This document shows, piece after piece, positions 1-64,000 of a DNA stretch of 64,000 nt (positions within the stretch are counted from its first letter, which is position 1; the number at the start of each line of letters is the position of its first letter). Source of the stretch: Liolophura sinensis. Lineage: Eukaryota > Mollusca > Polyplacophora > Chitonida > Chitonidae. The DNA lies in the NCBI RefSeq assembly GCF_032854445.1, contig NC_088297.1:15635127-15699126 (forward strand), in the 5' to 3' direction. Made by a program: the position numbers and the translations under genes. The notes under the pieces are model-generated. The model did not search any database and was not told the origin of the DNA. It saw nothing but the letters and a program-made list of their open reading frames with translations.

Positions 1-123
1 TATAAGAAGAGTATGGGAGCTAGTTTGACGAACATATTTATATATTTATAGGTGGATAATTTTTTTTACCTGTAATACTGATTTTATTATGACGTACTTT
101 CGACAAAAAAAAATGATTATTTG

Positions 124-346
124 ATAAAGTTAATAGAAAGTCAGAGAGATGTTAGAGTGTATGTTGTTATTAGGCCTACAGCAGATTATTTTTTTAGCGA
201 ACACGAAGCCAACATATTCTTCTATCAATTCCACATGCAGATTGTCGTAGACTATCAAGATATTACACGTTAGATATGATATTATAGGAACAGAATACGT
301 TCCAGCCTGACTCAGGCAATAGATTTTCTGTTAAAGTTAACAGATT
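124..346. mobile_element. Decayed MITE, family M1
   Basis: The left part (AAAGTTAATAGAAAGTCAG) and right part (TTTTCTGTTAAAGTTAACAG) correspond to the ends of the M1 element at 9049-9280. The middle is diverged. Confidence 0.45.
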
Positions 347-954
347 GTTTTGCTTCAGTTCATAACTTTATTACCAGCGTTTCCTAAACTTTGGAGGCAT
401 AATTATGTATGCAAATTTTTACCCCCCCCCCCCCCTCCTCGCATACCGCCCCATGCTGCTTTCACGCAACACGATTTGTTGTGCCCGCGTACAGAATTCA
501 AGAAAATGGAACAGTGGGACTTGTTTTTGTTGAAAGATATAGACAACAATTTAATCACGTGAACAATATTTCAGGGATTGTCAGGAAAAAACATAACAAT
601 CCTAAAACACGAAATTAATGAAAATGTTTTAAACGCAAGACTTACTTCAGACGCATTATTCATTAGATATTTGGTATTTTTCATGACAATTTCAATAGCA
701 TATAGGTGAGGTAAACAGGAGGGCATTTAAAAGTGCAGCCATATGTGAAATGTATAAAGCAATGTCGGACAGAAAGGCATCAAGCACCTGCACGTGACGC
801 GGTGTGGCTGCGCGTGCCCGCGTCATTGCTGCACGTGACATCTTTCATGTGTTTGTTGCGGCATGTTTTCATACCACAGCCGTATTGGGGCCGGAGGGGC
901 GGGGGAGAGGGCAAATTAACACTTAATCATCAGAATTACCCATAAATGAATGTT
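346..954. other. No gene seen
   Basis: A poly-C run at 421-434 and AT-rich spacer. Short frames lack splice sites or family motifs. Confidence 0.6.
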
Positions 955-1280
955 AGTAATCGATGTCAATAATATTTATCGATATCAATAAATCTTTAAT
1001 TGATACTAATTTAATACAAGTAAAAAACATTTGACAAATTGTATTTGTTTTACTCGGTTCTAAAATATTACAAGATGCCCGGAAGGAGCAAAAACTATCA
1101 GATGGCTAAAAAGACGGAAATTATCGACATCGATAAACATTGGTATTTATCGATATCGCTCATTCATTTATTGATATCGCCAATTCATTTATCGATATCG
1201 ATAAATGCCCCTATTTATCGATATCGTTAATTCATTTATTGATAAGGATAAATCATTTATTGATACCGATAATTCTCGAT
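955..1280. repeat. ATCGATATCGAT palindrome cluster
   Basis: TTATCGATATCG and TTATTGATATCG occur about seven times with ATTCATT spacers, tightest at 1125-1275 (unit about 22-25 bases). Confidence 0.75.
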
Positions 1281-1514
1281 TAAATGTTCATTTGGCCCCA
1301 CACATAGCCGGAGTCACACGATGTACAGCGATGAATTTCTGAGCTAAAAAAGGGACGGCTCGGAGGCGGCTCCAGGTCATACATATGTATTTGCCAATGT
1401 ATATGGTTGTTTGCGTTTACGAGTATTTCTTTTAGTGTATACACAGTTAGTTTTCTTTAGATGATAATGAAATGAATATTGGCATGCAAGGATTCTATAG
1501 TATAAGTCGAAGGC

Positions 1515-1870
1515 TTAATGAGGTGGTCTAATGATAAGAGCATCCTTCTCGAAGTCGGGAGTCCGGGGATCAAAACTGGGCCGGGTCATACTCACGACAT
1601 TTAAAATGGTGCTTTTTACTGCCTCGCTTGGCGCTCAGCACTGATGGGTTAGACCAAGGTAATAGGACTGGTTGCACTGGTATCAGTATAATATGGCATG
1701 GGGTGTCTGCCCTCTGTCTTCGACATGCATGACTCGCACTGCCACATTAAGAATACAGAATATAGGCCTCGTATATGTACACTCACCTGATTAATATTTG
1801 TCGTCATATGACTGAAGAGTTGCTAAAGGCAAAGACCACTCTAAAACGAAGAATATATCAGCTGAAAGAC
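1515..1870 (+). mobile_element. SINE family II (tRNA-headed)
   Basis: The tRNA-like head has an A box (GGTCTAATGATAAGAG region) and a B box GGGGATCAAAACTGG. The body contains GTATCAGTATAATATGG and the tail GTCGTCATATGACTGAAGAG. Related copies at 2036, 13917, 25737 and 49460. Confidence 0.7.
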
Positions 1871-2035
1871 CATTAACAATTGTCCAGGAAAATAGTTGGA
1901 TTTATTATTATTATTATTTTTTTTTTTTTTTGGTTTAGAATTTTTGTAACCGAGTAAAATTGTGTTAAAAGATCAGATTCTATGCGGTGATCTGTTGTGA
2001 CAAGGAAGGTATCTGTTATCTAACATATTTACTCT

Positions 2036-2375
2036 TTGAACCGCCCCTATAGCACAGTTGGTAGAGCGTCCCTGTCGGGAGCGGTAGATCCAGGGTCAAT
2101 CCTGGGTCGAGTCACACCTAAGACTTTAAAAGAGGAAGTTGCAGCTTCCTCGCCTGGCATGAAGGCGTTCAGCATGAAGGGGTTAGTGCAATATTGGTTG
2201 ACCCCTATCAGTATAATGGCTCGGGCAGGGCGCCTTACTTGCCTTCGGTAAGGCGTCTCAGTGAAGCAGCACTAGATAAAAAGAGCTGTGAAAACCCGCC
2301 CTACAAGAAGGAGGCACATTACATGCATTCTAGGGATTCCTTCGTCGTCATATGACTGAAAAATTGGTAAGTTCG
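2036..2375 (+). mobile_element. SINE family II (tRNA-headed)
   Basis: Head CTATAGCACAGTTGGTAGAG (A box) and CCAGGGTCAATCC (B box). The body has CCTATCAGTATAATGGC and the tail GTCGTCATATGACTGAAAAA. The 71-codon frame over it is non-coding. Confidence 0.75.
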
Positions 2376-3215
2376 AAGTTAAAACCCGCGCAATCACTCA
2401 CTCACTCTATACTCTTTGCCTGAAATAATTCGCTTCAAGGTCAAAGCAGCGAATGCAATCAGAGGCCTACATGTATATGCATTTTGCTTGTTGAAATGTA
2501 GCAGTTTAATGTGTGTTAAGTAGCAAAAAGCCTTTGTGACGTCATAGGTCCCATTGTGGTCAGAAAGGCCCACTATAGAAAAAAAAATATTCAAATGCAT
2601 TTTACTATAGGCTGAACAAATTGTACAATAAATAAATAAATAAATCCCAGTATTTTCGTGGACAAGTTTAAACCATCTTTCATCTGATACATACTTCATT
2701 TTAGAGTTGTCTTGACCTTGTCTAGCACACATAGACACATGGTAAGACCAAGCACGCGGTGCCTTCGAACATCGATCCAGTCATTTCATGGTTATTAATA
2801 TTTATGCTTAAGTCCAGAAAGACGTAAGCAATTGCACCTGTAACCCTTAAGGCGGATCTGAACCATGAACTGTTACGCAGAGCGTAATTAATCAAAGACA
2901 GCTAACAGCTGAATAGTTCCTCACAGGGTAGGGGCCTAACCAATGTAGCTTGGATATATCTGATCTCTGATAGCGTAATGACATATACAGATGTATGTTT
3001 AGGCTGATTATTTCCGATTACATCGACATAGTCAATGCGCATGTCAACTTATTTATAATGCATGTTATACGCAGGTGCAAACTAAGACGCACCCTGTGGA
3101 TAATTCAGCTGCGTAAATGATGTCATACAAACCATCCATGAGCATGGTTGGTAACTGTCGGCAATTTGTAGATTTCTCGTCTCTTACTCTCTTACAGTTC
3201 CTACACTCAAGAAAA
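2376..3215. other. No gene seen
   Basis: AT-rich spacer with a short (AAAT)n at 2627-2644. A 114-codon minus-strand frame has no recognisable motif. Confidence 0.6.
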
Positions 3216-3396
3216 TTAATCAGTAAATTTTGACAGAGAGGCTGTTGCCTGAGTGATGCTAGAATGTATTCTGTTATTATAACATAATGTTTGTCTAGTA
3301 CAACAGTTATGTTGAGTTAACAGAATATGTGTGTTATGTTTAACAGGATAATCCGATGCAATATAAGAGAATACCTTCTAGCATCACTCAGCCACA
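3216..3396. mobile_element. MITE family M1, crossing the start of large unit 1
   Basis: CCTGAGTGATGCTAGAATGT near the left is mirrored by CTTCTAGCATCACTCAG at the right. The outer left end is a diverged TIR. The large tandem unit starts inside this element at 3251. Confidence 0.7.
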
Positions 3397-3510
3397 CATT
3401 TTGTGCCTTTTTTTTTTGCTTTTTGAGACTAAGAAATATCCCATGTCAAGTTTTGTATTTCTATGAGGAAAGATACATTTTCTGTCTTGGATGAGAAAGT
3501 ACTGTTTTAT

Positions 3511-4100
3511 TCCGAGTTCTCTGGTTTCCTCCATCCGCAATGTATTACCCCGGGTTTTCTGGTTTCTTCCATCCGCAATGTTCTACCCCAAGTTCTTTGG
3601 TTCCCTCCACCCGCAATGTTTTAGCCCGAGTTCACCGATTTCCACCATGTGTTATGTAACCCAAGTTCTCTGGTTTCCTCCATACGCAATGTTTCAGCAC
3701 GAGTTCTCTGGTTTCCTACATCCTGAATGTTTTAGCCCGAGTTCTCTGGTTTCCTCCATGCGTAATGTACCCCGAGTTCTCTGGTTTCATCCATCCGCAA
3801 TGTTTTAGCCCGAATTCTCTGGTTTCCTCCAGCGTAATGTACCTTGAGTTCTCTTGTTTCCTCCATCCGCAATGTTTTAGGCCCATTTCTCTGGTTTCGT
3901 CCATCCGCAATGTTTTGCCCCGAGTTCTCTGGTTTCCTCCATGCGTAATTTACCCGATGTTCTCTGGTTTTCTCCGTCCGCAATGTTTTAGCCCAGGTTT
4001 TCTGGTTTCCTCCATCCGCAATGTTTTACCCTCCAGCCGTAATGTTTTACCCCAAGTACACTGCTTTCCTCCAGCCGTAATGTTTTACCTCGAATTCTTT
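3511..4100. repeat. 37-bp minisatellite, copy 1
   Basis: About sixteen units built on CGAGTTCTCTGGTTTCCTCC then ATCCGCAATGTTTTA. Single-base slips and shorter units (for example near 3830 and 4030) break the register. The units carry few stops, so open frames run through on both strands; these are not taken as genes. Confidence 0.93.
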
Positions 4101-4861
4101 GATTTAATGAATCTGAACACTAATCCTTTAAGTCAGAAATGGTTTTCTGGAATCGACCCCAGCCACTTTAGTGACGTATTTACGTCATTTTAATGACGCT
4201 GATCATTACACTGAAGCGTCAACAGAGCGACATCTCAAACGTAAGACCATACAGGAAAGGTATGACTATGAAAGCTGGTTAAGACCGCTATCATCATACC
4301 TTCGCACCATTGGTCCAATCGCTTCGTACTATATTGTTCTATCGCTTCGCAGTATCGTTCCATCGTCAGTGCGGTGATACGATAATGGCCTTATATTTAG
4401 TTGATTAAATATAACCCACTTTGGACTTCTGCTGGTATCCCACTGGGAGCGTTGGCGTCCAACTTGGCGGTCGACAGCGACCAATCTTCTCCGCCTTTTC
4501 TTTTTTCGCGATGATTTTTGGCAACATTGCATCTCAACACTGTAGAGAGCTGCAACATCGCTGAAACACTCGGTCACACACTCTTTCACCTAAACTTATC
4601 CCATACAAGTAACAAGGATATTCAAACGCTTTGGCGAGATATAGTAGAGAACAACATTCTGACGAGATTCCAACGAGACTAAAAGGGTATTCAGTTGAGA
4701 ATCTCGTGCAAACCTATCCATGGTTCTTCCAATGAACTTTGACACCATACAATAACAACATCTAGTGATAGGTAACAATGTATCACTGTACCACATGTTG
4801 CTAGTACATTGCGATAACACTGCGACCATCTACGACAGATGACTGAGCTAGGATGCCGGAT
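4101..4861. other. Spacer of large unit, no gene recognised
   Basis: Also at 10419-11176 and 19871-20629. It has TGACGTATTTACGTCA near its start (4172) and minus-strand frames of 86 codons rich in K/R. All three copies keep these frames, but at this low divergence that says nothing about selection. Confidence 0.5.
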
Positions 4862-5046
4862 ATTTTTATTTACTTATTTATTTGTTTATTTATTTATTTA
4901 TTTATTTATTTTGTATTTTACACCATTCTCAGTAATATTTCGCTTATACGAAGGTGGCAGGCATTATGGTGGGAGGAAACCGGGCAGGACCCGGGGTAAA
5001 CTCACTACCATCCACAGGTTGCTGCAAGACCTTCCCACGTACGTCG
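4862..5046 (-). mobile_element. SINE family I, 5'-truncated, unit 1
   Basis: Poly(TTTA) at the left is the inverted (AAAT)n tail, followed by the body inverted (TTATACGAAGGTGGCAGGCA, CATTATGGTGGGAGGAAACC). The tRNA head is absent. Confidence 0.85.
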
Positions 5047-5570
5047 AATGTTTTTAAATACATTGAAAAAGGACCGACCCACAAAATGCTTGAGCGTTGC
5101 CGCTTCACAGGGTCAACACGCAGGCATAAAGGAAGGCATTACGCAACGCCGGGATGATTCACATAGTTCCAGGTGATCACCTGAGCGTTTGTTTGCGTCT
5201 TTTTGTTCACTGCATGCAAGTCAGGAAAAATTTCTCAACTCCACGTGACACTAGTGTAGTCTTATAAACACACACACACATATATACTGTTGCCAGGAGT
5301 TACTGACATTTAATAAACATATACCACAAGAGAATATATTTTCCGCGTTGTCCCAGGGCTGTGGATATACTGAGCGTTGTTTGCCGGCGTATGCTTCAAA
5401 AGAGATCGCACAAGGTCATGTGGGAAGTGCCGTCCAGAACTTCCGTGGAAAATGTGTTTTGTGTGTAGACAATGCACGTATACCATGGCCAAGCGGTAAG
5501 ACATAAATCCACATGTTTTTTAAATAGTTTAAGACTTGTCATATGTAGGTATTGAAAGATTCACTGTGCG

Positions 5571-5640
5571 GGCCGGTACTGACCGGGATTTGAACTTCTC
5601 CACAGTTGAACTGTAGCGCTCTACCACCTGAGCTAAAGAG
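5571..5640 (-). repeat. tRNA-like motif next to satellite, unit 1
   Basis: On the minus strand an A box (TTTAGCTCAGGTGGTAGAGC), a plausible 5-bp anticodon stem CTACA/TGTGG with loop GTTCAAC, and a B box AGTTCAAATCC. The T stem and acceptor stem do not pair, so it is a tRNA relic or SINE head, not a working tRNA. Confidence 0.55.
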
Positions 5641-5763
5641 AAATCCAAGGCCCACTAATTACTGCTAGTATTAGCACTGAAAGTTGGTCGCGTAAAAAAC
5701 AAGAAAACTGAGTAAGTTGCATGTTTCGTTCAAATGACGATGGTGTTAAGAGTTCTGTTTTAA

Positions 5764-6896
5764 ACATGTACAGACAGGTGATCGATTGACAGCATGTAAA
5801 GACAACATGGTGATCCAGTGTCGACATGTAAGGACAGCATGGTGATCCATTATCACCATGTAAGGACAACATGGTGATCCAGTGTCGACATGTAAGGACA
5901 ACATGGTGATCCAGTGTCGACATGTAAGGACAACATGGTGATCCATTGTCAGCATGTAAGGACAACATGGTGATCCATTGTCAGTATGTAAGGACAACAT
6001 GGTGATCCAGTATCGACATGTAAGGACAGCATAGTGATCCATTGTCAGCATGTAAGGACAACATGGTGATCCATTGTCAGCATGTAAGGACAACATGGTG
6101 ATCCGGTGTCGACATGTAAGGACATCATGGTGATCCAGTGTCGTCATGTAAAGACAGCATGGTGATCCAGTGTCGACATGTAAGAACAACATGGTGATCC
6201 ATTGTCAGCATGTAAGGACAACATTGTGATCCAGTGTCGTCATGTAAAGACAGCATGGTGATCCAGTGTCGTCATGTAAGGGCAACATGGTGATCCATTG
6301 TCAGCATGTAAGGACAACATGGTGATCCAGTGTCAACATGTAAGAACAACATGGTGATCCATTGTCAGCATGTAAAGACAACATGGTGATCCAGTATCGA
6401 CATGTAAAGACAGCATGGTGATCCAGTGTCGACATGTAAGAACAACATGGTGATCCATTGTCAGCATGTAAGGACAACATCGTGATCCAGTGTCGACATG
6501 TAAGGGCAGCATGGTGATCCAGTGTCGTCATGTAAGAGCAACATGGTGATCCATTGTCAGCATGTAAGGACAACATGGTGATCCGGTGTCGACATGTAAG
6601 GACATCATGGTGATCCAGTGTTGACATGTAAGGACAACATTGTGACCCATTGTCAGCATGTAAGGACAGCATGGTGATCCAGTGTCGACATGTGAGGATA
6701 AAATGGTGATCCATTGTCAGCATGTAAGGACAACATGGTGATTCACTTTCAGCATATAAAGAAAACATGGTGATCCATTGTCAACATGTAAGGACAACGT
6801 GGTGATCCATTGTCAGCATGTAAAGACAACATGGTGATCCATTGTCAGCATGTAAGGACAACGTGGTGATCCATTGTCAACATGTAAAGACAACAT
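5764..6896. repeat. 32-bp satellite, copy 1 (about 35 monomers)
   Basis: The monomer starts GTGATCCATTGTCAGCATG and ends TAAGGACAACATG. Common variants are CAGTGTCGAC and CAGTATCGAC in the middle, and AAAGACAG for AAGGACAA. The minus strand is free of stops in all three frames over long runs. The array ends at 6896, directly against sequence that in copies 2 and 3 lies 2.75 kb further on. Confidence 0.95.
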
Positions 6897-6900
6897 CTTT

Positions 6901-9048
6901 AACAATCATTATTCATCTCCCTTGAGTTCTGGGAGAGATACGTGTAGGTTGGCAAATTCTGATCTCATTGGTGTGTGGCACAGCTCGTGCACTGAAAAAC
7001 CAAATGTTTAACATTTAAACATCTGTGCAGCAGATAATAAATGTGCTTAATGTTTAATTGTAACGTGTTTAATACTTAAATACTTAAACATGTTTATCCA
7101 ACAATTGATAATAAGGCCGCTTTATAATGTTGATCATATACGTTGGAAACTTTAATTCACTCCGTTTAAGCAATAAACCCTTCAATTTACTACATAAATT
7201 ATTGCATTCAGGCTATAAATTTAAGTATTTATAAAATACTGCATGTATTTATAAAATAAAGCAATATATTTTATGAAAAATACGTGTGAATCTGAAAAAT
7301 AAACACACCTTGAACATGTTAAAAGTAACCATTTATTATAGTGTGTGCACTTGCTACCGATCAAAATAGTTCATGAATTGCCTTAAATGTATAAAACAGA
7401 TCAAATTATAGCTTTTGGAACTTTGGAATCATTTTAACGCTCTAAATAGTATAGGCACGAGTCCGATATTTACTGAAAGGCATTAATTTGGTAAGCACGT
7501 TTATTATATGTTGCAGAAATATGTTTAAATGATAAATATTTGTTTTTTCAGTGTGCATGTCACGTGATCTATAAGGCGCGTCTAGTTTTAGCTTGAAGTT
7601 GTGGTTGTCGTGTCATGTGAATATTTTTAAGTGACGCGTAAAAACCCAATCAAAGAAATAAATCTATTCCATGGCGATTTCGTAATATTAATCGTGTCAT
7701 ATACGATTACCACATGCATGTACCGCTCAATATGAGAGTTCGCATTAAACACCGTTCACTGCTCCATTAAAACCAGTTTTCTTAAACATGATTTTTTTAT
7801 TATTAAAAAACAAAACAAATAAAAAACAAAACAAAAACAAAACAACTAATACATGAGCATTTACGCCCCTGTCTAAGTTTGGTTCTAATTTTACTGCGCC
7901 ATGTTTGGCCTCCTGTTTACATGACATCTGTAGGTACATATGTACATGTATGGCTAAGACTCAGTACTACGACACAATTTGTTCATATGTGGGCCAATTT
8001 GTGAGCCAGAGGCATCTTACCAATGCGGTGACTGTGGGTTCAAGTCCAGGTCATGCTAGCTTCCTCTCCGGTCGTACGTGGGAAGGTCTGCAGCAACCTG
8101 CGGAGGGTCATGGGTCTCTGTCCGCGTCTCCTAGAAAAATTTGAACCGAAACTACAGTGTTTAACTGCGAATTACGGCCTTGTAATATTTCTGTTTATAC
8201 TAGAAATAAATGTAAACAAAATCAGGAACTGATGTTCATGGAGCGATTCAATGTGAACTCGTTTTTACATGGGAGAATGATCATAAAGCTGAACTTTCTG
8301 CATTTTTTCTCCGGTAGCCGATTTATGCATTTTCAGAAAAAGTCAACCTCTGTATCTTGATCTTTTTATACCATTTACTTAATTTTGTTAGTATTTGCTA
8401 GATCTGTTACGACCCAAAAATGCGAAAATTAATGCATTCACGAAAATTAATGAACATTACCATGTATGGATGTTGAAGATCACTGGGCAAAGTTCGTGCA
8501 AAATATATAGAGGCTTACGTTTCTTTCCATTCTCCGCGAAAGAAATTGTGACTTATATGACGTCAAAGAAAATGTTGTCACTGTTCTAGAATTACACCAA
8601 ATGCTGTGTTGTCATCCCATTTAACATACAACCACATTAAAACAATATTGAAGGGACCAAGCATCGGGGATACTGTTTCCACCAATAGAATCCTAGTTTT
8701 ATGCAGGAATATAATTTAATTAAAAACGTACACCATAGAGAGAAAACTAAAGGAGCGACGGCAGTGTGATAGTTGGTAAATAGTTACACGAATATAACCG
8801 GTGAAATACGGCCTCTTGACTCAACCAGGGTATTGTACTATCTGTTCGTGTAGATGCGTAAAAAGCTGCAATTTACACGCCCCCGTAGCACCATGGCTTA
8901 AGCAGAATTAAGTCAAAGAAAATGCAGTGATGGTAATTGCAATTTTGTATACGTCGCTAGCCTAGAATTACTCAAAATGGCTGCCCACTTATGTAGGCAT
9001 GCTCATGTATGGTTACTATGTACACCAAAAAAAATAAAATAATAATAA
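6901..9048. other. Tail of large unit, no gene recognised
   Basis: Also at 16378-18508 and 28206-30352. AT-rich, with one truncated SINE. Words at 8575-8650 and 8925-8990 resemble each other and the stretch at 48215-48260 (GAATTACTCAAAATG), suggesting another old dispersed repeat. Confidence 0.5.
7950..8142 (+). mobile_element. SINE family I, 3'-truncated, unit 1
   Basis: Contains the head-body junction: CACCAATGCGG-like spacer, B box GGGTTCAAGTCC, then GCTTCCTCTCCGGTCGTACG and CAACCTGCGGAGGGTCATGG. It lacks the (AAAT)n tail. Confidence 0.75.
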
Positions 9049-9280
9049 TCTGTTAATTTTAACAGAAAGTCTGTTGTCTGAGTGATTCTAGATTTTATTC
9101 AGTTATTGCAGCAGGCTATTCTCTTCAATATAACACACATATTCTACTAAATCGACATAAACATTCCTTTAGACTAACAGGATGTTATGTTGAAAATGAC
9201 AGAAAATTAGGCCTATGCGACAATAACAAAGTACATTCCATCATCACTCAAACAACAGACTTTCTGTTAGAATTAACAGG
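9049..9280. mobile_element. Complete MITE family M1, unit 1
   Basis: The terminal inverted repeats are about 37 bases with about two mismatches: the left end runs TCTGTTAATTTTAACAGAAA to GAGTGAT (9049-9087), and the right end is its inverse (about 9243-9280). No coding capacity. The first bases are themselves a palindrome. Confidence 0.8.
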
Positions 9281-9374
9281 TTAATTTTTTGAGTGTATAA
9301 GTGGGGTTTCATATCTGGGTTCCTCGTTCTGCAACAGCATTACGAAGACAGTATGACAGCATATTTATTTTATT

Positions 9375-9510
9375 TAGACTGTTTATTTTGATTTGGGTCT
9401 TAATGACCTAAACAAACATTTTTCACTTATACGACGGCGATTATATCTGTTTGTGAATATAACCGGAGTGCCCGGAATAAACCAACCAATCCTTCGCTCG
9501 GTACCTAACA
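9375..9510. repeat. Possible diverged SINE piece, unit 1 (copies near 18845 and 30685)
   Basis: TTTATTTTGATTTGG, then TTTTTCACTTATACGACGGC shares words with the inverted tail of family I; the rest differs. It is repeated in each large unit. Confidence 0.4.
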
Positions 9511-9563
9511 ATCCCCCTGATTAAAATCCACTGTCTAAACAGCCAGAGCTGGATTCGATCACT

Positions 9564-9712
9564 GAGTGATGATAGAATGTATTCTGTTATCATAACATAA
9601 TGTTTGTCTAGTACAACAGTTATGTTGAATTAATAGAATATGTGTGTTATATTTAAGAGGATAATCCGATGCAATATAACAGAATACCTTCTAGCATCAT
9701 TCAGCCACACAT
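9564..9712. mobile_element. Truncated MITE M1 at junction of units 1 and 2
   Basis: Begins at GAGTGATGATAGAATG without its outer left TIR, because the tandem join cuts the element. The right part ends CTAGCATCATTCAGCC. Confidence 0.75.
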
Positions 9713-9826
9713 TTTGTGCCTTTTTGTTTTTTTGCTTTTTGAGACTAAGAAATATCCCATGTCAAGTTTTGTATTTCTATGAGGAAATATACATTTTCTG
9801 TCTTGGATGAGAAAGTACTGTTTTAT

Positions 9827-10418
9827 TCCGAGTTCTCTGGTTTCCTCCATCCGCAATGTATTACCCCGGGTTTTCTGGTTTCTTCCATCCGCAATGTTCT
9901 ACCCCAAGTTCTTTGGTTCCCTCCATCCGCAATGTTTTAGCCCGAGTTCACCGGTTTCCACCATGTGTTATGTAACCCAAGTTCTCTGGTTTCCTCCATA
10001 CGCAATGTTTCAGCACGAGTTCTCTGGTTTCCTACATCCTGAATGTTTTAGCCCGAGTTCTCTGGTTTCCTCCATGCGTAATGTACCCCGAGTTCTCTGG
10101 TTTCATCCATCTGCCATGTTTTAGCCCGAATTCTCTGGTTTCCTCCAGCGTAATGTACCTTGAGTTCTCTTGTTTCCTCCATCCGCAATGTTTTAGGCCC
10201 ATTTCTCTGGTTTCGTCCATCCACAATGTTTTGCCCCGAGTTCTCTGGTTTCCTCCATGCGTAATGTACCCCATGTTCTCTGGTTTTCTCCGTCCGCAAT
10301 GTTTTACCCCAAGTTTTCTGGTTTCCTCCATCCGCAATGTTTTACCCTCCAGCCGTAATGTTTTACCCCAAGTACACTGCTTTCCTCCAGCCGTAATGTT
10401 TTACCTCGAATTCTTTGA
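9827..10418. repeat. 37-bp minisatellite, copy 2
   Basis: Same number and order of variant units as at 3511-4100, with point changes only, so this array was copied whole with the large unit and has not changed length since. Confidence 0.93.
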
Positions 10419-11176
10419 TTTAATGAATCTAAACACTAATCCTTTAAGTCAGAAATGGTTTTCTGGAATCGACCCCAGTCACTTTAGTGACGTATTTACG
10501 TCATTTTAATGACGCTGATCATTACACTGAAGTGTCAATAGGGCGACGTCTCAAACGTAAGACCATACAGGAAAGGTATGACTATGAAAGCTGGTTAAGG
10601 CCGCTATCATCATACCTTCGCACCATTGGTCCAATCGCTTCGTACTATATTGTTCTATCGCTTCGCAGTATCGTTCCATCGTCAGTGCGGTGATACGATA
10701 ATGGCCTTATATTTAGTTGATTAAATATGACCCACTTTGGACTTCTGCTGGTATCCCACTGGGAGCGTTGGCGTCCAACTTGGCGTTCGACAGCGACCAA
10801 TCTTCTCCGCCTTTTCTTTTTTCGCGATGATTTTTGGTAACATTGCATCTCAACACTGTAGAGAGCTGCAACATCGCTGAAACACTCGGTCACACACTCT
10901 TTCACCTAAACTTATCCCATACAAGTAACAAGGATATTCAAACGCTTTGGCGAGATATAGTAGAGAACAACATTCTGACGAGATTCCAACGAGACTAAAA
11001 GGGTATTCAGTTGAGAATCTCGTGCAAACCTATCCATGGTTCTTCCAATGAACTTTGACACCATTCAATAACAACATCTAGTGATAGATAACAATGTATC
11101 ACTGTACCACATGTTGCCAGTACATTGCGATAACACTGCGACCATCTACGACAGATGACTGAGCTAGGATGCCGGG

Positions 11177-11357
11177 TATTTTTATTTACTTATTTATTTG
11201 TTTATTTATTTATTTATTTTGTATTTTACACCGTTCTCAATAATATTTCGCTTATACGAAGGTGGCAGGCATTATGGTGGGAGGAAACCGGGCAGGACCC
11301 GGGTGAAACTCACTACCATCCACAGGTTGCTGCAAGACCTTCCCACGTACGGTACGT
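11177..11357 (-). mobile_element. SINE family I, 5'-truncated, unit 2
   Basis: Counterpart of 4862-5046 with a shorter TTTA tail and an extra GGTAC near its right end. Confidence 0.85.
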
Positions 11358-11883
11358 CGAATGTTTTTAAATACGTTGAAAAAGGACCGACCCACAAAAT
11401 GCTTGAGCGTTGCCGCTTCACAGGATCAGCACGCAGGCATAAAGGAAGGCATTACGCAACGCCGGGCTGATTCATATAGTTCCAGGTGATCACCTGAGCG
11501 TTTGTGTGTGTCTTTTTTTTTCACTGCATGCAAGTCAGGAAAAATTTCTCAACTCCACGTGACACCAGTGTAGTCATATAAACACACACACATATATACT
11601 GTGGCCAGGAGTTACTGACATTTACTAAACATATACCACAAGAGAATATATTTTCCGCGTTGTCCCAGGGTTGTGGATATACTGAGCGTTGTTTCCGGCG
11701 TATGCTTCAAAAGAGAGCACATAAGGTCATGTGGGAAGTGTCGTCCAGAACTTCCGTGGAAAATGTGTTTTGTGTGTAGACAATGCACGTATACCATGGC
11801 CAAGCGGTAAGACATAAATCCACATGTTTTTTTTAAATAGTTTAAGACTAGTCATATGTAGGCATTGATAGATTAACTGTGCG

Positions 11884-11951
11884 GGCTGGTACTGACCGGG
11901 ATTTGAACTTCTCCACAGTTGAACTGTAGCGCTCTACCACCTGAGCTAAAG
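11884..11951 (-). repeat. tRNA-like motif next to satellite, unit 2
   Basis: Counterpart of 5571-5640 with both boxes intact. Confidence 0.55.
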
Positions 11952-12094
11952 AGAAATCCAAGGCCCACTAATTACTGCTAGTATTAGCACTGAAATTTGG
12001 TCGCGTAAGAAACAAGAAGAACTAACTGAGTAAGTTGCATGTTTCGTTCAAATGACGATGGTGTATGGAGTTCTGTTTTAAACATGTACAGCCT

Positions 12095-13630
12095 GGTAAT
12101 CCATTGTCAGCATGTAAGGACAGCATGGTGATCCAGTGTCGACATGTAAGGACAGCATGGTGATCCAGTGTCGACATGTAAGGACAAAATGGTGATCCAG
12201 TATCGATATGTAAGGACAACATGGTGATCCATTGTCAGTATGTAAGGACAGCATGGTGATCCATTGTCAGCATGTAAAGACAACATGGTGATCCATTGTC
12301 AGCATGTAAGGACAACATGGTGATCCATTGTCAGCATGTAAAGACAACATGGTGATCCATCGTCAGCTTTTAAGGATAACATGGTGATCCAGTGTCGACA
12401 TGTAAGGACAACATGGTGATCCAGTGTTGACATGTAAGGACAACATGGTGATCCAGTGTCAGCATGTAAGGACAACGTGGTGATCCATTGTCAGCATGTA
12501 AAGACAACATGGTGATTCATTGTCAGCATGTAAGGACAACATGGTGATCCAGTGTCAGTACGTAAGGACAACATTGTGATCCAGTGTCGACATGTAAGGG
12601 CAGCATGGTGATCCAGTGTCGACATGTAAGGACAACATGGTGATCCAGTATCGATATGTAAGGACAACATGGTGATCCATTGTCAGTATGTAAAAACAAC
12701 ATGGTGATCCAGTAACGACATGTAAGGACAACATGGTGATCCATTGTCAGCATATAAGGACAACATGGTGATCCATTGTCAACATGTAAGGACAGCATGG
12801 TGATCCAGTGTCGACATGTAAGGACAACATGGTGATCCAGTGTCAGCTTGTAAGGATAACATGGTGATCCAGTGTCGACATGTAAGGACAGCATGGTGAT
12901 CCAGTGTTGACATGTAAGGACAACATGGTGATCCATTGTGAGCATGTAAGGACAGCATGGTGATCCAGTGTCAACATGTAAGGACAACATGGTGATCGAT
13001 TGTCAGCATGTAAGGACAGCATGGTGATCCAATGTCGACATGTAAGGACAGCATGGTGATTCAGTGTCGGCATGTAAGGACAACATGGTGATCCAGTATC
13101 GATATGTAAGGACAACATGGTGATCCATTGTCAGTATGTAAAAACAACATGGTGATCCAGTAACGACATGTAAGGACAACATGGTGATCCATTGTCAGCA
13201 TATAAGGACAACATGGTGATCCATTGTCAGGATGTAAGGACAACAGGGTGATCCATTGTCAGCATGTAAAGACAACATGGTGATCCATTGTCAGCATGTA
13301 AGGACAACATGGTGATCCATTGTCAACATGTAAGGACAGCATAGTGATCCATTGTCGACATGTAAGGACAACATGGTGATCCAGTGTCAGTACGTAAGGA
13401 CAACATGGTGATCCATTGTAAACATGTAAGGACAGCATGGTGATTCAGTGTCGACATGTAAGGACAACATTGTGATCCAATGTCGGCATGTAAGGACAAC
13501 ATGGTGATCCATTGTCAGCATGTAAGGACAGCATGGTGATCTATTGTCAGCATGTAAGGACAACATGGTGATCCATTGTCGATATGTAAGACGAGCCTGG
13601 TAATTAAATGACGATATGTAAGTACAGCGC
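12095..13630. repeat. 32-bp satellite, copy 2 (about 48 monomers)
   Basis: Same monomer as copy 1. The ordered variant run starting TCGATATG at 12651 recurs at 13099, 448 bases or 14 monomers later, showing a block duplication inside the array. The last monomers (from about 13590) are decayed. Confidence 0.95.
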
Positions 13631-13916
13631 GATGTTCCAGTCTCATCATCTGATTCTTCATATAATCGTTTATCCCTTACGTGACAGAATAGCTGACATA
13701 CGAGAAGAGAAGGGATGTGCCATTGTCATTGATAGGTGTGTCCGATTTCTCGACAAAATGAAATCAGGAATTCAATTATTCAAATTTCATTCAGGATCGG
13801 GGATTTACACATTCCATGTGTTGTTTTGATTCTTTTCATGAGTTAAAGCTTGTCTCCCATTGCCAATATTAAGAACATATAGAGAGAGTATAGAAAAAAA
13901 ATGGATGAATAAATGC

Positions 13917-14275
13917 TTGGGGTTTAACGTCGTACTTAACAATGTTTCAATCATATCTCGACGAGGACAAGGACACATACAAACAGAGCGAGCCCATGTC
14001 ACCAAAGTGCTGCCTCCACTGAAGTTTCATGCCGAAGACACCAGACATGACACCCCATTTAGTCACATTATACTGACATCGAGCCAATTAGTCATATGTT
14101 TTTCCTCTATAACATCTCATTTCCGGTTCTGATTAATTGCTCTAACCTCTCAGAGTTGAGACAAACAAGCGAGGCAACAACAAGTACCCACTTTTAATCT
14201 TCGGTATGAAGTGACCCAGGATTGATCCAGGGTCTCCCGGCTTATAGGCGGACGCTATAAGAATTAGGTAGTGTA
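13917..14275 (-). mobile_element. SINE family II, unit 2
   Basis: Minus-strand copy: the tail at the left (GTTTAACGTCGTACTTAACA then ATCATATCTCGACGAGG) and the tRNA-like B box at the right (inverse of GGATTGATCCAGGGTC). Confidence 0.65.
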
Positions 14276-14760
14276 GAAAAATGCTAAGATGTGAGAGAGT
14301 TTATGGCTAGTCGTTTGGTATTATTGTCTGCCTTTAATCTGAAATGTTAAGCTGTGAACATTTCTTTAGTATTGAAATCATACATCTTAAGTGCTGTAAA
14401 ATGTGAGTATCAACATTTTAAAATTTAGGCCGCATATACATTCATAATGCGGAACATTTTAAGACAAACGATTACCCTACTTCCTTAACCTTTCCGCATA
14501 TGAAAGAGCAACTTTCAGTGCAGTTTATGCAAATTTTAATTTGATTTGGTTGGTTGGATTGGCTAGTGTCAGTACTCCAGTGTCATAACGTATAATTGTA
14601 TCTGTCAACATGGAATAATGCATTCAGAATGTGCTTGAGTAAACAACATGCAAACGCACGAAAAGGTTGAAGAATTACGATACAAAATTTCGTAAGCATG
14701 TTGTCACATGCTAAATTTGTAATACTTTTACAGATACTAAATCTGCTAGCATGTAACATT

Positions 14761-14818
14761 ATACGACGTCGTATAAGTGAGATATTCTTGAGCGCAGCGT
14801 AAAACACCTATCAAATCA
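14761..14818 (+). mobile_element. SINE family I 3' tail fragment, unit 2
   Basis: ATAAGTGAGATATTCTTGAG and GCGTAAAACACC match the last 60 bases of the SINE body. Nothing else of the element is present. Confidence 0.7.
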
Positions 14819-14871
14819 CTATAACATAATAATAAATGCTTTCCCCCAAGAAGTCCACCATTGCCAAAATG

Positions 14872-15270
14872 TCGGAGTTAACATTACTAATGCTATAAAC
14901 AGTATAACATTTCAGTTCTTATGTCGCTAGTTCTTGTTGCTTACGATCAGGCGACCTGCTAAAATGCTGCGAAAATTAAGTGGCCGCTTTTCTTTGGTCG
15001 CAATATGGTTGCAGTGCATCGCGAGATGTGCAAGCATTACTCGCGCTCACTTGTAGGGTTCGCAATGTTTATCGCTAAATGTGGTACAGCTACCGTCGGG
15101 TCCTCACATGCTTGCAAGGATACATGTACATGTAGCCATTAGGCGAGAGCGCATGTGGGCGCGAAAAGTCTGGTCGCATACATTATGTCGTAAGGGCATC
15201 GAAAAGAGTCGCAATATATGATTGCTGTCGGTCCCTGTTGCGACGTTTCTGGCAATATAGACAACTCCGA
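14872..15270. mobile_element. Possible inverted-repeat element (about 400 bp), unit 2
   Basis: The outer 8 bases TCGGAGTT (14872-14879) and AACTCCGA (15263-15270) are inverted, and the interior repeats GTCGCAAT/GTTGCGAC words. The terminal match is short, so this may be chance. Confidence 0.25.
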
Positions 15271-15642
15271 TCTGTTTCTGGTATCTATAGAGCCGATACT
15301 CGTATAACGCAAATGATAGGTCTACTTAGCTGACGGATGATAAATTTAGTTAAAGTCAATCGAATAAGTATCAGTGGATGTATTTCATAGGGCAATATAT
15401 GCCACACTTCATATAATACCTGTTTGACGTTTCTAAGTGATTTCGGCCATAATATAACTTAGAAAATGAAGCAATTATCAGATCTTTTTTCCGTATTGCC
15501 TTGATTAAATGTACGAAAATTTATTCCAGCGAACCCATTTTTAAACTAAATCCACTTGGGGAATAGAGTGATTTTTTATTGTGAAGCAGACAGAAGGAAA
15601 CAATAGTAAGTATTAAATCTGATATGCACATGAAATGTAGAC

Positions 15643-15912
15643 CTAGAATGTAACACAGGATATAGCGTACAAGCCCGTATTGCCAGTGCGGTTGGAAATG
15701 CCTAGAAAATCAAATTCGACGTATGAAAACTCGGAATCTAAAGTCCGACCAGAGATGTAATTGTCATAAACCGTAAATTTAACGTTGTCCACTATGGGTT
15801 TTAATTGATACGGCAGTATATTTACTTCTGTGTATAGGTAGAATCCATCTGGAAAATGGCATGCTTTGATACAAATTCCCAAGTTATATGGCCAGCTAGA
15901 CGGGTTGGCCAT
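15643..15912 (-). pseudogene. Unidentified 89-codon open frame, possible exon remnant
   Basis: Reads MANPSSWPYNLGICIKACHF then a stretch with DGFYLYTEVNILPY, ending TGNTGLYAISC. The composition looks protein-like, with spaced cysteines and mixed hydrophobic residues, unlike the satellite frames. A C-x-FP-x-G-x-Y pattern recalls small secreted lipid-recognition domains, but this is weak. Just 5' on this strand is CCAG|GTAAAT, a possible donor, so the ATG may be chance. I cannot name a family. Confidence 0.25.
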
Positions 15913-17412
15913 TTATGACGTCACCAGCTGTGATTTACCTGGTAGTAAATCTTTGGTTTTTGGTGGATTTAAAGTCATAATTACGTTCCTCGGAGGTCCT
16001 CCTGGTATCATAATGTTAAACAAATTATAATCTTTATACTTAAGACAAGTAGCTAAATCTGGACACTAATTATTAAAGCTCGCCACACCTCTTCAGTCCA
16101 CCCATTTTATTGTTAATTAAACTGCACGCCTGTAATTGATACGTAGCATACATTTATATATGATTTGTACTCGTTCACATTAAATAAAACCACAAAAGTA
16201 AATATAACTGCGTTTCAAATTCAAGGAGTGGCAATTTTATTTGGGGAAATTCTCACCGCAAGATCCAGGATATTGGGAAACCATTACATCTGTATATAAT
16301 CGTATATCCTTTTTTTTGATCAAAATCCTGCATATAAACATAACTTATACGTTATTTCAATCTGCAGGTTTTATAGCAACAATCATTATTCATCTCCCTT
16401 GAGTTCTGGGAGAGATACGTGTACGTTGGCAAATTCTGATCTCATTGGTGTGTGGCACAGCTCGTGCACTGAAAAACCAAATGTTTAACATTTAAACATC
16501 TCTGCAGCAGATAATAAATGTGCTTAATGTTTAATTGTAACGTGTTTAATACTTAAATACTTAAACATGTTTATCCAACAATTGATAATAAGGCCGCTTT
16601 ATAATGTTGATCATATACGTTGGAAACTTTAATTCACTCCGTTTAAGCAATAAACTCTTCAATTTACTACATAATTATTGCATTCAGGCTATACATTTGA
16701 GTATTTATAAAATACTGCATGTATTTATAAAATAAAGCAATATATTTTATGAAAAATACGTGTAAATCTGAAAAATAGACACACCTTGAACATGTTAAAA
16801 GTAACCATTTATTATAGTGTGTGCACTTGCTGCCGATCAAAATAGTTCATGAATTGCCTTAAATGTATAAAACAGATCAAATTATAGCTTTTGGAACTTT
16901 GGAATCATTTTAACGCTCTAAATAGTATAGGTACGAATCCGATATTTACTGAAAGGCATTAATTTGGTAAGCACGTTTATTATCTGTTGCAGAAATATGT
17001 TTAAATGATAAATATTTGTTTTTTCAGTGTGCATGTCACGTGATCTATAAGGCGCGTCTAGTTTTAGCTTGAAGTTGTGGTTGTCGTGTCATGTGAATAT
17101 TTTTAAGTGACGCGTAAAAACCCAATCAAAGAAATAAATCTATTCCATGGCGATTTCGTAATATTAATCGTGTCATATACGATTACCACATGCATGTACC
17201 ATTCAATATGAGAGTTCGCATTAAACACAGTTCACTGCTCCATTAAAACCAGTTTTCTTAAACATGATTTTTAGTATTAAAAAACAAAACAAAACAAAAA
17301 CAAAACAACGAATACATGGGCATTTACGCCCCTGTCTAAGTTTGGTTCTAATTTTACTGCGCCATGTTTGGCCTCAAGTTTACATGACATCTGTAGGTAC
17401 ATATGTACATGT

Positions 17413-17605
17413 ATGGCTAAGACTCAGTACTACGACACAATTTGTTCATATGTGGGCCAATTTGTGAGCCAGAGGCATCTCACCAATGCGGTCACTGTGA
17501 GTTCAAGTCCAGGTCATGCTAGCTTCCTCTCCGGTCGTACGTGGGAAGGTCTGCAGCAACCTGCGGAGGGTCATGGGTCTCTGTCCGCGTCTCCTAGAAA
17601 AATTT
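17413..17605 (+). mobile_element. SINE family I, 3'-truncated, unit 2
   Basis: Counterpart of 7950-8142. Confidence 0.75.
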
Positions 17606-18508
17606 GAACCGAAACTACAGTGTTTAACTGCGAATTACGGCCTTGTAATATTTCTGTTTTTACTAGAAATAAATGTAAACAAAATCAGGAACTGATGTTC
17701 ATGGAGCGATTCAATGCGAACTCGTTTTTACATGGGAGAATGATCATAAAGCTGAACTTTCTGCATTTTTTCTCCAGTAGCCGATTTATTCATATTCAGA
17801 AAACGTCAACCTCGGTATCTTGATCTTTTTATGCAATTTACTTAATTTTGTTAGTATTTGTTAGATCTGTTACGACCCGAAAATACGAAAATTAATGCAT
17901 TCACGAAAATTAATGAACATTACCATGTATGGATGTTGAAGATCACTGGGCAAAGTTCGTGCAAAATATATAGAGGCTTACGTTTCTTTCCATTCTCCGC
18001 GAAAGAAATTGTGACATATGACGTCAAAGAAAATGTTGTCACTGTTCTAGAATTACACCAAATGCTGTGTTGTCATCCCATTTAACATACAACCACATTA
18101 AAACAATATTGAAGGGACCAAGCATCGGGGATGCTGTTTCCACCAACAGAATCCTAGTTTTATGCAGGAATATAATTTAATTAAAAACGTACACCATAGA
18201 GAGAAAACTAAAGGAGCGACGGCAGTGTGATAGTTGGTAAATAGTTACACGAATATAACCGGTGAAATACGGCCTCTTGACTCCACCAGGGTATTGTACT
18301 ATCTGTTCGTGTAGATGCGTAAAAAGCAGCAATTTACACGCCCCCGTAGCACCATGGCTTAAGCAGAATTAAGTCAAAGAAAATGCAGTGATGGTAATCG
18401 TAATTTTGTATACGTCACTAGTCTAGAATTACTCAAAATGGGTGCCCACTTATGTAGGCATGCTCATGTACGGTTACTATGTACACCAAAAAAATAAAAT
18501 AATAATAA

Positions 18509-18733
18509 TCTGTTAATTTTAACAGAAAGTCTGTTGTCTGAGTGATTCTAGATTTTATTCAGTTATTGCAGCAGGCTATTCTCTTCAATATAACACACAT
18601 ATTCTACTAAATCAACATAAACATTCCGTTAGACTAACAGGATGTTATGTTGAAAATGACAGAATATTATGCGATAATAACAAAGTACATTGCATCATCA
18701 CTCAAACAACAGACTTTCTGTTAGAATTAACAG
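18509..18733. mobile_element. Complete MITE family M1, unit 2
   Basis: Counterpart of 9049-9280, with a small internal deletion (no AGGCCTATGC stretch) shared with copy 3. Confidence 0.8.
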
Positions 18734-19017
18734 GTTAATTTTTTGAGTGTATAAGTGGGCTTTCATATCTGGGTTCCCCGTTCTGCAACAGCATTACGAA
18801 GACAGTATGACAGCATATTTATTTTATTTAGACTGTTTATTTTGATTTGGGTCTTAATGACCTAAACAAACATTTTTCACTTATACGACGGCGATTATAT
18901 CTGTTTGTGAATATAACCGGAGTGCCCAGAATAAACCAACCAATCCTTCGCTCGGTACCTAACAATCCCCCTGATTAAAATCCACTGCCTAAACAGCCAG
19001 AGCTGGATTCGATCACT

Positions 19018-19168
19018 GAGTGATGATAGAATGTATTCTGTTATCATAACATAATGTTTGTCTAGTACAACAGTTATGTTGAATTAATAGAATATGTGTG
19101 TTATATTTAAGAGGATAATCCGATGCAATATAACAGAATACCTTCTAGCATCATTCAGCCACACAATT
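19018..19168. mobile_element. Truncated MITE M1 at junction of units 2 and 3
   Basis: Same truncation point as at 9564, showing the second junction was copied from, or made the same way as, the first. Confidence 0.75.
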
Positions 19169-19278
19169 TGTGCCTTTTTTTTTTTGCTTTTTGAGACTAA
19201 GAAATATCCCATGTCAAGTTTTGTATTTCTATGAGGAAAGATACATTTTCTGTCTTGGATGAGAAAGTACTGTTTTAT

Positions 19279-19870
19279 TCCGAGTTCTCTGGTTTCCTCC
19301 ATCCGCAATGTATTACCCCGGGTTTTCTGGTTTCTTCCATCCGCAATGTTCTACCCCAAGTTCTTTGGTTCCCTCCATCCGCAATGTTTTAGCCCAAGTT
19401 CAACGGTTTCCACCATGTGTTATGTAACCCAAGTTCTCTGGTTTCCTCCATACGCAATGTTTCAGCACGAGTTCTCTGGTTTCCTACATCCGGAATGTTT
19501 TAGCCCGAGTTCTCTGGTTTCCTCCATGCGTAATGTACCCCGAGTTCTCTGGTTTCATCCATCCGCAATGTTTTAGCCCGAATTCTCTGGTTTCCTCCAG
19601 CGTAATGTACCTTGAGTTCTCTTGTTTCCTCCATCCGCAATGTTTTAGGCCCATTTCTCTGGTTTCGTTCATCCGCAATGTTTTGCCCCGAGTTCTCTGG
19701 TTTCCTCCATGCGTAATGTACCCCTTGTTCTCTGGTTTTCTCCGTCCGCAATGTTTTACCCCAAGTTTTCTGGTTTCCTCCATCCGCAATGTTTTACCCT
19801 CCAGCCGTAATGTTTTACCCCAAGTACACTGCTTTCCTCAAGCCGTAATGTTTTACCTCGAATTCTTTGA
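19279..19870. repeat. 37-bp minisatellite, copy 3
   Basis: Same structure as the arrays at 3511 and 9827. Its stable length contrasts with the neighbouring 32-bp satellite. Confidence 0.93.
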
Positions 19871-20629
19871 TTTAATGAATCTGAACACTAATCCTTTAAG
19901 TCAGAAATGGTTTTGTGGAATCGACCCCAGTCACTTTAGTGACGTATTTACGTCATTTTAATGACGCTGATCATTACACTGAAGCGTCAATAGAGCGACA
20001 TCTCAAACGTAAGACCATACAGGAAAGGTATGACTATGAAAGCTGGTTAAGACCGCTATCATCATACCTTCGCACCATTGGTCCAATCGCTTCGTACTAT
20101 ATTGTTCTATCGCTTCGCAGTATCGTTCCATCGTCAGTGCGGTGATACGATAATGGCCTTATATTTAGTTGATTAAATATGATCCACTTTGGACTTCTGC
20201 TGGTATCCCACTGCGGGCGTTGGCGTCCAACTTGGCGTTCGACAGCGACCAATCTTCTCGGCCTTTTCTTTTTTCGCGATGATTTTTGGCAACATTGCAT
20301 CTCAACACTGTAGAGAGCTGCAACATCGCTGAAAAACTCGGTCACACACTCTTTCACCTAAACTTATCCCAAACAAGTAACAAGGATATTCAAACGCTTT
20401 GGCGAGATATAGTAGAGGACAACATTCTGACGAGATTCCAACGAGACTAAAAGGGTATTCAGTTGAGAATCTCGTGCAAACCTATCCATGGTTCTTCCAA
20501 TGAACTTTGACACCATTCAATAACAACATCTAGTGATAGGTAACAATGCATCACTGTACCACATGTTGCTAGTACATTGCGATAACACTGCGACCATCTA
20601 CGACAGATGACTGAGCTAGGATGCCGGGT

Positions 20630-20815
20630 ATTTTTATTTACTTATTTATTTGTTTATTTATTTATTTATTTATTTTGTATTTTACACCGTTCTCAATAAT
20701 ATTTCGCTTATACGAAGGTGGCAGGCATTATGGTGGGAGGAAACCGGGCAGGACCCGGGTGAAACTCACGACCATCCACAGGTTGCTGCAAGACCTTCCC
20801 ACGTACGGTACGTCG
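20630..20815 (-). mobile_element. SINE family I, 5'-truncated, unit 3
   Basis: Counterpart of the copy at 11177, sharing the GGTAC duplication. Confidence 0.85.
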
Positions 20816-21334
20816 AATGTTTTTAAATACGTTGAAAAAGGACCGACCCACAAAATGCTTGAGCGTTGCCGCTTCACAGGATCAGCACGCAGGCATAAAG
20901 GAAGGCATTACGCAACGCCGGGATGATTCATACAGTTCCAGGTGATCACCTGAGCGTTTGTGTGTGTCTTTTTTTTTCACTGCATGCAAGTCAGGAAAAA
21001 TTTCTCAACTCCACGTGACACCAGTGTAGTCATATAAACACACACACATATATACTGTGGCCAGGAGTTACTGACATTTACTAAACATATACCACAAGAG
21101 AATATATTTTCCGCGTTGTCCCAGGGTTGTGGATATACTGAGCGTTGTTTGCCGGCGTATGCTTCAAAAGAGAGCATACAAGGTCATGTGGGAAGTGCCG
21201 TCCAGAACTTCCGTGGAAAATGTGTTTTGTGTGTAGACAATGCACGTATACCATGACAAAGCGGTAAGACATAAATCCACATGTTTTTAAAAATAGATTA
21301 AGACTAGTCATATGTAGGCATTGATAGATTAACT

Positions 21335-21410
21335 GTGCGGCTGGTACTGACCGGGATTTGAACTTCTCCACAGTTGAACTGTAGCGCTCTACCACCTGAG
21401 CTAAAGAGAA
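21335..21410 (-). repeat. tRNA-like motif next to satellite, unit 3
   Basis: Counterpart of 5571-5640 with both boxes intact. Confidence 0.55.
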
Positions 21411-21549
21411 ATCCAAGGCCCACTAATTACTGCTAGTATTAGCACTGAAATTTGGTCGCGTAAGAAACAAGAAAAACTAACTGAGTAAGTTGCACGTTTC
21501 GTTCAAATGACGATGGTGTATGGAGTTCTGTTTTAAACATGTACAGCCT

Positions 21550-24500
21550 GGTATTCCATTGTCAGCATGTAAGGACAGCATGGTGATCCAGTGTCGACAT
21601 GTAAGGACAGCATGGTGATCCAGTGTCGACATGTGAGGACAAAATGGTGATCCAGTATCGATATGTAAGGACAATATGGTGATCCATTGTCAGTATGTAA
21701 GGACAACATGGTGATACAGTAACGACATGTAAGGACAACATGGTGATCCATTGTCAGCATATAAGGACAACATGGTGATCCATTGTCAACATGTAAGGAC
21801 AATATGGTGATCCATTGTCAGCATGTAAGGACAACATGGTGATCCATTGTCAGCATGTAAAAACAACATGGTGATCCATTGTCAGCTTGTAAGGATAACA
21901 TGGTGATCCAGTGTCGACATGTAAGGACAACATGGTGATCCATTGTCAACATGTAAGGACAACATGGTGATCCATTGTCAGCATGTAAGGACAATATGGT
22001 GATCCATTGTCAGCATGTAAGGACAACATGGTGATCCATCCTCAGCTTTTAAGGATAACATGGTGATCCAGTGTCGACATGTAAGGACAACATGGTGATC
22101 CAGTGTTGACATGTAAGGACAACATGCTGATCCAGTGTCAGCATGTAAGGACAGCATGGTGATCCATTGTCAGCATGTAATGACAGCATGGTGATCCATT
22201 GTCAGCATGTCAGGACAACATGGTGATTCACTTTCAGCATATAAAGAAAACATGGTGATCCAGTGTCAACATGTAAGGACAACGTGGTGATCCATTGTCA
22301 GTATGTAAGGACAACATGGTGATCCATTGTCAACATGTAAGGACAACATGGTGATCCGTTGTCAGCATGTAAGGACAACAGGGTGATGCAGTAACGACAT
22401 GTAACAACAACGTGGTGATCCAGTGTCGACATGTAAGGACAACATGGTGATCCAGTATCAATATGTAAGGACAACATGGTGATCCATTGTCAGTATGTAA
22501 GGACAACATGGTGATCCAGTAACGACATGTAAGGACAACATGGTGATCCATTGTCAGCATATAAGGACAACATGGTGATCCATTGTCAACATGTAAGGAC
22601 AACATGGTGATCCGTTGTCAGCTTGTAAGGACAACAGGGTGATGCAGTAACGACATGTAACAACAACATGGTGATCCAGTAACGACATGTAAGGACAGCA
22701 TGGTGATCCAGTGTCGACATGTAAGGACAAAATGGTGGTCCAGTGTCAACATGTAAGGACAACATGGTGATCCATTGTCAGCATGTAAAGACAACATGGT
22801 GATCCATTGTCAGCATGTAAGGACAATATGGTGATCCATTGTCAGCATGTAAAGACAACCTGGAGATCCAGTGTCAGCTTGTAAGGATAACATGGTGATC
22901 CAGTGTCGACATGTAAGGACAGCATGGTGATCCAGTGTTGACATGTAAGGACAACATGGTGATCCATTGTCAGCATGTAAGGACAGCATGGTGATCCATT
23001 GTCAGCATGTAAGGACAATATGGTGATCCATTGTCAGCATGTAAGGACAACATGGTGATCCATCCTCAGCTTTTAAGGATAACATGGTGATCCAGTGTCG
23101 ACATGTAAGGACAACATGGTGATCCATTGTCAGCATGTAAAAACAACATGGTGATCCATTGTCAGCATGTAAGGACAACATGGTGATCCATTGTCAGCAT
23201 GTAAAGACAACATGGTGATCCATTGTCAGCATGTAAGGACAACATGGTGATCCATTGTAAACATGTAATGACAACATGGTGATCCAGTGTAGACATGTAA
23301 GGACAACATGGTGATCCATTGTCGACATGTAAGGACAACATGCTGATCCATTGTCGACATGTAAGGACAACATGCTGATCCAGTGTTGACATGTAAGGAC
23401 AATATGGTGATCCAGTGTTGACATGTAAGGACAACATGGTGATCCACTGTAAACATGTAAGGACAACATGGTGATCCAGTGTAGACATGTAAGGACAACA
23501 TGGTGATCCATTGTCGACATGTAAGGACAACATGGTGATCCATTGTCGACATGTAAGGACAACATGGTGATCCAGTGTTGACATGTAAGGGCAAAATGGT
23601 GATCCAGTGTTGACATGTAAGGACAACATGGTGATCCAGTGTCGACATGTAAGGACAACATGGTGATCCACTGTCAACATGTAAGGACAGCATGGTGATC
23701 CAGTGTCGACATGTAATGACAACATGGTGATCCAGTGTTGACATGTAAGGACAACATGGTGATCCATTGTCAACAAGTAAGGGCAGCATAGTGATCCATT
23801 GTGGACATGTAAGGACAGCATGGTGATCCATTGTCGACATGTAAGGAGAGCATGGTGATCCATTGTCGACATGTGAGGACAACTCTGTGATCCATTGTCG
23901 GCATGTAAGGACAACATGGTGATCCAGTGTCAGTACGTAAGGACAACATTGTGACCCATTGTCAGCATGTAAGGACAGCATGGTGATCCATTGTCGACAT
24001 GTAAGGAAAACATTGTGATCCAATGTCGGCATGTAAGGACAACATGGTGATCTATTGTCAGCATGTAAGGACAACATGGTGATCCATTGTCAGCATGTAA
24101 GGACAACATGGTGATCCATTGTAAACATGTAAGGACAACATGGTGATCCAGTGTAGACATGTAAGGACAACATGGTGATCCAGTATCGGCATGTAAGGAC
24201 AACATGGTGATCCAATGTCAGGATGTAAGGAAAGCATGGTGATCCATTGTCAGCATGTAAAGACAACATGGTGATCCATTGTCAGCATGTAAGGACAACA
24301 TGGTGATCCATTGTCAGCATGTAAAGACAACATGGTGATCCATTGTCAGCATGTAAGGACAACATGGTGATCCATTGTAAACATGTAAGGACAACATGGT
24401 GATCCAGTGTAGACATGTAAGGACAACATGGTGATCCATTGTCGACATGTAAGGACAACATGCTGATCCAGTGTCGACATGTAAGGACAACATGCTGATC

Positions 24501-25453
24501 CAGTGTTGACATGTAAGGACAACATGGTGATCCAGTGTTGACATGTAAGGACAACATGGTGATCCACTGTAAACATGTAAGGACAACATGGTAATCCAGT
24601 GTAGACATGTAAGGACAACATGGTGATCCATTGTCGACATGTAAGGACAGCATGGTGATCCACTGTAAACATGTAAGGACAACATGGTGATCCAGTAACG
24701 ACATGTAAGGACAACATGGTGATCCATTGTCGACATGTAAGGACAGCATGGTGATCCATCCTCAGCTTTTAAGGATAACATGGTGATCCAGTGTCAACAT
24801 GTAAGGACAAAATGGTGATCCAGTATCGATATGTAAGGACAACATGGTGATCCATTGTCAGCATGTAAGGACAACATGGTGATCCATTGTCGACATGTAA
24901 GGACAACATGGTGATCCATTGTCGACATGTAAGGACAACATGGTGATCCACTGTCAACATATAAGGACAGCATGGTGATCCATTGTCAACATGTAAGGAC
25001 AGCATAGTGATCCATTGTGGACATGTAAGGACAACATGGTGATCCAGTGTCGACATGTAAGAACAACATGGTGATCCACTGTCAACATATAAGGACAGCA
25101 TGGTGATCCATTGTCAGCATGTAAAGACAACATAGTGATCCATTGTGGACATGTAAGGACAACATGGTGATCCAGTGTCAGTACGTAAGGACAACATGGT
25201 GATCCATTGTCAGCATGTAAGGACAGCATGGTGATCCAGTGTCGACATGTAAGGACAACATTGTGATCCAATGTCGGCATGTAAGGACAACATGGTGATC
25301 CAGTGTCAGTATGTAAGGACAGCATAGTGATTCATTGTAAACATATAAGGACAACATGGTGATCTATTGTCAGCATGTAAGGACAACATGGTGATCCATT
25401 GTCGATATGTAAGACGAGCCTAGTAATTAAATGACGATATGTAAGTACAGCGC
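21550..25453. repeat. 32-bp satellite, copy 3 (about 122 monomers)
   Basis: The longest array. A series of about eight distinctive variants (AAACATG, GTAGACATG, CATGCTGATCC twice, GTTGACATG twice, and so on) at about 23226-23490 recurs in the same order at about 24346-24610, exactly 1120 bases or 35 monomers later. The longest minus-strand open frame, 283 codons (23226-24077), is purely satellite. Confidence 0.95.
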
Positions 25454-25736
25454 GATGTTCCAGTCTCATCATGTGATTCTTCATATAATCATTTATCCCT
25501 TACGTGACAGAATAGCTGACATACGAGAAGAGAAGGGATGTGCCATTGTCATTGATAGGTGTGTCCGATTTCTAGACAAAGTGAAATCAGGAATTCAATT
25601 ATTCAAATTTTATTCAGGATCGGGGATTTACACATTCCATGTGTTGTTTTGATTCTTTTCATGAGTTAAAGCTTGTCTCCCATTGCCAATATTAAGAACA
25701 TATAGAGAGAGTATAGAAAAACATGGATGAATAAAT

Positions 25737-26095
25737 GCTTGGGGTTTAACGTCGTACTTAACAACGTTTCAATCATATCTCGACGAGGAGTCAATAAGTT
25801 TGTGTACACATACAAACAGAGCGAGCCCATGTCACCAAAGTGCTGCCTCCACTGAAGTTTCATGCCGAAGACACCAGACATGACACCCCATTTAGTCACA
25901 TTATACTGACATCGAGCCAACTAGTCATATGTTTTTCCTCTATAACATCTCATTTCCGGTTCTGATTAATTGCTCTAACCTCTCAGAGTTGAGACAAACA
26001 AGCGAGGCAACAACAAGTACCCACTTTTAATCTTCGGTATGAAGTGACCCAGGATTGATCCAGGGTCTCCCGGCTTATAGGCGGACGCTATAAGA
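25737..26095 (-). mobile_element. SINE family II, unit 3
   Basis: Counterpart of 13917-14275. It differs by the insertion AGTCAATAAGTTTGTGTACA near 25790, which the 49460 copy suggests is closer to the original. Confidence 0.65.
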
Positions 26096-26592
26096 ATTAG
26101 GCAGTGTAGAAAAATGCTAAGATGTGAGAGAGTTTATGGCTAGTCGTTTGGTATTATTGTCTGCCTTTAATCTGAAATGTTAAGCTGTGAACATTTCTTT
26201 AGTATTGAAATCATACATCTTAAGTGCTGTGAAATGTGAGTATCAACATTTTAAAATTTAGGCCGCATATACATTCATAATGCGGAACATTTTAAGACAA
26301 ACGATTACCCTACTTCCTTAACCTTTCGGCATATGAAAGAGCAACTTTCAGTGCAATTTATGCAAATTTTAATTTGATTTGGTTGGTTGGATTAGCTAGT
26401 GTCAGTACTCCAGTGTCATAACGTATAATTGTATCTGTCAACATGGAATAATGCATTCGGAATGTGCTTGAGTAAACAACATGCAAACGCACGAAAAGGT
26501 TAAAGAATTACGATACAAAATTTCGTAAGCATGTTGTCACATGCTAAATTTGTAATACTTTTACAGATACTAAATCTGCTAGCATGTAACAT

Positions 26593-26650
26593 TATACGAC
26601 GTCGTATAAGTGAGATATTCTTGAGCGCAGCGTAAAACACCTATCAAATC
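26593..26650 (+). mobile_element. SINE family I 3' tail fragment, unit 3
   Basis: Counterpart of 14761-14818. Confidence 0.7.
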
Positions 26651-26704
26651 ACTATAACATAATAATAAATGCTTTCCCCCAAGAAGTCCACCATTGCCAA
26701 AATG

Positions 26705-27104
26705 TCGGAGTTAACATTACTAATGCTATAAACAGTATAACATTTCAGTTCTTATGTCGCTAGTTCTTGTCGCTTACGATCAGGCGACCTGCTAAAAATG
26801 CTGCGAAAATTAAGTGGCCGCTTTTCTTTGGTCGCAATATGGTTGCAGTGCATCGCGAGATGTGCAAGCATTACTCGCGCTCACTTGTAGGGTTCGCAAT
26901 GTTTATCGCTAAATGTGGTACAGCTACCGTCGGGTCCTCACATGCTTGCAAGGATACATGTACATGTAGCCATTAGGCGAGAGCGCATGTGGGCGCGAAA
27001 AGTCTGGTCGCATACATTATGTCGTAAGGGCATCGAAAAGAGTCGCAATATATGATTGCTGTCGGTCCCTGTTGCGACGTTTCTGGCAATATAGACAACT
27101 CCGA
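26705..27104. mobile_element. Possible inverted-repeat element, unit 3
   Basis: Counterpart of 14872-15270 in copy 3, with one extra A. A 69-codon open frame within it is not conserved in copy 2. Confidence 0.25.
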
Positions 27105-27476
27105 TCTGTTTCTGGTATCTATAGAGCCGATACTCGTATAACGCAAATGATAGGTCTACTTAGCTGACGGATGATAAATTTAGTTAAAGTCAATCAAATA
27201 AGTATCAGTGGATGTATTTCATAGGGCAATATATGCCACACTTCATATAATACCTGTTTGACGTTTCTAAGTGATTTCGGCCATAATATAACTAGGAAAA
27301 TGAAGCAATTATCAGATCTTTTTTCCGTATTGCCTTGATTAAATGTACGAAAATTTATTTCAGCGAACCCATTTTTAAACTAAATCCACTTGGGGAATAG
27401 AGTGATTTTTTATTGTGAAGCAGACAGAAGAAAACAATAGTAAGTATTAAATCTGATATGCACATGAAATGTAGAC

Positions 27477-27746
27477 CTAGAATGCAACACAGGATATAGC
27501 GTACAAGCCCGTATTGCCAGTGCGGTTGGAAATGCCTAGAAAATCAAATTCGACGTATGAAAACTCGGAATCTAAAGTCCGACCAGAGATGTAATTGTCA
27601 TAAACCGTAAATTTAACGTTGTCCACTATGGGTTTTAATTGATACGGCAGTATATTTACTTCTGTGTATAGCTAGAATCCATCTGGAAAATGGCATGCTT
27701 TGATACAAATTCCCAAGTTATATGGCCAGCTAGACGGGTTGGCCAT
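27477..27746 (-). pseudogene. Counterpart of the 15643-15912 frame, broken by a stop
   Basis: Same sequence as in copy 2 except for point changes. The tyrosine codon of GFYLY has become TAG (complement of 27672-27674). At least this copy cannot make the full product. Confidence 0.3.
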
Positions 27747-29255
27747 TTATGACGTCACCAGCTGTGATTTACCTGGTAGTAAATCTTTGGTTTTTGGTGG
27801 ATTTAAAGTCATAATTACTCTGAGGCCCTCCTGGTAACATAATGTTAAACAGATTATAATCTTTATACTTAAGACAAGTAGCTAAATCTGGACACTAATT
27901 ATTAAAGCTCGCCACACCTCTTCAGTCCACCCATTTTATTGTTAATTAAACTGCACGCCTGTAATTGATACGTAGCATACATTTATATATGATTTGTACT
28001 CGTTCACATTAAATAAAACCACAAAAGTAAATATAACCGCGTTTCAAATTCAAGGAGTGGCAATTTTATTTGGGTAAATTCTCACCGCAAGATCCAGGAT
28101 ATTGGGAAACCATTACATCTGTATATAATCGTATATCCTTTTTTTTAGCAAAATCCTGCATATAAACATAACTTATACGTTATTTCAATCTGCAGGTTTT
28201 ATAGCAACAATCATTATTCATCTCCCTTGAGTTCTGGGAGAGATACGTGTACGTTGGCAAATTCTGATCTCATTGGTGTGTGGCACAGCTCGTGCACTGA
28301 AAAACCAAATGTTTAACATTTAAACATCTCTGCAGCAGATAATAAATGTGCTTAATGTTTAATTGTAACGTGTTTAATACTTAAATACTTAAACATGTTT
28401 ATCCAACAATTGATAATAAGGCCGCTTTATAATGTTGATCATATACGTTGAAAACTTTAATTCACTCCGTTTAAGCAATAAACCCTTCAATTTACTACAT
28501 AAATTATTGCATTCAGGCTATACATTTGAGTATTTATAAAATACTGCATGTATTTATAAAATAAAGCAATATATTTTATGAAAAATACGTGTGAATCTGA
28601 AAAATAAACACACCTTGAACATGTTAAAAGTAACCATTTATTATAGTGTGTGCACTTGCTACCGATCAAAATAGTTCATGAATTGCCTTAAATGTATAAA
28701 ACAGATCAAATTATAGCTTTTGGAACTTTGGAATCATTTTAACGCTCTAAATAGTATAGGCACGAGTCCGATATTTACTGAAAGGCATTAATTTGGTAAG
28801 CACGTTTATTATATGTTGCAGAAATATGTTTAAATGATAAATATTTGTTTTTTTCAGTGTGCATGTCACGTGATCTATAAGGCGCGTCTAGTTTTAGCTT
28901 GAAGTTGTGGTTGTCGTGTCATGTGAATATTTTTAAGTGACGCGTAAAAACCCAATCAAAGAAATAAATCTATTCCATGGCGATTTCGTAATATTAATCG
29001 TGTCATATACGATTACCACATGCATGTACCGCTCAATATGAGAGTTCGCATTAAACACCGTTCACTGCTCCATTAAAAACCAGTTTTCTTAAACATGATT
29101 TTTAGTATTGAAAAACAAAACAAATAAAAAACAAAACAAAAACAAAACAACGAGTACATGGGCATTTACGCCCCTGTCTAAGTTTGGTTCTAATTTTTAC
29201 TGCGCCATGTTTGGCCTCCTGTTTAAATGACATCTGTAGGTACATATGTACATGT

Positions 29256-29447
29256 ATGGCTAAGACTCAGTACTACGACACAATTTGTTCATATGTGGGC
29301 CAATTTGTGAGCCAGGGGCATCTCACCAATGCGGTCGCTGTGGGTTCAAGTCCAAGCCATGCTAGCTTCCTCTCCGGTCGTACGTGGGAAGGTCTGCAGC
29401 AACCTGCGGAGGGTCATGGGTCTTCTGCCCGCGTCTCCTAGAAAAAT
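29256..29447 (+). mobile_element. SINE family I, 3'-truncated, unit 3
   Basis: Counterpart of 7950-8142. Confidence 0.75.
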
Positions 29448-30352
29448 TTGAACCGAAACTACAGTGTTTAACTGCGAATTACAGCCTTGTAATATTTCTG
29501 TTTTTACTAGAAATAAATGTAAACAAAATCAGGAGCTGATGTTCATGGAGCGATTCAATGTGAACTCGTTTTTACATGGGAGAATGATCATAAAGCTGAA
29601 CTTTCTGCATTTTTTCTCCGGTAGCCGATTTATGCATTTTCAGAAAAAGTCAACCTCGGTATCTTGATCTTTTTATGCAATTTACTTAATTTTGTTAGTA
29701 TTTGTTAGATCTGTTACGACCCGAAAATACGAAAATTAATGCATTCACGAAAATTAATGTACATTACCATGTATGGATGTTGAAGATCACTGGGCAAAGT
29801 TCGTGCAAAATATATAGAGGCTTACGTTTCTTTCCATTCTCCGCGAAAGAAATTGTGACTTATATGACGTCAAAGAAAATGTTGTCACTGTTCTAGAATT
29901 ACACCAAATGCTGTGTTGTCATCCCATTTAACATACAACCACATTAAAATAATATTGAAGGGACCAGGCATCGGGGATGCTGTTTCCACCAACAGAATCC
30001 TAGTTTTATGCAGGAATATAATTTAATTAAAAACGTACACCATAGAGAGAAAACTAAAGGAGCGACGGCAGTGTGATAGTTGGTAAATAGTTACACGAAT
30101 ATAACCGGTGAAATACGGCCTCTTGACTCCACCAGGGTATTGGTACTATCTGTTCGTGTAGATGCGTAAAAAGCAGCAATTTACACGCCCCGGTAGCACC
30201 ATGGCTTAAGCAGAATTAAGTCAAAGAAAATGCAGTGATGGTAATTGCAATTTGTTATACGTCACTAGTCTAGAATTACTCAAAATGGCTGCCCACTTAT
30301 GTAGGCATGCTCATGTACGGTTACTATGTACACCAAAAAAAAATAATAATAA

Positions 30353-30578
30353 TCTGTTAATTTTAACAGACAGTCTGTTGTCTGAGTGATTCTAGATTTT
30401 ATTAAGTTATTGCAGCAGGCTATTCTCTTCAATATAACACACATATTCTACTAAATCAACATAAACATTCCGTTAGACTAACAGGATGTTATGTTGAAAA
30501 TGACAGAATATTATGCGATAATAACAAAGTACATTCCATCATCACTCAAACAACAGACTTTCTGTTAGAATTAACAGG
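30353..30578. mobile_element. Complete MITE family M1, unit 3
   Basis: Counterpart of 18509-18733 and nearly identical to it. Confidence 0.8.
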
Positions 30579-30948
30579 TTAATTTTTTGAGTGTATAAGT
30601 GGGCTTTCATATCTGGGTTCCCCGTTCTGCAACAGCATTACGAAGACAGTATGACAGCATATTTATTTTATTTAGACTGTTTATTTTGATTTGGGTCTTA
30701 ATGACCTAAACAAACATTTTTCACTTATACGACGGCGATTATATCTGTTTGTGAATATAACCGGAGTGCCCAGAATAAACCAACCAATCCTTCGCTCGGT
30801 ACCTAACAATCCCCCTGATTAAAATCCACTGCCTAAACAGCCAGAGCTGGATTCGATCACTCGACCACATTAGCCAAACCCCTGTTTAGTTTCATTCGTT
30901 TATTTATTGCTTTATTGATTTGGTGGGGTGGGGTGTGGTGTGGAGGTT

Positions 30949-30968
30949 GGGGGTGGGGAGGGTAGGGG
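30949..30968 (+). other. G-quadruplex motif
   Basis: GGGGGTGGGGAGGGTAGGGG: four runs of three or more G with 1-2 base loops, in a longer G-rich patch 30920-30972. It lies 88 bases beyond the outer end of the tandem triplication. Confidence 0.7.
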
Positions 30969-31539
30969 TAGGTATAGGCTTATGTTGAGGTGTTAAGGTG
31001 TTATGTCAGTATATTAAATCTGGATGGAAAACAGGCCTTTTCTTCTTGTTATACGACTGATGTACTACTTACAATTACATTCTAAAACATGCACTGAAAG
31101 CAATTTTGAGAGGCTGTAACTACACTCGTATATTATGTATAGGCCTTTATATACTGGAAGCGTGTATAGGCAGACTGTGAACTTTTGTAACTGTTTTCCC
31201 TCGCCGCTGGAAGGAAAACCTGAACGGGTTGTGAACTAAATGTCCACTAGAGTGCGAAGCGGACCTACGTGACGGAGTATTGCGAAAGAGGTAAACATAT
31301 CTTTGCGCAATAACGAGACGGACGCTCAATGATTTTCCGCGCATGGAAAATTTATGGCGCTTTCTAAAGCAATTATGATCGGTAGGCCTAGGTCCCATTG
31401 ATTGAAGACCTTAATTACTGTCTACTATAGATTAAAGTGCCTGGTTGTTAGTCCGCCCCAAACCCGCCTTATAAAGTATAAATTCTGCTGTGGATGCAGA
31501 TCTATCGGGTGAGAAAAGCTACACGGTTGTCAACTCTGG

Positions 31540-32077
31540 GCTATAGCAACGCCCCACCGCGTGCGCGGTTGCTATACCACGTGTGGATCGAAGTGCGTGA
31601 CGTCACAATCGTACCAGAGCACGCTGTGTCCGTGTTTTAAGCGCGTCAGTCTTCACGGAAGCTGTGCAAGAGGCTTTTGTATATAAGGGAATGGCCTGAC
31701 GATTGAAGTGATATTTATAATACCGACACTCCATCCCAACAGCGATATTGAAAAGAGTTTAACACAAGACAGGGAGCTAGGCTTGACTCAGTCCATAAAA
31801 AAGTAGCAGACTACACAGACGTTTGATTACGAGGTATATATAAGCTCTATCTATATCAGACTCAACTTTCGCGCTACATCTTGAATCGGAATACGGTTCA
31901 CACACGCCTAGGCTAAAGTAGGACTGTACAACTCTCGAACAGCGTTTTTATAATCACCTGAGACCCAGAAGTCAGCTGACTACGCATGACTGGAGGATTA
32001 CAGAGTACTGTTTTGAAATTGCCCTTTGGACTCTCTAACTTACGAACGAAGGCTCGAGGTCATGGTTCGCAGGCGAA
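31540..32077 (+). promoter_or_regulatory. Candidate TATA promoter and first exon
   Basis: An E-box CACGTG (31578-31583), a perfect CRE TGACGTCA (31598-31605) and a TATA box TATATAAG (31680-31687) lie in order with typical spacing in a GC-richer patch. About 390 bases further on, a strong donor GTAAGTAT begins at 32078. A short ATG frame opens at 32062 just before the donor. Spliced to 48358 it would stop at once, so it would be a small upstream frame. The ankyrin gene 16 kb downstream is the only known + strand target in reach. Confidence 0.45.
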
Positions 32078-32114
32078 GTAAGTATATGAACTTTGTCTAT
32101 ATAATATACTGGAT

Positions 32115-32390
32115 CTATTTGCTACACCGCAAGATAAGTACCAATGTAGAAGATCGTGTACAAATGTAGAAGACTGGGTATAAACGCAGAAGACTGGGTA
32201 CAAATGTAGAAGATACTGACGTGCAAAATTGTGTACAAATGTGCCTGAGTGTGTATAGATTTGTGAAACAAAAAAATGTATAAAGTTTTGAACACAAGAT
32301 TGCAAGGTTGTGCTAAAATATGGGAAATTGTGTAATAATGTACCGGATATGTTGTTTACAAACACACACGCTTGTGTACAAATATACAAG
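32115..32390. repeat. Degenerate ~21-bp tandem repeat
   Basis: GTACAAATGTAGAAGACTGG-like units, clear at 32135-32225 and decaying after that. It begins right after the candidate donor at 32078. Confidence 0.6.
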
Positions 32391-32519
32391 ACGGTGAAGT
32401 TTTATATATATAGCTGATAAAAATATTCCATTACGCGTATATAAATGCTACCAGTATAACCTTTTTAGCCTATGGTAATCCGGATTATACCTACATAAAG
32501 ATAGGCTATATGGGCGCGA

Positions 32520-32523
<4 letters not shown>

Positions 32524-32600
<77 letters not shown>
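32524..32600. repeat. (AT)n microsatellite
   Basis: About 38 uninterrupted AT dinucleotides. Confidence 0.98.
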
Positions 32601-32603
<3 letters not shown>

Positions 32604-33713
32604 TTATCTGGATTATTACATCTATGTGTCCATAAATAAATGGATTTATGTTATGCCACAATAATATGTGTTTATATTTACGATTAAGTGCTACTTTTTT
32701 TTGGTAGTCATTAATGCCTAGCGTTGCACATCAGTGTAGACATGTATATGGATGTACGCGTAATAACACAAGATTGCAATAACACGAGTGTGTTACAAAC
32801 TAAATCTTACTATTGTCGTAGCGTAATTAACAAGCCTGCATTTCCCCGCCTCTAGTTACTTAGAGCCGACAACGTGCTACCGGTTCATTGTGCACTGTCG
32901 TCGCTTTTTACCCCTGCAGTATTGCTGTAAACTATTCATTAGTTGTAGTTTTGCACATGTGTTTTGTGACATTTGTGTTTTGCAGTAGCAGCTGAATGGG
33001 TCTATTTATTCAATAAAAAAAACCTACTTCGTATGAAAATACATGATATATGCATCCAAGTATTTATTTAAATTTCAAAAACGGCCGTAGCAGAATGACA
33101 CGCCAATGTGAAAGGTAAGCAAATAACACATGCAGTGGACATATATGTAGCGCTTGTACGCGTGCGGAGTCTGTGACAATCTGGAGAGCAGTCTGTTGTC
33201 AACAATTTTTTTTTTGGTCAATATAAACATATATGGAACATACTGACAATTTGGATTTGCATGGAGAACAATTTTGCTATGTGATAGACGCCTCTGTCAA
33301 GTTGCTATTATCATAATTGTGTCGTGATTGCATGCATTATAGGTTGTGATGAAATAACAGTAAACTGTCACTGAATATACACGTATGTGAATGAACCCAC
33401 GTGCGCATTCCAACACTGAGAAACTATAATAACGTGTGAAATCCGTGGATATTTACAGATTTTTTCTGTCTAAGTGCCAGTCAGGTATGACAAAATGTGA
33501 TTCATTTACACAGCATAAAGCAAAATGCGTCAGCCGGATAACCGGTCACGTGACAATGGGCGCGGGAGCACGTTTGCCTTACTTAAAATCCTGGATAGAA
33601 ACAATTACAACGGAAGTAACACTTATCATCATCAAGATGTTTATCCAGTCTAAATCCGCTTTTCTCTTTTTTGGGGGAAAATTTGCAAAGGACCACAGAG
33701 ACGACACACAAAA

Positions 33714-33933
33714 AACACTTGTGGTGAAATCTAACACAACCTCTTGTGTTGTTTTCATTCACACAGAAATGTGTTACCCCAACCCCTAAATGTGTTAAGC
33801 CAACAAAAACATGTGTTAAATAAATGTGAAGTATACATGTTTGTGTTAGAAAATAATAAAACATAAACTTGTATTGAACCAGAATGAGGTTAAGTGTGCA
33901 GTATAACAAAAACTTGTACATTTTTTAACAAGT

Positions 33934-33936
<3 letters not shown>
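33714..33936. mobile_element. MITE-like element, family M2
   Basis: Ends AACACTTGT / ACAAGTGTT are inverted. The interior is built of ACACAGAAATGTGTTA-like words. A related copy is at 44315. It is flanked on the right by (CT)n. Confidence 0.55.

Positions 33937-34010
<74 letters not shown>
33937..34010. repeat. (CT)n microsatellite
   Basis: CT repeats broken twice by GT. Followed at 34133-34156 by a G-rich run. Confidence 0.97.
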
Positions 34011-34013
<3 letters not shown>

Positions 34014-34394
34014 AATCACTTTAACAATATAAGTAGGTCAGGTACCTGCCACGGGTTCTGAAAGGCAATAGTTTCAGCTGTTATCGGTGAATGCAGAAAA
34101 TGTGATTTGAATAACGAATATGGATTTTTTTGGGAGGGGAGGGGGGGGGGGGGGGCGCAAAATCTCCGGTATATATCCTCTTTATTAAAATTAATAAACG
34201 CGCTAAAATTATTATCAGTACCTTATGCATGATACATGTATATAACAATATCGATCTCTGCTGTCATACATAAAACTGCGCTTTTCAAAATTTGAGTGAG
34301 TTATTTCATAAAGCACCATGTATTACAGATATCAGGTATCGTTAAGCCAGGCGCACACGGTGTCCGAAATCCAACGTGCATAATTTAACAAAAT

Positions 34395-34554
34395 TTTATT
34401 TATTTATTTATTTGATTGGTATTTTACGCCATACTCAAGAATATTTAACTTATACGAGGGCGGCCAGCATTATGGTGGGAGGAAACTGCGCAGAGCCTGG
34501 GGAAAACCCACGACCATCCGCAGGTTACTGGGAGACCTTCCCACGTAGGGCCGG
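34395..34554 (-). mobile_element. SINE family I, 5'-truncated
   Basis: (TTTA)n, then TTGATTGGTATTTTACGCC and the body up to TTCCCACGTAGGGCCGG. No tRNA head. Confidence 0.88.
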
Positions 34555-34954
34555 ATAATTTAACAAAACCTTAATATCTGAACACTCATAATTCAAGTGT
34601 AGTTGAAGCTACAAATCATATATATACGGAATACAGCTTAATTGCCCTGTTTTCAGTCACTGAGTCAAATGCAACTCGCCGATGAAAGAACTTCCCCTGG
34701 CGTGAACACGGTCTTAAACTGGTTCCCATGTAAACAAATAATTACTGGACACAGCGTTATCCGGTTCAAACCATGGTGTTAACTAGATTATAAGAAGTGA
34801 TGATACATTTGTAGTGTATTTATGGTACATATCGGATGAGGCTGGTAAAAAGGTTTAAGTGTGATGTATTTTGTAATATCCTATTCTGAGCAACCGATCC
34901 TTCACCGTTTCTTTTGCGTGGTGGATTTGAAATTAAATCCCTAATTTGTCACTC

Positions 34955-35520
34955 CCTATTGGTGCGCAATCTCGAATGAAATTGACCGGGTTGCCCAAAT
35001 TGCCTTATTCTCTATTGGAACGAAATGAAATTCATCGAGGTGCCTAAATTCTTAGTCTTAGTTCATATTGTAGAGAGACCTTGAATGATATTCACTTGGG
35101 TGTCTAAGGTGTTTTATTCCCTACTGGAGCGAAATCTCCAATGAAATTCATCGGGGCGCCTAAATTATCTTATTATTTATTGGAGCGAAGTCTCGAATGA
35201 AATTCATCGGGTTGCCTAAATTATCTTTTTATTTATTGGAGCGAAATCTTGAATGAAATTCCTCCGCGTGCCCAAATTACCTAATCTGCTATTGGAGCGA
35301 AGTCTTCACAGATTTGCCTCAGCTGTCTTATCCCCCACATTGAAGCGAAATTTCAAATGAAATTCACACATTTGCCTCAATTGTTTTATTCCCTATCGTT
35401 AAATCTGGAATTTACTTGAGCGTCTAATTTGTCTTTTTCACTATCGCGAATGAAACCGAGAGTAAAATAAATAAGCTGGTCTATTCACAATCGCAAACGA
35501 AATCCTGAATGAAATTCACC
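34955..35520. repeat. ~58-62-bp minisatellite
   Basis: About nine units with TATTGGAGCGAAATCTCGAA, then TGAAATTCATCGGG and GCCTAAATT. They decay to the right, and a family I SINE follows directly at 35535. Confidence 0.85.
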
Positions 35521-35534
35521 ATTGAATTTGTAAT

Positions 35535-35801
35535 ATTTATTTATTTATTTGATTGGTGTTTTACGCCGTCCTCAAGAATATTTCACTTATACGACGGCGG
35601 CCAGCATTATGGTGCGTGGAAACCGGGCACAGCCCGGGGGAAACCCACGACCATCCGCAGGTTGCTGGCAGACCTTCCCACTTACGGCCGGAGAGGAAGC
35701 CAGCATGAGCTGGACTTGAACTCACAGCGACCGCATTGGTGAGAGGCTCCTGGGTCTTTACGCTGCGCTAGCGCGCTAATGGACTGAGCCACGGAGGCCC
35801 C
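35535..35801 (-). mobile_element. SINE family I, full length
   Basis: Nearly complete: (TTTA)n tail, body, then the inverted tRNA-like head with GGACTTGAACTCACAG (B box) and ACTGAGCCACGGAGG (A box) at the right end. A good reference copy for the family. Confidence 0.92.
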
Positions 35802-36792
35802 GAATTTGTAATAACATGCTAACTGTCACGTGTGCACCTTAAAGACCCATGAGAGAAAACGTCAATGAATGAAACCAAAAAAAAGAGAAAAAAAACCCCA
35901 AAACAAATGCATGTGACATCTTTGTTTGGGTGTCTAAGTTGTATATGTATACATATATGTATATACAAGGAGTGTACTTTTGCATATTATGTGCGCATGC
36001 ATTTTCCCAGCTGTTATTGGATCACTACGTAAACACGTCACTGAAAACGACATGCCTGGGGACATATACGTTGATTACAAAGCCATACATTTAGCAACAA
36101 CATTAATACCCTGCAGGTATACAAACGGGCAGGCCTTGTTTACAATAGAGTGTACAGGACTTGCCCTCTGGTGAGATTGTGTAGACCGAATGTCTGCGAT
36201 ACCCGAGCTAATATCTCTGCAGTGATTAACGGTCATGTTGAATACAGGCTCTCAGCCCTTAATATACGTGTATGTGTAAGTAGTCAGCTGGGAATGTGGC
36301 TGTTGTTTGATACCAGGGACTAGGATAAATCTCTGTCTGGGCATTCCTTGTGGTAACCGACCTACACTTAACACTGTAATTTCAGCAGCAAAAGCTGATG
36401 GACACGAATCTGTCTTCGCGCTATAAGACCTCGTGCCCGTGTAACGAACAGACTCCCTCGCCTGTGTATAATGATCTACCTGTATACCGACATGTTGTTT
36501 ACCTGAAGTATTGAGTTGTGAGGGACCCCAGGTGATTTAGAGTCTGGTTTGGTCCAATAGGCACTCGGCTCATTATCTGAACATGCAGGTTTATCGGACA
36601 CACTATGTATGTGTGTAGGAATCGATGTGTATCTATATGTATATATGAGATGCTCGGTTGTGGAGGTGTGTCAGGTATACTTTATACCTGGCGCGAGGCC
36701 GTGTTTTATCTCGGTCACTCCGATTTCCTTTACCTACGATTTCCTTTTATGCATGCATAAACCTGACTGCGCTAGTTAGCAGTACATGTAGT

Positions 36793-37005
36793 TATTTTTT
36801 ATTTATTTATTTATTTGGTTGGTGTTGTGCGCAGTACTTAAAAAATATTTCCCTTATACGACGGTGGCCAGCATTAGGATGGGAGGAAACCGGGCAGAGT
36901 CCAAAGGAAACCCAAGACCACCCGCAGGATGCGGTCAGACCTTTCCACATACGACAGGAGAGGAAACCAGTATATGCTGGCACGCTAATCACCTCGGCCA
37001 CTGCA
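36793..37005 (-). mobile_element. SINE family I, partial head
   Basis: (TTTA)n, GGTTGGTGTTGTGCGCAGTA and a complete body. The head is reduced to CACGCTAATCACCTCGGCCA-like sequence. Confidence 0.85.
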
Positions 37006-37499
37006 CATTATAAGTGCAAAATTCTTGTCTTCCGGAAGACTTTACTTTTATCCTTTTACAGAATGACCTGAAATAATAAACAGAAAGGGTCTGGTATACG
37101 CTAATATCCCAAACACCAACCCACTGCGTTAAACACCAAATGCAAATATTTTTTATATCAGTAAATATAAAAAAAAAGTAGGTCTACAGTTAGTTCTACA
37201 GCAAAAGTACAGACGCCTTTTCACTCTGTGCGAACAAGCCATTAGAAAGTGAATTAAAATTAGAAGTACATATATACTTGACCACATCCGGACCACATTA
37301 TTATATTTATATAGCTCTGGCATGGTTTTGCAGCTTTGTAGCTGAACGAATCATTTAATCAATCGATACATCAAACTATCACGATTTCCTGCCTACCGGG
37401 TGCGTAAAGGGCTTCCCTGTTTGAATGTGGTCCGTTGTTGAGTATATGTAATAAAATACCTTCGTGCCATGCATTGTTCCGTTCGCACCGTTTTCCTGG

Positions 37500-37963
37500 G
37501 GCAGCAAACAAGGGAAGCTTCTGATTGGCCGAAAACCGATGGTTCGATGCACGTAAAGGTGGTGCTATATGTTTATTGCTGAGACTCGTCCTTTGAAGTG
37601 GTTTGTTAGGTCACGTGACCTTTGGTACGAGCCGGAGACATGCACAGCCGGAGCTGAATCCCAGCAGTATATGGCGTGTAAAAATAGTTGTCATTTATAT
37701 GGACTTGACACAGTTTTTGCCGGGTCAGGTTGTCATTAATATACTTGCGCGTTTAGGCCTATACATCCTGATCGTATATAATATAGTACTTATAGTCTTC
37801 CAGTATGTTATAGACAGTTTTGTAGTATTGGACAGAAAGACTTCGTTGTTCACAGTCAGAGTTTGAGAACTGTGTGTGTCTTTGTGCATGGGCATATAGA
37901 CGGATCAGTTATACCTTGAAAGACGCGTGTATTACATACCTCGTGATTCGATCGATTAACCAG
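37500..37963 (+). promoter_or_regulatory. Second candidate promoter/first exon
   Basis: An inverted CCAAT box (GATTGG near 37523), the palindrome GGTCACGTGACC (about 37610-37621) and a donor CAG|GTGAGAT after 37963. No good TATA box is seen. It could be an alternative first exon for the ankyrin gene at 48.4 kb. Inference from signals only. Confidence 0.35.
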
Positions 37964-38039
37964 GTGAGATACATATTTTATCTGTTTATCTGTTACATAA
38001 TGACAGTTTACTAGCTTTTATTCCATGTGATTTCTACAC

Positions 38040-39205
38040 TTTTAAGGTGCAGATAGTTTCTTTAACTGGCTTATTGAGCCTCATTTACACTTTTGAACTG
38101 AGGATAGTTAGGTAGACAAGTTTATCCAGCTTTAGTTTCAGTTTTGAACTGATGATAATTACGCAAACTAGATTATTCAGCGTCGTTTACCGTATCAGCG
38201 TTAGTTACAGTTTTAAACTGAGGATAGTTACGTAGACTACCTTATTCAGCGTTAGTTGCAATTTTCAACTGAGATAGTAAGACAGACTAGCTTATTCAGC
38301 GTGGGTTGCAGGTTTAAACTGAGGATAGTTACTTAAACTAGCTTATTCAGCGTCAGTTACAATTTTAACCTGATGATAGATAGGTAGACTAGCTTATTTA
38401 GCAGTTTTAAACTGGTTATAGTTATGTAGACTAGCGTATTCAGGGCCGTTTACAGTTCTGAAATGGGGATAATTACGTAGACTAGCTTATTCAGCGTTAA
38501 TTGCAGTTTTCAACCGAGGACAGTTAGGTATACTAGCTTATTCAGCTTTGGTTTCAGTTTTAAACTGAGGATAGTTACGTAAACTAGCTTATTCAGCGTC
38601 AGTTACTGTTTTAAACCGAAGATAGTTTGGTAGACTAGCTTATTCAGCGTTAGTTTCAGTTTTAAACCAAGGATAGTTACTCATTTAGTTACTGATACTC
38701 AGGATAGTTACATCTGCTTGCTGATTCACAGCTATATTTACACTTTTTAACTGATTATGGTTATATGAAAGTAATTGCACAATGTGACTGGAGACAGTTA
38801 CATTTTACTAGCTTATTCAGTCAGTTAGAGTTTTAAACTGCGGAAAGCTACATTACTGTAACTAATTTATTCAGATAGTTATAGTTTTAAACTGTGGATA
38901 GTTACATTACAGTAACCATCTTATTCAGTCAGTTACAGTTTTTAAACTGAGGATAATTGCATTATCTAGCTGATTCTGTCAGTTACATTTTTATACTGAG
39001 GGTAGTTATGTCTACTTACTTATTCATAGTCACATTTACACTTTTCAACTGATAATAATGACAATTGCATTTACTACAAAGTATTTTTCGGCGTCATTTA
39101 CAGATTTAAAAGGAGAATAGTTACAATTTTAGTCTAGGGGACAGTTGTATTTTACGTGTCATTTAGACTTTTAGATTGAGGATAGTTACATTGACTGCCT
39201 TATTT
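38040..39205. repeat. 51-bp minisatellite with CAGTTTTAAACTG core
   Basis: About 22 diverged units: GTTACAGTTTTAAACTGAGG, ATAGTTACGTAGACTAGC, TTATTCAGCG. Each has the near-palindrome CAGTTTTAAACTG. It starts about 75 bases after a candidate donor (37964). Confidence 0.9.
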
Positions 39206-40815
39206 GGTTTTGTCTGCTGCTGTTGGTCAAGAAATTCGAAAGCCACCTGATCAGGTGCTCTTGGTAGGGCCTACATGCCATTGTATCTGTTACTCACAGC
39301 ATTGACGGGTATGGTACATGTATAAATTAAAAGAAATCGGCAGTTGTTCATGTACATTACTAAACTGTGACCTCTCGTGCCATTATATTAAAAGAGCAAC
39401 CGATTTCACCGGGTATCAGTCATCATTAACGTCATATGTTTAACCAGAATGCCATGTAAAACTTGTGAAATGTAGAAATTAAGAAAGAGGACGGGAAATT
39501 CTTGCGTACTATCGTTAAATAGATATCAGTCGGTCAATCAATCGATCAAATAGCAAATCCAACGCAACTGCAGCTTTCCCTGTTAAACACACTGTGAGCA
39601 GTAATCTGGGAGCAGGTTTGAAATACTATAACCATTAATGTATTAACGTTTACCTATGCATATGAATGCAAGCCTACCTATAAATAATAAATATGTTTAC
39701 CCATATACCACAAAGTAGCAACATATAAATTATTCGTGTGTTTCACAGGTATATAGGCCTATTAAGTCGTGCTTATATACCGCTCTGGTCATGCCTCCTG
39801 ACGTAAAGCCGCAATCAAACCAGCGACCTCCCCATATAATGCTATTCATGCAGACACATATATATTCAGACCGCAGCCTATGTCAGTGTATTCATGTATA
39901 TGCTGTATAGATGCATTGTCGGTTTTGTATTATGGTGTATAAAAAGGGGTAAACACAAGAGACTATATATATGTAGAGACATTTGTTTTGCATCTGGTTA
40001 GAGTATGACTGTAACCCAAAGAACGTGAGGTGGCCATATGTGGATGTTGTTGTCCTTATCCCTTCCACCCTGCCCGACCCCCTCCTGTCATTATAAGCAT
40101 ACGCCCATCACGATGTAGAGCGTGAATTCTGAGGGCAACGCCTGTCTCTTAAAAAATAAAGAGTTGAAGTTGTGACAGGTGTTCACGGTATATCCTGGTT
40201 GTTGTCAGTATATAGGGTGATGTTTTTTTTCTTCATGCATTATTATTAGTGTGTTTTGGACTCCTGTTCAAACGGGCCTAAAAATAGGACATATACTCTC
40301 ATGATAACATAACGTAAATGACCTAAAAATTTGTCCATTGCTAAGTTGCTACTTAAACCTCAGTCTGACAGTTCAGCTGATCTTATGAAGGTGTTCTGAG
40401 GTTTATTTTGACTCTTTGACATTTTGACATTTATGATATACACGTGTGCGTGGTGCTGTCTTTTTACCTCGATATGATCATTGATACAGGCTTTTCCTTT
40501 GAATTATGTATTAATTCTATTCATGAATTAATTATCCCCGTAAATAGGCTCTTCTACGTTCTCATACATCACCTATAGGGTAATTTTTTTTCACTGTATA
40601 TATATATTTGTTACCATAGCGAAGCTAAACTAGGCCTGTACCCTTTATAATTAATGCTGCATGTTGCGGTCTTGGTTTATTGTGATCTTTGAAGATAAAT
40701 CTTTTTTTTATGGATAAAGCCTAGTGTTATTTTGCTTACTATATATAGTATCGTACGATTGATGAAAATGGGCAGGCCACCATGCAGTTTTGGTGGTTAT
40801 ACACACAGAAATATT
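39206..40815. other. No gene seen
   Basis: Intergenic or intronic AT-rich sequence. It may be intron of the ankyrin gene if either upstream first exon is real. Confidence 0.5.
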
Positions 40816-41007
40816 AATCTGTTAATTTTAACACAGAATCTGTTGTCTGAGTGATGATAAAATGTATTCTGCTCTTGCAGCAGATTGTTCTGTTAAATAT
40901 AATACACGTATTCTATTAATTCAACTAAAGAATGCATTAGATTAACAGGATATTGTATTGAATGTGATTGGATAATGCGTTATAATAACAGAATACATTC
41001 TAGCATC
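40816..41007. mobile_element. MITE family M1 outside the triplication
   Basis: The left end TCTGTTAATTTTAACACAGA then GTTGTCTGAGTGATG is mirrored by CATTCTAGCATCACT at the right. This shows M1 is dispersed and not just part of the large unit. It abuts the 35-bp minisatellite. Confidence 0.75.
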
Positions 41008-41025
41008 ACTGAATGAGTACTCCCA

Positions 41026-41310
41026 GGGTACTGAATTAGCACGATTCCCAATTACACTCAAGGTACTGAATAAGCACGATTCCCGTTTAAACTCAGTGTA
41101 TTGAATAAGCATGATTCCCATTTACACTCAAGGTACTGAATAAGCACGATTCCCATTTACACTCAAGGTACTGAATAAGCACGATTCCCGTTTACACTCA
41201 GTGTATTGAATAAGCACGATTCCCATTTACACTCAGGGTACTGAATAAGCACGATTCCCATTTACACTCAGGGTATTGAATAAGCACGATTCCCATTTAC
41301 ACTCAGGTTA
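41026..41310. repeat. 35-bp minisatellite
   Basis: Eight units of CTGAATAAGCACGATTCCCA then TTTACACTCAGGGTA, very uniform and so recently spread. Abuts an M1 MITE. Confidence 0.93.
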
Positions 41311-41486
41311 CAAAAAAAAATTGGACACGTAATCCGAGTGGAACCCGTTTATATTTCCTTTCCAATTCTCTTATTATATACTTTTGAAAAAAAAATGAAA
41401 TAAAAAACTGGGAAATGTTCTGTTTTCATATAAATGATAAAATATAGTTGACGGGTGTTGAATGCTGTGTTCAGAAATCTTTCTCT

Positions 41487-41601
41487 TATATGACGGCAGC
41501 CTGCGGAAGGACGTGTGGTTTCCTCTCGCCATAATGCTGGCCGTCGTGGTGTAAGTGAAATATTCTTGAGCACGGAGTAAAACACCAATCAAATAAAAGA
41601 A
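41487..41601 (+). mobile_element. SINE family I, rearranged 3' part
   Basis: GCCATAATGCTGGCCGTCGT and AGTGAAATATTCTTGAGCAC on the + strand, preceded by an inverted scrap (TTATATGACGGCAGC). Confidence 0.75.
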
Positions 41602-41938
41602 AATACTAAATATGTGACGCTAGTCACGTTTGTGGGTGGGGCAAACGGTATTCTACTATAGACTTCAGCCTTTTACATCTCTTCATGCATGCAGAATGTA
41701 TGGAGGAAAATGACGTCAGGCACTGACTCTAACGAAAAAATGAAAGATTTAAGCAGTGTTAGCCTTGAAGTCGAGGATTGGAACTGAACAAAAAACTTAC
41801 AAAAAACCCTCGTTTTCCTCGTTTTCGAATAAATACGTAATTGTGGCACTTGTACTGGCCTCTATCTTAATAAGAAAGTTTTCCAGTCATTCAAATGACT
41901 TTCCACGTATACATGTATACAGTATGTATGTGTGTGCT

Positions 41939-42049
<111 letters not shown>

Positions 42050-42439
42050 CGTGGCTTACGTGACATGAGGCCCGGAAATTGAAGAAGCAGGGGATTCCCC
42101 TGATTGTCGGAAAGTAACCTTCTGCGTGAACGGAAATTCTCGACACAGTTACGAACGAACTGATTGGCCGTCGAATTTCGTGTATAACCCGGACTCTCCT
42201 CCGAACGGACCCGGAAATGGTGATCATTGTCTTCCGATTTGCAGCTGTGGCTGATGAATATTCGTATAACTGACATCCATTCATGGGTAGGGGGATTTAG
42301 GACTTGATTGTTTATTATAACCAGATGTGATTTCTCACAATTTATCGAGGACGACTGGCCCACCTATATAAGACAGAAACCATGCATGTACATTTTTTCT
42401 TCCATTGAAGGATGATACGTGACATAGTGTGCCAGTAAT

Positions 42440-42569
42440 TTGGATCATCGTGCGATCTACATGGGTTCTGCCCGGCCTCCTCCACCATGGCCACCGTCAT
42501 ATAAGTAAAATAGTTTTCAGAATAGCATATAACGCCAGTCGAATAAATAAATAAATAAATAAATAAATA
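42440..42569 (+). mobile_element. SINE family I, degraded
   Basis: GGTTCTGCCCGGCCTCCTCC then CATATAAGTAAAATAG and an (AAAT)n tail. Confidence 0.7.
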
Positions 42570-42728
42570 GAACTGAAACATTTTTATACTTGGAAATACT
42601 GCAATCTTGTTACTCTTTCTAGCAACGCCCTTACAGGCTATATACAAGAGCCTTGTTCAAATATACACGGCGCACAGCTGAAATAACTTTAACCGAATGG
42701 TTGCCATACAGCATGGCTTATATCCATA

Positions 42729-42889
42729 AATCTCCCGTCGTAAGTGGGAAGGTCTGTTAGCAACCTGCGGATGGTCGTGGGTTTTCCCCGGGCTCTGCCC
42801 GGTTTCCCCCCACCATAATGCTGGCCGCCGTCGCATAAGTGAAATATTCTTGAGTACGGCGTAAAACACCAATCAAATAAATAAAAAAA
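42729..42889 (+). mobile_element. SINE family I, 5'-truncated
   Basis: GTGGGAAGGTCTGTTAGCAA to CACCAATCAAATAAATAAA. Confidence 0.88.
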
Positions 42890-43012
42890 TATATCCATAC
42901 AACTTAATCTTAACAAGCTAATCCTTGGCATTACTTAGAATCGGGTTTTTGTCAGTGGTGAGCATCGCGATCATGTGACTCGGCTTGATAACTAAAAGAT
43001 CACAAAGGAATG

Positions 43013-43086
43013 ACTCGATTCAGGATTGAACCCCGAATCTACAGTTTACAATGCAGAAGGTCTAGCCACTAAGTCACGCCAGCAGA
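43013..43086 (-). repeat. tRNA-like motif
   Basis: On the minus strand GCGTGACTTAGTGGCTAGAC (A box) and CGGGGTTCAATCCTGAATC, whose ATTCGGG/CCTGAAT stem pairs (one G-T). The remaining stems are poor, so it is a tRNA relic or an old SINE head. Confidence 0.4.
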
Positions 43087-43139
43087 TCGTGTGAGAATGG
43101 ACATAGTTGTACTGAGTTTGCCATGGTTACGTTCATAAT

Positions 43140-44314
43140 TGAACATCCGGGTTACTCGCAAGGACCAGGCGGCATACCCTAAACTTTACGTGGTACAATG
43201 CTATACCACTGCCTTGCAGTTTTCTCGACAACATATGTCAAACATTCATCCTATAGTATGCCCACCATTTATTAAAACCTGTCGTTGCCTCCATGGTCGT
43301 GGCAATCTAATTGTCGCCATGGTAACCTTCAAGGCGGTGTAAAGGTATTATTAAAACTGAGTGAAAAAGTTTTCAGTTCTTCCAAAAACAGAAAAAAAAA
43401 TCACAAATTTTTAAATAATGAGTACAAATTAACAGTACGGAAAATTCTATATTTTTGATCATTGACTCATAATACCGTTGTGGTAATATTGACCAATCAG
43501 TGTTTTACTGAAGCACTCTTCACTTTGAAGGCAAGTCTTAGACACACGCTTGTGTGGCTTATGTATAAGAGCCCTAGTTGGAGAAACAACTTTTCTGTGT
43601 AAACATATTTTGTGTATAAGCCTACTTGGACAAATATCCTGTTTCATCATATTATATATGCTTATCATGGTTTCCTTTCTGTGGTTTTTCAAGGATATCA
43701 CCGTGTACGTATGAGACAAGACCTTGTGCCCCGAGGTGATAAGCTAATGGCTATGACGCGTGGTGTATTTGAGTCTATGTTCTGTATATATGGTGTATAC
43801 AATGCAACACGAACGGCCCTCACGCTGCCACAATTGTAGGTTTTTTTTCGATACTTAAATCGCCAATAGTATTGCACGCGTCACTTATCATATCACAGAT
43901 GCAGTTCCTTTCCGGTGGTGCACTCAAAAGCTATAATGGTATGAAGACAGCCTGATTCCGTTTTTACCGTTGCTTGTGATATGTATGGTATATAAGCCTA
44001 CCCATGCGCCTTTAGCGGCGTTCATTATTATAGAGATCCAAGCGATTTGGTTTAAGTCCAATCCTGCAAATTTGTAGGAGGTCAGTTGTAGTAAAATTGT
44101 TCTATACAACATGTCAAAGCTGGAGAGATCGTGGGTACATAATCAATACATAAATATCTTAATTAGAAATTTTAATTAATAATTTTAATAGTTTAATCAT
44201 TTACTTCAGGTCTAACATCTTACTACAGAATGGTCCACGGGCGTCAGTTGCATTGTATGGAGGTTTGAAGAAACCACAGTATCAGCAGTAAAGACACACA
44301 CACACACACACACA
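43140..44314. other. No gene seen
   Basis: Short frames only, no motifs. (AC)n at 44295-44314. Confidence 0.5.
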
Positions 44315-44482
44315 AAAACTTGTATCGAAATCTAACAGAGCTTGTGTTACTTTCATTGAACACAGAAATGTGTACTTCACACATGTTTGTTACAAAACAA
44401 ATAAAACACAACCATTTGTAGAACCAAAATGAGGTACTTTATGTTATATGCAACTTGTTTGTGTTCAAACAACACAAGTGTT
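44315..44482. mobile_element. MITE-like element, family M2
   Basis: Shares CGAAATCTAACA, CACAGAAATGTGT and AAAATGAGGTA words in order with 33714-33936. Ends AACTTGT / ACACAAGTGTT. Flanked on the left by (AC)n. Confidence 0.5.
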
Positions 44483-45746
44483 TTTGGTGTAAATGACACT
44501 TTGCATTAACTCTCCTCCCCTCTCCATTTGCATATCGGCTGAAGTGTTTGTTGCATTTATTTGTTGTTTTTTTTTTTAAACAATGTGCAGAGTCACTTTC
44601 CTTATCCCTTCTCTCCAATATTGTGGCACCCATCTTATTAGTAAGAGAATTATTGTTTTCTTTTGTTTGGCTGCGCTGGTGTGGTGTGGGTGTAGGTGGC
44701 GTGGGAAGGTGCGGGAGGGGGTGGTTATAGGACTTTTATTTATTTATATATAAACTCTGTAATTCGATGATTTTTGATCCCCTGGTATATAGCACAAATA
44801 GCTTGAATAATCCTCTACCTCCCAGGAATATCGCCTTTATCCCTTATTAGGCCCCATAAGGCAAGGGGTTGCTTGGATTGAGTTGTGGCTGGGAACTCAG
44901 GGGTGTTCTGCTTGGGAACACCTGATGACATACTGAAATAGGATCCATGCTAACTTTGAAGATACAGCGCTAAAACTGATAATTTAAAGGCATAAATTGC
45001 AGAGATATTGCTTGGCTTTGTTCCGTGTGCATGGACCTTGAATGTTCTCGAATGACGAGTTCACACAGTGCTATTAGGCTTACACCATCGTCCATTATTT
45101 GTCCAATATACGACAGACTTGATCTTTATTTAGACAGAATACTACGTTGTTGATGTTAAGGGGTATTGTATATTCGTATAGCAGCCGTTAATCAAAATGG
45201 ACGTTCCGAGTCAATAATCGCAGGAACTATGTTCTTACGTAACAAATGCGACGCTTTCGTATAAAGGAGGCATACAGACGCTACGCAAACTGCACATGTA
45301 TAGTGTTCACCCTACCATATCCTTCAAGTATAAAAGAAAGTGATTGGATTTAAAAAAAAATTGAGAAAAGCGTGTCTTTCACGAAGAAATAAATATGTAC
45401 TGTTTCAAATAAATGCATGGCCAATATACAGCTGAGACTAGTAATTGATGTGATGATTGCATTTGATTTGATTTGATTGGAGCTTTATATAATATTTCAC
45501 AATGTCATAATACAGCGGCAGCTATGAACGGGAATAACATCGGCTGTGTCCTTAACTGACACACACGGTAAAAACCTTCACAACTGTTAGCAATGAATAT
45601 AAAACGTATGTACAGATGCAGCTTCAAAATCAATGTACAATAATAAAATTTTACTTGTTTGACCGATTTGACTTTGTTTACAGAAACAGGGTGCCTGCGG
45701 TAAACTATCACCTTGTATAACCAGGTACACCGGACAGAACGCCTTA
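44483..45746. other. No gene seen
   Basis: AT-rich. A faint old SINE tail at 45465-45535. Confidence 0.5.
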
Positions 45747-45988
45747 ATTTATTTATTTGACTCGTTTTTGCGCATATACTCAAGGATATTTCACCTATAC
45801 AACGACAGCCAGCAATATGGTTGGGGGAAACCGGATATTGCCCCGGGGAAACCCACGACCATCGGCAGGATGCACGCAGACCGTCTCACCTACGGCCGGA
45901 GACAAAGCCAGCATAAGCAGGACTTGAACTCACAGTGACCGTTGGTGAGAAGCGTCTGGGTCATTGCGCCGCTCTAGGCCCTCAGAAC
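45747..45988 (-). mobile_element. SINE family I, near full length, old
   Basis: Diverged body (CTCAAGGATATTTCACCTAT) with inverted head GGACTTGAACTCACAGTGAC. Internal changes suggest an older insertion. Confidence 0.85.
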
Positions 45989-46976
45989 GCCCTACCGCAA
46001 CCTGGCAGTCCTACTAACCAGATATGTAATAAACAGAGATGCTTGTAGGAGCCTTATACCTCATTGTAAAATAAAATCAATCGCAGGCATATATGGCCAA
46101 GTTGGGCGTTTTTAATTATCCTTCGCAGACAACAATGGCAAGATCTTGTTTCACTGTCCTTGGACCAGTTTTACGAACAGATTTATTACCCTTTGGTAAT
46201 GATTACTTTTAACATTAGTATAACCAATGACCAGCTGCTCAACTAAAAGAAGGTAGATAAGGGAGGCAACCAGTTTATATTTTTGTATAAAATTTGCTAA
46301 GCAAACTCTTTTTCTTTGTTCTTTTGACGGTGAACTTTTATGGCAAGCTGTTTTGGTATTTGTTATCTGTAAAATATATACATAAGTGCAAAAGTAAACC
46401 AAAAAAAGAAAGCAATTGTACGTATGCTCCTCTAAAACACAAATGCTAAAATGCCAACGTGTGTTAAAATTATACAAAATGTCAAAGGAATGCGGAATCG
46501 ATTCTGGCTAGAGTGCCCAGCCTAAGCTGAGGTTTAGGTATCGCAGATTTATTCAAACGTGAAAACCGTTTATTCAAGTCTGCAGAGTTTAACTTATCTC
46601 CCTTGTCGACCAATCAGCGTCGATTTTGTATCCCTTTAAATAGTCTAAAATATGCCCGTCAACATCTTATAAAACCACCTAAAAGTGTTAATTTGACATA
46701 CGACTGACAGCATTTTCTAATTTTCAATTTGTAAGTGGTAAAAGTGAAGAAATCTTTGAAATGATGCCTTCACACTGCTTATACCTATATCGCTGAGTAA
46801 AATGAGATTCCAACATAAAGCATCGTTGGCCGTCTACGCAACAAAAGACACTGTTTATATGAATGAATGTACGAATGAAAGTATGGACTTGACTGAATAT
46901 GCACAGAGTAACACCAATTCGGCAACATAAACTGTTCAAAAAAGAAGATTTGCTCAAAAATAGTGTAACATGCCAG

Positions 46977-47197
46977 CGCGGCACAATGACCCTTGCAGAT
47001 GTGGTCGTTGTGAGTTCAGATCACGCTCACTTCCTTTCCGTTGGTACGTGGAAAGGCCTTCCAGCAACCTGCGGCTGGTTGTGGATTTCCCAGGGGTTCT
47101 GCCTGTTTCTTCTCACCATAATGCTGACCACCGCCGTATATAAGTGAAATATTCTTGGGTACAGCGTACAACACGAATAAAATAAAATAAATAAATG
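46977..47197 (+). mobile_element. SINE family I, near full length
   Basis: GTGAGTTCAGATCACGCTCA (B box region) through TGAAATATTCTTGGGTACAG and an (AAAT)n tail. Confidence 0.85.
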
Positions 47198-47815
47198 AAA
47201 CAAAAACGTATACAGGCAGTAACGCAATCTGCGTATCCACTATATTCAGGGCTGTTGAAAATCATAAACAACGATTGAAGGTGTTGGAGACTGGTGGGGA
47301 TTATATATATGTTCGAATTTTTACACTATGCTCAAGACTGCCATGCATTTGCGACGGTAATCTGTATATTGGGTGGTGTATACCGGAGTACCCTGGTTTA
47401 TGAAAGTTAAACATTACATAGTGGATTAACAGCTGCACAGTTTAAAACAATCTATGGTTCTTTGTTTGTTCTGTACTTATGCTCCCTGTCATAAAAGCCT
47501 GAAGTGGTCAGCAAGCTTTACTGACCGATTTATTGCGGGAACCATGTGTGCCTAGCAGAGTTGGTTATACCCAATCTATAACGTTTCTTTAATTATTGTG
47601 AAGTTTGCTATCTGCATGCAGTGCAACTAGCTATAAGCTAGCGAGTTTGTTACGTCTATTGTTTAAAGAAGACCATAACCGAGTTAGTTAAGCGATTAAG
47701 GATTTTCTTAACTATTTGTAACTATAATGAAAACCTTGTTCTCTTTAGGAAAAGTTTATCTGACACATGTAACAGATAAATGTATGCACGTAGCGCAAAG
47801 TATAAAAGACTACGG

Positions 47816-47940
47816 AGTAGAGAATAAAACCAGAGGGGCGACGACAGTGTGATAGACGTCCAGCACAGAGGGTAAAACCCAGAGCAACAACGACAGTGTG
47901 ATAGACGTCAGAATAGAGAGTAAAACTAGAGCTAAACGTG
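47816..47940. repeat. Short ~52-bp tandem repeat
   Basis: Two and a half units with GCGACGACAGTGTGATAGAC. The same words (GAGCGACGGCAGTGTGATAG) occur once in each large unit (8754, 18214, 30059), so this is a shared dispersed family. Confidence 0.7.
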
Positions 47941-48357
47941 TATTGAATTTTGCTTCAGTCAGGACTCCCCCCCACCCGGCAGCGCTGTTAAAAAAACAAA
48001 ACAAAAACAATATATGCTCCCCACCTCCTGGCTAGACATCTACCATCCCCCTTATCCCCCCACCCCGACCCCGACGGAGGTGCCTTTGAATCCGCCACTG
48101 CATGTATATGCTTAAAAAGTAGCAATATAAACACTGCTTAGCGCCTAAGCAGGGTCTTAGGTAAAAAAAACTGTGATGTTCGTTTCAATTTATAACACCT
48201 CACTGGTGTAGATCGAATTACTCAAAATGTTGTGTTGTCATCACATTTCAGTCAAACATTGCATGACCGTCTAACGTATTTTTGTTTTTACGATAAAATA
48301 ACAAATGCTCTTTCAGATCTATTAATTAAATCTCTATTTCTTGTCATGTATTTTCAG

Positions 48358-48391
48358 ATTAACAGCTTTCAGCGTCTTTAAGTGTTTCGCC
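48358..48391 (+). other. 5' UTR part of ankyrin gene exon, with splice acceptor
   Basis: GTCATGTATTTTCAG ends at 48357, a good 3' splice site, 34 bases before the ATG. A non-coding first exon must therefore lie upstream. The strong donors at 32077/32078 and 37963/37964 are candidates. Confidence 0.6.
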
Positions 48392-48961
48392 ATGACGGAA
48401 TCCGCCGATCCCGAGAACGAGGCGAACGAAAACGAGGCTCGAATACAGGAAATGGCCGTCCAAGTTATGACCGCCATGCAGGACGAAAACGACAAAGTTT
48501 TGAAACAGATTAAAAAAATCGCCGGGAAAACATCCGGGTGGAAAATATTTACTGCTGAGGTTGACGGCTGGACGCCATTCCACGCCGCCGTGCTTCGAGG
48601 ATCGAGAAAAACGTTAAAAGTGATGTTGAGTGCTGGTGTGGACGTGAACGTGCGCATGGGTCAACCGACAGGACTTCCGGGTCATTGCACCGCTCTACAC
48701 ATTGCAGCACATCGCGGAGATACGAAAATCATCGAGTACTTGCTGTCCCGAGGCGCCTACATTAATTTAAAAGACTCTGATGACCGTCCTCCGCTTTATT
48801 ACGCTGCATCGGCCAATCACATGGCAGCTGTGAAGATTCTGCTGAAGTACGGGGCAGAAGTGCAGAGTTCAGGGGTCAACTTACGTGACAAAGATCTCAA
48901 TCCACTTCCCAAACTCCTGCGCGAATTCTCTCTCGTCGGATGCTCTGAGCAACCGTTGTGA
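48392..48961 (+). CDS. Small ankyrin-repeat protein, single coding exon
   Basis: 189 residues. The N-terminal third is acidic then charged and helical (ADPENEANENEARIQEMAVQ), followed by about three ankyrin repeats: DGWTPFHAAVLRGSRKTLKV (about residues 57-76), CTALHIAAHRGDTKIIEYLL (about 91-110) and DDRPPLYYAASANHMAAVKI (about 120-140) with LLKYGAEV after it. Each has the expected TPxHxAA / TALHIAA type core and a LLxxGA loop. Ankyrin repeats bind proteins; the partner cannot be read here. The start ATG follows a clear acceptor (ends 48357), and the frame opens upstream only into the intron, so this ATG is preferred over one at 48341. The CDS is GC-richer than its surroundings. I do not recognise a named orthologue. 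Confidence 0.85.
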   Translation: MTESADPENEANENEARIQEMAVQVMTAMQDENDKVLKQIKKIAGKTSGWKIFTAEVDGWTPFHAAVLRGSRKTLKVMLSAGVDVNVRMGQPTGLPGHCTALHIAAHRGDTKIIEYLLSRGAYINLKDSDDRPPLYYAASANHMAAVKILLKYGAEVQSSGVNLRDKDLNPLPKLLREFSLVGCSEQPL

Positions 48962-49350
48962 CCCTTTCAAAGTACTGAGAGTTATTTTCCAGACATTGAC
49001 CCTGCGGGGCTGCACAAATGATCTTTAACTGAATCTGTGATAAGTTTTTTACACGTTTTTTTTTTAAACAGAGCGGCACAGTACAAAACTGTTGACACTT
49101 TGACAATTTCCACTTGGAAAGCAGCATTTTCGTTTGATATACATGCTTTTAAAATACGACAGTGTATTTTTTCTCTTTTTATTTTTTAACAAAAAGTAAG
49201 ATGAAAGTGCACTTATTGCAATGACAGTACACGTAAAACCCCATCGATAATTCAACAAGGATGGACCACGTGACATACTATGTAAATTAACATTCCGTCA
49301 TTTATTAGTGACATTGATGTGTACATGTAACGTGTATTTAAATTATTGTT

Positions 49351-49356
49351 ATTAAA
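49351..49356 (+). terminator. Candidate poly(A) signal of ankyrin gene
   Basis: ATTAAA about 390 bases after the stop codon, the most plausible signal before the next SINE at 49460. Many A/T-rich hexamers occur nearby, so this is only a candidate. Confidence 0.35.
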
Positions 49357-49459
49357 ACTTGCGATGTATTCCAGAATGTTGATTTATTTGATATTCATCA
49401 TTGATCCAAAAGTGCACAAGACACTGACATGGTTTGCAGCCTGTATGTATGTATATGTA

Positions 49460-49755
49460 CGTATGAGTATTGTGGTTTTACATCCTACTTAACAATTTTT
49501 CAGTCATATGACGACGAGGAGTCTTTCGGTGTCAATGTCTTCTTGTGGCATGGCGAGTCCATGCCGCCAAAGTGCTGCCGCCACCAGTACTAATGTATCA
49601 TGCCGAAGACACTCGACATGACATTCCCACCCCATCACATAATACTGACACTGGGCCAACCAGCTCTGTTTTTTAGCTCTAATCCTCTCAGTGCTGAGCG
49701 CCAAACGTCTTCAGCATGACCCGACCCCCGGGTTTGATCCCCACCTCTTTACACC
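49460..49755 (-). mobile_element. SINE family II
   Basis: Minus-strand copy with tail TTTTTCAGTCATATGACGAC inverted at the left, and CCGGGTTTGATCCCC (B box, inverted) at about 49726-49742. It lies just after the ankyrin gene. Confidence 0.7.
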
Positions 49756-49889
49756 AGAACGGCCTGAAGCCTGGATGTAATCTAATCAGCGAGTCTAATG
49801 GGCACAACTAGTATGTCACTACAATATAATACGATCGAGGTGCTCCCACACACAGTCAGCTAGCCCCATTATATAGCCAGCAGAAATAT

Positions 49890-50292
49890 AGCTGATGCAG
49901 CTATTGAGTACTGAGTGAAGGCAATGTGGCTGGAACATTGCCGACATGGTTGAGCTTAGGCAATGTGGATGAAACATTGTTGAGATAGCGGAGTGCAGGC
50001 CATTTGGCTGAGACAGCTGAATACATGAAGTGTGGTTGAAACATGACTGAAACACATGTAGCTGAGTACAGGCAATGTGATGAAAACATTGTTGAGATAT
50101 CTGAGTACAGGCAATGTGGCTGGAGAATTGCCGATACAGTTGAGCCAAGGTAATGTGACTGAAACATTGCCGATGTATAGCCGAGTATAGGCGATATGGC
50201 AGGAACATTGCCGATACGGCAGAGTACAAGCGATATCGCTGGAACATTGTCGATATAGCTGAGAACAGGTGATATGGCTTTAACATGGCTGA
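49890..50292. repeat. 39-bp minisatellite
   Basis: About ten units of GGCTGGAACATTGCCGATAC then GGCAGAGTACAAGCGATAT. Minus-strand frames of up to 155 codons run through it because it lacks stops. Confidence 0.88.
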
Positions 50293-51009
50293 ATTCTCAA
50301 TTTAGCTGTATGATTATAAATGCATATGGCCAAGGATGTTGTTAAATATGGACAAATTAAATCACTTTGACTCCCGAGGTGCGGTTTCAAACCCAGGCTT
50401 AGGGTATGTGAATTGTAGTTTTTCACGCTCTCAGTGTTCGTGGGGCTTTAGTAACAACGACGCTCGCCAAGCCACTTGTATTCCACAAATATATAGTGTG
50501 CGTATCTATATGTATAAGTCAAATGTAGAAATTGAGGTCGTCAGTAACTTGGCAAAAGTTGGTGGTTTCCGCGACGCTTCGGTTTCCTAGCGTGAAATTC
50601 ATGTGAATCAGAGCTAGATTTGCATGTCATCTGATGAGTGATGATCACGTGTCAGTCCTATCATTTACAACGAGATTCACGTAGAGGAACGGGATTTTGC
50701 GTTACATGAACTGCATTCCGGTTTCTTCCATAAAACGAACCGCCATCGTGTATAGGACCTACTCAAGAACTTTTGAGTATTGTGTTAAGCAGCGAACAAA
50801 TGATCATTGAAAACAACTATGCACACCATATTTATGGAAGACAAGAGATCTTCGGTCAGCGAACGGGTCACACGAAGATCGTTGACCGATTATTGTCACC
50901 AAGACCCCTCGAACAGTGAACAAAATTCTTGTCCAATGGACAGGCGTAGTTGTATATCGCGAGTTGAACTGACAAATCCGGTCCGACAGACCTTGAATTC
51001 AAGCATACG

Positions 51010-51315
51010 CACACACGTTTCCGGTGCCAGTACATAGACCACACAATACTGGGTAACGTTTCTGGTGTCGGAATGAACCTCACGAGACTGGGCAGGGTGT
51101 CGTTTCATGCGTGGGTATAGACCGCACGAGACTGAGTAAACTGTCGTTTCTCGTGTCGATATAGACCGCACTGCACTGATTAAAATGTCGTTTCTTGCGT
51201 CGGTATAGACCACACAAGAATGGGTAAGGTGTCGTTTCTGGTGTCACCGTGACCCACACGAGTTTGGGTGAGGTGTCGTTTCTTGCGTCGGCGGTATTGA
51301 CAGCATGGGACTGGG
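51010..51315. repeat. 44-bp minisatellite
   Basis: About seven units of GACTGGGTAAGGTGTCGTTT, CTGGTGTCGGTATAGACCAC, ACGA. Long open frames on the minus strand follow from it. Confidence 0.88.
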
Positions 51316-51805
51316 TAGAAGATTTCGCTTCTGGTATCAGCTGCTCGCACGTGACCGGGTTCCTGGAGTCAGTTGTCTGCAGCTGTTGGGTGTCGTTTAC
51401 AGTTTCATCTGGTGCTCCCGAGAAATTTATTTTTAAATAAAAAGAGACAGCGATAATGAACTGTAAACACACAGCCAGCGACAAACCATGACAAACATGC
51501 GTTAGTTTAATTACAATCAATTACGGCTGTAACCAATATACTCCGCCGCCCTGATGTACAAGTGAAAGTTATTTTTAAATATGGCGTTAAAGACCTTGGA
51601 TCAAATGAACACGATAGCACGCCGATGGAGCAAATGACCGCCGCAGATAAATGTACAAATTCCCGCACTACAATCAATACTCGGAGCAATAATCAACACT
51701 TTTGTCCTCTCTGTCAATGTCGCAAAAATCGTTTAAAACATTACTACGCTCAAAACCCGATCTGAATAATCATCAAAATTGGATAGACATGTCCTTAAGC
51801 CAAGG

Positions 51806-51932
51806 CCAGACAGACAGACAGGCAGGCAGGCAGGCAGGCATGCAGACAAACAAACAGGCCGGACGGCCGGCAGACAGACAGACCGGCAGACAAGTAGTCA
51901 GACAGACAGGTAGACAGACAGACAGGCAAGGC
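51806..51932. repeat. (CAGA/CAGG)n microsatellite
   Basis: Tetranucleotide repeat with CAGACAGACAGGCAGGCAGG and later interruptions. Confidence 0.95.
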
Positions 51933-51939
51933 AGGGAGG

Positions 51940-53645
51940 TAAAAGGACGCCAACAAAAACATAGCCTTCTAGCCAGGAGGGTGATATTAAGTACCCGTCA
52001 AATGTTCTAGCCGTTCAAACCGCAGTAGTGGGGTTTATAATTGTATAGAGCAGCTGACCAACAACTAACCTTCTCACGCATATAAACAGTTCGGTTTGCA
52101 CAGGCTACTATGGCCTTGCCACAGCTTTATTCTTCAACTCATTCAGCGACCAGCCAGCCAATCATTTGTATTGATTGAGCATTCACAGAAAACAATGCAC
52201 ATCTCGGTACTAACAGAGGCACAGTGCCAATTATTTCAGTTTGATCGCTCGACGGTCAATGGATCGCCTTATAAAGCCGGCACAGTCGACCAAATCAAAG
52301 CACAGGTCATGAGCTGGTTGACGATATTTATATATATATATATAGAGAGAGAGAGTCTATATTTAGTTAAATTGCAATAATTGGCTGAAAATTGAGACTC
52401 CGATCGAAGACGAAGTAAGTGGAGAACAGAGGCCGCCTTTTTGGGGTCTGCTGAACATTTTTTGTGGCCTATACGTCATGGACGGTCAGTAAATAGCAGA
52501 TATAAGCCGGCACCATGTAGCGTGCAAGACTGTTTATTTAATCCAAATCACACGTATGTGTGGCACGCACGAGTTCGATTCCGGATGTTAATGCTGTTAT
52601 ATATTATGAAAAATCATTTCATACCCATGCATTTTCCATCATCTTCAAATAGTTAAATTTTTTAAAGCCACTCACACGGCACGGGCTACATTGAATACAC
52701 TAAATAGTCAAATCTCAGTTCATAAATGTGTCAGTATCTTATGTTAGCAAACTGAGCGTACAAATTTATGACGTCACAGGTTTTATTCATAGTTTCGCAG
52801 TGATGTCACAGTTGCTCTGAGGCAATCATCAGTACACCCTTTGGTCACGTGACTAAAGTACTGCAGGTGAAATCAAAGCGAATTTAATCCAGGTGAGAAA
52901 GGCAATGGAGAAGATTTTGGCATCAAAATTGAAAAACACAACTTTTAGGTAAGATTTTTTTTTCTGGAAAAGTAATCAGAATGTGTGTAGCCTTCAGATA
53001 TGATAGTTGCAGTGTCATGAACTACTTTGAACTTTAGGAATCAGCATAAACCAGCATTTCTCCTAATTAGCTCCATGCTATTTAATACCTCCTGCCAGGA
53101 ACCCGGATGCTCGAAACTATGAATAAGCGTATATTTAAGCAGTCGTTGCAACGAAATAAACCCACTACAAAGTTCATTCAAAGCAAACCAATACACATAT
53201 ACATGTGTATACATTCTACTGACTTTCATTTTCATCAGATAATGTTCTTTTGTTACTTTAAAAACCGCGTCCGTGGCACTTTAATGTTAACTCAACAATA
53301 TGTGACTCACGTGACGGCGATTAGGGTTGTGGGAAACTGGAGTGTCCTCATATCATCCACATATATAACATAGGAAGTAGCCTTCACATACATTACTTAA
53401 GTTTTTATATTATATTCCTACATATTTTCTTAAAGTAGCATTGTGTTAATAATGTCCTTTGAACAATTTTCACTTACATGCATAATTGTGTTTTTTAATA
53501 GACTGTATACAAAATACGTTTAGTTGAATTTGGATATAAATAATTCTGCAGTACCTCCTGTATACGTGGACTTTGCTTCATTTAACATTGCCTGTGTTTT
53601 GTTTTAACACAAATGTGAATAAATACGGAATCTATTTCCTAACTT
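51940..53645. other. No gene seen
   Basis: Short frames only. (TA)n followed by (GA)n at 52331-52354. Confidence 0.5.
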
Positions 53646-53793
53646 TATACGTGGGAAGCAACCTGCGGATGGTGGTGGGTTTCCCCCGAGCTCTGCCCAG
53701 TTTCCACCCACCATAATGCTGACCCCCGTCGTATAAGTGAAATATTCTTGGGTACGGCGTAAAACACCAAACAAATAAATAAATAAATAAAAC
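53646..53793 (+). mobile_element. SINE family I, forward arm of inverted pair
   Basis: ACGTGGGAAGCAACCTGCGG to CAAACAAATAAATAAATAA. A reverse copy begins only 68 bases later. Confidence 0.88.
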
Positions 53794-53860
53794 TTTAAAT
53801 AGTGTTATCATAATTAACAGCAAGAATTAAGCTTAAAGTAATAGGGGAAAAAAGGAAAGG

Positions 53861-54016
53861 ATTTATTTATTTTTTTGATTGGTGTTTTACGCCGTACTCA
53901 AGAATATTTCACTTATACGACGGCGGCCAGCATTATGGTGGGTGGAAACCGGGCAGAGCCCGGGGGAAACCCACGACCATCCGCAGGTTGCTGACAGACC
54001 TTCCCACGTACGGCCG
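53861..54016 (-). mobile_element. SINE family I, reverse arm of inverted pair
   Basis: TTTATTTATTTTTTTGATTGG to TTCCCACGTACGGCCG, close to the consensus and so probably young. Confidence 0.88.
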
Positions 54017-54434
54017 AAAAGGAAAGGAAAAAGGAGGCATGGTAATGTATTAGCTCATAGAGAGCAAACCTCTAGCTGAGCTAAATGTACCAATTCCTGT
54101 GGTTTACAGACAAATTGATATAGGGCCTAATATATTTATTCTAGATTTCAGTTCAATGCCTGCAAATGGAAAAGAATCGGTTTAAAAAATCCTGAATCCT
54201 AATCGCGAGCCGGGTGATGACGAAAACGTAAAATATTGGTTCTTATTCCAAGGCCACCTATAACTAAAATTTCAGTCACCCAGTCGCAAATTCTTGTATA
54301 GCTTTTATTCCGTAAAGATATTGACAGACAGACAAACAAATAAACATTGGCCAAAAAAATAAGGTCCCGTGTAGATTTTAAAAAAGACCGTGTCATGGTA
54401 TTTCCTTGCATGTGTATATTATGTGTGATTTTCA

Positions 54435-54549
54435 TGAATATGTGCTAAGTGGAGTCATACTCTTTATTAATACATTGTCTGGCTACAAGCTGTCATTATA
54501 TGTAATCTCAGTATTTCTCAAGCATGTTTGTATTGCATGGACTTGAATC

Positions 54550-54600
<51 letters not shown>
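54435..54600 (+). repeat. Dispersed repeat ending in (AAT)n, copy 1
   Basis: AAGTGGAGTCATACTC, ATTGTCTGGCTACAAGCTGT and TGGACTTGAATCTAATAAT, then an (AAT)n tract to 54599. The tail suggests the 3' end of a non-LTR retrotransposon; no reverse transcriptase is present. Confidence 0.6.
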
Positions 54601-54603
<3 letters not shown>

Positions 54604-54699
54604 CAAATATCATACTACTTGTTAACGAGACTTAAATCCAGTATCAATCAAACGATATCTACTGTATGAACGTTAGATGTCCGTGTTTATTCAGTATTA

Positions 54700-54840
54700 T
54701 GAACTAAGTGGAGTCATACTCTTAATACATTAACACATTGTCTGGCTACAAGCTGTCATTATATGTAATCTCAGTATTTATTATGAATGTTTGTATTGTA
54801 TGGACTTGAGTCGGGAATAAAACCTAATAACAATAAATAG
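54700..54840 (+). repeat. Dispersed repeat, copy 2
   Basis: Direct repeat of 54435-54560 (same words, with TGGACTTGAGTCGGGAATAA at its end), ending AATAACAATAAAT. Confidence 0.6.
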
Positions 54841-55025
54841 CCCAAGACATTCCACATGCATTGTGTATGACCATCATTGCGAGAAACCTACACTTACATG
54901 TATGTGGGTTGCTGGACACAAAACCTTGCAACATGCATGTTCAACTTTTCGTGAATATAAAAACAAAACAGGCATTCAGGTTTGATGCAAGGAGTTTTAT
55001 TACTTAGATCACTTACTTGTTGTTT

Positions 55026-55156
55026 TCCAGCAGCCCTCGGACGGTCGCGGGTTTCCCCTGGGCTCTGCCCTGTTTCCCCCATCATTATGCTGACAATCGT
55101 CGCACAAGTGAAATATTCTTGAGTACGGCATGTAACATCAAATAAATGAATAAACT
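55026..55156 (+). mobile_element. SINE family I, 5'-truncated
   Basis: CAGCAGCCCTCGGACGGTCG to AACATCAAATAAATGAATAA. Confidence 0.85.
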
Positions 55157-55499
55157 TGAACTGCAAAGCAGTTTCGGCCGGTGTCCACGTTGTTCGTTCT
55201 CGTAGTTATCATTGTACACTGTCAAATGGGAGACAACTGAACTATATCTAAACGCACGACGCCTTTGGGAAGTCGTTGACAATGCAGCAGATTTAATATC
55301 TTCCCAAATGCTGTCTAACTCAATGTTAAAACAATAGCACAAACATTTCTTTATGAAAATGAAAAGGCGGTGTCATTTAAACGCTTCTAGCGAGAAAACC
55401 ATCCGCTGACACGCTATGGAAACAGCATATCTTGGGTTACACTTCGGTGCAACTTTCACTTTTCTCGCTCCGATATTTCTCGAGGTTCAGTTCACTGAA

Positions 55500-55970
55500 A
55501 TTACGTGAATAATTTTTGATTTTTTTTTGGACAATATCTTTAAAAGTTACAAAGATAGGTAAAAAAAATAAAAGCAGAATCGGAATCAGGGCTCAAAATA
55601 CACAAGAACACGTTAAAGAAATTTAAATTTCAAAAGTAGTTGTCACGTCACGTCTTCGACCAATGGCGAGCTTCCACAGTTTTTACCGGAAGTCAACGAT
55701 TTTTTCAAACTTATTGTAACTACCAACGGTCTACCTGAATATTAAGTTTCAGAATAATCCGTTCAGTGGTTCTGGAAAAGAAGATGTTTTAACGATTTCA
55801 AAGAAAATACAATATGGCCGCCAAATCACCTGACATTACAAAAAGTCGGCCTCCGTGGTGCTCAACTTCAGATAGGCCTATTGGGGAATTTTACGGCCAA
55901 ACTTCAAGTCAATCGGTCAAGCGGTCTAGGCTGTATGTTGCTCACAAAATCATTGGAATAATACCTGTGT
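55500..55970. repeat. Probable dispersed repeat
   Basis: Phrases such as CAGTGGTTCTGGAAAAGAAG and TCAAGTCAATCGGTCAAGCG look like an interspersed family I have seen in marine invertebrate sequence. There is one copy here, so the window itself cannot confirm it. Confidence 0.3.
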
Positions 55971-56205
55971 GGACCCTTAATAAATAAATCCAATTTATCC
56001 CATAAATGTGACCCAGGACTTGCGAGGAGTTGGGATAAATATCGTATCCCACCTTTCGTCGTCAATGTTGAGAGAGCTACATGTACTTGACCGTCTCACA
56101 GTAGTTCATTCATAAAAATCAGCCAATCAAAAGCTACACATGAACAGGACTACTTTTTTCTTTACTACGTGATTTTATCGTCTGCATTTCTGGGACAAAA
56201 TCATG

Positions 56206-56336
56206 TACTTATACGACGGCGGCCAGCTTTATGGTGGGAGGAAACCGGGTAGAGTCCGAGGGAAACCCACGACCATCCGCAGGATGCTACAGACCTCCCC
56301 ACGTCCAGCTGGAGAGGAAGCCAGCACGAGATGGAT
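56206..56336 (-). mobile_element. SINE family I, tail-less
   Basis: CTTATACGACGGCGGCCAGC through GAGAGGAAGCCAGCACGAG. Lacks both the (AAAT)n tail and the tRNA boxes. Confidence 0.8.
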
Positions 56337-56613
56337 CTTTATTTGATGTTGCGTATAAATAGTGTGCTTGGGTCTGAGCACTACTAACTGATGTCACATA
56401 CTTAAATTCCTCCACACTGCCGCACACGCCCGTGCAGACAAAGAAGACAAAATATTCTCGCTGATTTGAGGCATAATTTTGTACTTTTTTCGATTTTCCA
56501 TTTATGAGATAAACAAAATCTCCAAACTCGTGACCCTGTAGGATCAAATTGACTAAAGTCGAGTCTAGAATTTCGTTTGTTTCTCGCCAGAGTCTTAAAA
56601 CATTCCTACGCCA

Positions 56614-56676
56614 TGACGTCACAGAGAAACGTTTCGTTTTGTGACGTTCCCATCCGACCTTAGCAGAATGACGTCA
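56614..56676. promoter_or_regulatory. Two CRE palindromes upstream of TTPAL
   Basis: TGACGTCA occurs exactly at 56614-56621 and 56669-56676, with a further half site (GTGACGT) between. CREB/ATF proteins bind this site. It lies about 0.6 kb before the proposed first-exon donor at 57259. Confidence 0.4.
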
Positions 56677-57129
56677 TAATACTAATACTTGTCGGTACAA
56701 GACACAACGTCATACAGGACCCCATGTGCGACGCCACGCTATATTCACAAATCTACAGACAAAAACATTGCTTAAACCTGTTCAAATACACAAAAGCACG
56801 ATATTGTCAAAATTTAAATAATAAATAGAATATTGCACAGTGAAGACTGAGTATTATAAATATTTGTCTCGTGAAAGGTGGAAATGATAACCCCCATCGA
56901 CGCTTCAACCTTCACAGTGCAAAGTCCCTCTATATACGCCACTGGACAGCTGGAAAATTGATTTCCCGCAGTTTAATGCAGAAAGGTACGAGGTACGAGT
57001 CATTCGTCAACGAACGAGTCTCTATACCGGAAATGGAAATGTTGACAGAAAAGCAACAGTCCACACTTCACTCGAATAAGGTGTCAACATTTATTTGGTT
57101 TTCAAAAAAGATGTGTGGTACAGCCTGGT

Positions 57130-57259
57130 CTAAAAGCTGAGCCTTTTTTCAAGACTCTCACTGCCGTGTTTACTCAAAAGTAGGTCGCAGTGGAATCTTT
57201 GAGGTAGTCGAATGATGACAGTGGAGTAGAACAACAACAACGACGGGTTAGAACTACAG
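57130..57259 (+). other. Candidate 5' non-coding first exon of TTPAL
   Basis: ACTACAG|GTGAGC gives a strong donor after 57259, and the next good acceptor (57650) leads into the start-codon exon. The upstream limit is a guess because no TATA box is obvious. Its role is inferred from the donor and its position only. Confidence 0.45.
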
Positions 57260-57650
57260 GTGAGCGAACATTATTTTTTCTTTACATTCATAGGTTTTAA
57301 CAATGAGTGTAATTGGTAATGATTCCAAATATAATGTCTAAACAAAAAGTAGGGAAATAGTCTACTCTCTAAGTGGTAATGGTTCTCAATATAACATCCG
57401 AAGAAATGCATTTACACAACAGAATGAGTGTTTATCTGTCTAAACAATTTGCAACAGATTGTATAAATAATGTATGTGGTTTTATGCGTTTGAATATACT
57501 ATCCAAATAAACAGTATATGGAACATGTTGAGTTTGATGTGTTATGCTTTTGAATGTCGTGGGTAACAAACTGAGCAGAAACCCAGGAAACTAAACTGTT
57601 ATATGTGTATATATATGTGTATATATCAGCATTTTCTCATCTCTTTGCAG

Positions 57651-57877
57651 CTGTATAGTACAGGCTATTAAGGGATAGGTGTGTGTGTGTTGGTGTGTTG
57701 GAGAATGCTGATACTGGGCAGGGTAAAGCATGGAAAACAGTCAGACAGGTGATAGAGGCTATGTGTGTACTCTGTCAACTGAACTGGTGGCCAAGGCTGA
57801 ACGGGAACTGAACGAAAAGGCTGAATGGAGAAGTCGTGATATACAGGCTCTTAGAGATATGGTCATCAAGCATGGAG
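57651..57877 (+). CDS. TTPAL: TTPAL exon with start codon
   Basis: The acceptor CTCTTTGCAG ends at 57650 after a pyrimidine-rich stretch. The ATG is at 57730, so 79 bases of 5' UTR precede the coding part. The donor GTGAGT begins at 57878. 148 coding bases give 49 codons plus one base (phase 1). The frame stays open past the donor into poly-T, which is intronic. Confidence 0.88.
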
Positions 57878-60800
57878 GTGAGTGCTCATTTTTTTTTTTT
57901 TTTTTTTTTAGACTTTTAAGTTTAAATTGGAGTACTCCGAAATGAGGTGCATAATAAACTGACAAGAAGAATTCCAGTTCTTTTATTTTCCTGTTTTATT
58001 TTTGTCAGAATCCAGATTAGCATAGCTTTTGCTTTGTGGTAATCCACCTGGACCTAATCCAACTCCACAAAACAATAAGCTGAGTCGGCATTTCAGGAAT
58101 CTCGAGAGTTCATGCAAGTAAAGATGAGATCGGGTGGGGGCTCTTGGGAACTATTGCAGCTAAAAGGTGTGATTTTACGACAGCTGCTTACAGTGCTGTT
58201 GGGCCACCAGACCCGGATCTGCGAGAAGTGTATTCAGTCTAGCAAGTGCCCTAAAAAGTTGCCTTTTAGCTGCGATAGTTTGCGAGAGCTCCCACCCTGT
58301 CTTATCCATATCTGCATGAACTTGCGGGACTCCTGAAAAGGCGTCTCGGCTTATTGCTCCATGTAAAGGTTTAAAAACTTACAAAAGTAAACAGTATTTA
58401 GGATTGCATGCTCATAATATGTGTTGCTGCTAGCTCCTTGAATCTACGTGTAACTCATGCTTGTTTCAGGACAGCTTCAAGTCAAGAAGTTTGTCATTGA
58501 TTAGATGAAGGACAATGCTTTTCTTCAGCACACTATGTTTCTCACCCGTAAACCTGACCTCTGTCATACAGATGAAAATTCTTGAGTGTGATGTCAAACA
58601 CCAAAGACCTAAAATTCTGACCATGACATACTGTAGTTCTTCAATCTTTTCGCATGTTTGTAAGGTGTTTATTCAAGGAAATTCTGAGGGCATTATTTTG
58701 TGTAAACTTATTAAGTCCTACTTTTTGTGAAACCCTGAAATTGGCCAATCCAACCAATGTAGTTTTGTCTTCAAAACCAAATCAAAACCATGCATAAATT
58801 ACACTGAGAATTGCTCTTTCATATGGGGAAAGGTTAAGGAATTAGAGTAGTTAGGCTACTTGTTATACCTGAGTTCTGCTCTAAGCTTTTAGGAAGAGAT
58901 TTGTACATAAGAGGTTTTGTTACAGCCTGCACCAAAAGTACATGCAATATTTGATGACATTTTGGTATTAATCTCTGAAAAATAAATGTATTCCTCTTCT
59001 TTTGTGGGGTATTCCTCCCATTCTGTGGCCGAGGGGGCATGGCGCAATGACCCAGGAGCCTCCCACCACTGCAGTCGCTGTGAATGCATGCCCAGCTCAT
59101 GGTGGCTTCCTCTCCAGCTGTATGTGAGAAGGATTACCAGCAATCTGCGAATGGTCGTGGGTTTCCCTTGTTTTCCTCCCACCATTTTGCTGGCCGCCCT
59201 CTTATAAGTGAAGTATTCTAGAGTGTGTCGTAAAACACCAATCAAATAAATAAATGAATCTTCGTTTGCATGTTCTTTTGTGACAAGTTTATAAGTCATA
59301 AGGTACAGGTGTGTGATGTATTTTGGAAGTTTTCTGACTTCATTTGGCAGAGTTGTTCCCCTTTACAACATTATCAGGGGCTGGATTAGGAGTATTCTGC
59401 TGTAATTTCCACATTTCCCACAGCGTTTGTATTCTCTTCTTTGCCAGGATTGACAATCAGAACTGACGATGCATTTCTACTCCGATTTCTCCGAGCACGC
59501 AAGTTTGACTATGACAGAGCATTGAAACTTTTAGTGAACCACTACAAAGTGAAGCGTGACAACCCGGAAATATTTAACGACCTTCGACCATCAAGAGTTA
59601 AGCATGTTCTAGAAGACGGGGTGATAACAGCGCTCAAACATCGAGACAAACACGGGCGGCAAATTGTTGTCTTCAGGCCAGGTATATATATGACAGTCCT
59701 GTTAAAGGCAGAGAAAACATAAAAAATAAAAAAATTACATGAAGCACAGATGAAAGTGATATTTGGGACCACCTTTTTGGTATATATAATCGTTGGGTAA
59801 TATAAATGAGAATGAAACACATGTTTAGTAAATATATTTGCACTAGAATTTGTGTTTTTCAGCCAAGAAATGTTTTCACTCTAAATTTTGAGCATGTTAA
59901 TATTATTAATATACTCTTATATACATGTATTGTCATAATTTGGATTAAATGCATATGTTTGGATATTAACAACAAATTTACATTCAAATAAATTTATGAG
60001 ACAAGCATCACGTCCTTATTGAGAACATATTATGCAACAATAAATACCAAAAGTTGGTCCCACATACCCTCCATACAATAATATTTTCAAATACCCTTTC
60101 CTCTTGAAAAAAAAAATCCATTGTTATGTCATTGTTATGTTTTCTTCTCCTTTAAGTTCCTGTTCTAATACTGAATATCAATGTGTGTGACCTACGTGGC
60201 CTAGTGCTTAGTGTGCAAGCGCAGCACAATAATCCAGTAATCCTCTTACCTGCGTGCGGGCTACGAGTTTACGTCTAGCTAATGCTGGCTTCCTCTGTGG
60301 TGGTATGTGAGATGGCCTTGCAGCTACCTGTGGATGGTCGTGGGTACCCCTGAGGTCTGCCTGCTTTCCTCCCACTATTATGCTGCAGTTGTCGTAGAAC
60401 TAAAATATTCCTGGGTATGGTGTAAAACTCCAATCAGATAAATAAATAAATAAATGCCAATCAGTGTAATCAGAAGTCCATTACCTAGAAGTATGCAACT
60501 TCCCTATAACTACAGGGTGTCTCCACGGCACAGTACACATGTTACGTCATCTGTAGAAACATGTGCCAGCTGGTGGAGAAATATGCCAACCTCTTGGGTG
60601 GAAATTATTAACTGAATCATGGGAAATCTAATTGTAAGCGGCTGCTACAAGAACTGGCCACACCTTGAAATCGAAACTCCGTATTTGAAAACTATGATAT
60701 AGCTGATTGCTGATTTCGCTGGTAATGTGTTAGAAATCGAAGAAAAGTGTCAAGTGCCATGGAGACTAGCCATAGGGAAGTTGCATACTTTTAGGTAATG

Positions 60801-63800
60801 GACTTTAAGTGTAATGGTCTCTCACCAATGTGGTCTCTATGAGTTCATGTCAAGCTCATGCTGGTTTCCTCTCCGGTTGTATGTGGGAAGACTTGCAGCA
60901 ACCTGCGGGTGGTCATGAGTTTCCCTAATTCTGGCTGCCGCTGTATACGTGAAATATTCTTGAGTTCTGCGTAAAACACCAATCAAATAAATTGATAAAT
61001 TTGTGATGTATCAAACAATTTTATATATAATGACATTTTATATATAATGATAATGTAGATATTAAAAGTTTAGAGATTAAAAGGGTTTATTATGAGAAGG
61101 TCTCCCTGTGACAGTGCACGTATTCTTTATGGTTTGGGTCGAGATTGGATCTTAGATAGATAGGATTTATACTGGAACTGTTCCCCAGGCCTCGAATCAC
61201 AAAGCAATCTTTTGTGGCTCAGTTGGTTAAAGCGCTAGTGCAGCGTAATGACCCAGGAGTCTCTCACCAATGCAGTCGCTGTGAGTTCAAGTCCAGCTCA
61301 TGCTGGCTTCCTCTCTGGCCGTACGCGAGAATGTCTGGCAGCAACCTGCGGATGGTCGTGGGTTTCCCCGGGCTGTGCCTGGTTTCCACCCACCATAATG
61401 CTGGCCGCCATCGTATAAGTGAAATATTCTTGAGCACGGCGTAAAACACCAATCAAATAAATAAATAAATAAACAAAGCAATCTTAGACTTATGTCAATA
61501 TTTCAGCTCGCTTTAAATTTGTTATTTCTGATGTAACAAGGTCAAAATATTACTTGACAACGTAAATTCTGTGTAAATTATTTGTACAAATTTCAACTAA
61601 AATAAAGGAAAGGATCACAGCAAATTTAATGATTGATAGAGAGTATTATTGTCAACGTGATTAACTGTTGCGGTTTTTTGTTGGAGCAGGTTTGTGGAAC
61701 CCTGAGAAGTACAGTCTGAATGACGTCTTCAGGGCTAACTACCTCACGCTCAGCAAACTGATAGAGGTCAGGCTTTCCCTGTATTTCATTACAAGCGTAA
61801 TCAATCAGGGTCTATTGCAGTAAATGAGCGCATTTTACCTGATTCTGCAAGTTTGTCTATGAAGTTAATTTGAGGTTTATTTAGAATATAGGATATGAAA
61901 TTTATTTGCCATTGAAAATATATTTTGGGGGCGGGGGGTGGGAAGGTTAGTGGTGATGAAACTATAGGCCATGAACTGCATTAAAGTCATTGTACTTTTT
62001 TTAATTGTAAACTTTTGGTGATATTTTGATAATATTGTTCATGCCATAAAGGACAATCAAATAAATGAATATGTATTTATTTATTCTATTTGATTGGTAT
62101 TTTACGCTGTACTCAAGAATATTTCACTTATACGACAGCGGCCAGTATTATGGTGGGTGGAAACCCACGACCATTCGCAGGTTTTTGGCAGACCAAATAA
62201 ATAAATAAATAAATACGAACACAGATAAATAAATAACATAGAGAATCTAAAGATACTTCTCTTGATAAGGCAATAAAAAAAAAAAGTGGTATTAAAAATG
62301 TTGTTTTTTTTTCTTTAAATTTTAGGATGAAGAAACTCAGGTTAATGGGTTTGTTTTATTGGGTGATTTCAAAGGTGTCAGTTGGCCCCATGTACGCCAG
62401 ATATCACCGTCATTTGCTAAGAGGTTCACTCACGTCATACAGGTCAGATTTATTTTACTGTTTCAATTCAAGTCAGCTTGAAGCTTGAAAACAGGAAGTT
62501 AGAAAACACGGGATTGCACTAGTGTTCGCAAAAACAAAATGGCCACCCCCTGAAGCAGATGGAAAGTGGGCCATGTTTACCACTCCATCAGCGACCAGTA
62601 AGCCCTGGTTGTACAAAAACTCTGTACGTAAACAGTAGAAATACTCAGAATAACTTTGAAAACTGAAAATTACACAAGTCCAACAAATGCACTTTCGCTG
62701 GCAGTTATTCCAAATGAGGCATTTTCGTATGCTTTAGCACTAGGGGAACAACTGAGGATATCATGTGATTTCTAGCTCCAGAGCTCTCTCACAGAATAAG
62801 TCTGTCATTTACTACGTGTACAAATTCACCCATGCCATAAGGTCATGGCAGGTCACTTGTTTTGCTAGGGCTTCACTCACGCCATACCGGTTAGGTCGTT
62901 GGAAGAAACAACTATTTTTTGCTTTCCATTACAGGAGGCATTCCCGGCCAGATTCAAGGGACTGCACTACGTCAATGAACCTGTTGTCTTCAAGCTGATT
63001 TTCTCAGTTATCCGCCCCTTTCTTAAGGAGAAAACCGTCCAGAGGGTGAGTTTGCTATGGAGCCATAAAAGTGACATGGTTATAAACAAAATTTAAATGG
63101 AAAAAATAATACACACACAACTTGCAAAGTGTCAGTTATGTTTTTTTTAAAATCAGTGATGCTCACGAGATAACTGACCAATAGAAATGCACAAGTGTGT
63201 CGTGCGCATGATATCTTTGTGAGGTTGTGCACATGAGATCTTTACTAAGTTGTCCGAACGACTTATTAAAAAATGTAAGTGAAACTTTAAAAGTTGTGTT
63301 GTTATTTTTTTTTTCTGTTTATATTTGTTTTTCTAACCATGTCACTTTTACGGCACTGTAGTTTGCAGTTCAGTCTATGAAAAGTATGTGGCGGTGAACA
63401 AGGTTGATAAGGTCGTGAAAAAACTGAATAGTGATGAATAAATGATAGCCAAGATATGAGTGAAAAATTCTTGTGAATGGCATTAAGTTTCAAGCAAATA
63501 AAAAAAATAAATCAAATGAAGTCAGTGAAAATTTTGAATATAAATTTGAAAGTATTCATTTTCTGAAAACACCATTCAAAATGACTTGTTATTTGGGAAA
63601 ACGATATCGGTTATTTAAGTGTAATGGTCGATCCTGTCATGCATATAATCATTTTATAGTTTCAAGAAGAACTGGCAGTACTTTTATAAAGAAAAATCCA
63701 AATATTCAGCAGCCGTTAACATCAGTTGCCAAATGAGCAGTCTGGGTTTTACTTATCAGTATTCCTGTGGGGTGTAGATTGGGTAAAAGTTTGATATATC

Positions 63801-63957
63801 AAACGCAACAAATGCTTTGACCATTTTCAATGTGTTGTTTTTGTTTGTTTGACAGCTTCATTTTCACTCCACGAATTTCCGTAATCTTCATAAATTCCTT
63901 GAGGCAGATGTCCTTCCAGAGGAGTATGGTGGGCGGTTACCTCCCTTGAATAGTGAC
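57730..63957 (+). CDS. TTPAL: Alpha-tocopherol transfer protein-like (CRAL-TRIO/SEC14 family), six coding exons, 3' end beyond window
   Basis: Six exons (57730-57877, 59448-59681, 61690-61766, 62326-62442, 62935-63045, 63856-63957) join in one open frame of 789 bases, 263 residues, each intron being GT-AG. The family carries small hydrophobic ligands such as tocopherol between membranes in the cytosol. Visible: an N-terminal segment with RDIQALRDMV (about residues 36-45); the CRAL-TRIO N domain with LLRFLRARKFDYDRALKLL (60-78); the lipid-binding domain with EETQVNGFVLLGDFKGVS (155-172); FPARFKG (195-201); RPFLKEKTVQR (219-229); and LPEEYGG (249-255). Basic residues R198/K200, K225 and R229 fall where TTPA has its phosphoinositide-binding basic patch (alignment by eye). 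EETQVNG and RDIQALRDMV point to TTPAL rather than TTPA. Family members are roughly 280-340 residues, so only the C-terminal part is missing. A non-coding exon upstream is likely (donor after 57259). Introns carry many SINEs. Confidence 0.93.
59025..59260 (+). mobile_element. SINE family I in TTPAL intron 1
   Basis: GGCGCAATGACCCAGGAGCC through CCAATCAAATAAATAAATG, same strand as the gene. Confidence 0.88.
59448..59681 (+). CDS. TTPAL: TTPAL exon, CRAL-TRIO N domain
   Basis: The acceptor TTTGCCAG ends at 59447 and the donor GTATAT begins at 59682. The exon enters and leaves in phase 1 (234 bases) and encodes the helical CRAL-TRIO N domain from LTIRTDDAFLLRFLRARKF to QIVVFRPG. Confidence 0.93.
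60190..60456 (+). mobile_element. SINE family I, full length, in TTPAL intron 2
   Basis: Head CTACGTGGCCTAGTGCTTAG and B box CGAGTTTACGTCTAG, body, then an (AAAT)n tail. Confidence 0.85.
60815..61000 (+). mobile_element. SINE family I in TTPAL intron 2
   Basis: CTCACCAATGTGGTCTCTAT, then a body with an internal deletion and CACCAATCAAATAAATTG. Confidence 0.85.
61214..61474 (+). mobile_element. SINE family I, full length, in TTPAL intron 2
   Basis: Complete head (GTGGCTCAGTTGGTTAAAGC; B box GAGTTCAAGTCC), body and (AAAT)n tail. The head still reads as a tRNA-like promoter with A and B boxes. Confidence 0.92.
61690..61766 (+). CDS. TTPAL: TTPAL exon
   Basis: The acceptor TGGAGCAG ends at 61689 and the donor GTCAGG begins at 61767. 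77 bases restore phase 0. It encodes LWNPEKYSLNDVF and LTLSKLIE, the first part of the lipid-binding domain. It is too short to show as a long open frame and was found by splice phase and family pattern. Confidence 0.9.
62071..62214 (-). mobile_element. SINE family I in TTPAL intron 3
   Basis: Inverted copy, (TTTA)n at the left. It has an internal deletion (GGTGGGTGGAAACCCACGAC) and a second (AAAT)n run at its right. Confidence 0.85.
62326..62442 (+). CDS. TTPAL: TTPAL exon
   Basis: The acceptor AAATTTTAG ends at 62325 and the donor GTCAGA begins at 62443. 117 bases, phase 0 to 0. It encodes DEETQVNGFVLLGDFKGVSW, the central strand of the CRAL-TRIO fold, then the helix through AKRFTHVIQ. Confidence 0.92.
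62935..63045 (+). CDS. TTPAL: TTPAL exon
   Basis: The acceptor TTCCATTACAG ends at 62934 and the donor GTGAGT begins at 63046. 111 bases, phase 0 to 0. It encodes EAFPARFKGLHYVNEPVVFK and RPFLKEKTVQR, which hold the basic residues matching the phosphoinositide-binding patch of TTPA. Confidence 0.94.
63856..63957 (+). CDS. TTPAL: TTPAL exon, last one in window
   Basis: The acceptor TTTGACAG ends at 63855 and the donor GTGAGT begins at 63958. 102 bases, phase 0 to 0. It encodes LHFHSTNFRNLHKFLEADV then LPEEYGG, the motif that closes the lipid-binding domain. At least one further exon lies beyond the window. Confidence 0.92.
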
Positions 63958-64000
63958 GTGAGTATTGTCCACTTAGATAATCATGCTGAGATTATCTCCC

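Follow-up and report, generated by a model that had tools for sequence, protein, structure and literature searches.

How three direct copies of a sequence several kilobases long came to lie head to tail in a chiton genome, and whether there are truly three of them, are the questions raised by a locus in scaffold_11 of the Liolophura japonica assembly (PMC11068029). The window, that is, the whole stretch of 64,000 nucleotides analysed here, spans 15635127-15699126 of that scaffold and contains the following copies.

3251..9563, + strand: copy 1, 6313 bp, without the middle stretch of ~2.8 kb
9564..19017, + strand: copy 2, 9454 bp
19018..30861, + strand: copy 3, 11844 bp

The coordinates, the lengths and the zero spacer between the abutting copies, all part of the original prediction, were exact when rechecked in the sequence. 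In the pairwise alignment outside the satellites that had been proposed as a check, self-BLAST paired all copies with each other over their non-satellite parts, and differences were counted outside a 32-bp array. The locus thus consists of adjacent direct copies longer than 1 kb with more than 90% identity, as in a tandem segmental duplication, and a chance origin of the triplication is out of the question. Word and similarity searches were run over the assembly of 609,464,459 bases in 632 contigs. The head of the unit (3251-4500) gave three full-length matches, all inside the window, the other matches covering its first 155 bases only (40 of the 1424 candidates were scored). When the right edge served as the query, the matches to copies 1 and 2 ended at window base 30861, a full match to the edge being confined to the three copies. 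As a base rate, taken from a single small sample, one control stretch of 200 kb on another scaffold (C8) showed no direct duplication of at least 500 bp at 85% identity or more, except for one array with offsets at multiples of 30 bp. This array, a satellite seen in the BLAST offsets, lies at about 130-2223 of the control stretch.

Within the unit, the repeat arrays and the middle stretch are placed as follows.

3503..4089, + strand: 38-bp satellite of copy 1
9819..10405, + strand: 38-bp satellite of copy 2
19271..19857, + strand: 38-bp satellite of copy 3
5777..6896, + strand: 32-bp minisatellite of copy 1, 35 units
12094..13580, + strand: 32-bp minisatellite of copy 2, 46 units
21555..25413, + strand: 32-bp minisatellite of copy 3, 120 units
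13581..16377, + strand: middle stretch of copy 2, absent from copy 1
25414..28205, + strand: middle stretch of copy 3, absent from copy 1
6896..6901, + strand: putative deletion scar of copy 1

The differences in length among the copies come from the 32-bp array (35, 46 and 120 units) and from the ~2.8 kb missing in copy 1. In copies 2 and 3, a decaying satellite is followed by this ~2.8 kb, while in copy 1 only some filler bases, at the scar, lie between the satellite and the unit's right part, and the gap in copy 1 is probably a deletion. All 79 occurrences in the assembly of a 21-base word from the 32-bp unit fall within the three copies. The longest array (21555-25413, ~120 units) shows 0% indels by TRF, and long open stretches occur in all three of its minus-strand frames.

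Each of the two outer edges of the array lies in a dispersed repeat.

3211..3390, + strand: MITE-like dispersed element across the outer left edge, with its ends placed visually
30662..30870, + strand: decayed SINE-like element across the outer right edge
30350..30595, + strand: another MITE-like element, within the unit near its right end, found with the right-edge genome query

The first ~140 bases of the unit are part of a dispersed MITE-like family, and the 45 bases to the left of copy 1 match this family above all 500 shuffles at six of the eight element ends tested (at the other two, L006 and L007, they do not exceed the shuffles), whereas the equivalent 45 bases at the joins never score above 5 at any of the eight. 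On the right, a SINE-like consensus built from nine copies in the window aligns through the edge at 30861 with a score of 93, whereas the best of 300 shuffles reached 40; the match past the edge comprises only nine bases, all of them identical. Because both edges continue through old dispersed repeats, the outer edges of the array are ancestral, and the join brings two unrelated repeats together without homology. As it fuses the insides of these repeats, it did not originate by homologous recombination from one dispersed repeat to another. Elsewhere in the window, a 35-bp satellite at 41024-41311 starts just to the right of a MITE-like element at ~40810-41010.

The two internal joins carry an identical word at an identical position in the unit, as had been predicted.

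9557..9571, + strand: join 1, reading GATCACTGAGTGATG
19011..19025, + strand: join 2, the same word as join 1, GATCACTGAGTGATG

The words quoted in the original prediction for the joins and for the edges (outer right at 30855, outer left at 3247) are exact in the sequence. Furthermore, an 18-base word spanning the join occurs only twice in the whole assembly, at these two joins, while its reversed control occurs once; the units thus have in common a novel junction that is absent elsewhere in the assembly. Only the bases CT are common to the two sides of the join, no more than chance provides, since two or more common bases were found in 17% of 100,000 random joins drawn from the window. Therefore the sharing of CT is little proof of any pathway, and blunt end joining, microhomology joining and template switching are indistinguishable at this length. 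The proposal of one microhomology-type event accordingly stands in its first half, a single founding join of unrelated, non-homologous sequences as the edge repeats indicate, while its microhomology is weak. The join is also a 13-base near-perfect palindrome, ATCACT-G-AGTGAT, with six-base arms, and a similar one arises at 326 of the 100,000 random joins (0.33%); being spotted post hoc, it is given little weight.

The divergence among the copies bears on the order in which they arose. Outside the 32-bp array, copies 1 and 2 differ at 117 of 5154 sites, copies 1 and 3 at 123 of 5166, and copies 2 and 3 at 118 of 7940, the last total taking in the stretch missing from copy 1; divergence is 1.5-2.4% overall and 1.49% between copies 2 and 3. 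In the left part, the odd one out is copy 1 at 48 sites, copy 2 at 15 and copy 3 at 25, which departs from a star (p 6e-5). Changes polarised by the repeat families, for which some outgroup majorities are only 0.6, are common to copies 2 and 3 at five sites, to copies 1 and 2 at one and to copies 1 and 3 at none, with two sites left unassigned and 10, 2 and 2 singletons in copies 1, 2 and 3. In agreement with the original prediction, copies 2 and 3 would thus be sisters, and by these site patterns the relation is established in the left part. Satellite unit types favour this pairing too: those exclusive to one pair number nine for copies 2 and 3, four for copies 1 and 3 and none for copies 1 and 2, although copy 1 has the fewest units. 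In the right part, a star is not rejected (31, 22 and 19 for copies 1, 2 and 3; p 0.20), copy 3 stands out least, and over the first 1500 columns the odd one is most often copy 2 (18 of 42 sites). Sites of the same type cluster along the alignment, with 86 like neighbours against 58.7 expected (a count reached in 0 of 5000 permutations). Patches of conversion are thereby suggested, but the clustering is no longer significant once the sites are declustered (p 0.11).

Unequal exchange between copies had been proposed as the step following the founding event. After a simple unequal crossover, copy 2 should resemble copy 3 to the left of a switch point and copy 1 to its right, but no such switch was seen in copy 2, the best change point having p 0.086 with only 160 sites, nor does the right part, where copy 3 is the least odd, bear this footprint. 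With this pattern absent, any route from two to three units is a putative one. The term "recent" holds in a relative sense only, given 1.5-2.4% between copies in an animal whose heterozygosity is 1.24%. An exchange between homologues already 1.24% apart could yield the divergence of copies 2 and 3 immediately, and the age of the third copy may then be far less than its divergence implies.

The reading that we consider likely is a neutral, non-coding tandem segmental duplication founded by one non-homologous join, with a third unit gained later by exchange or repair between units. A single repair of a break or a collapsed fork would have fused the inside of the SINE-like repeat at the right end to the inside of the MITE-like repeat at the left end, with no homology beyond chance, giving two head-to-tail units of ~10 kb each. 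Interaction of these units with each other, by homologous exchange, gene conversion or replication repair, would then have produced a third one, leaving copies 2 and 3 the most alike. Copy 1 would afterwards have shed ~2.8 kb together with part of its minisatellite, and the length of the 32-bp array would have shifted independently in every copy.

Copy number is the point at which this reading meets its most serious rival, since the figure of three comes from one assembly. According to passages of the assembly report (PMC11068029), HiFi reads at 14X with a mean of 8,347 bp were assembled by hifiasm, treated with purge_dups and scaffolded with Omni-C, and heterozygosity is 1.24%. The mean read is therefore shorter than copies 2 and 3, and because these two differ about as much as two alleles do, an assembly error would most readily concern the third copy: there may be two units per chromosome, with two alleles of one unit strung in a row. 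False duplications caused by divergent haplotypes are documented in parts of another report (PMC9516828), and those heterotype cases are likewise copies about as different as two alleles; the chiton copies differ from them in carrying an exact novel junction twice. A glued haplotig would need the reads of join 1 to be used twice for the same word to stand at the same base at both joins. Moreover, the longest identical run of copies 2 and 3 is 401 bases over their aligned non-satellite parts, purge_dups was applied, the window contains zero N, and the search with the unit head revealed no additional allelic contig among the 40 of 1424 candidates scored. The divergence of 1.49% also slightly exceeds 1.24% (one-sided p 0.03), though non-coding DNA may surpass the genome mean. 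An assembly error in the third copy is, on this balance, improbable but the likeliest of the alternatives.

A single event could instead have made all three copies, by replication template switching or through a reinserted circular intermediate, with gene conversion homogenising copies 2 and 3 later. The star-like right part and the clustering of same-type sites would fit it, but the left part is clearly not star-like and the clustering weakens once declustered, and we regard this course as unlikely. Far less credible is a mobile element inserted in tandem. Genome matches to the head start at unit base 1 and at first resemble an element end; however, they start near there because the query itself began at that base, inside an element. 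The unit head was rejected as a mobile-element terminus after five matches were inspected, which showed the MITE-like element running on to the left of copy 1. The right edge lies within a repeat as well, full-length matches to the head were found at the three copies only (among the candidates scored), and the flanks show no target-site duplication beyond CT.

Macrosatellites and minisatellite loci are tandem arrays of kilobase units that hold a length-variable minisatellite, and the present locus resembles them in this design. It differs in having just three units, known here from one animal's assembly. That the locus is an active hotspot of this kind, in which the private 32-bp minisatellite stalls replication and drives gain and loss of units, making both the number of units and the length of the array variable among living chitons, is doubtful, slightly more so than the single-event origin. 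The palindrome at the joins would also be consistent with an inverted pairing during the founding repair. Comparable to the preferred course of one non-homologous join are the tandem segmental duplications produced by MMIR/BIR in yeast, which, as described in passages of PMC2518615, are also head-to-tail copies with one common junction and no long homology, with breakpoints in dispersed repeats or unique DNA. The non-homologous yeast joins in these passages have 5-10 bp of microhomology or low-complexity DNA, in contrast to 2 bp, within chance, in the chiton. Among the matches listed in a literature search for chitons with segmental or tandem duplication or minisatellite, nothing concerned this locus. 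General views are unaffected by it; it provides one dated non-coding tandem duplication in a mollusc whose ancestral edges and join are all readable, and it warns that in a heterozygous animal copies diverging at the level of alleles call for a read check before the copy number is trusted.

As for the content of the unit, the Pfam scan covered all 23 stop-to-stop frames of at least 60 aa from the non-satellite stretches of copy 3 (19858-21545 and 25414-30861), plus another five: three from the satellite, one from the 38-bp array and one from copy 2. None of these 23 and five frames reached the cut-off. Matches below it were to Trim66 B-box (E 0.048), C1_2 (E 0.018) and DHODB_Fe-S_bind (E 0.094), and in satellite frames to zf-HC2 (E 0.00064), Hydrophob_seed (E 0.00079 and 0.0048), Flavi_glycoprot (E 0.057) and Headcase (E 0.048), the chance level expected for repetitive letters. 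Rfam at gathering thresholds and an ARAGORN tRNA scan of the window yielded nothing. The original prediction that no gene is amplified fits these scans, but, contrary to its remark that this is odd, gene-free content seems unremarkable to us in a neutral duplication. From its sequence, the locus is apparently a gene-free and ordinary non-coding tandem segmental duplication, of a known kind. Outside the array, the plus strand carries a frame with ankyrin repeats at 48326-48958 (Pfam Ank, E 3.5e-23) and, at 59390-59719, a frame that resembles an exon and matches a CRAL/TRIO domain in its N-terminal part (E 1.9e-9).
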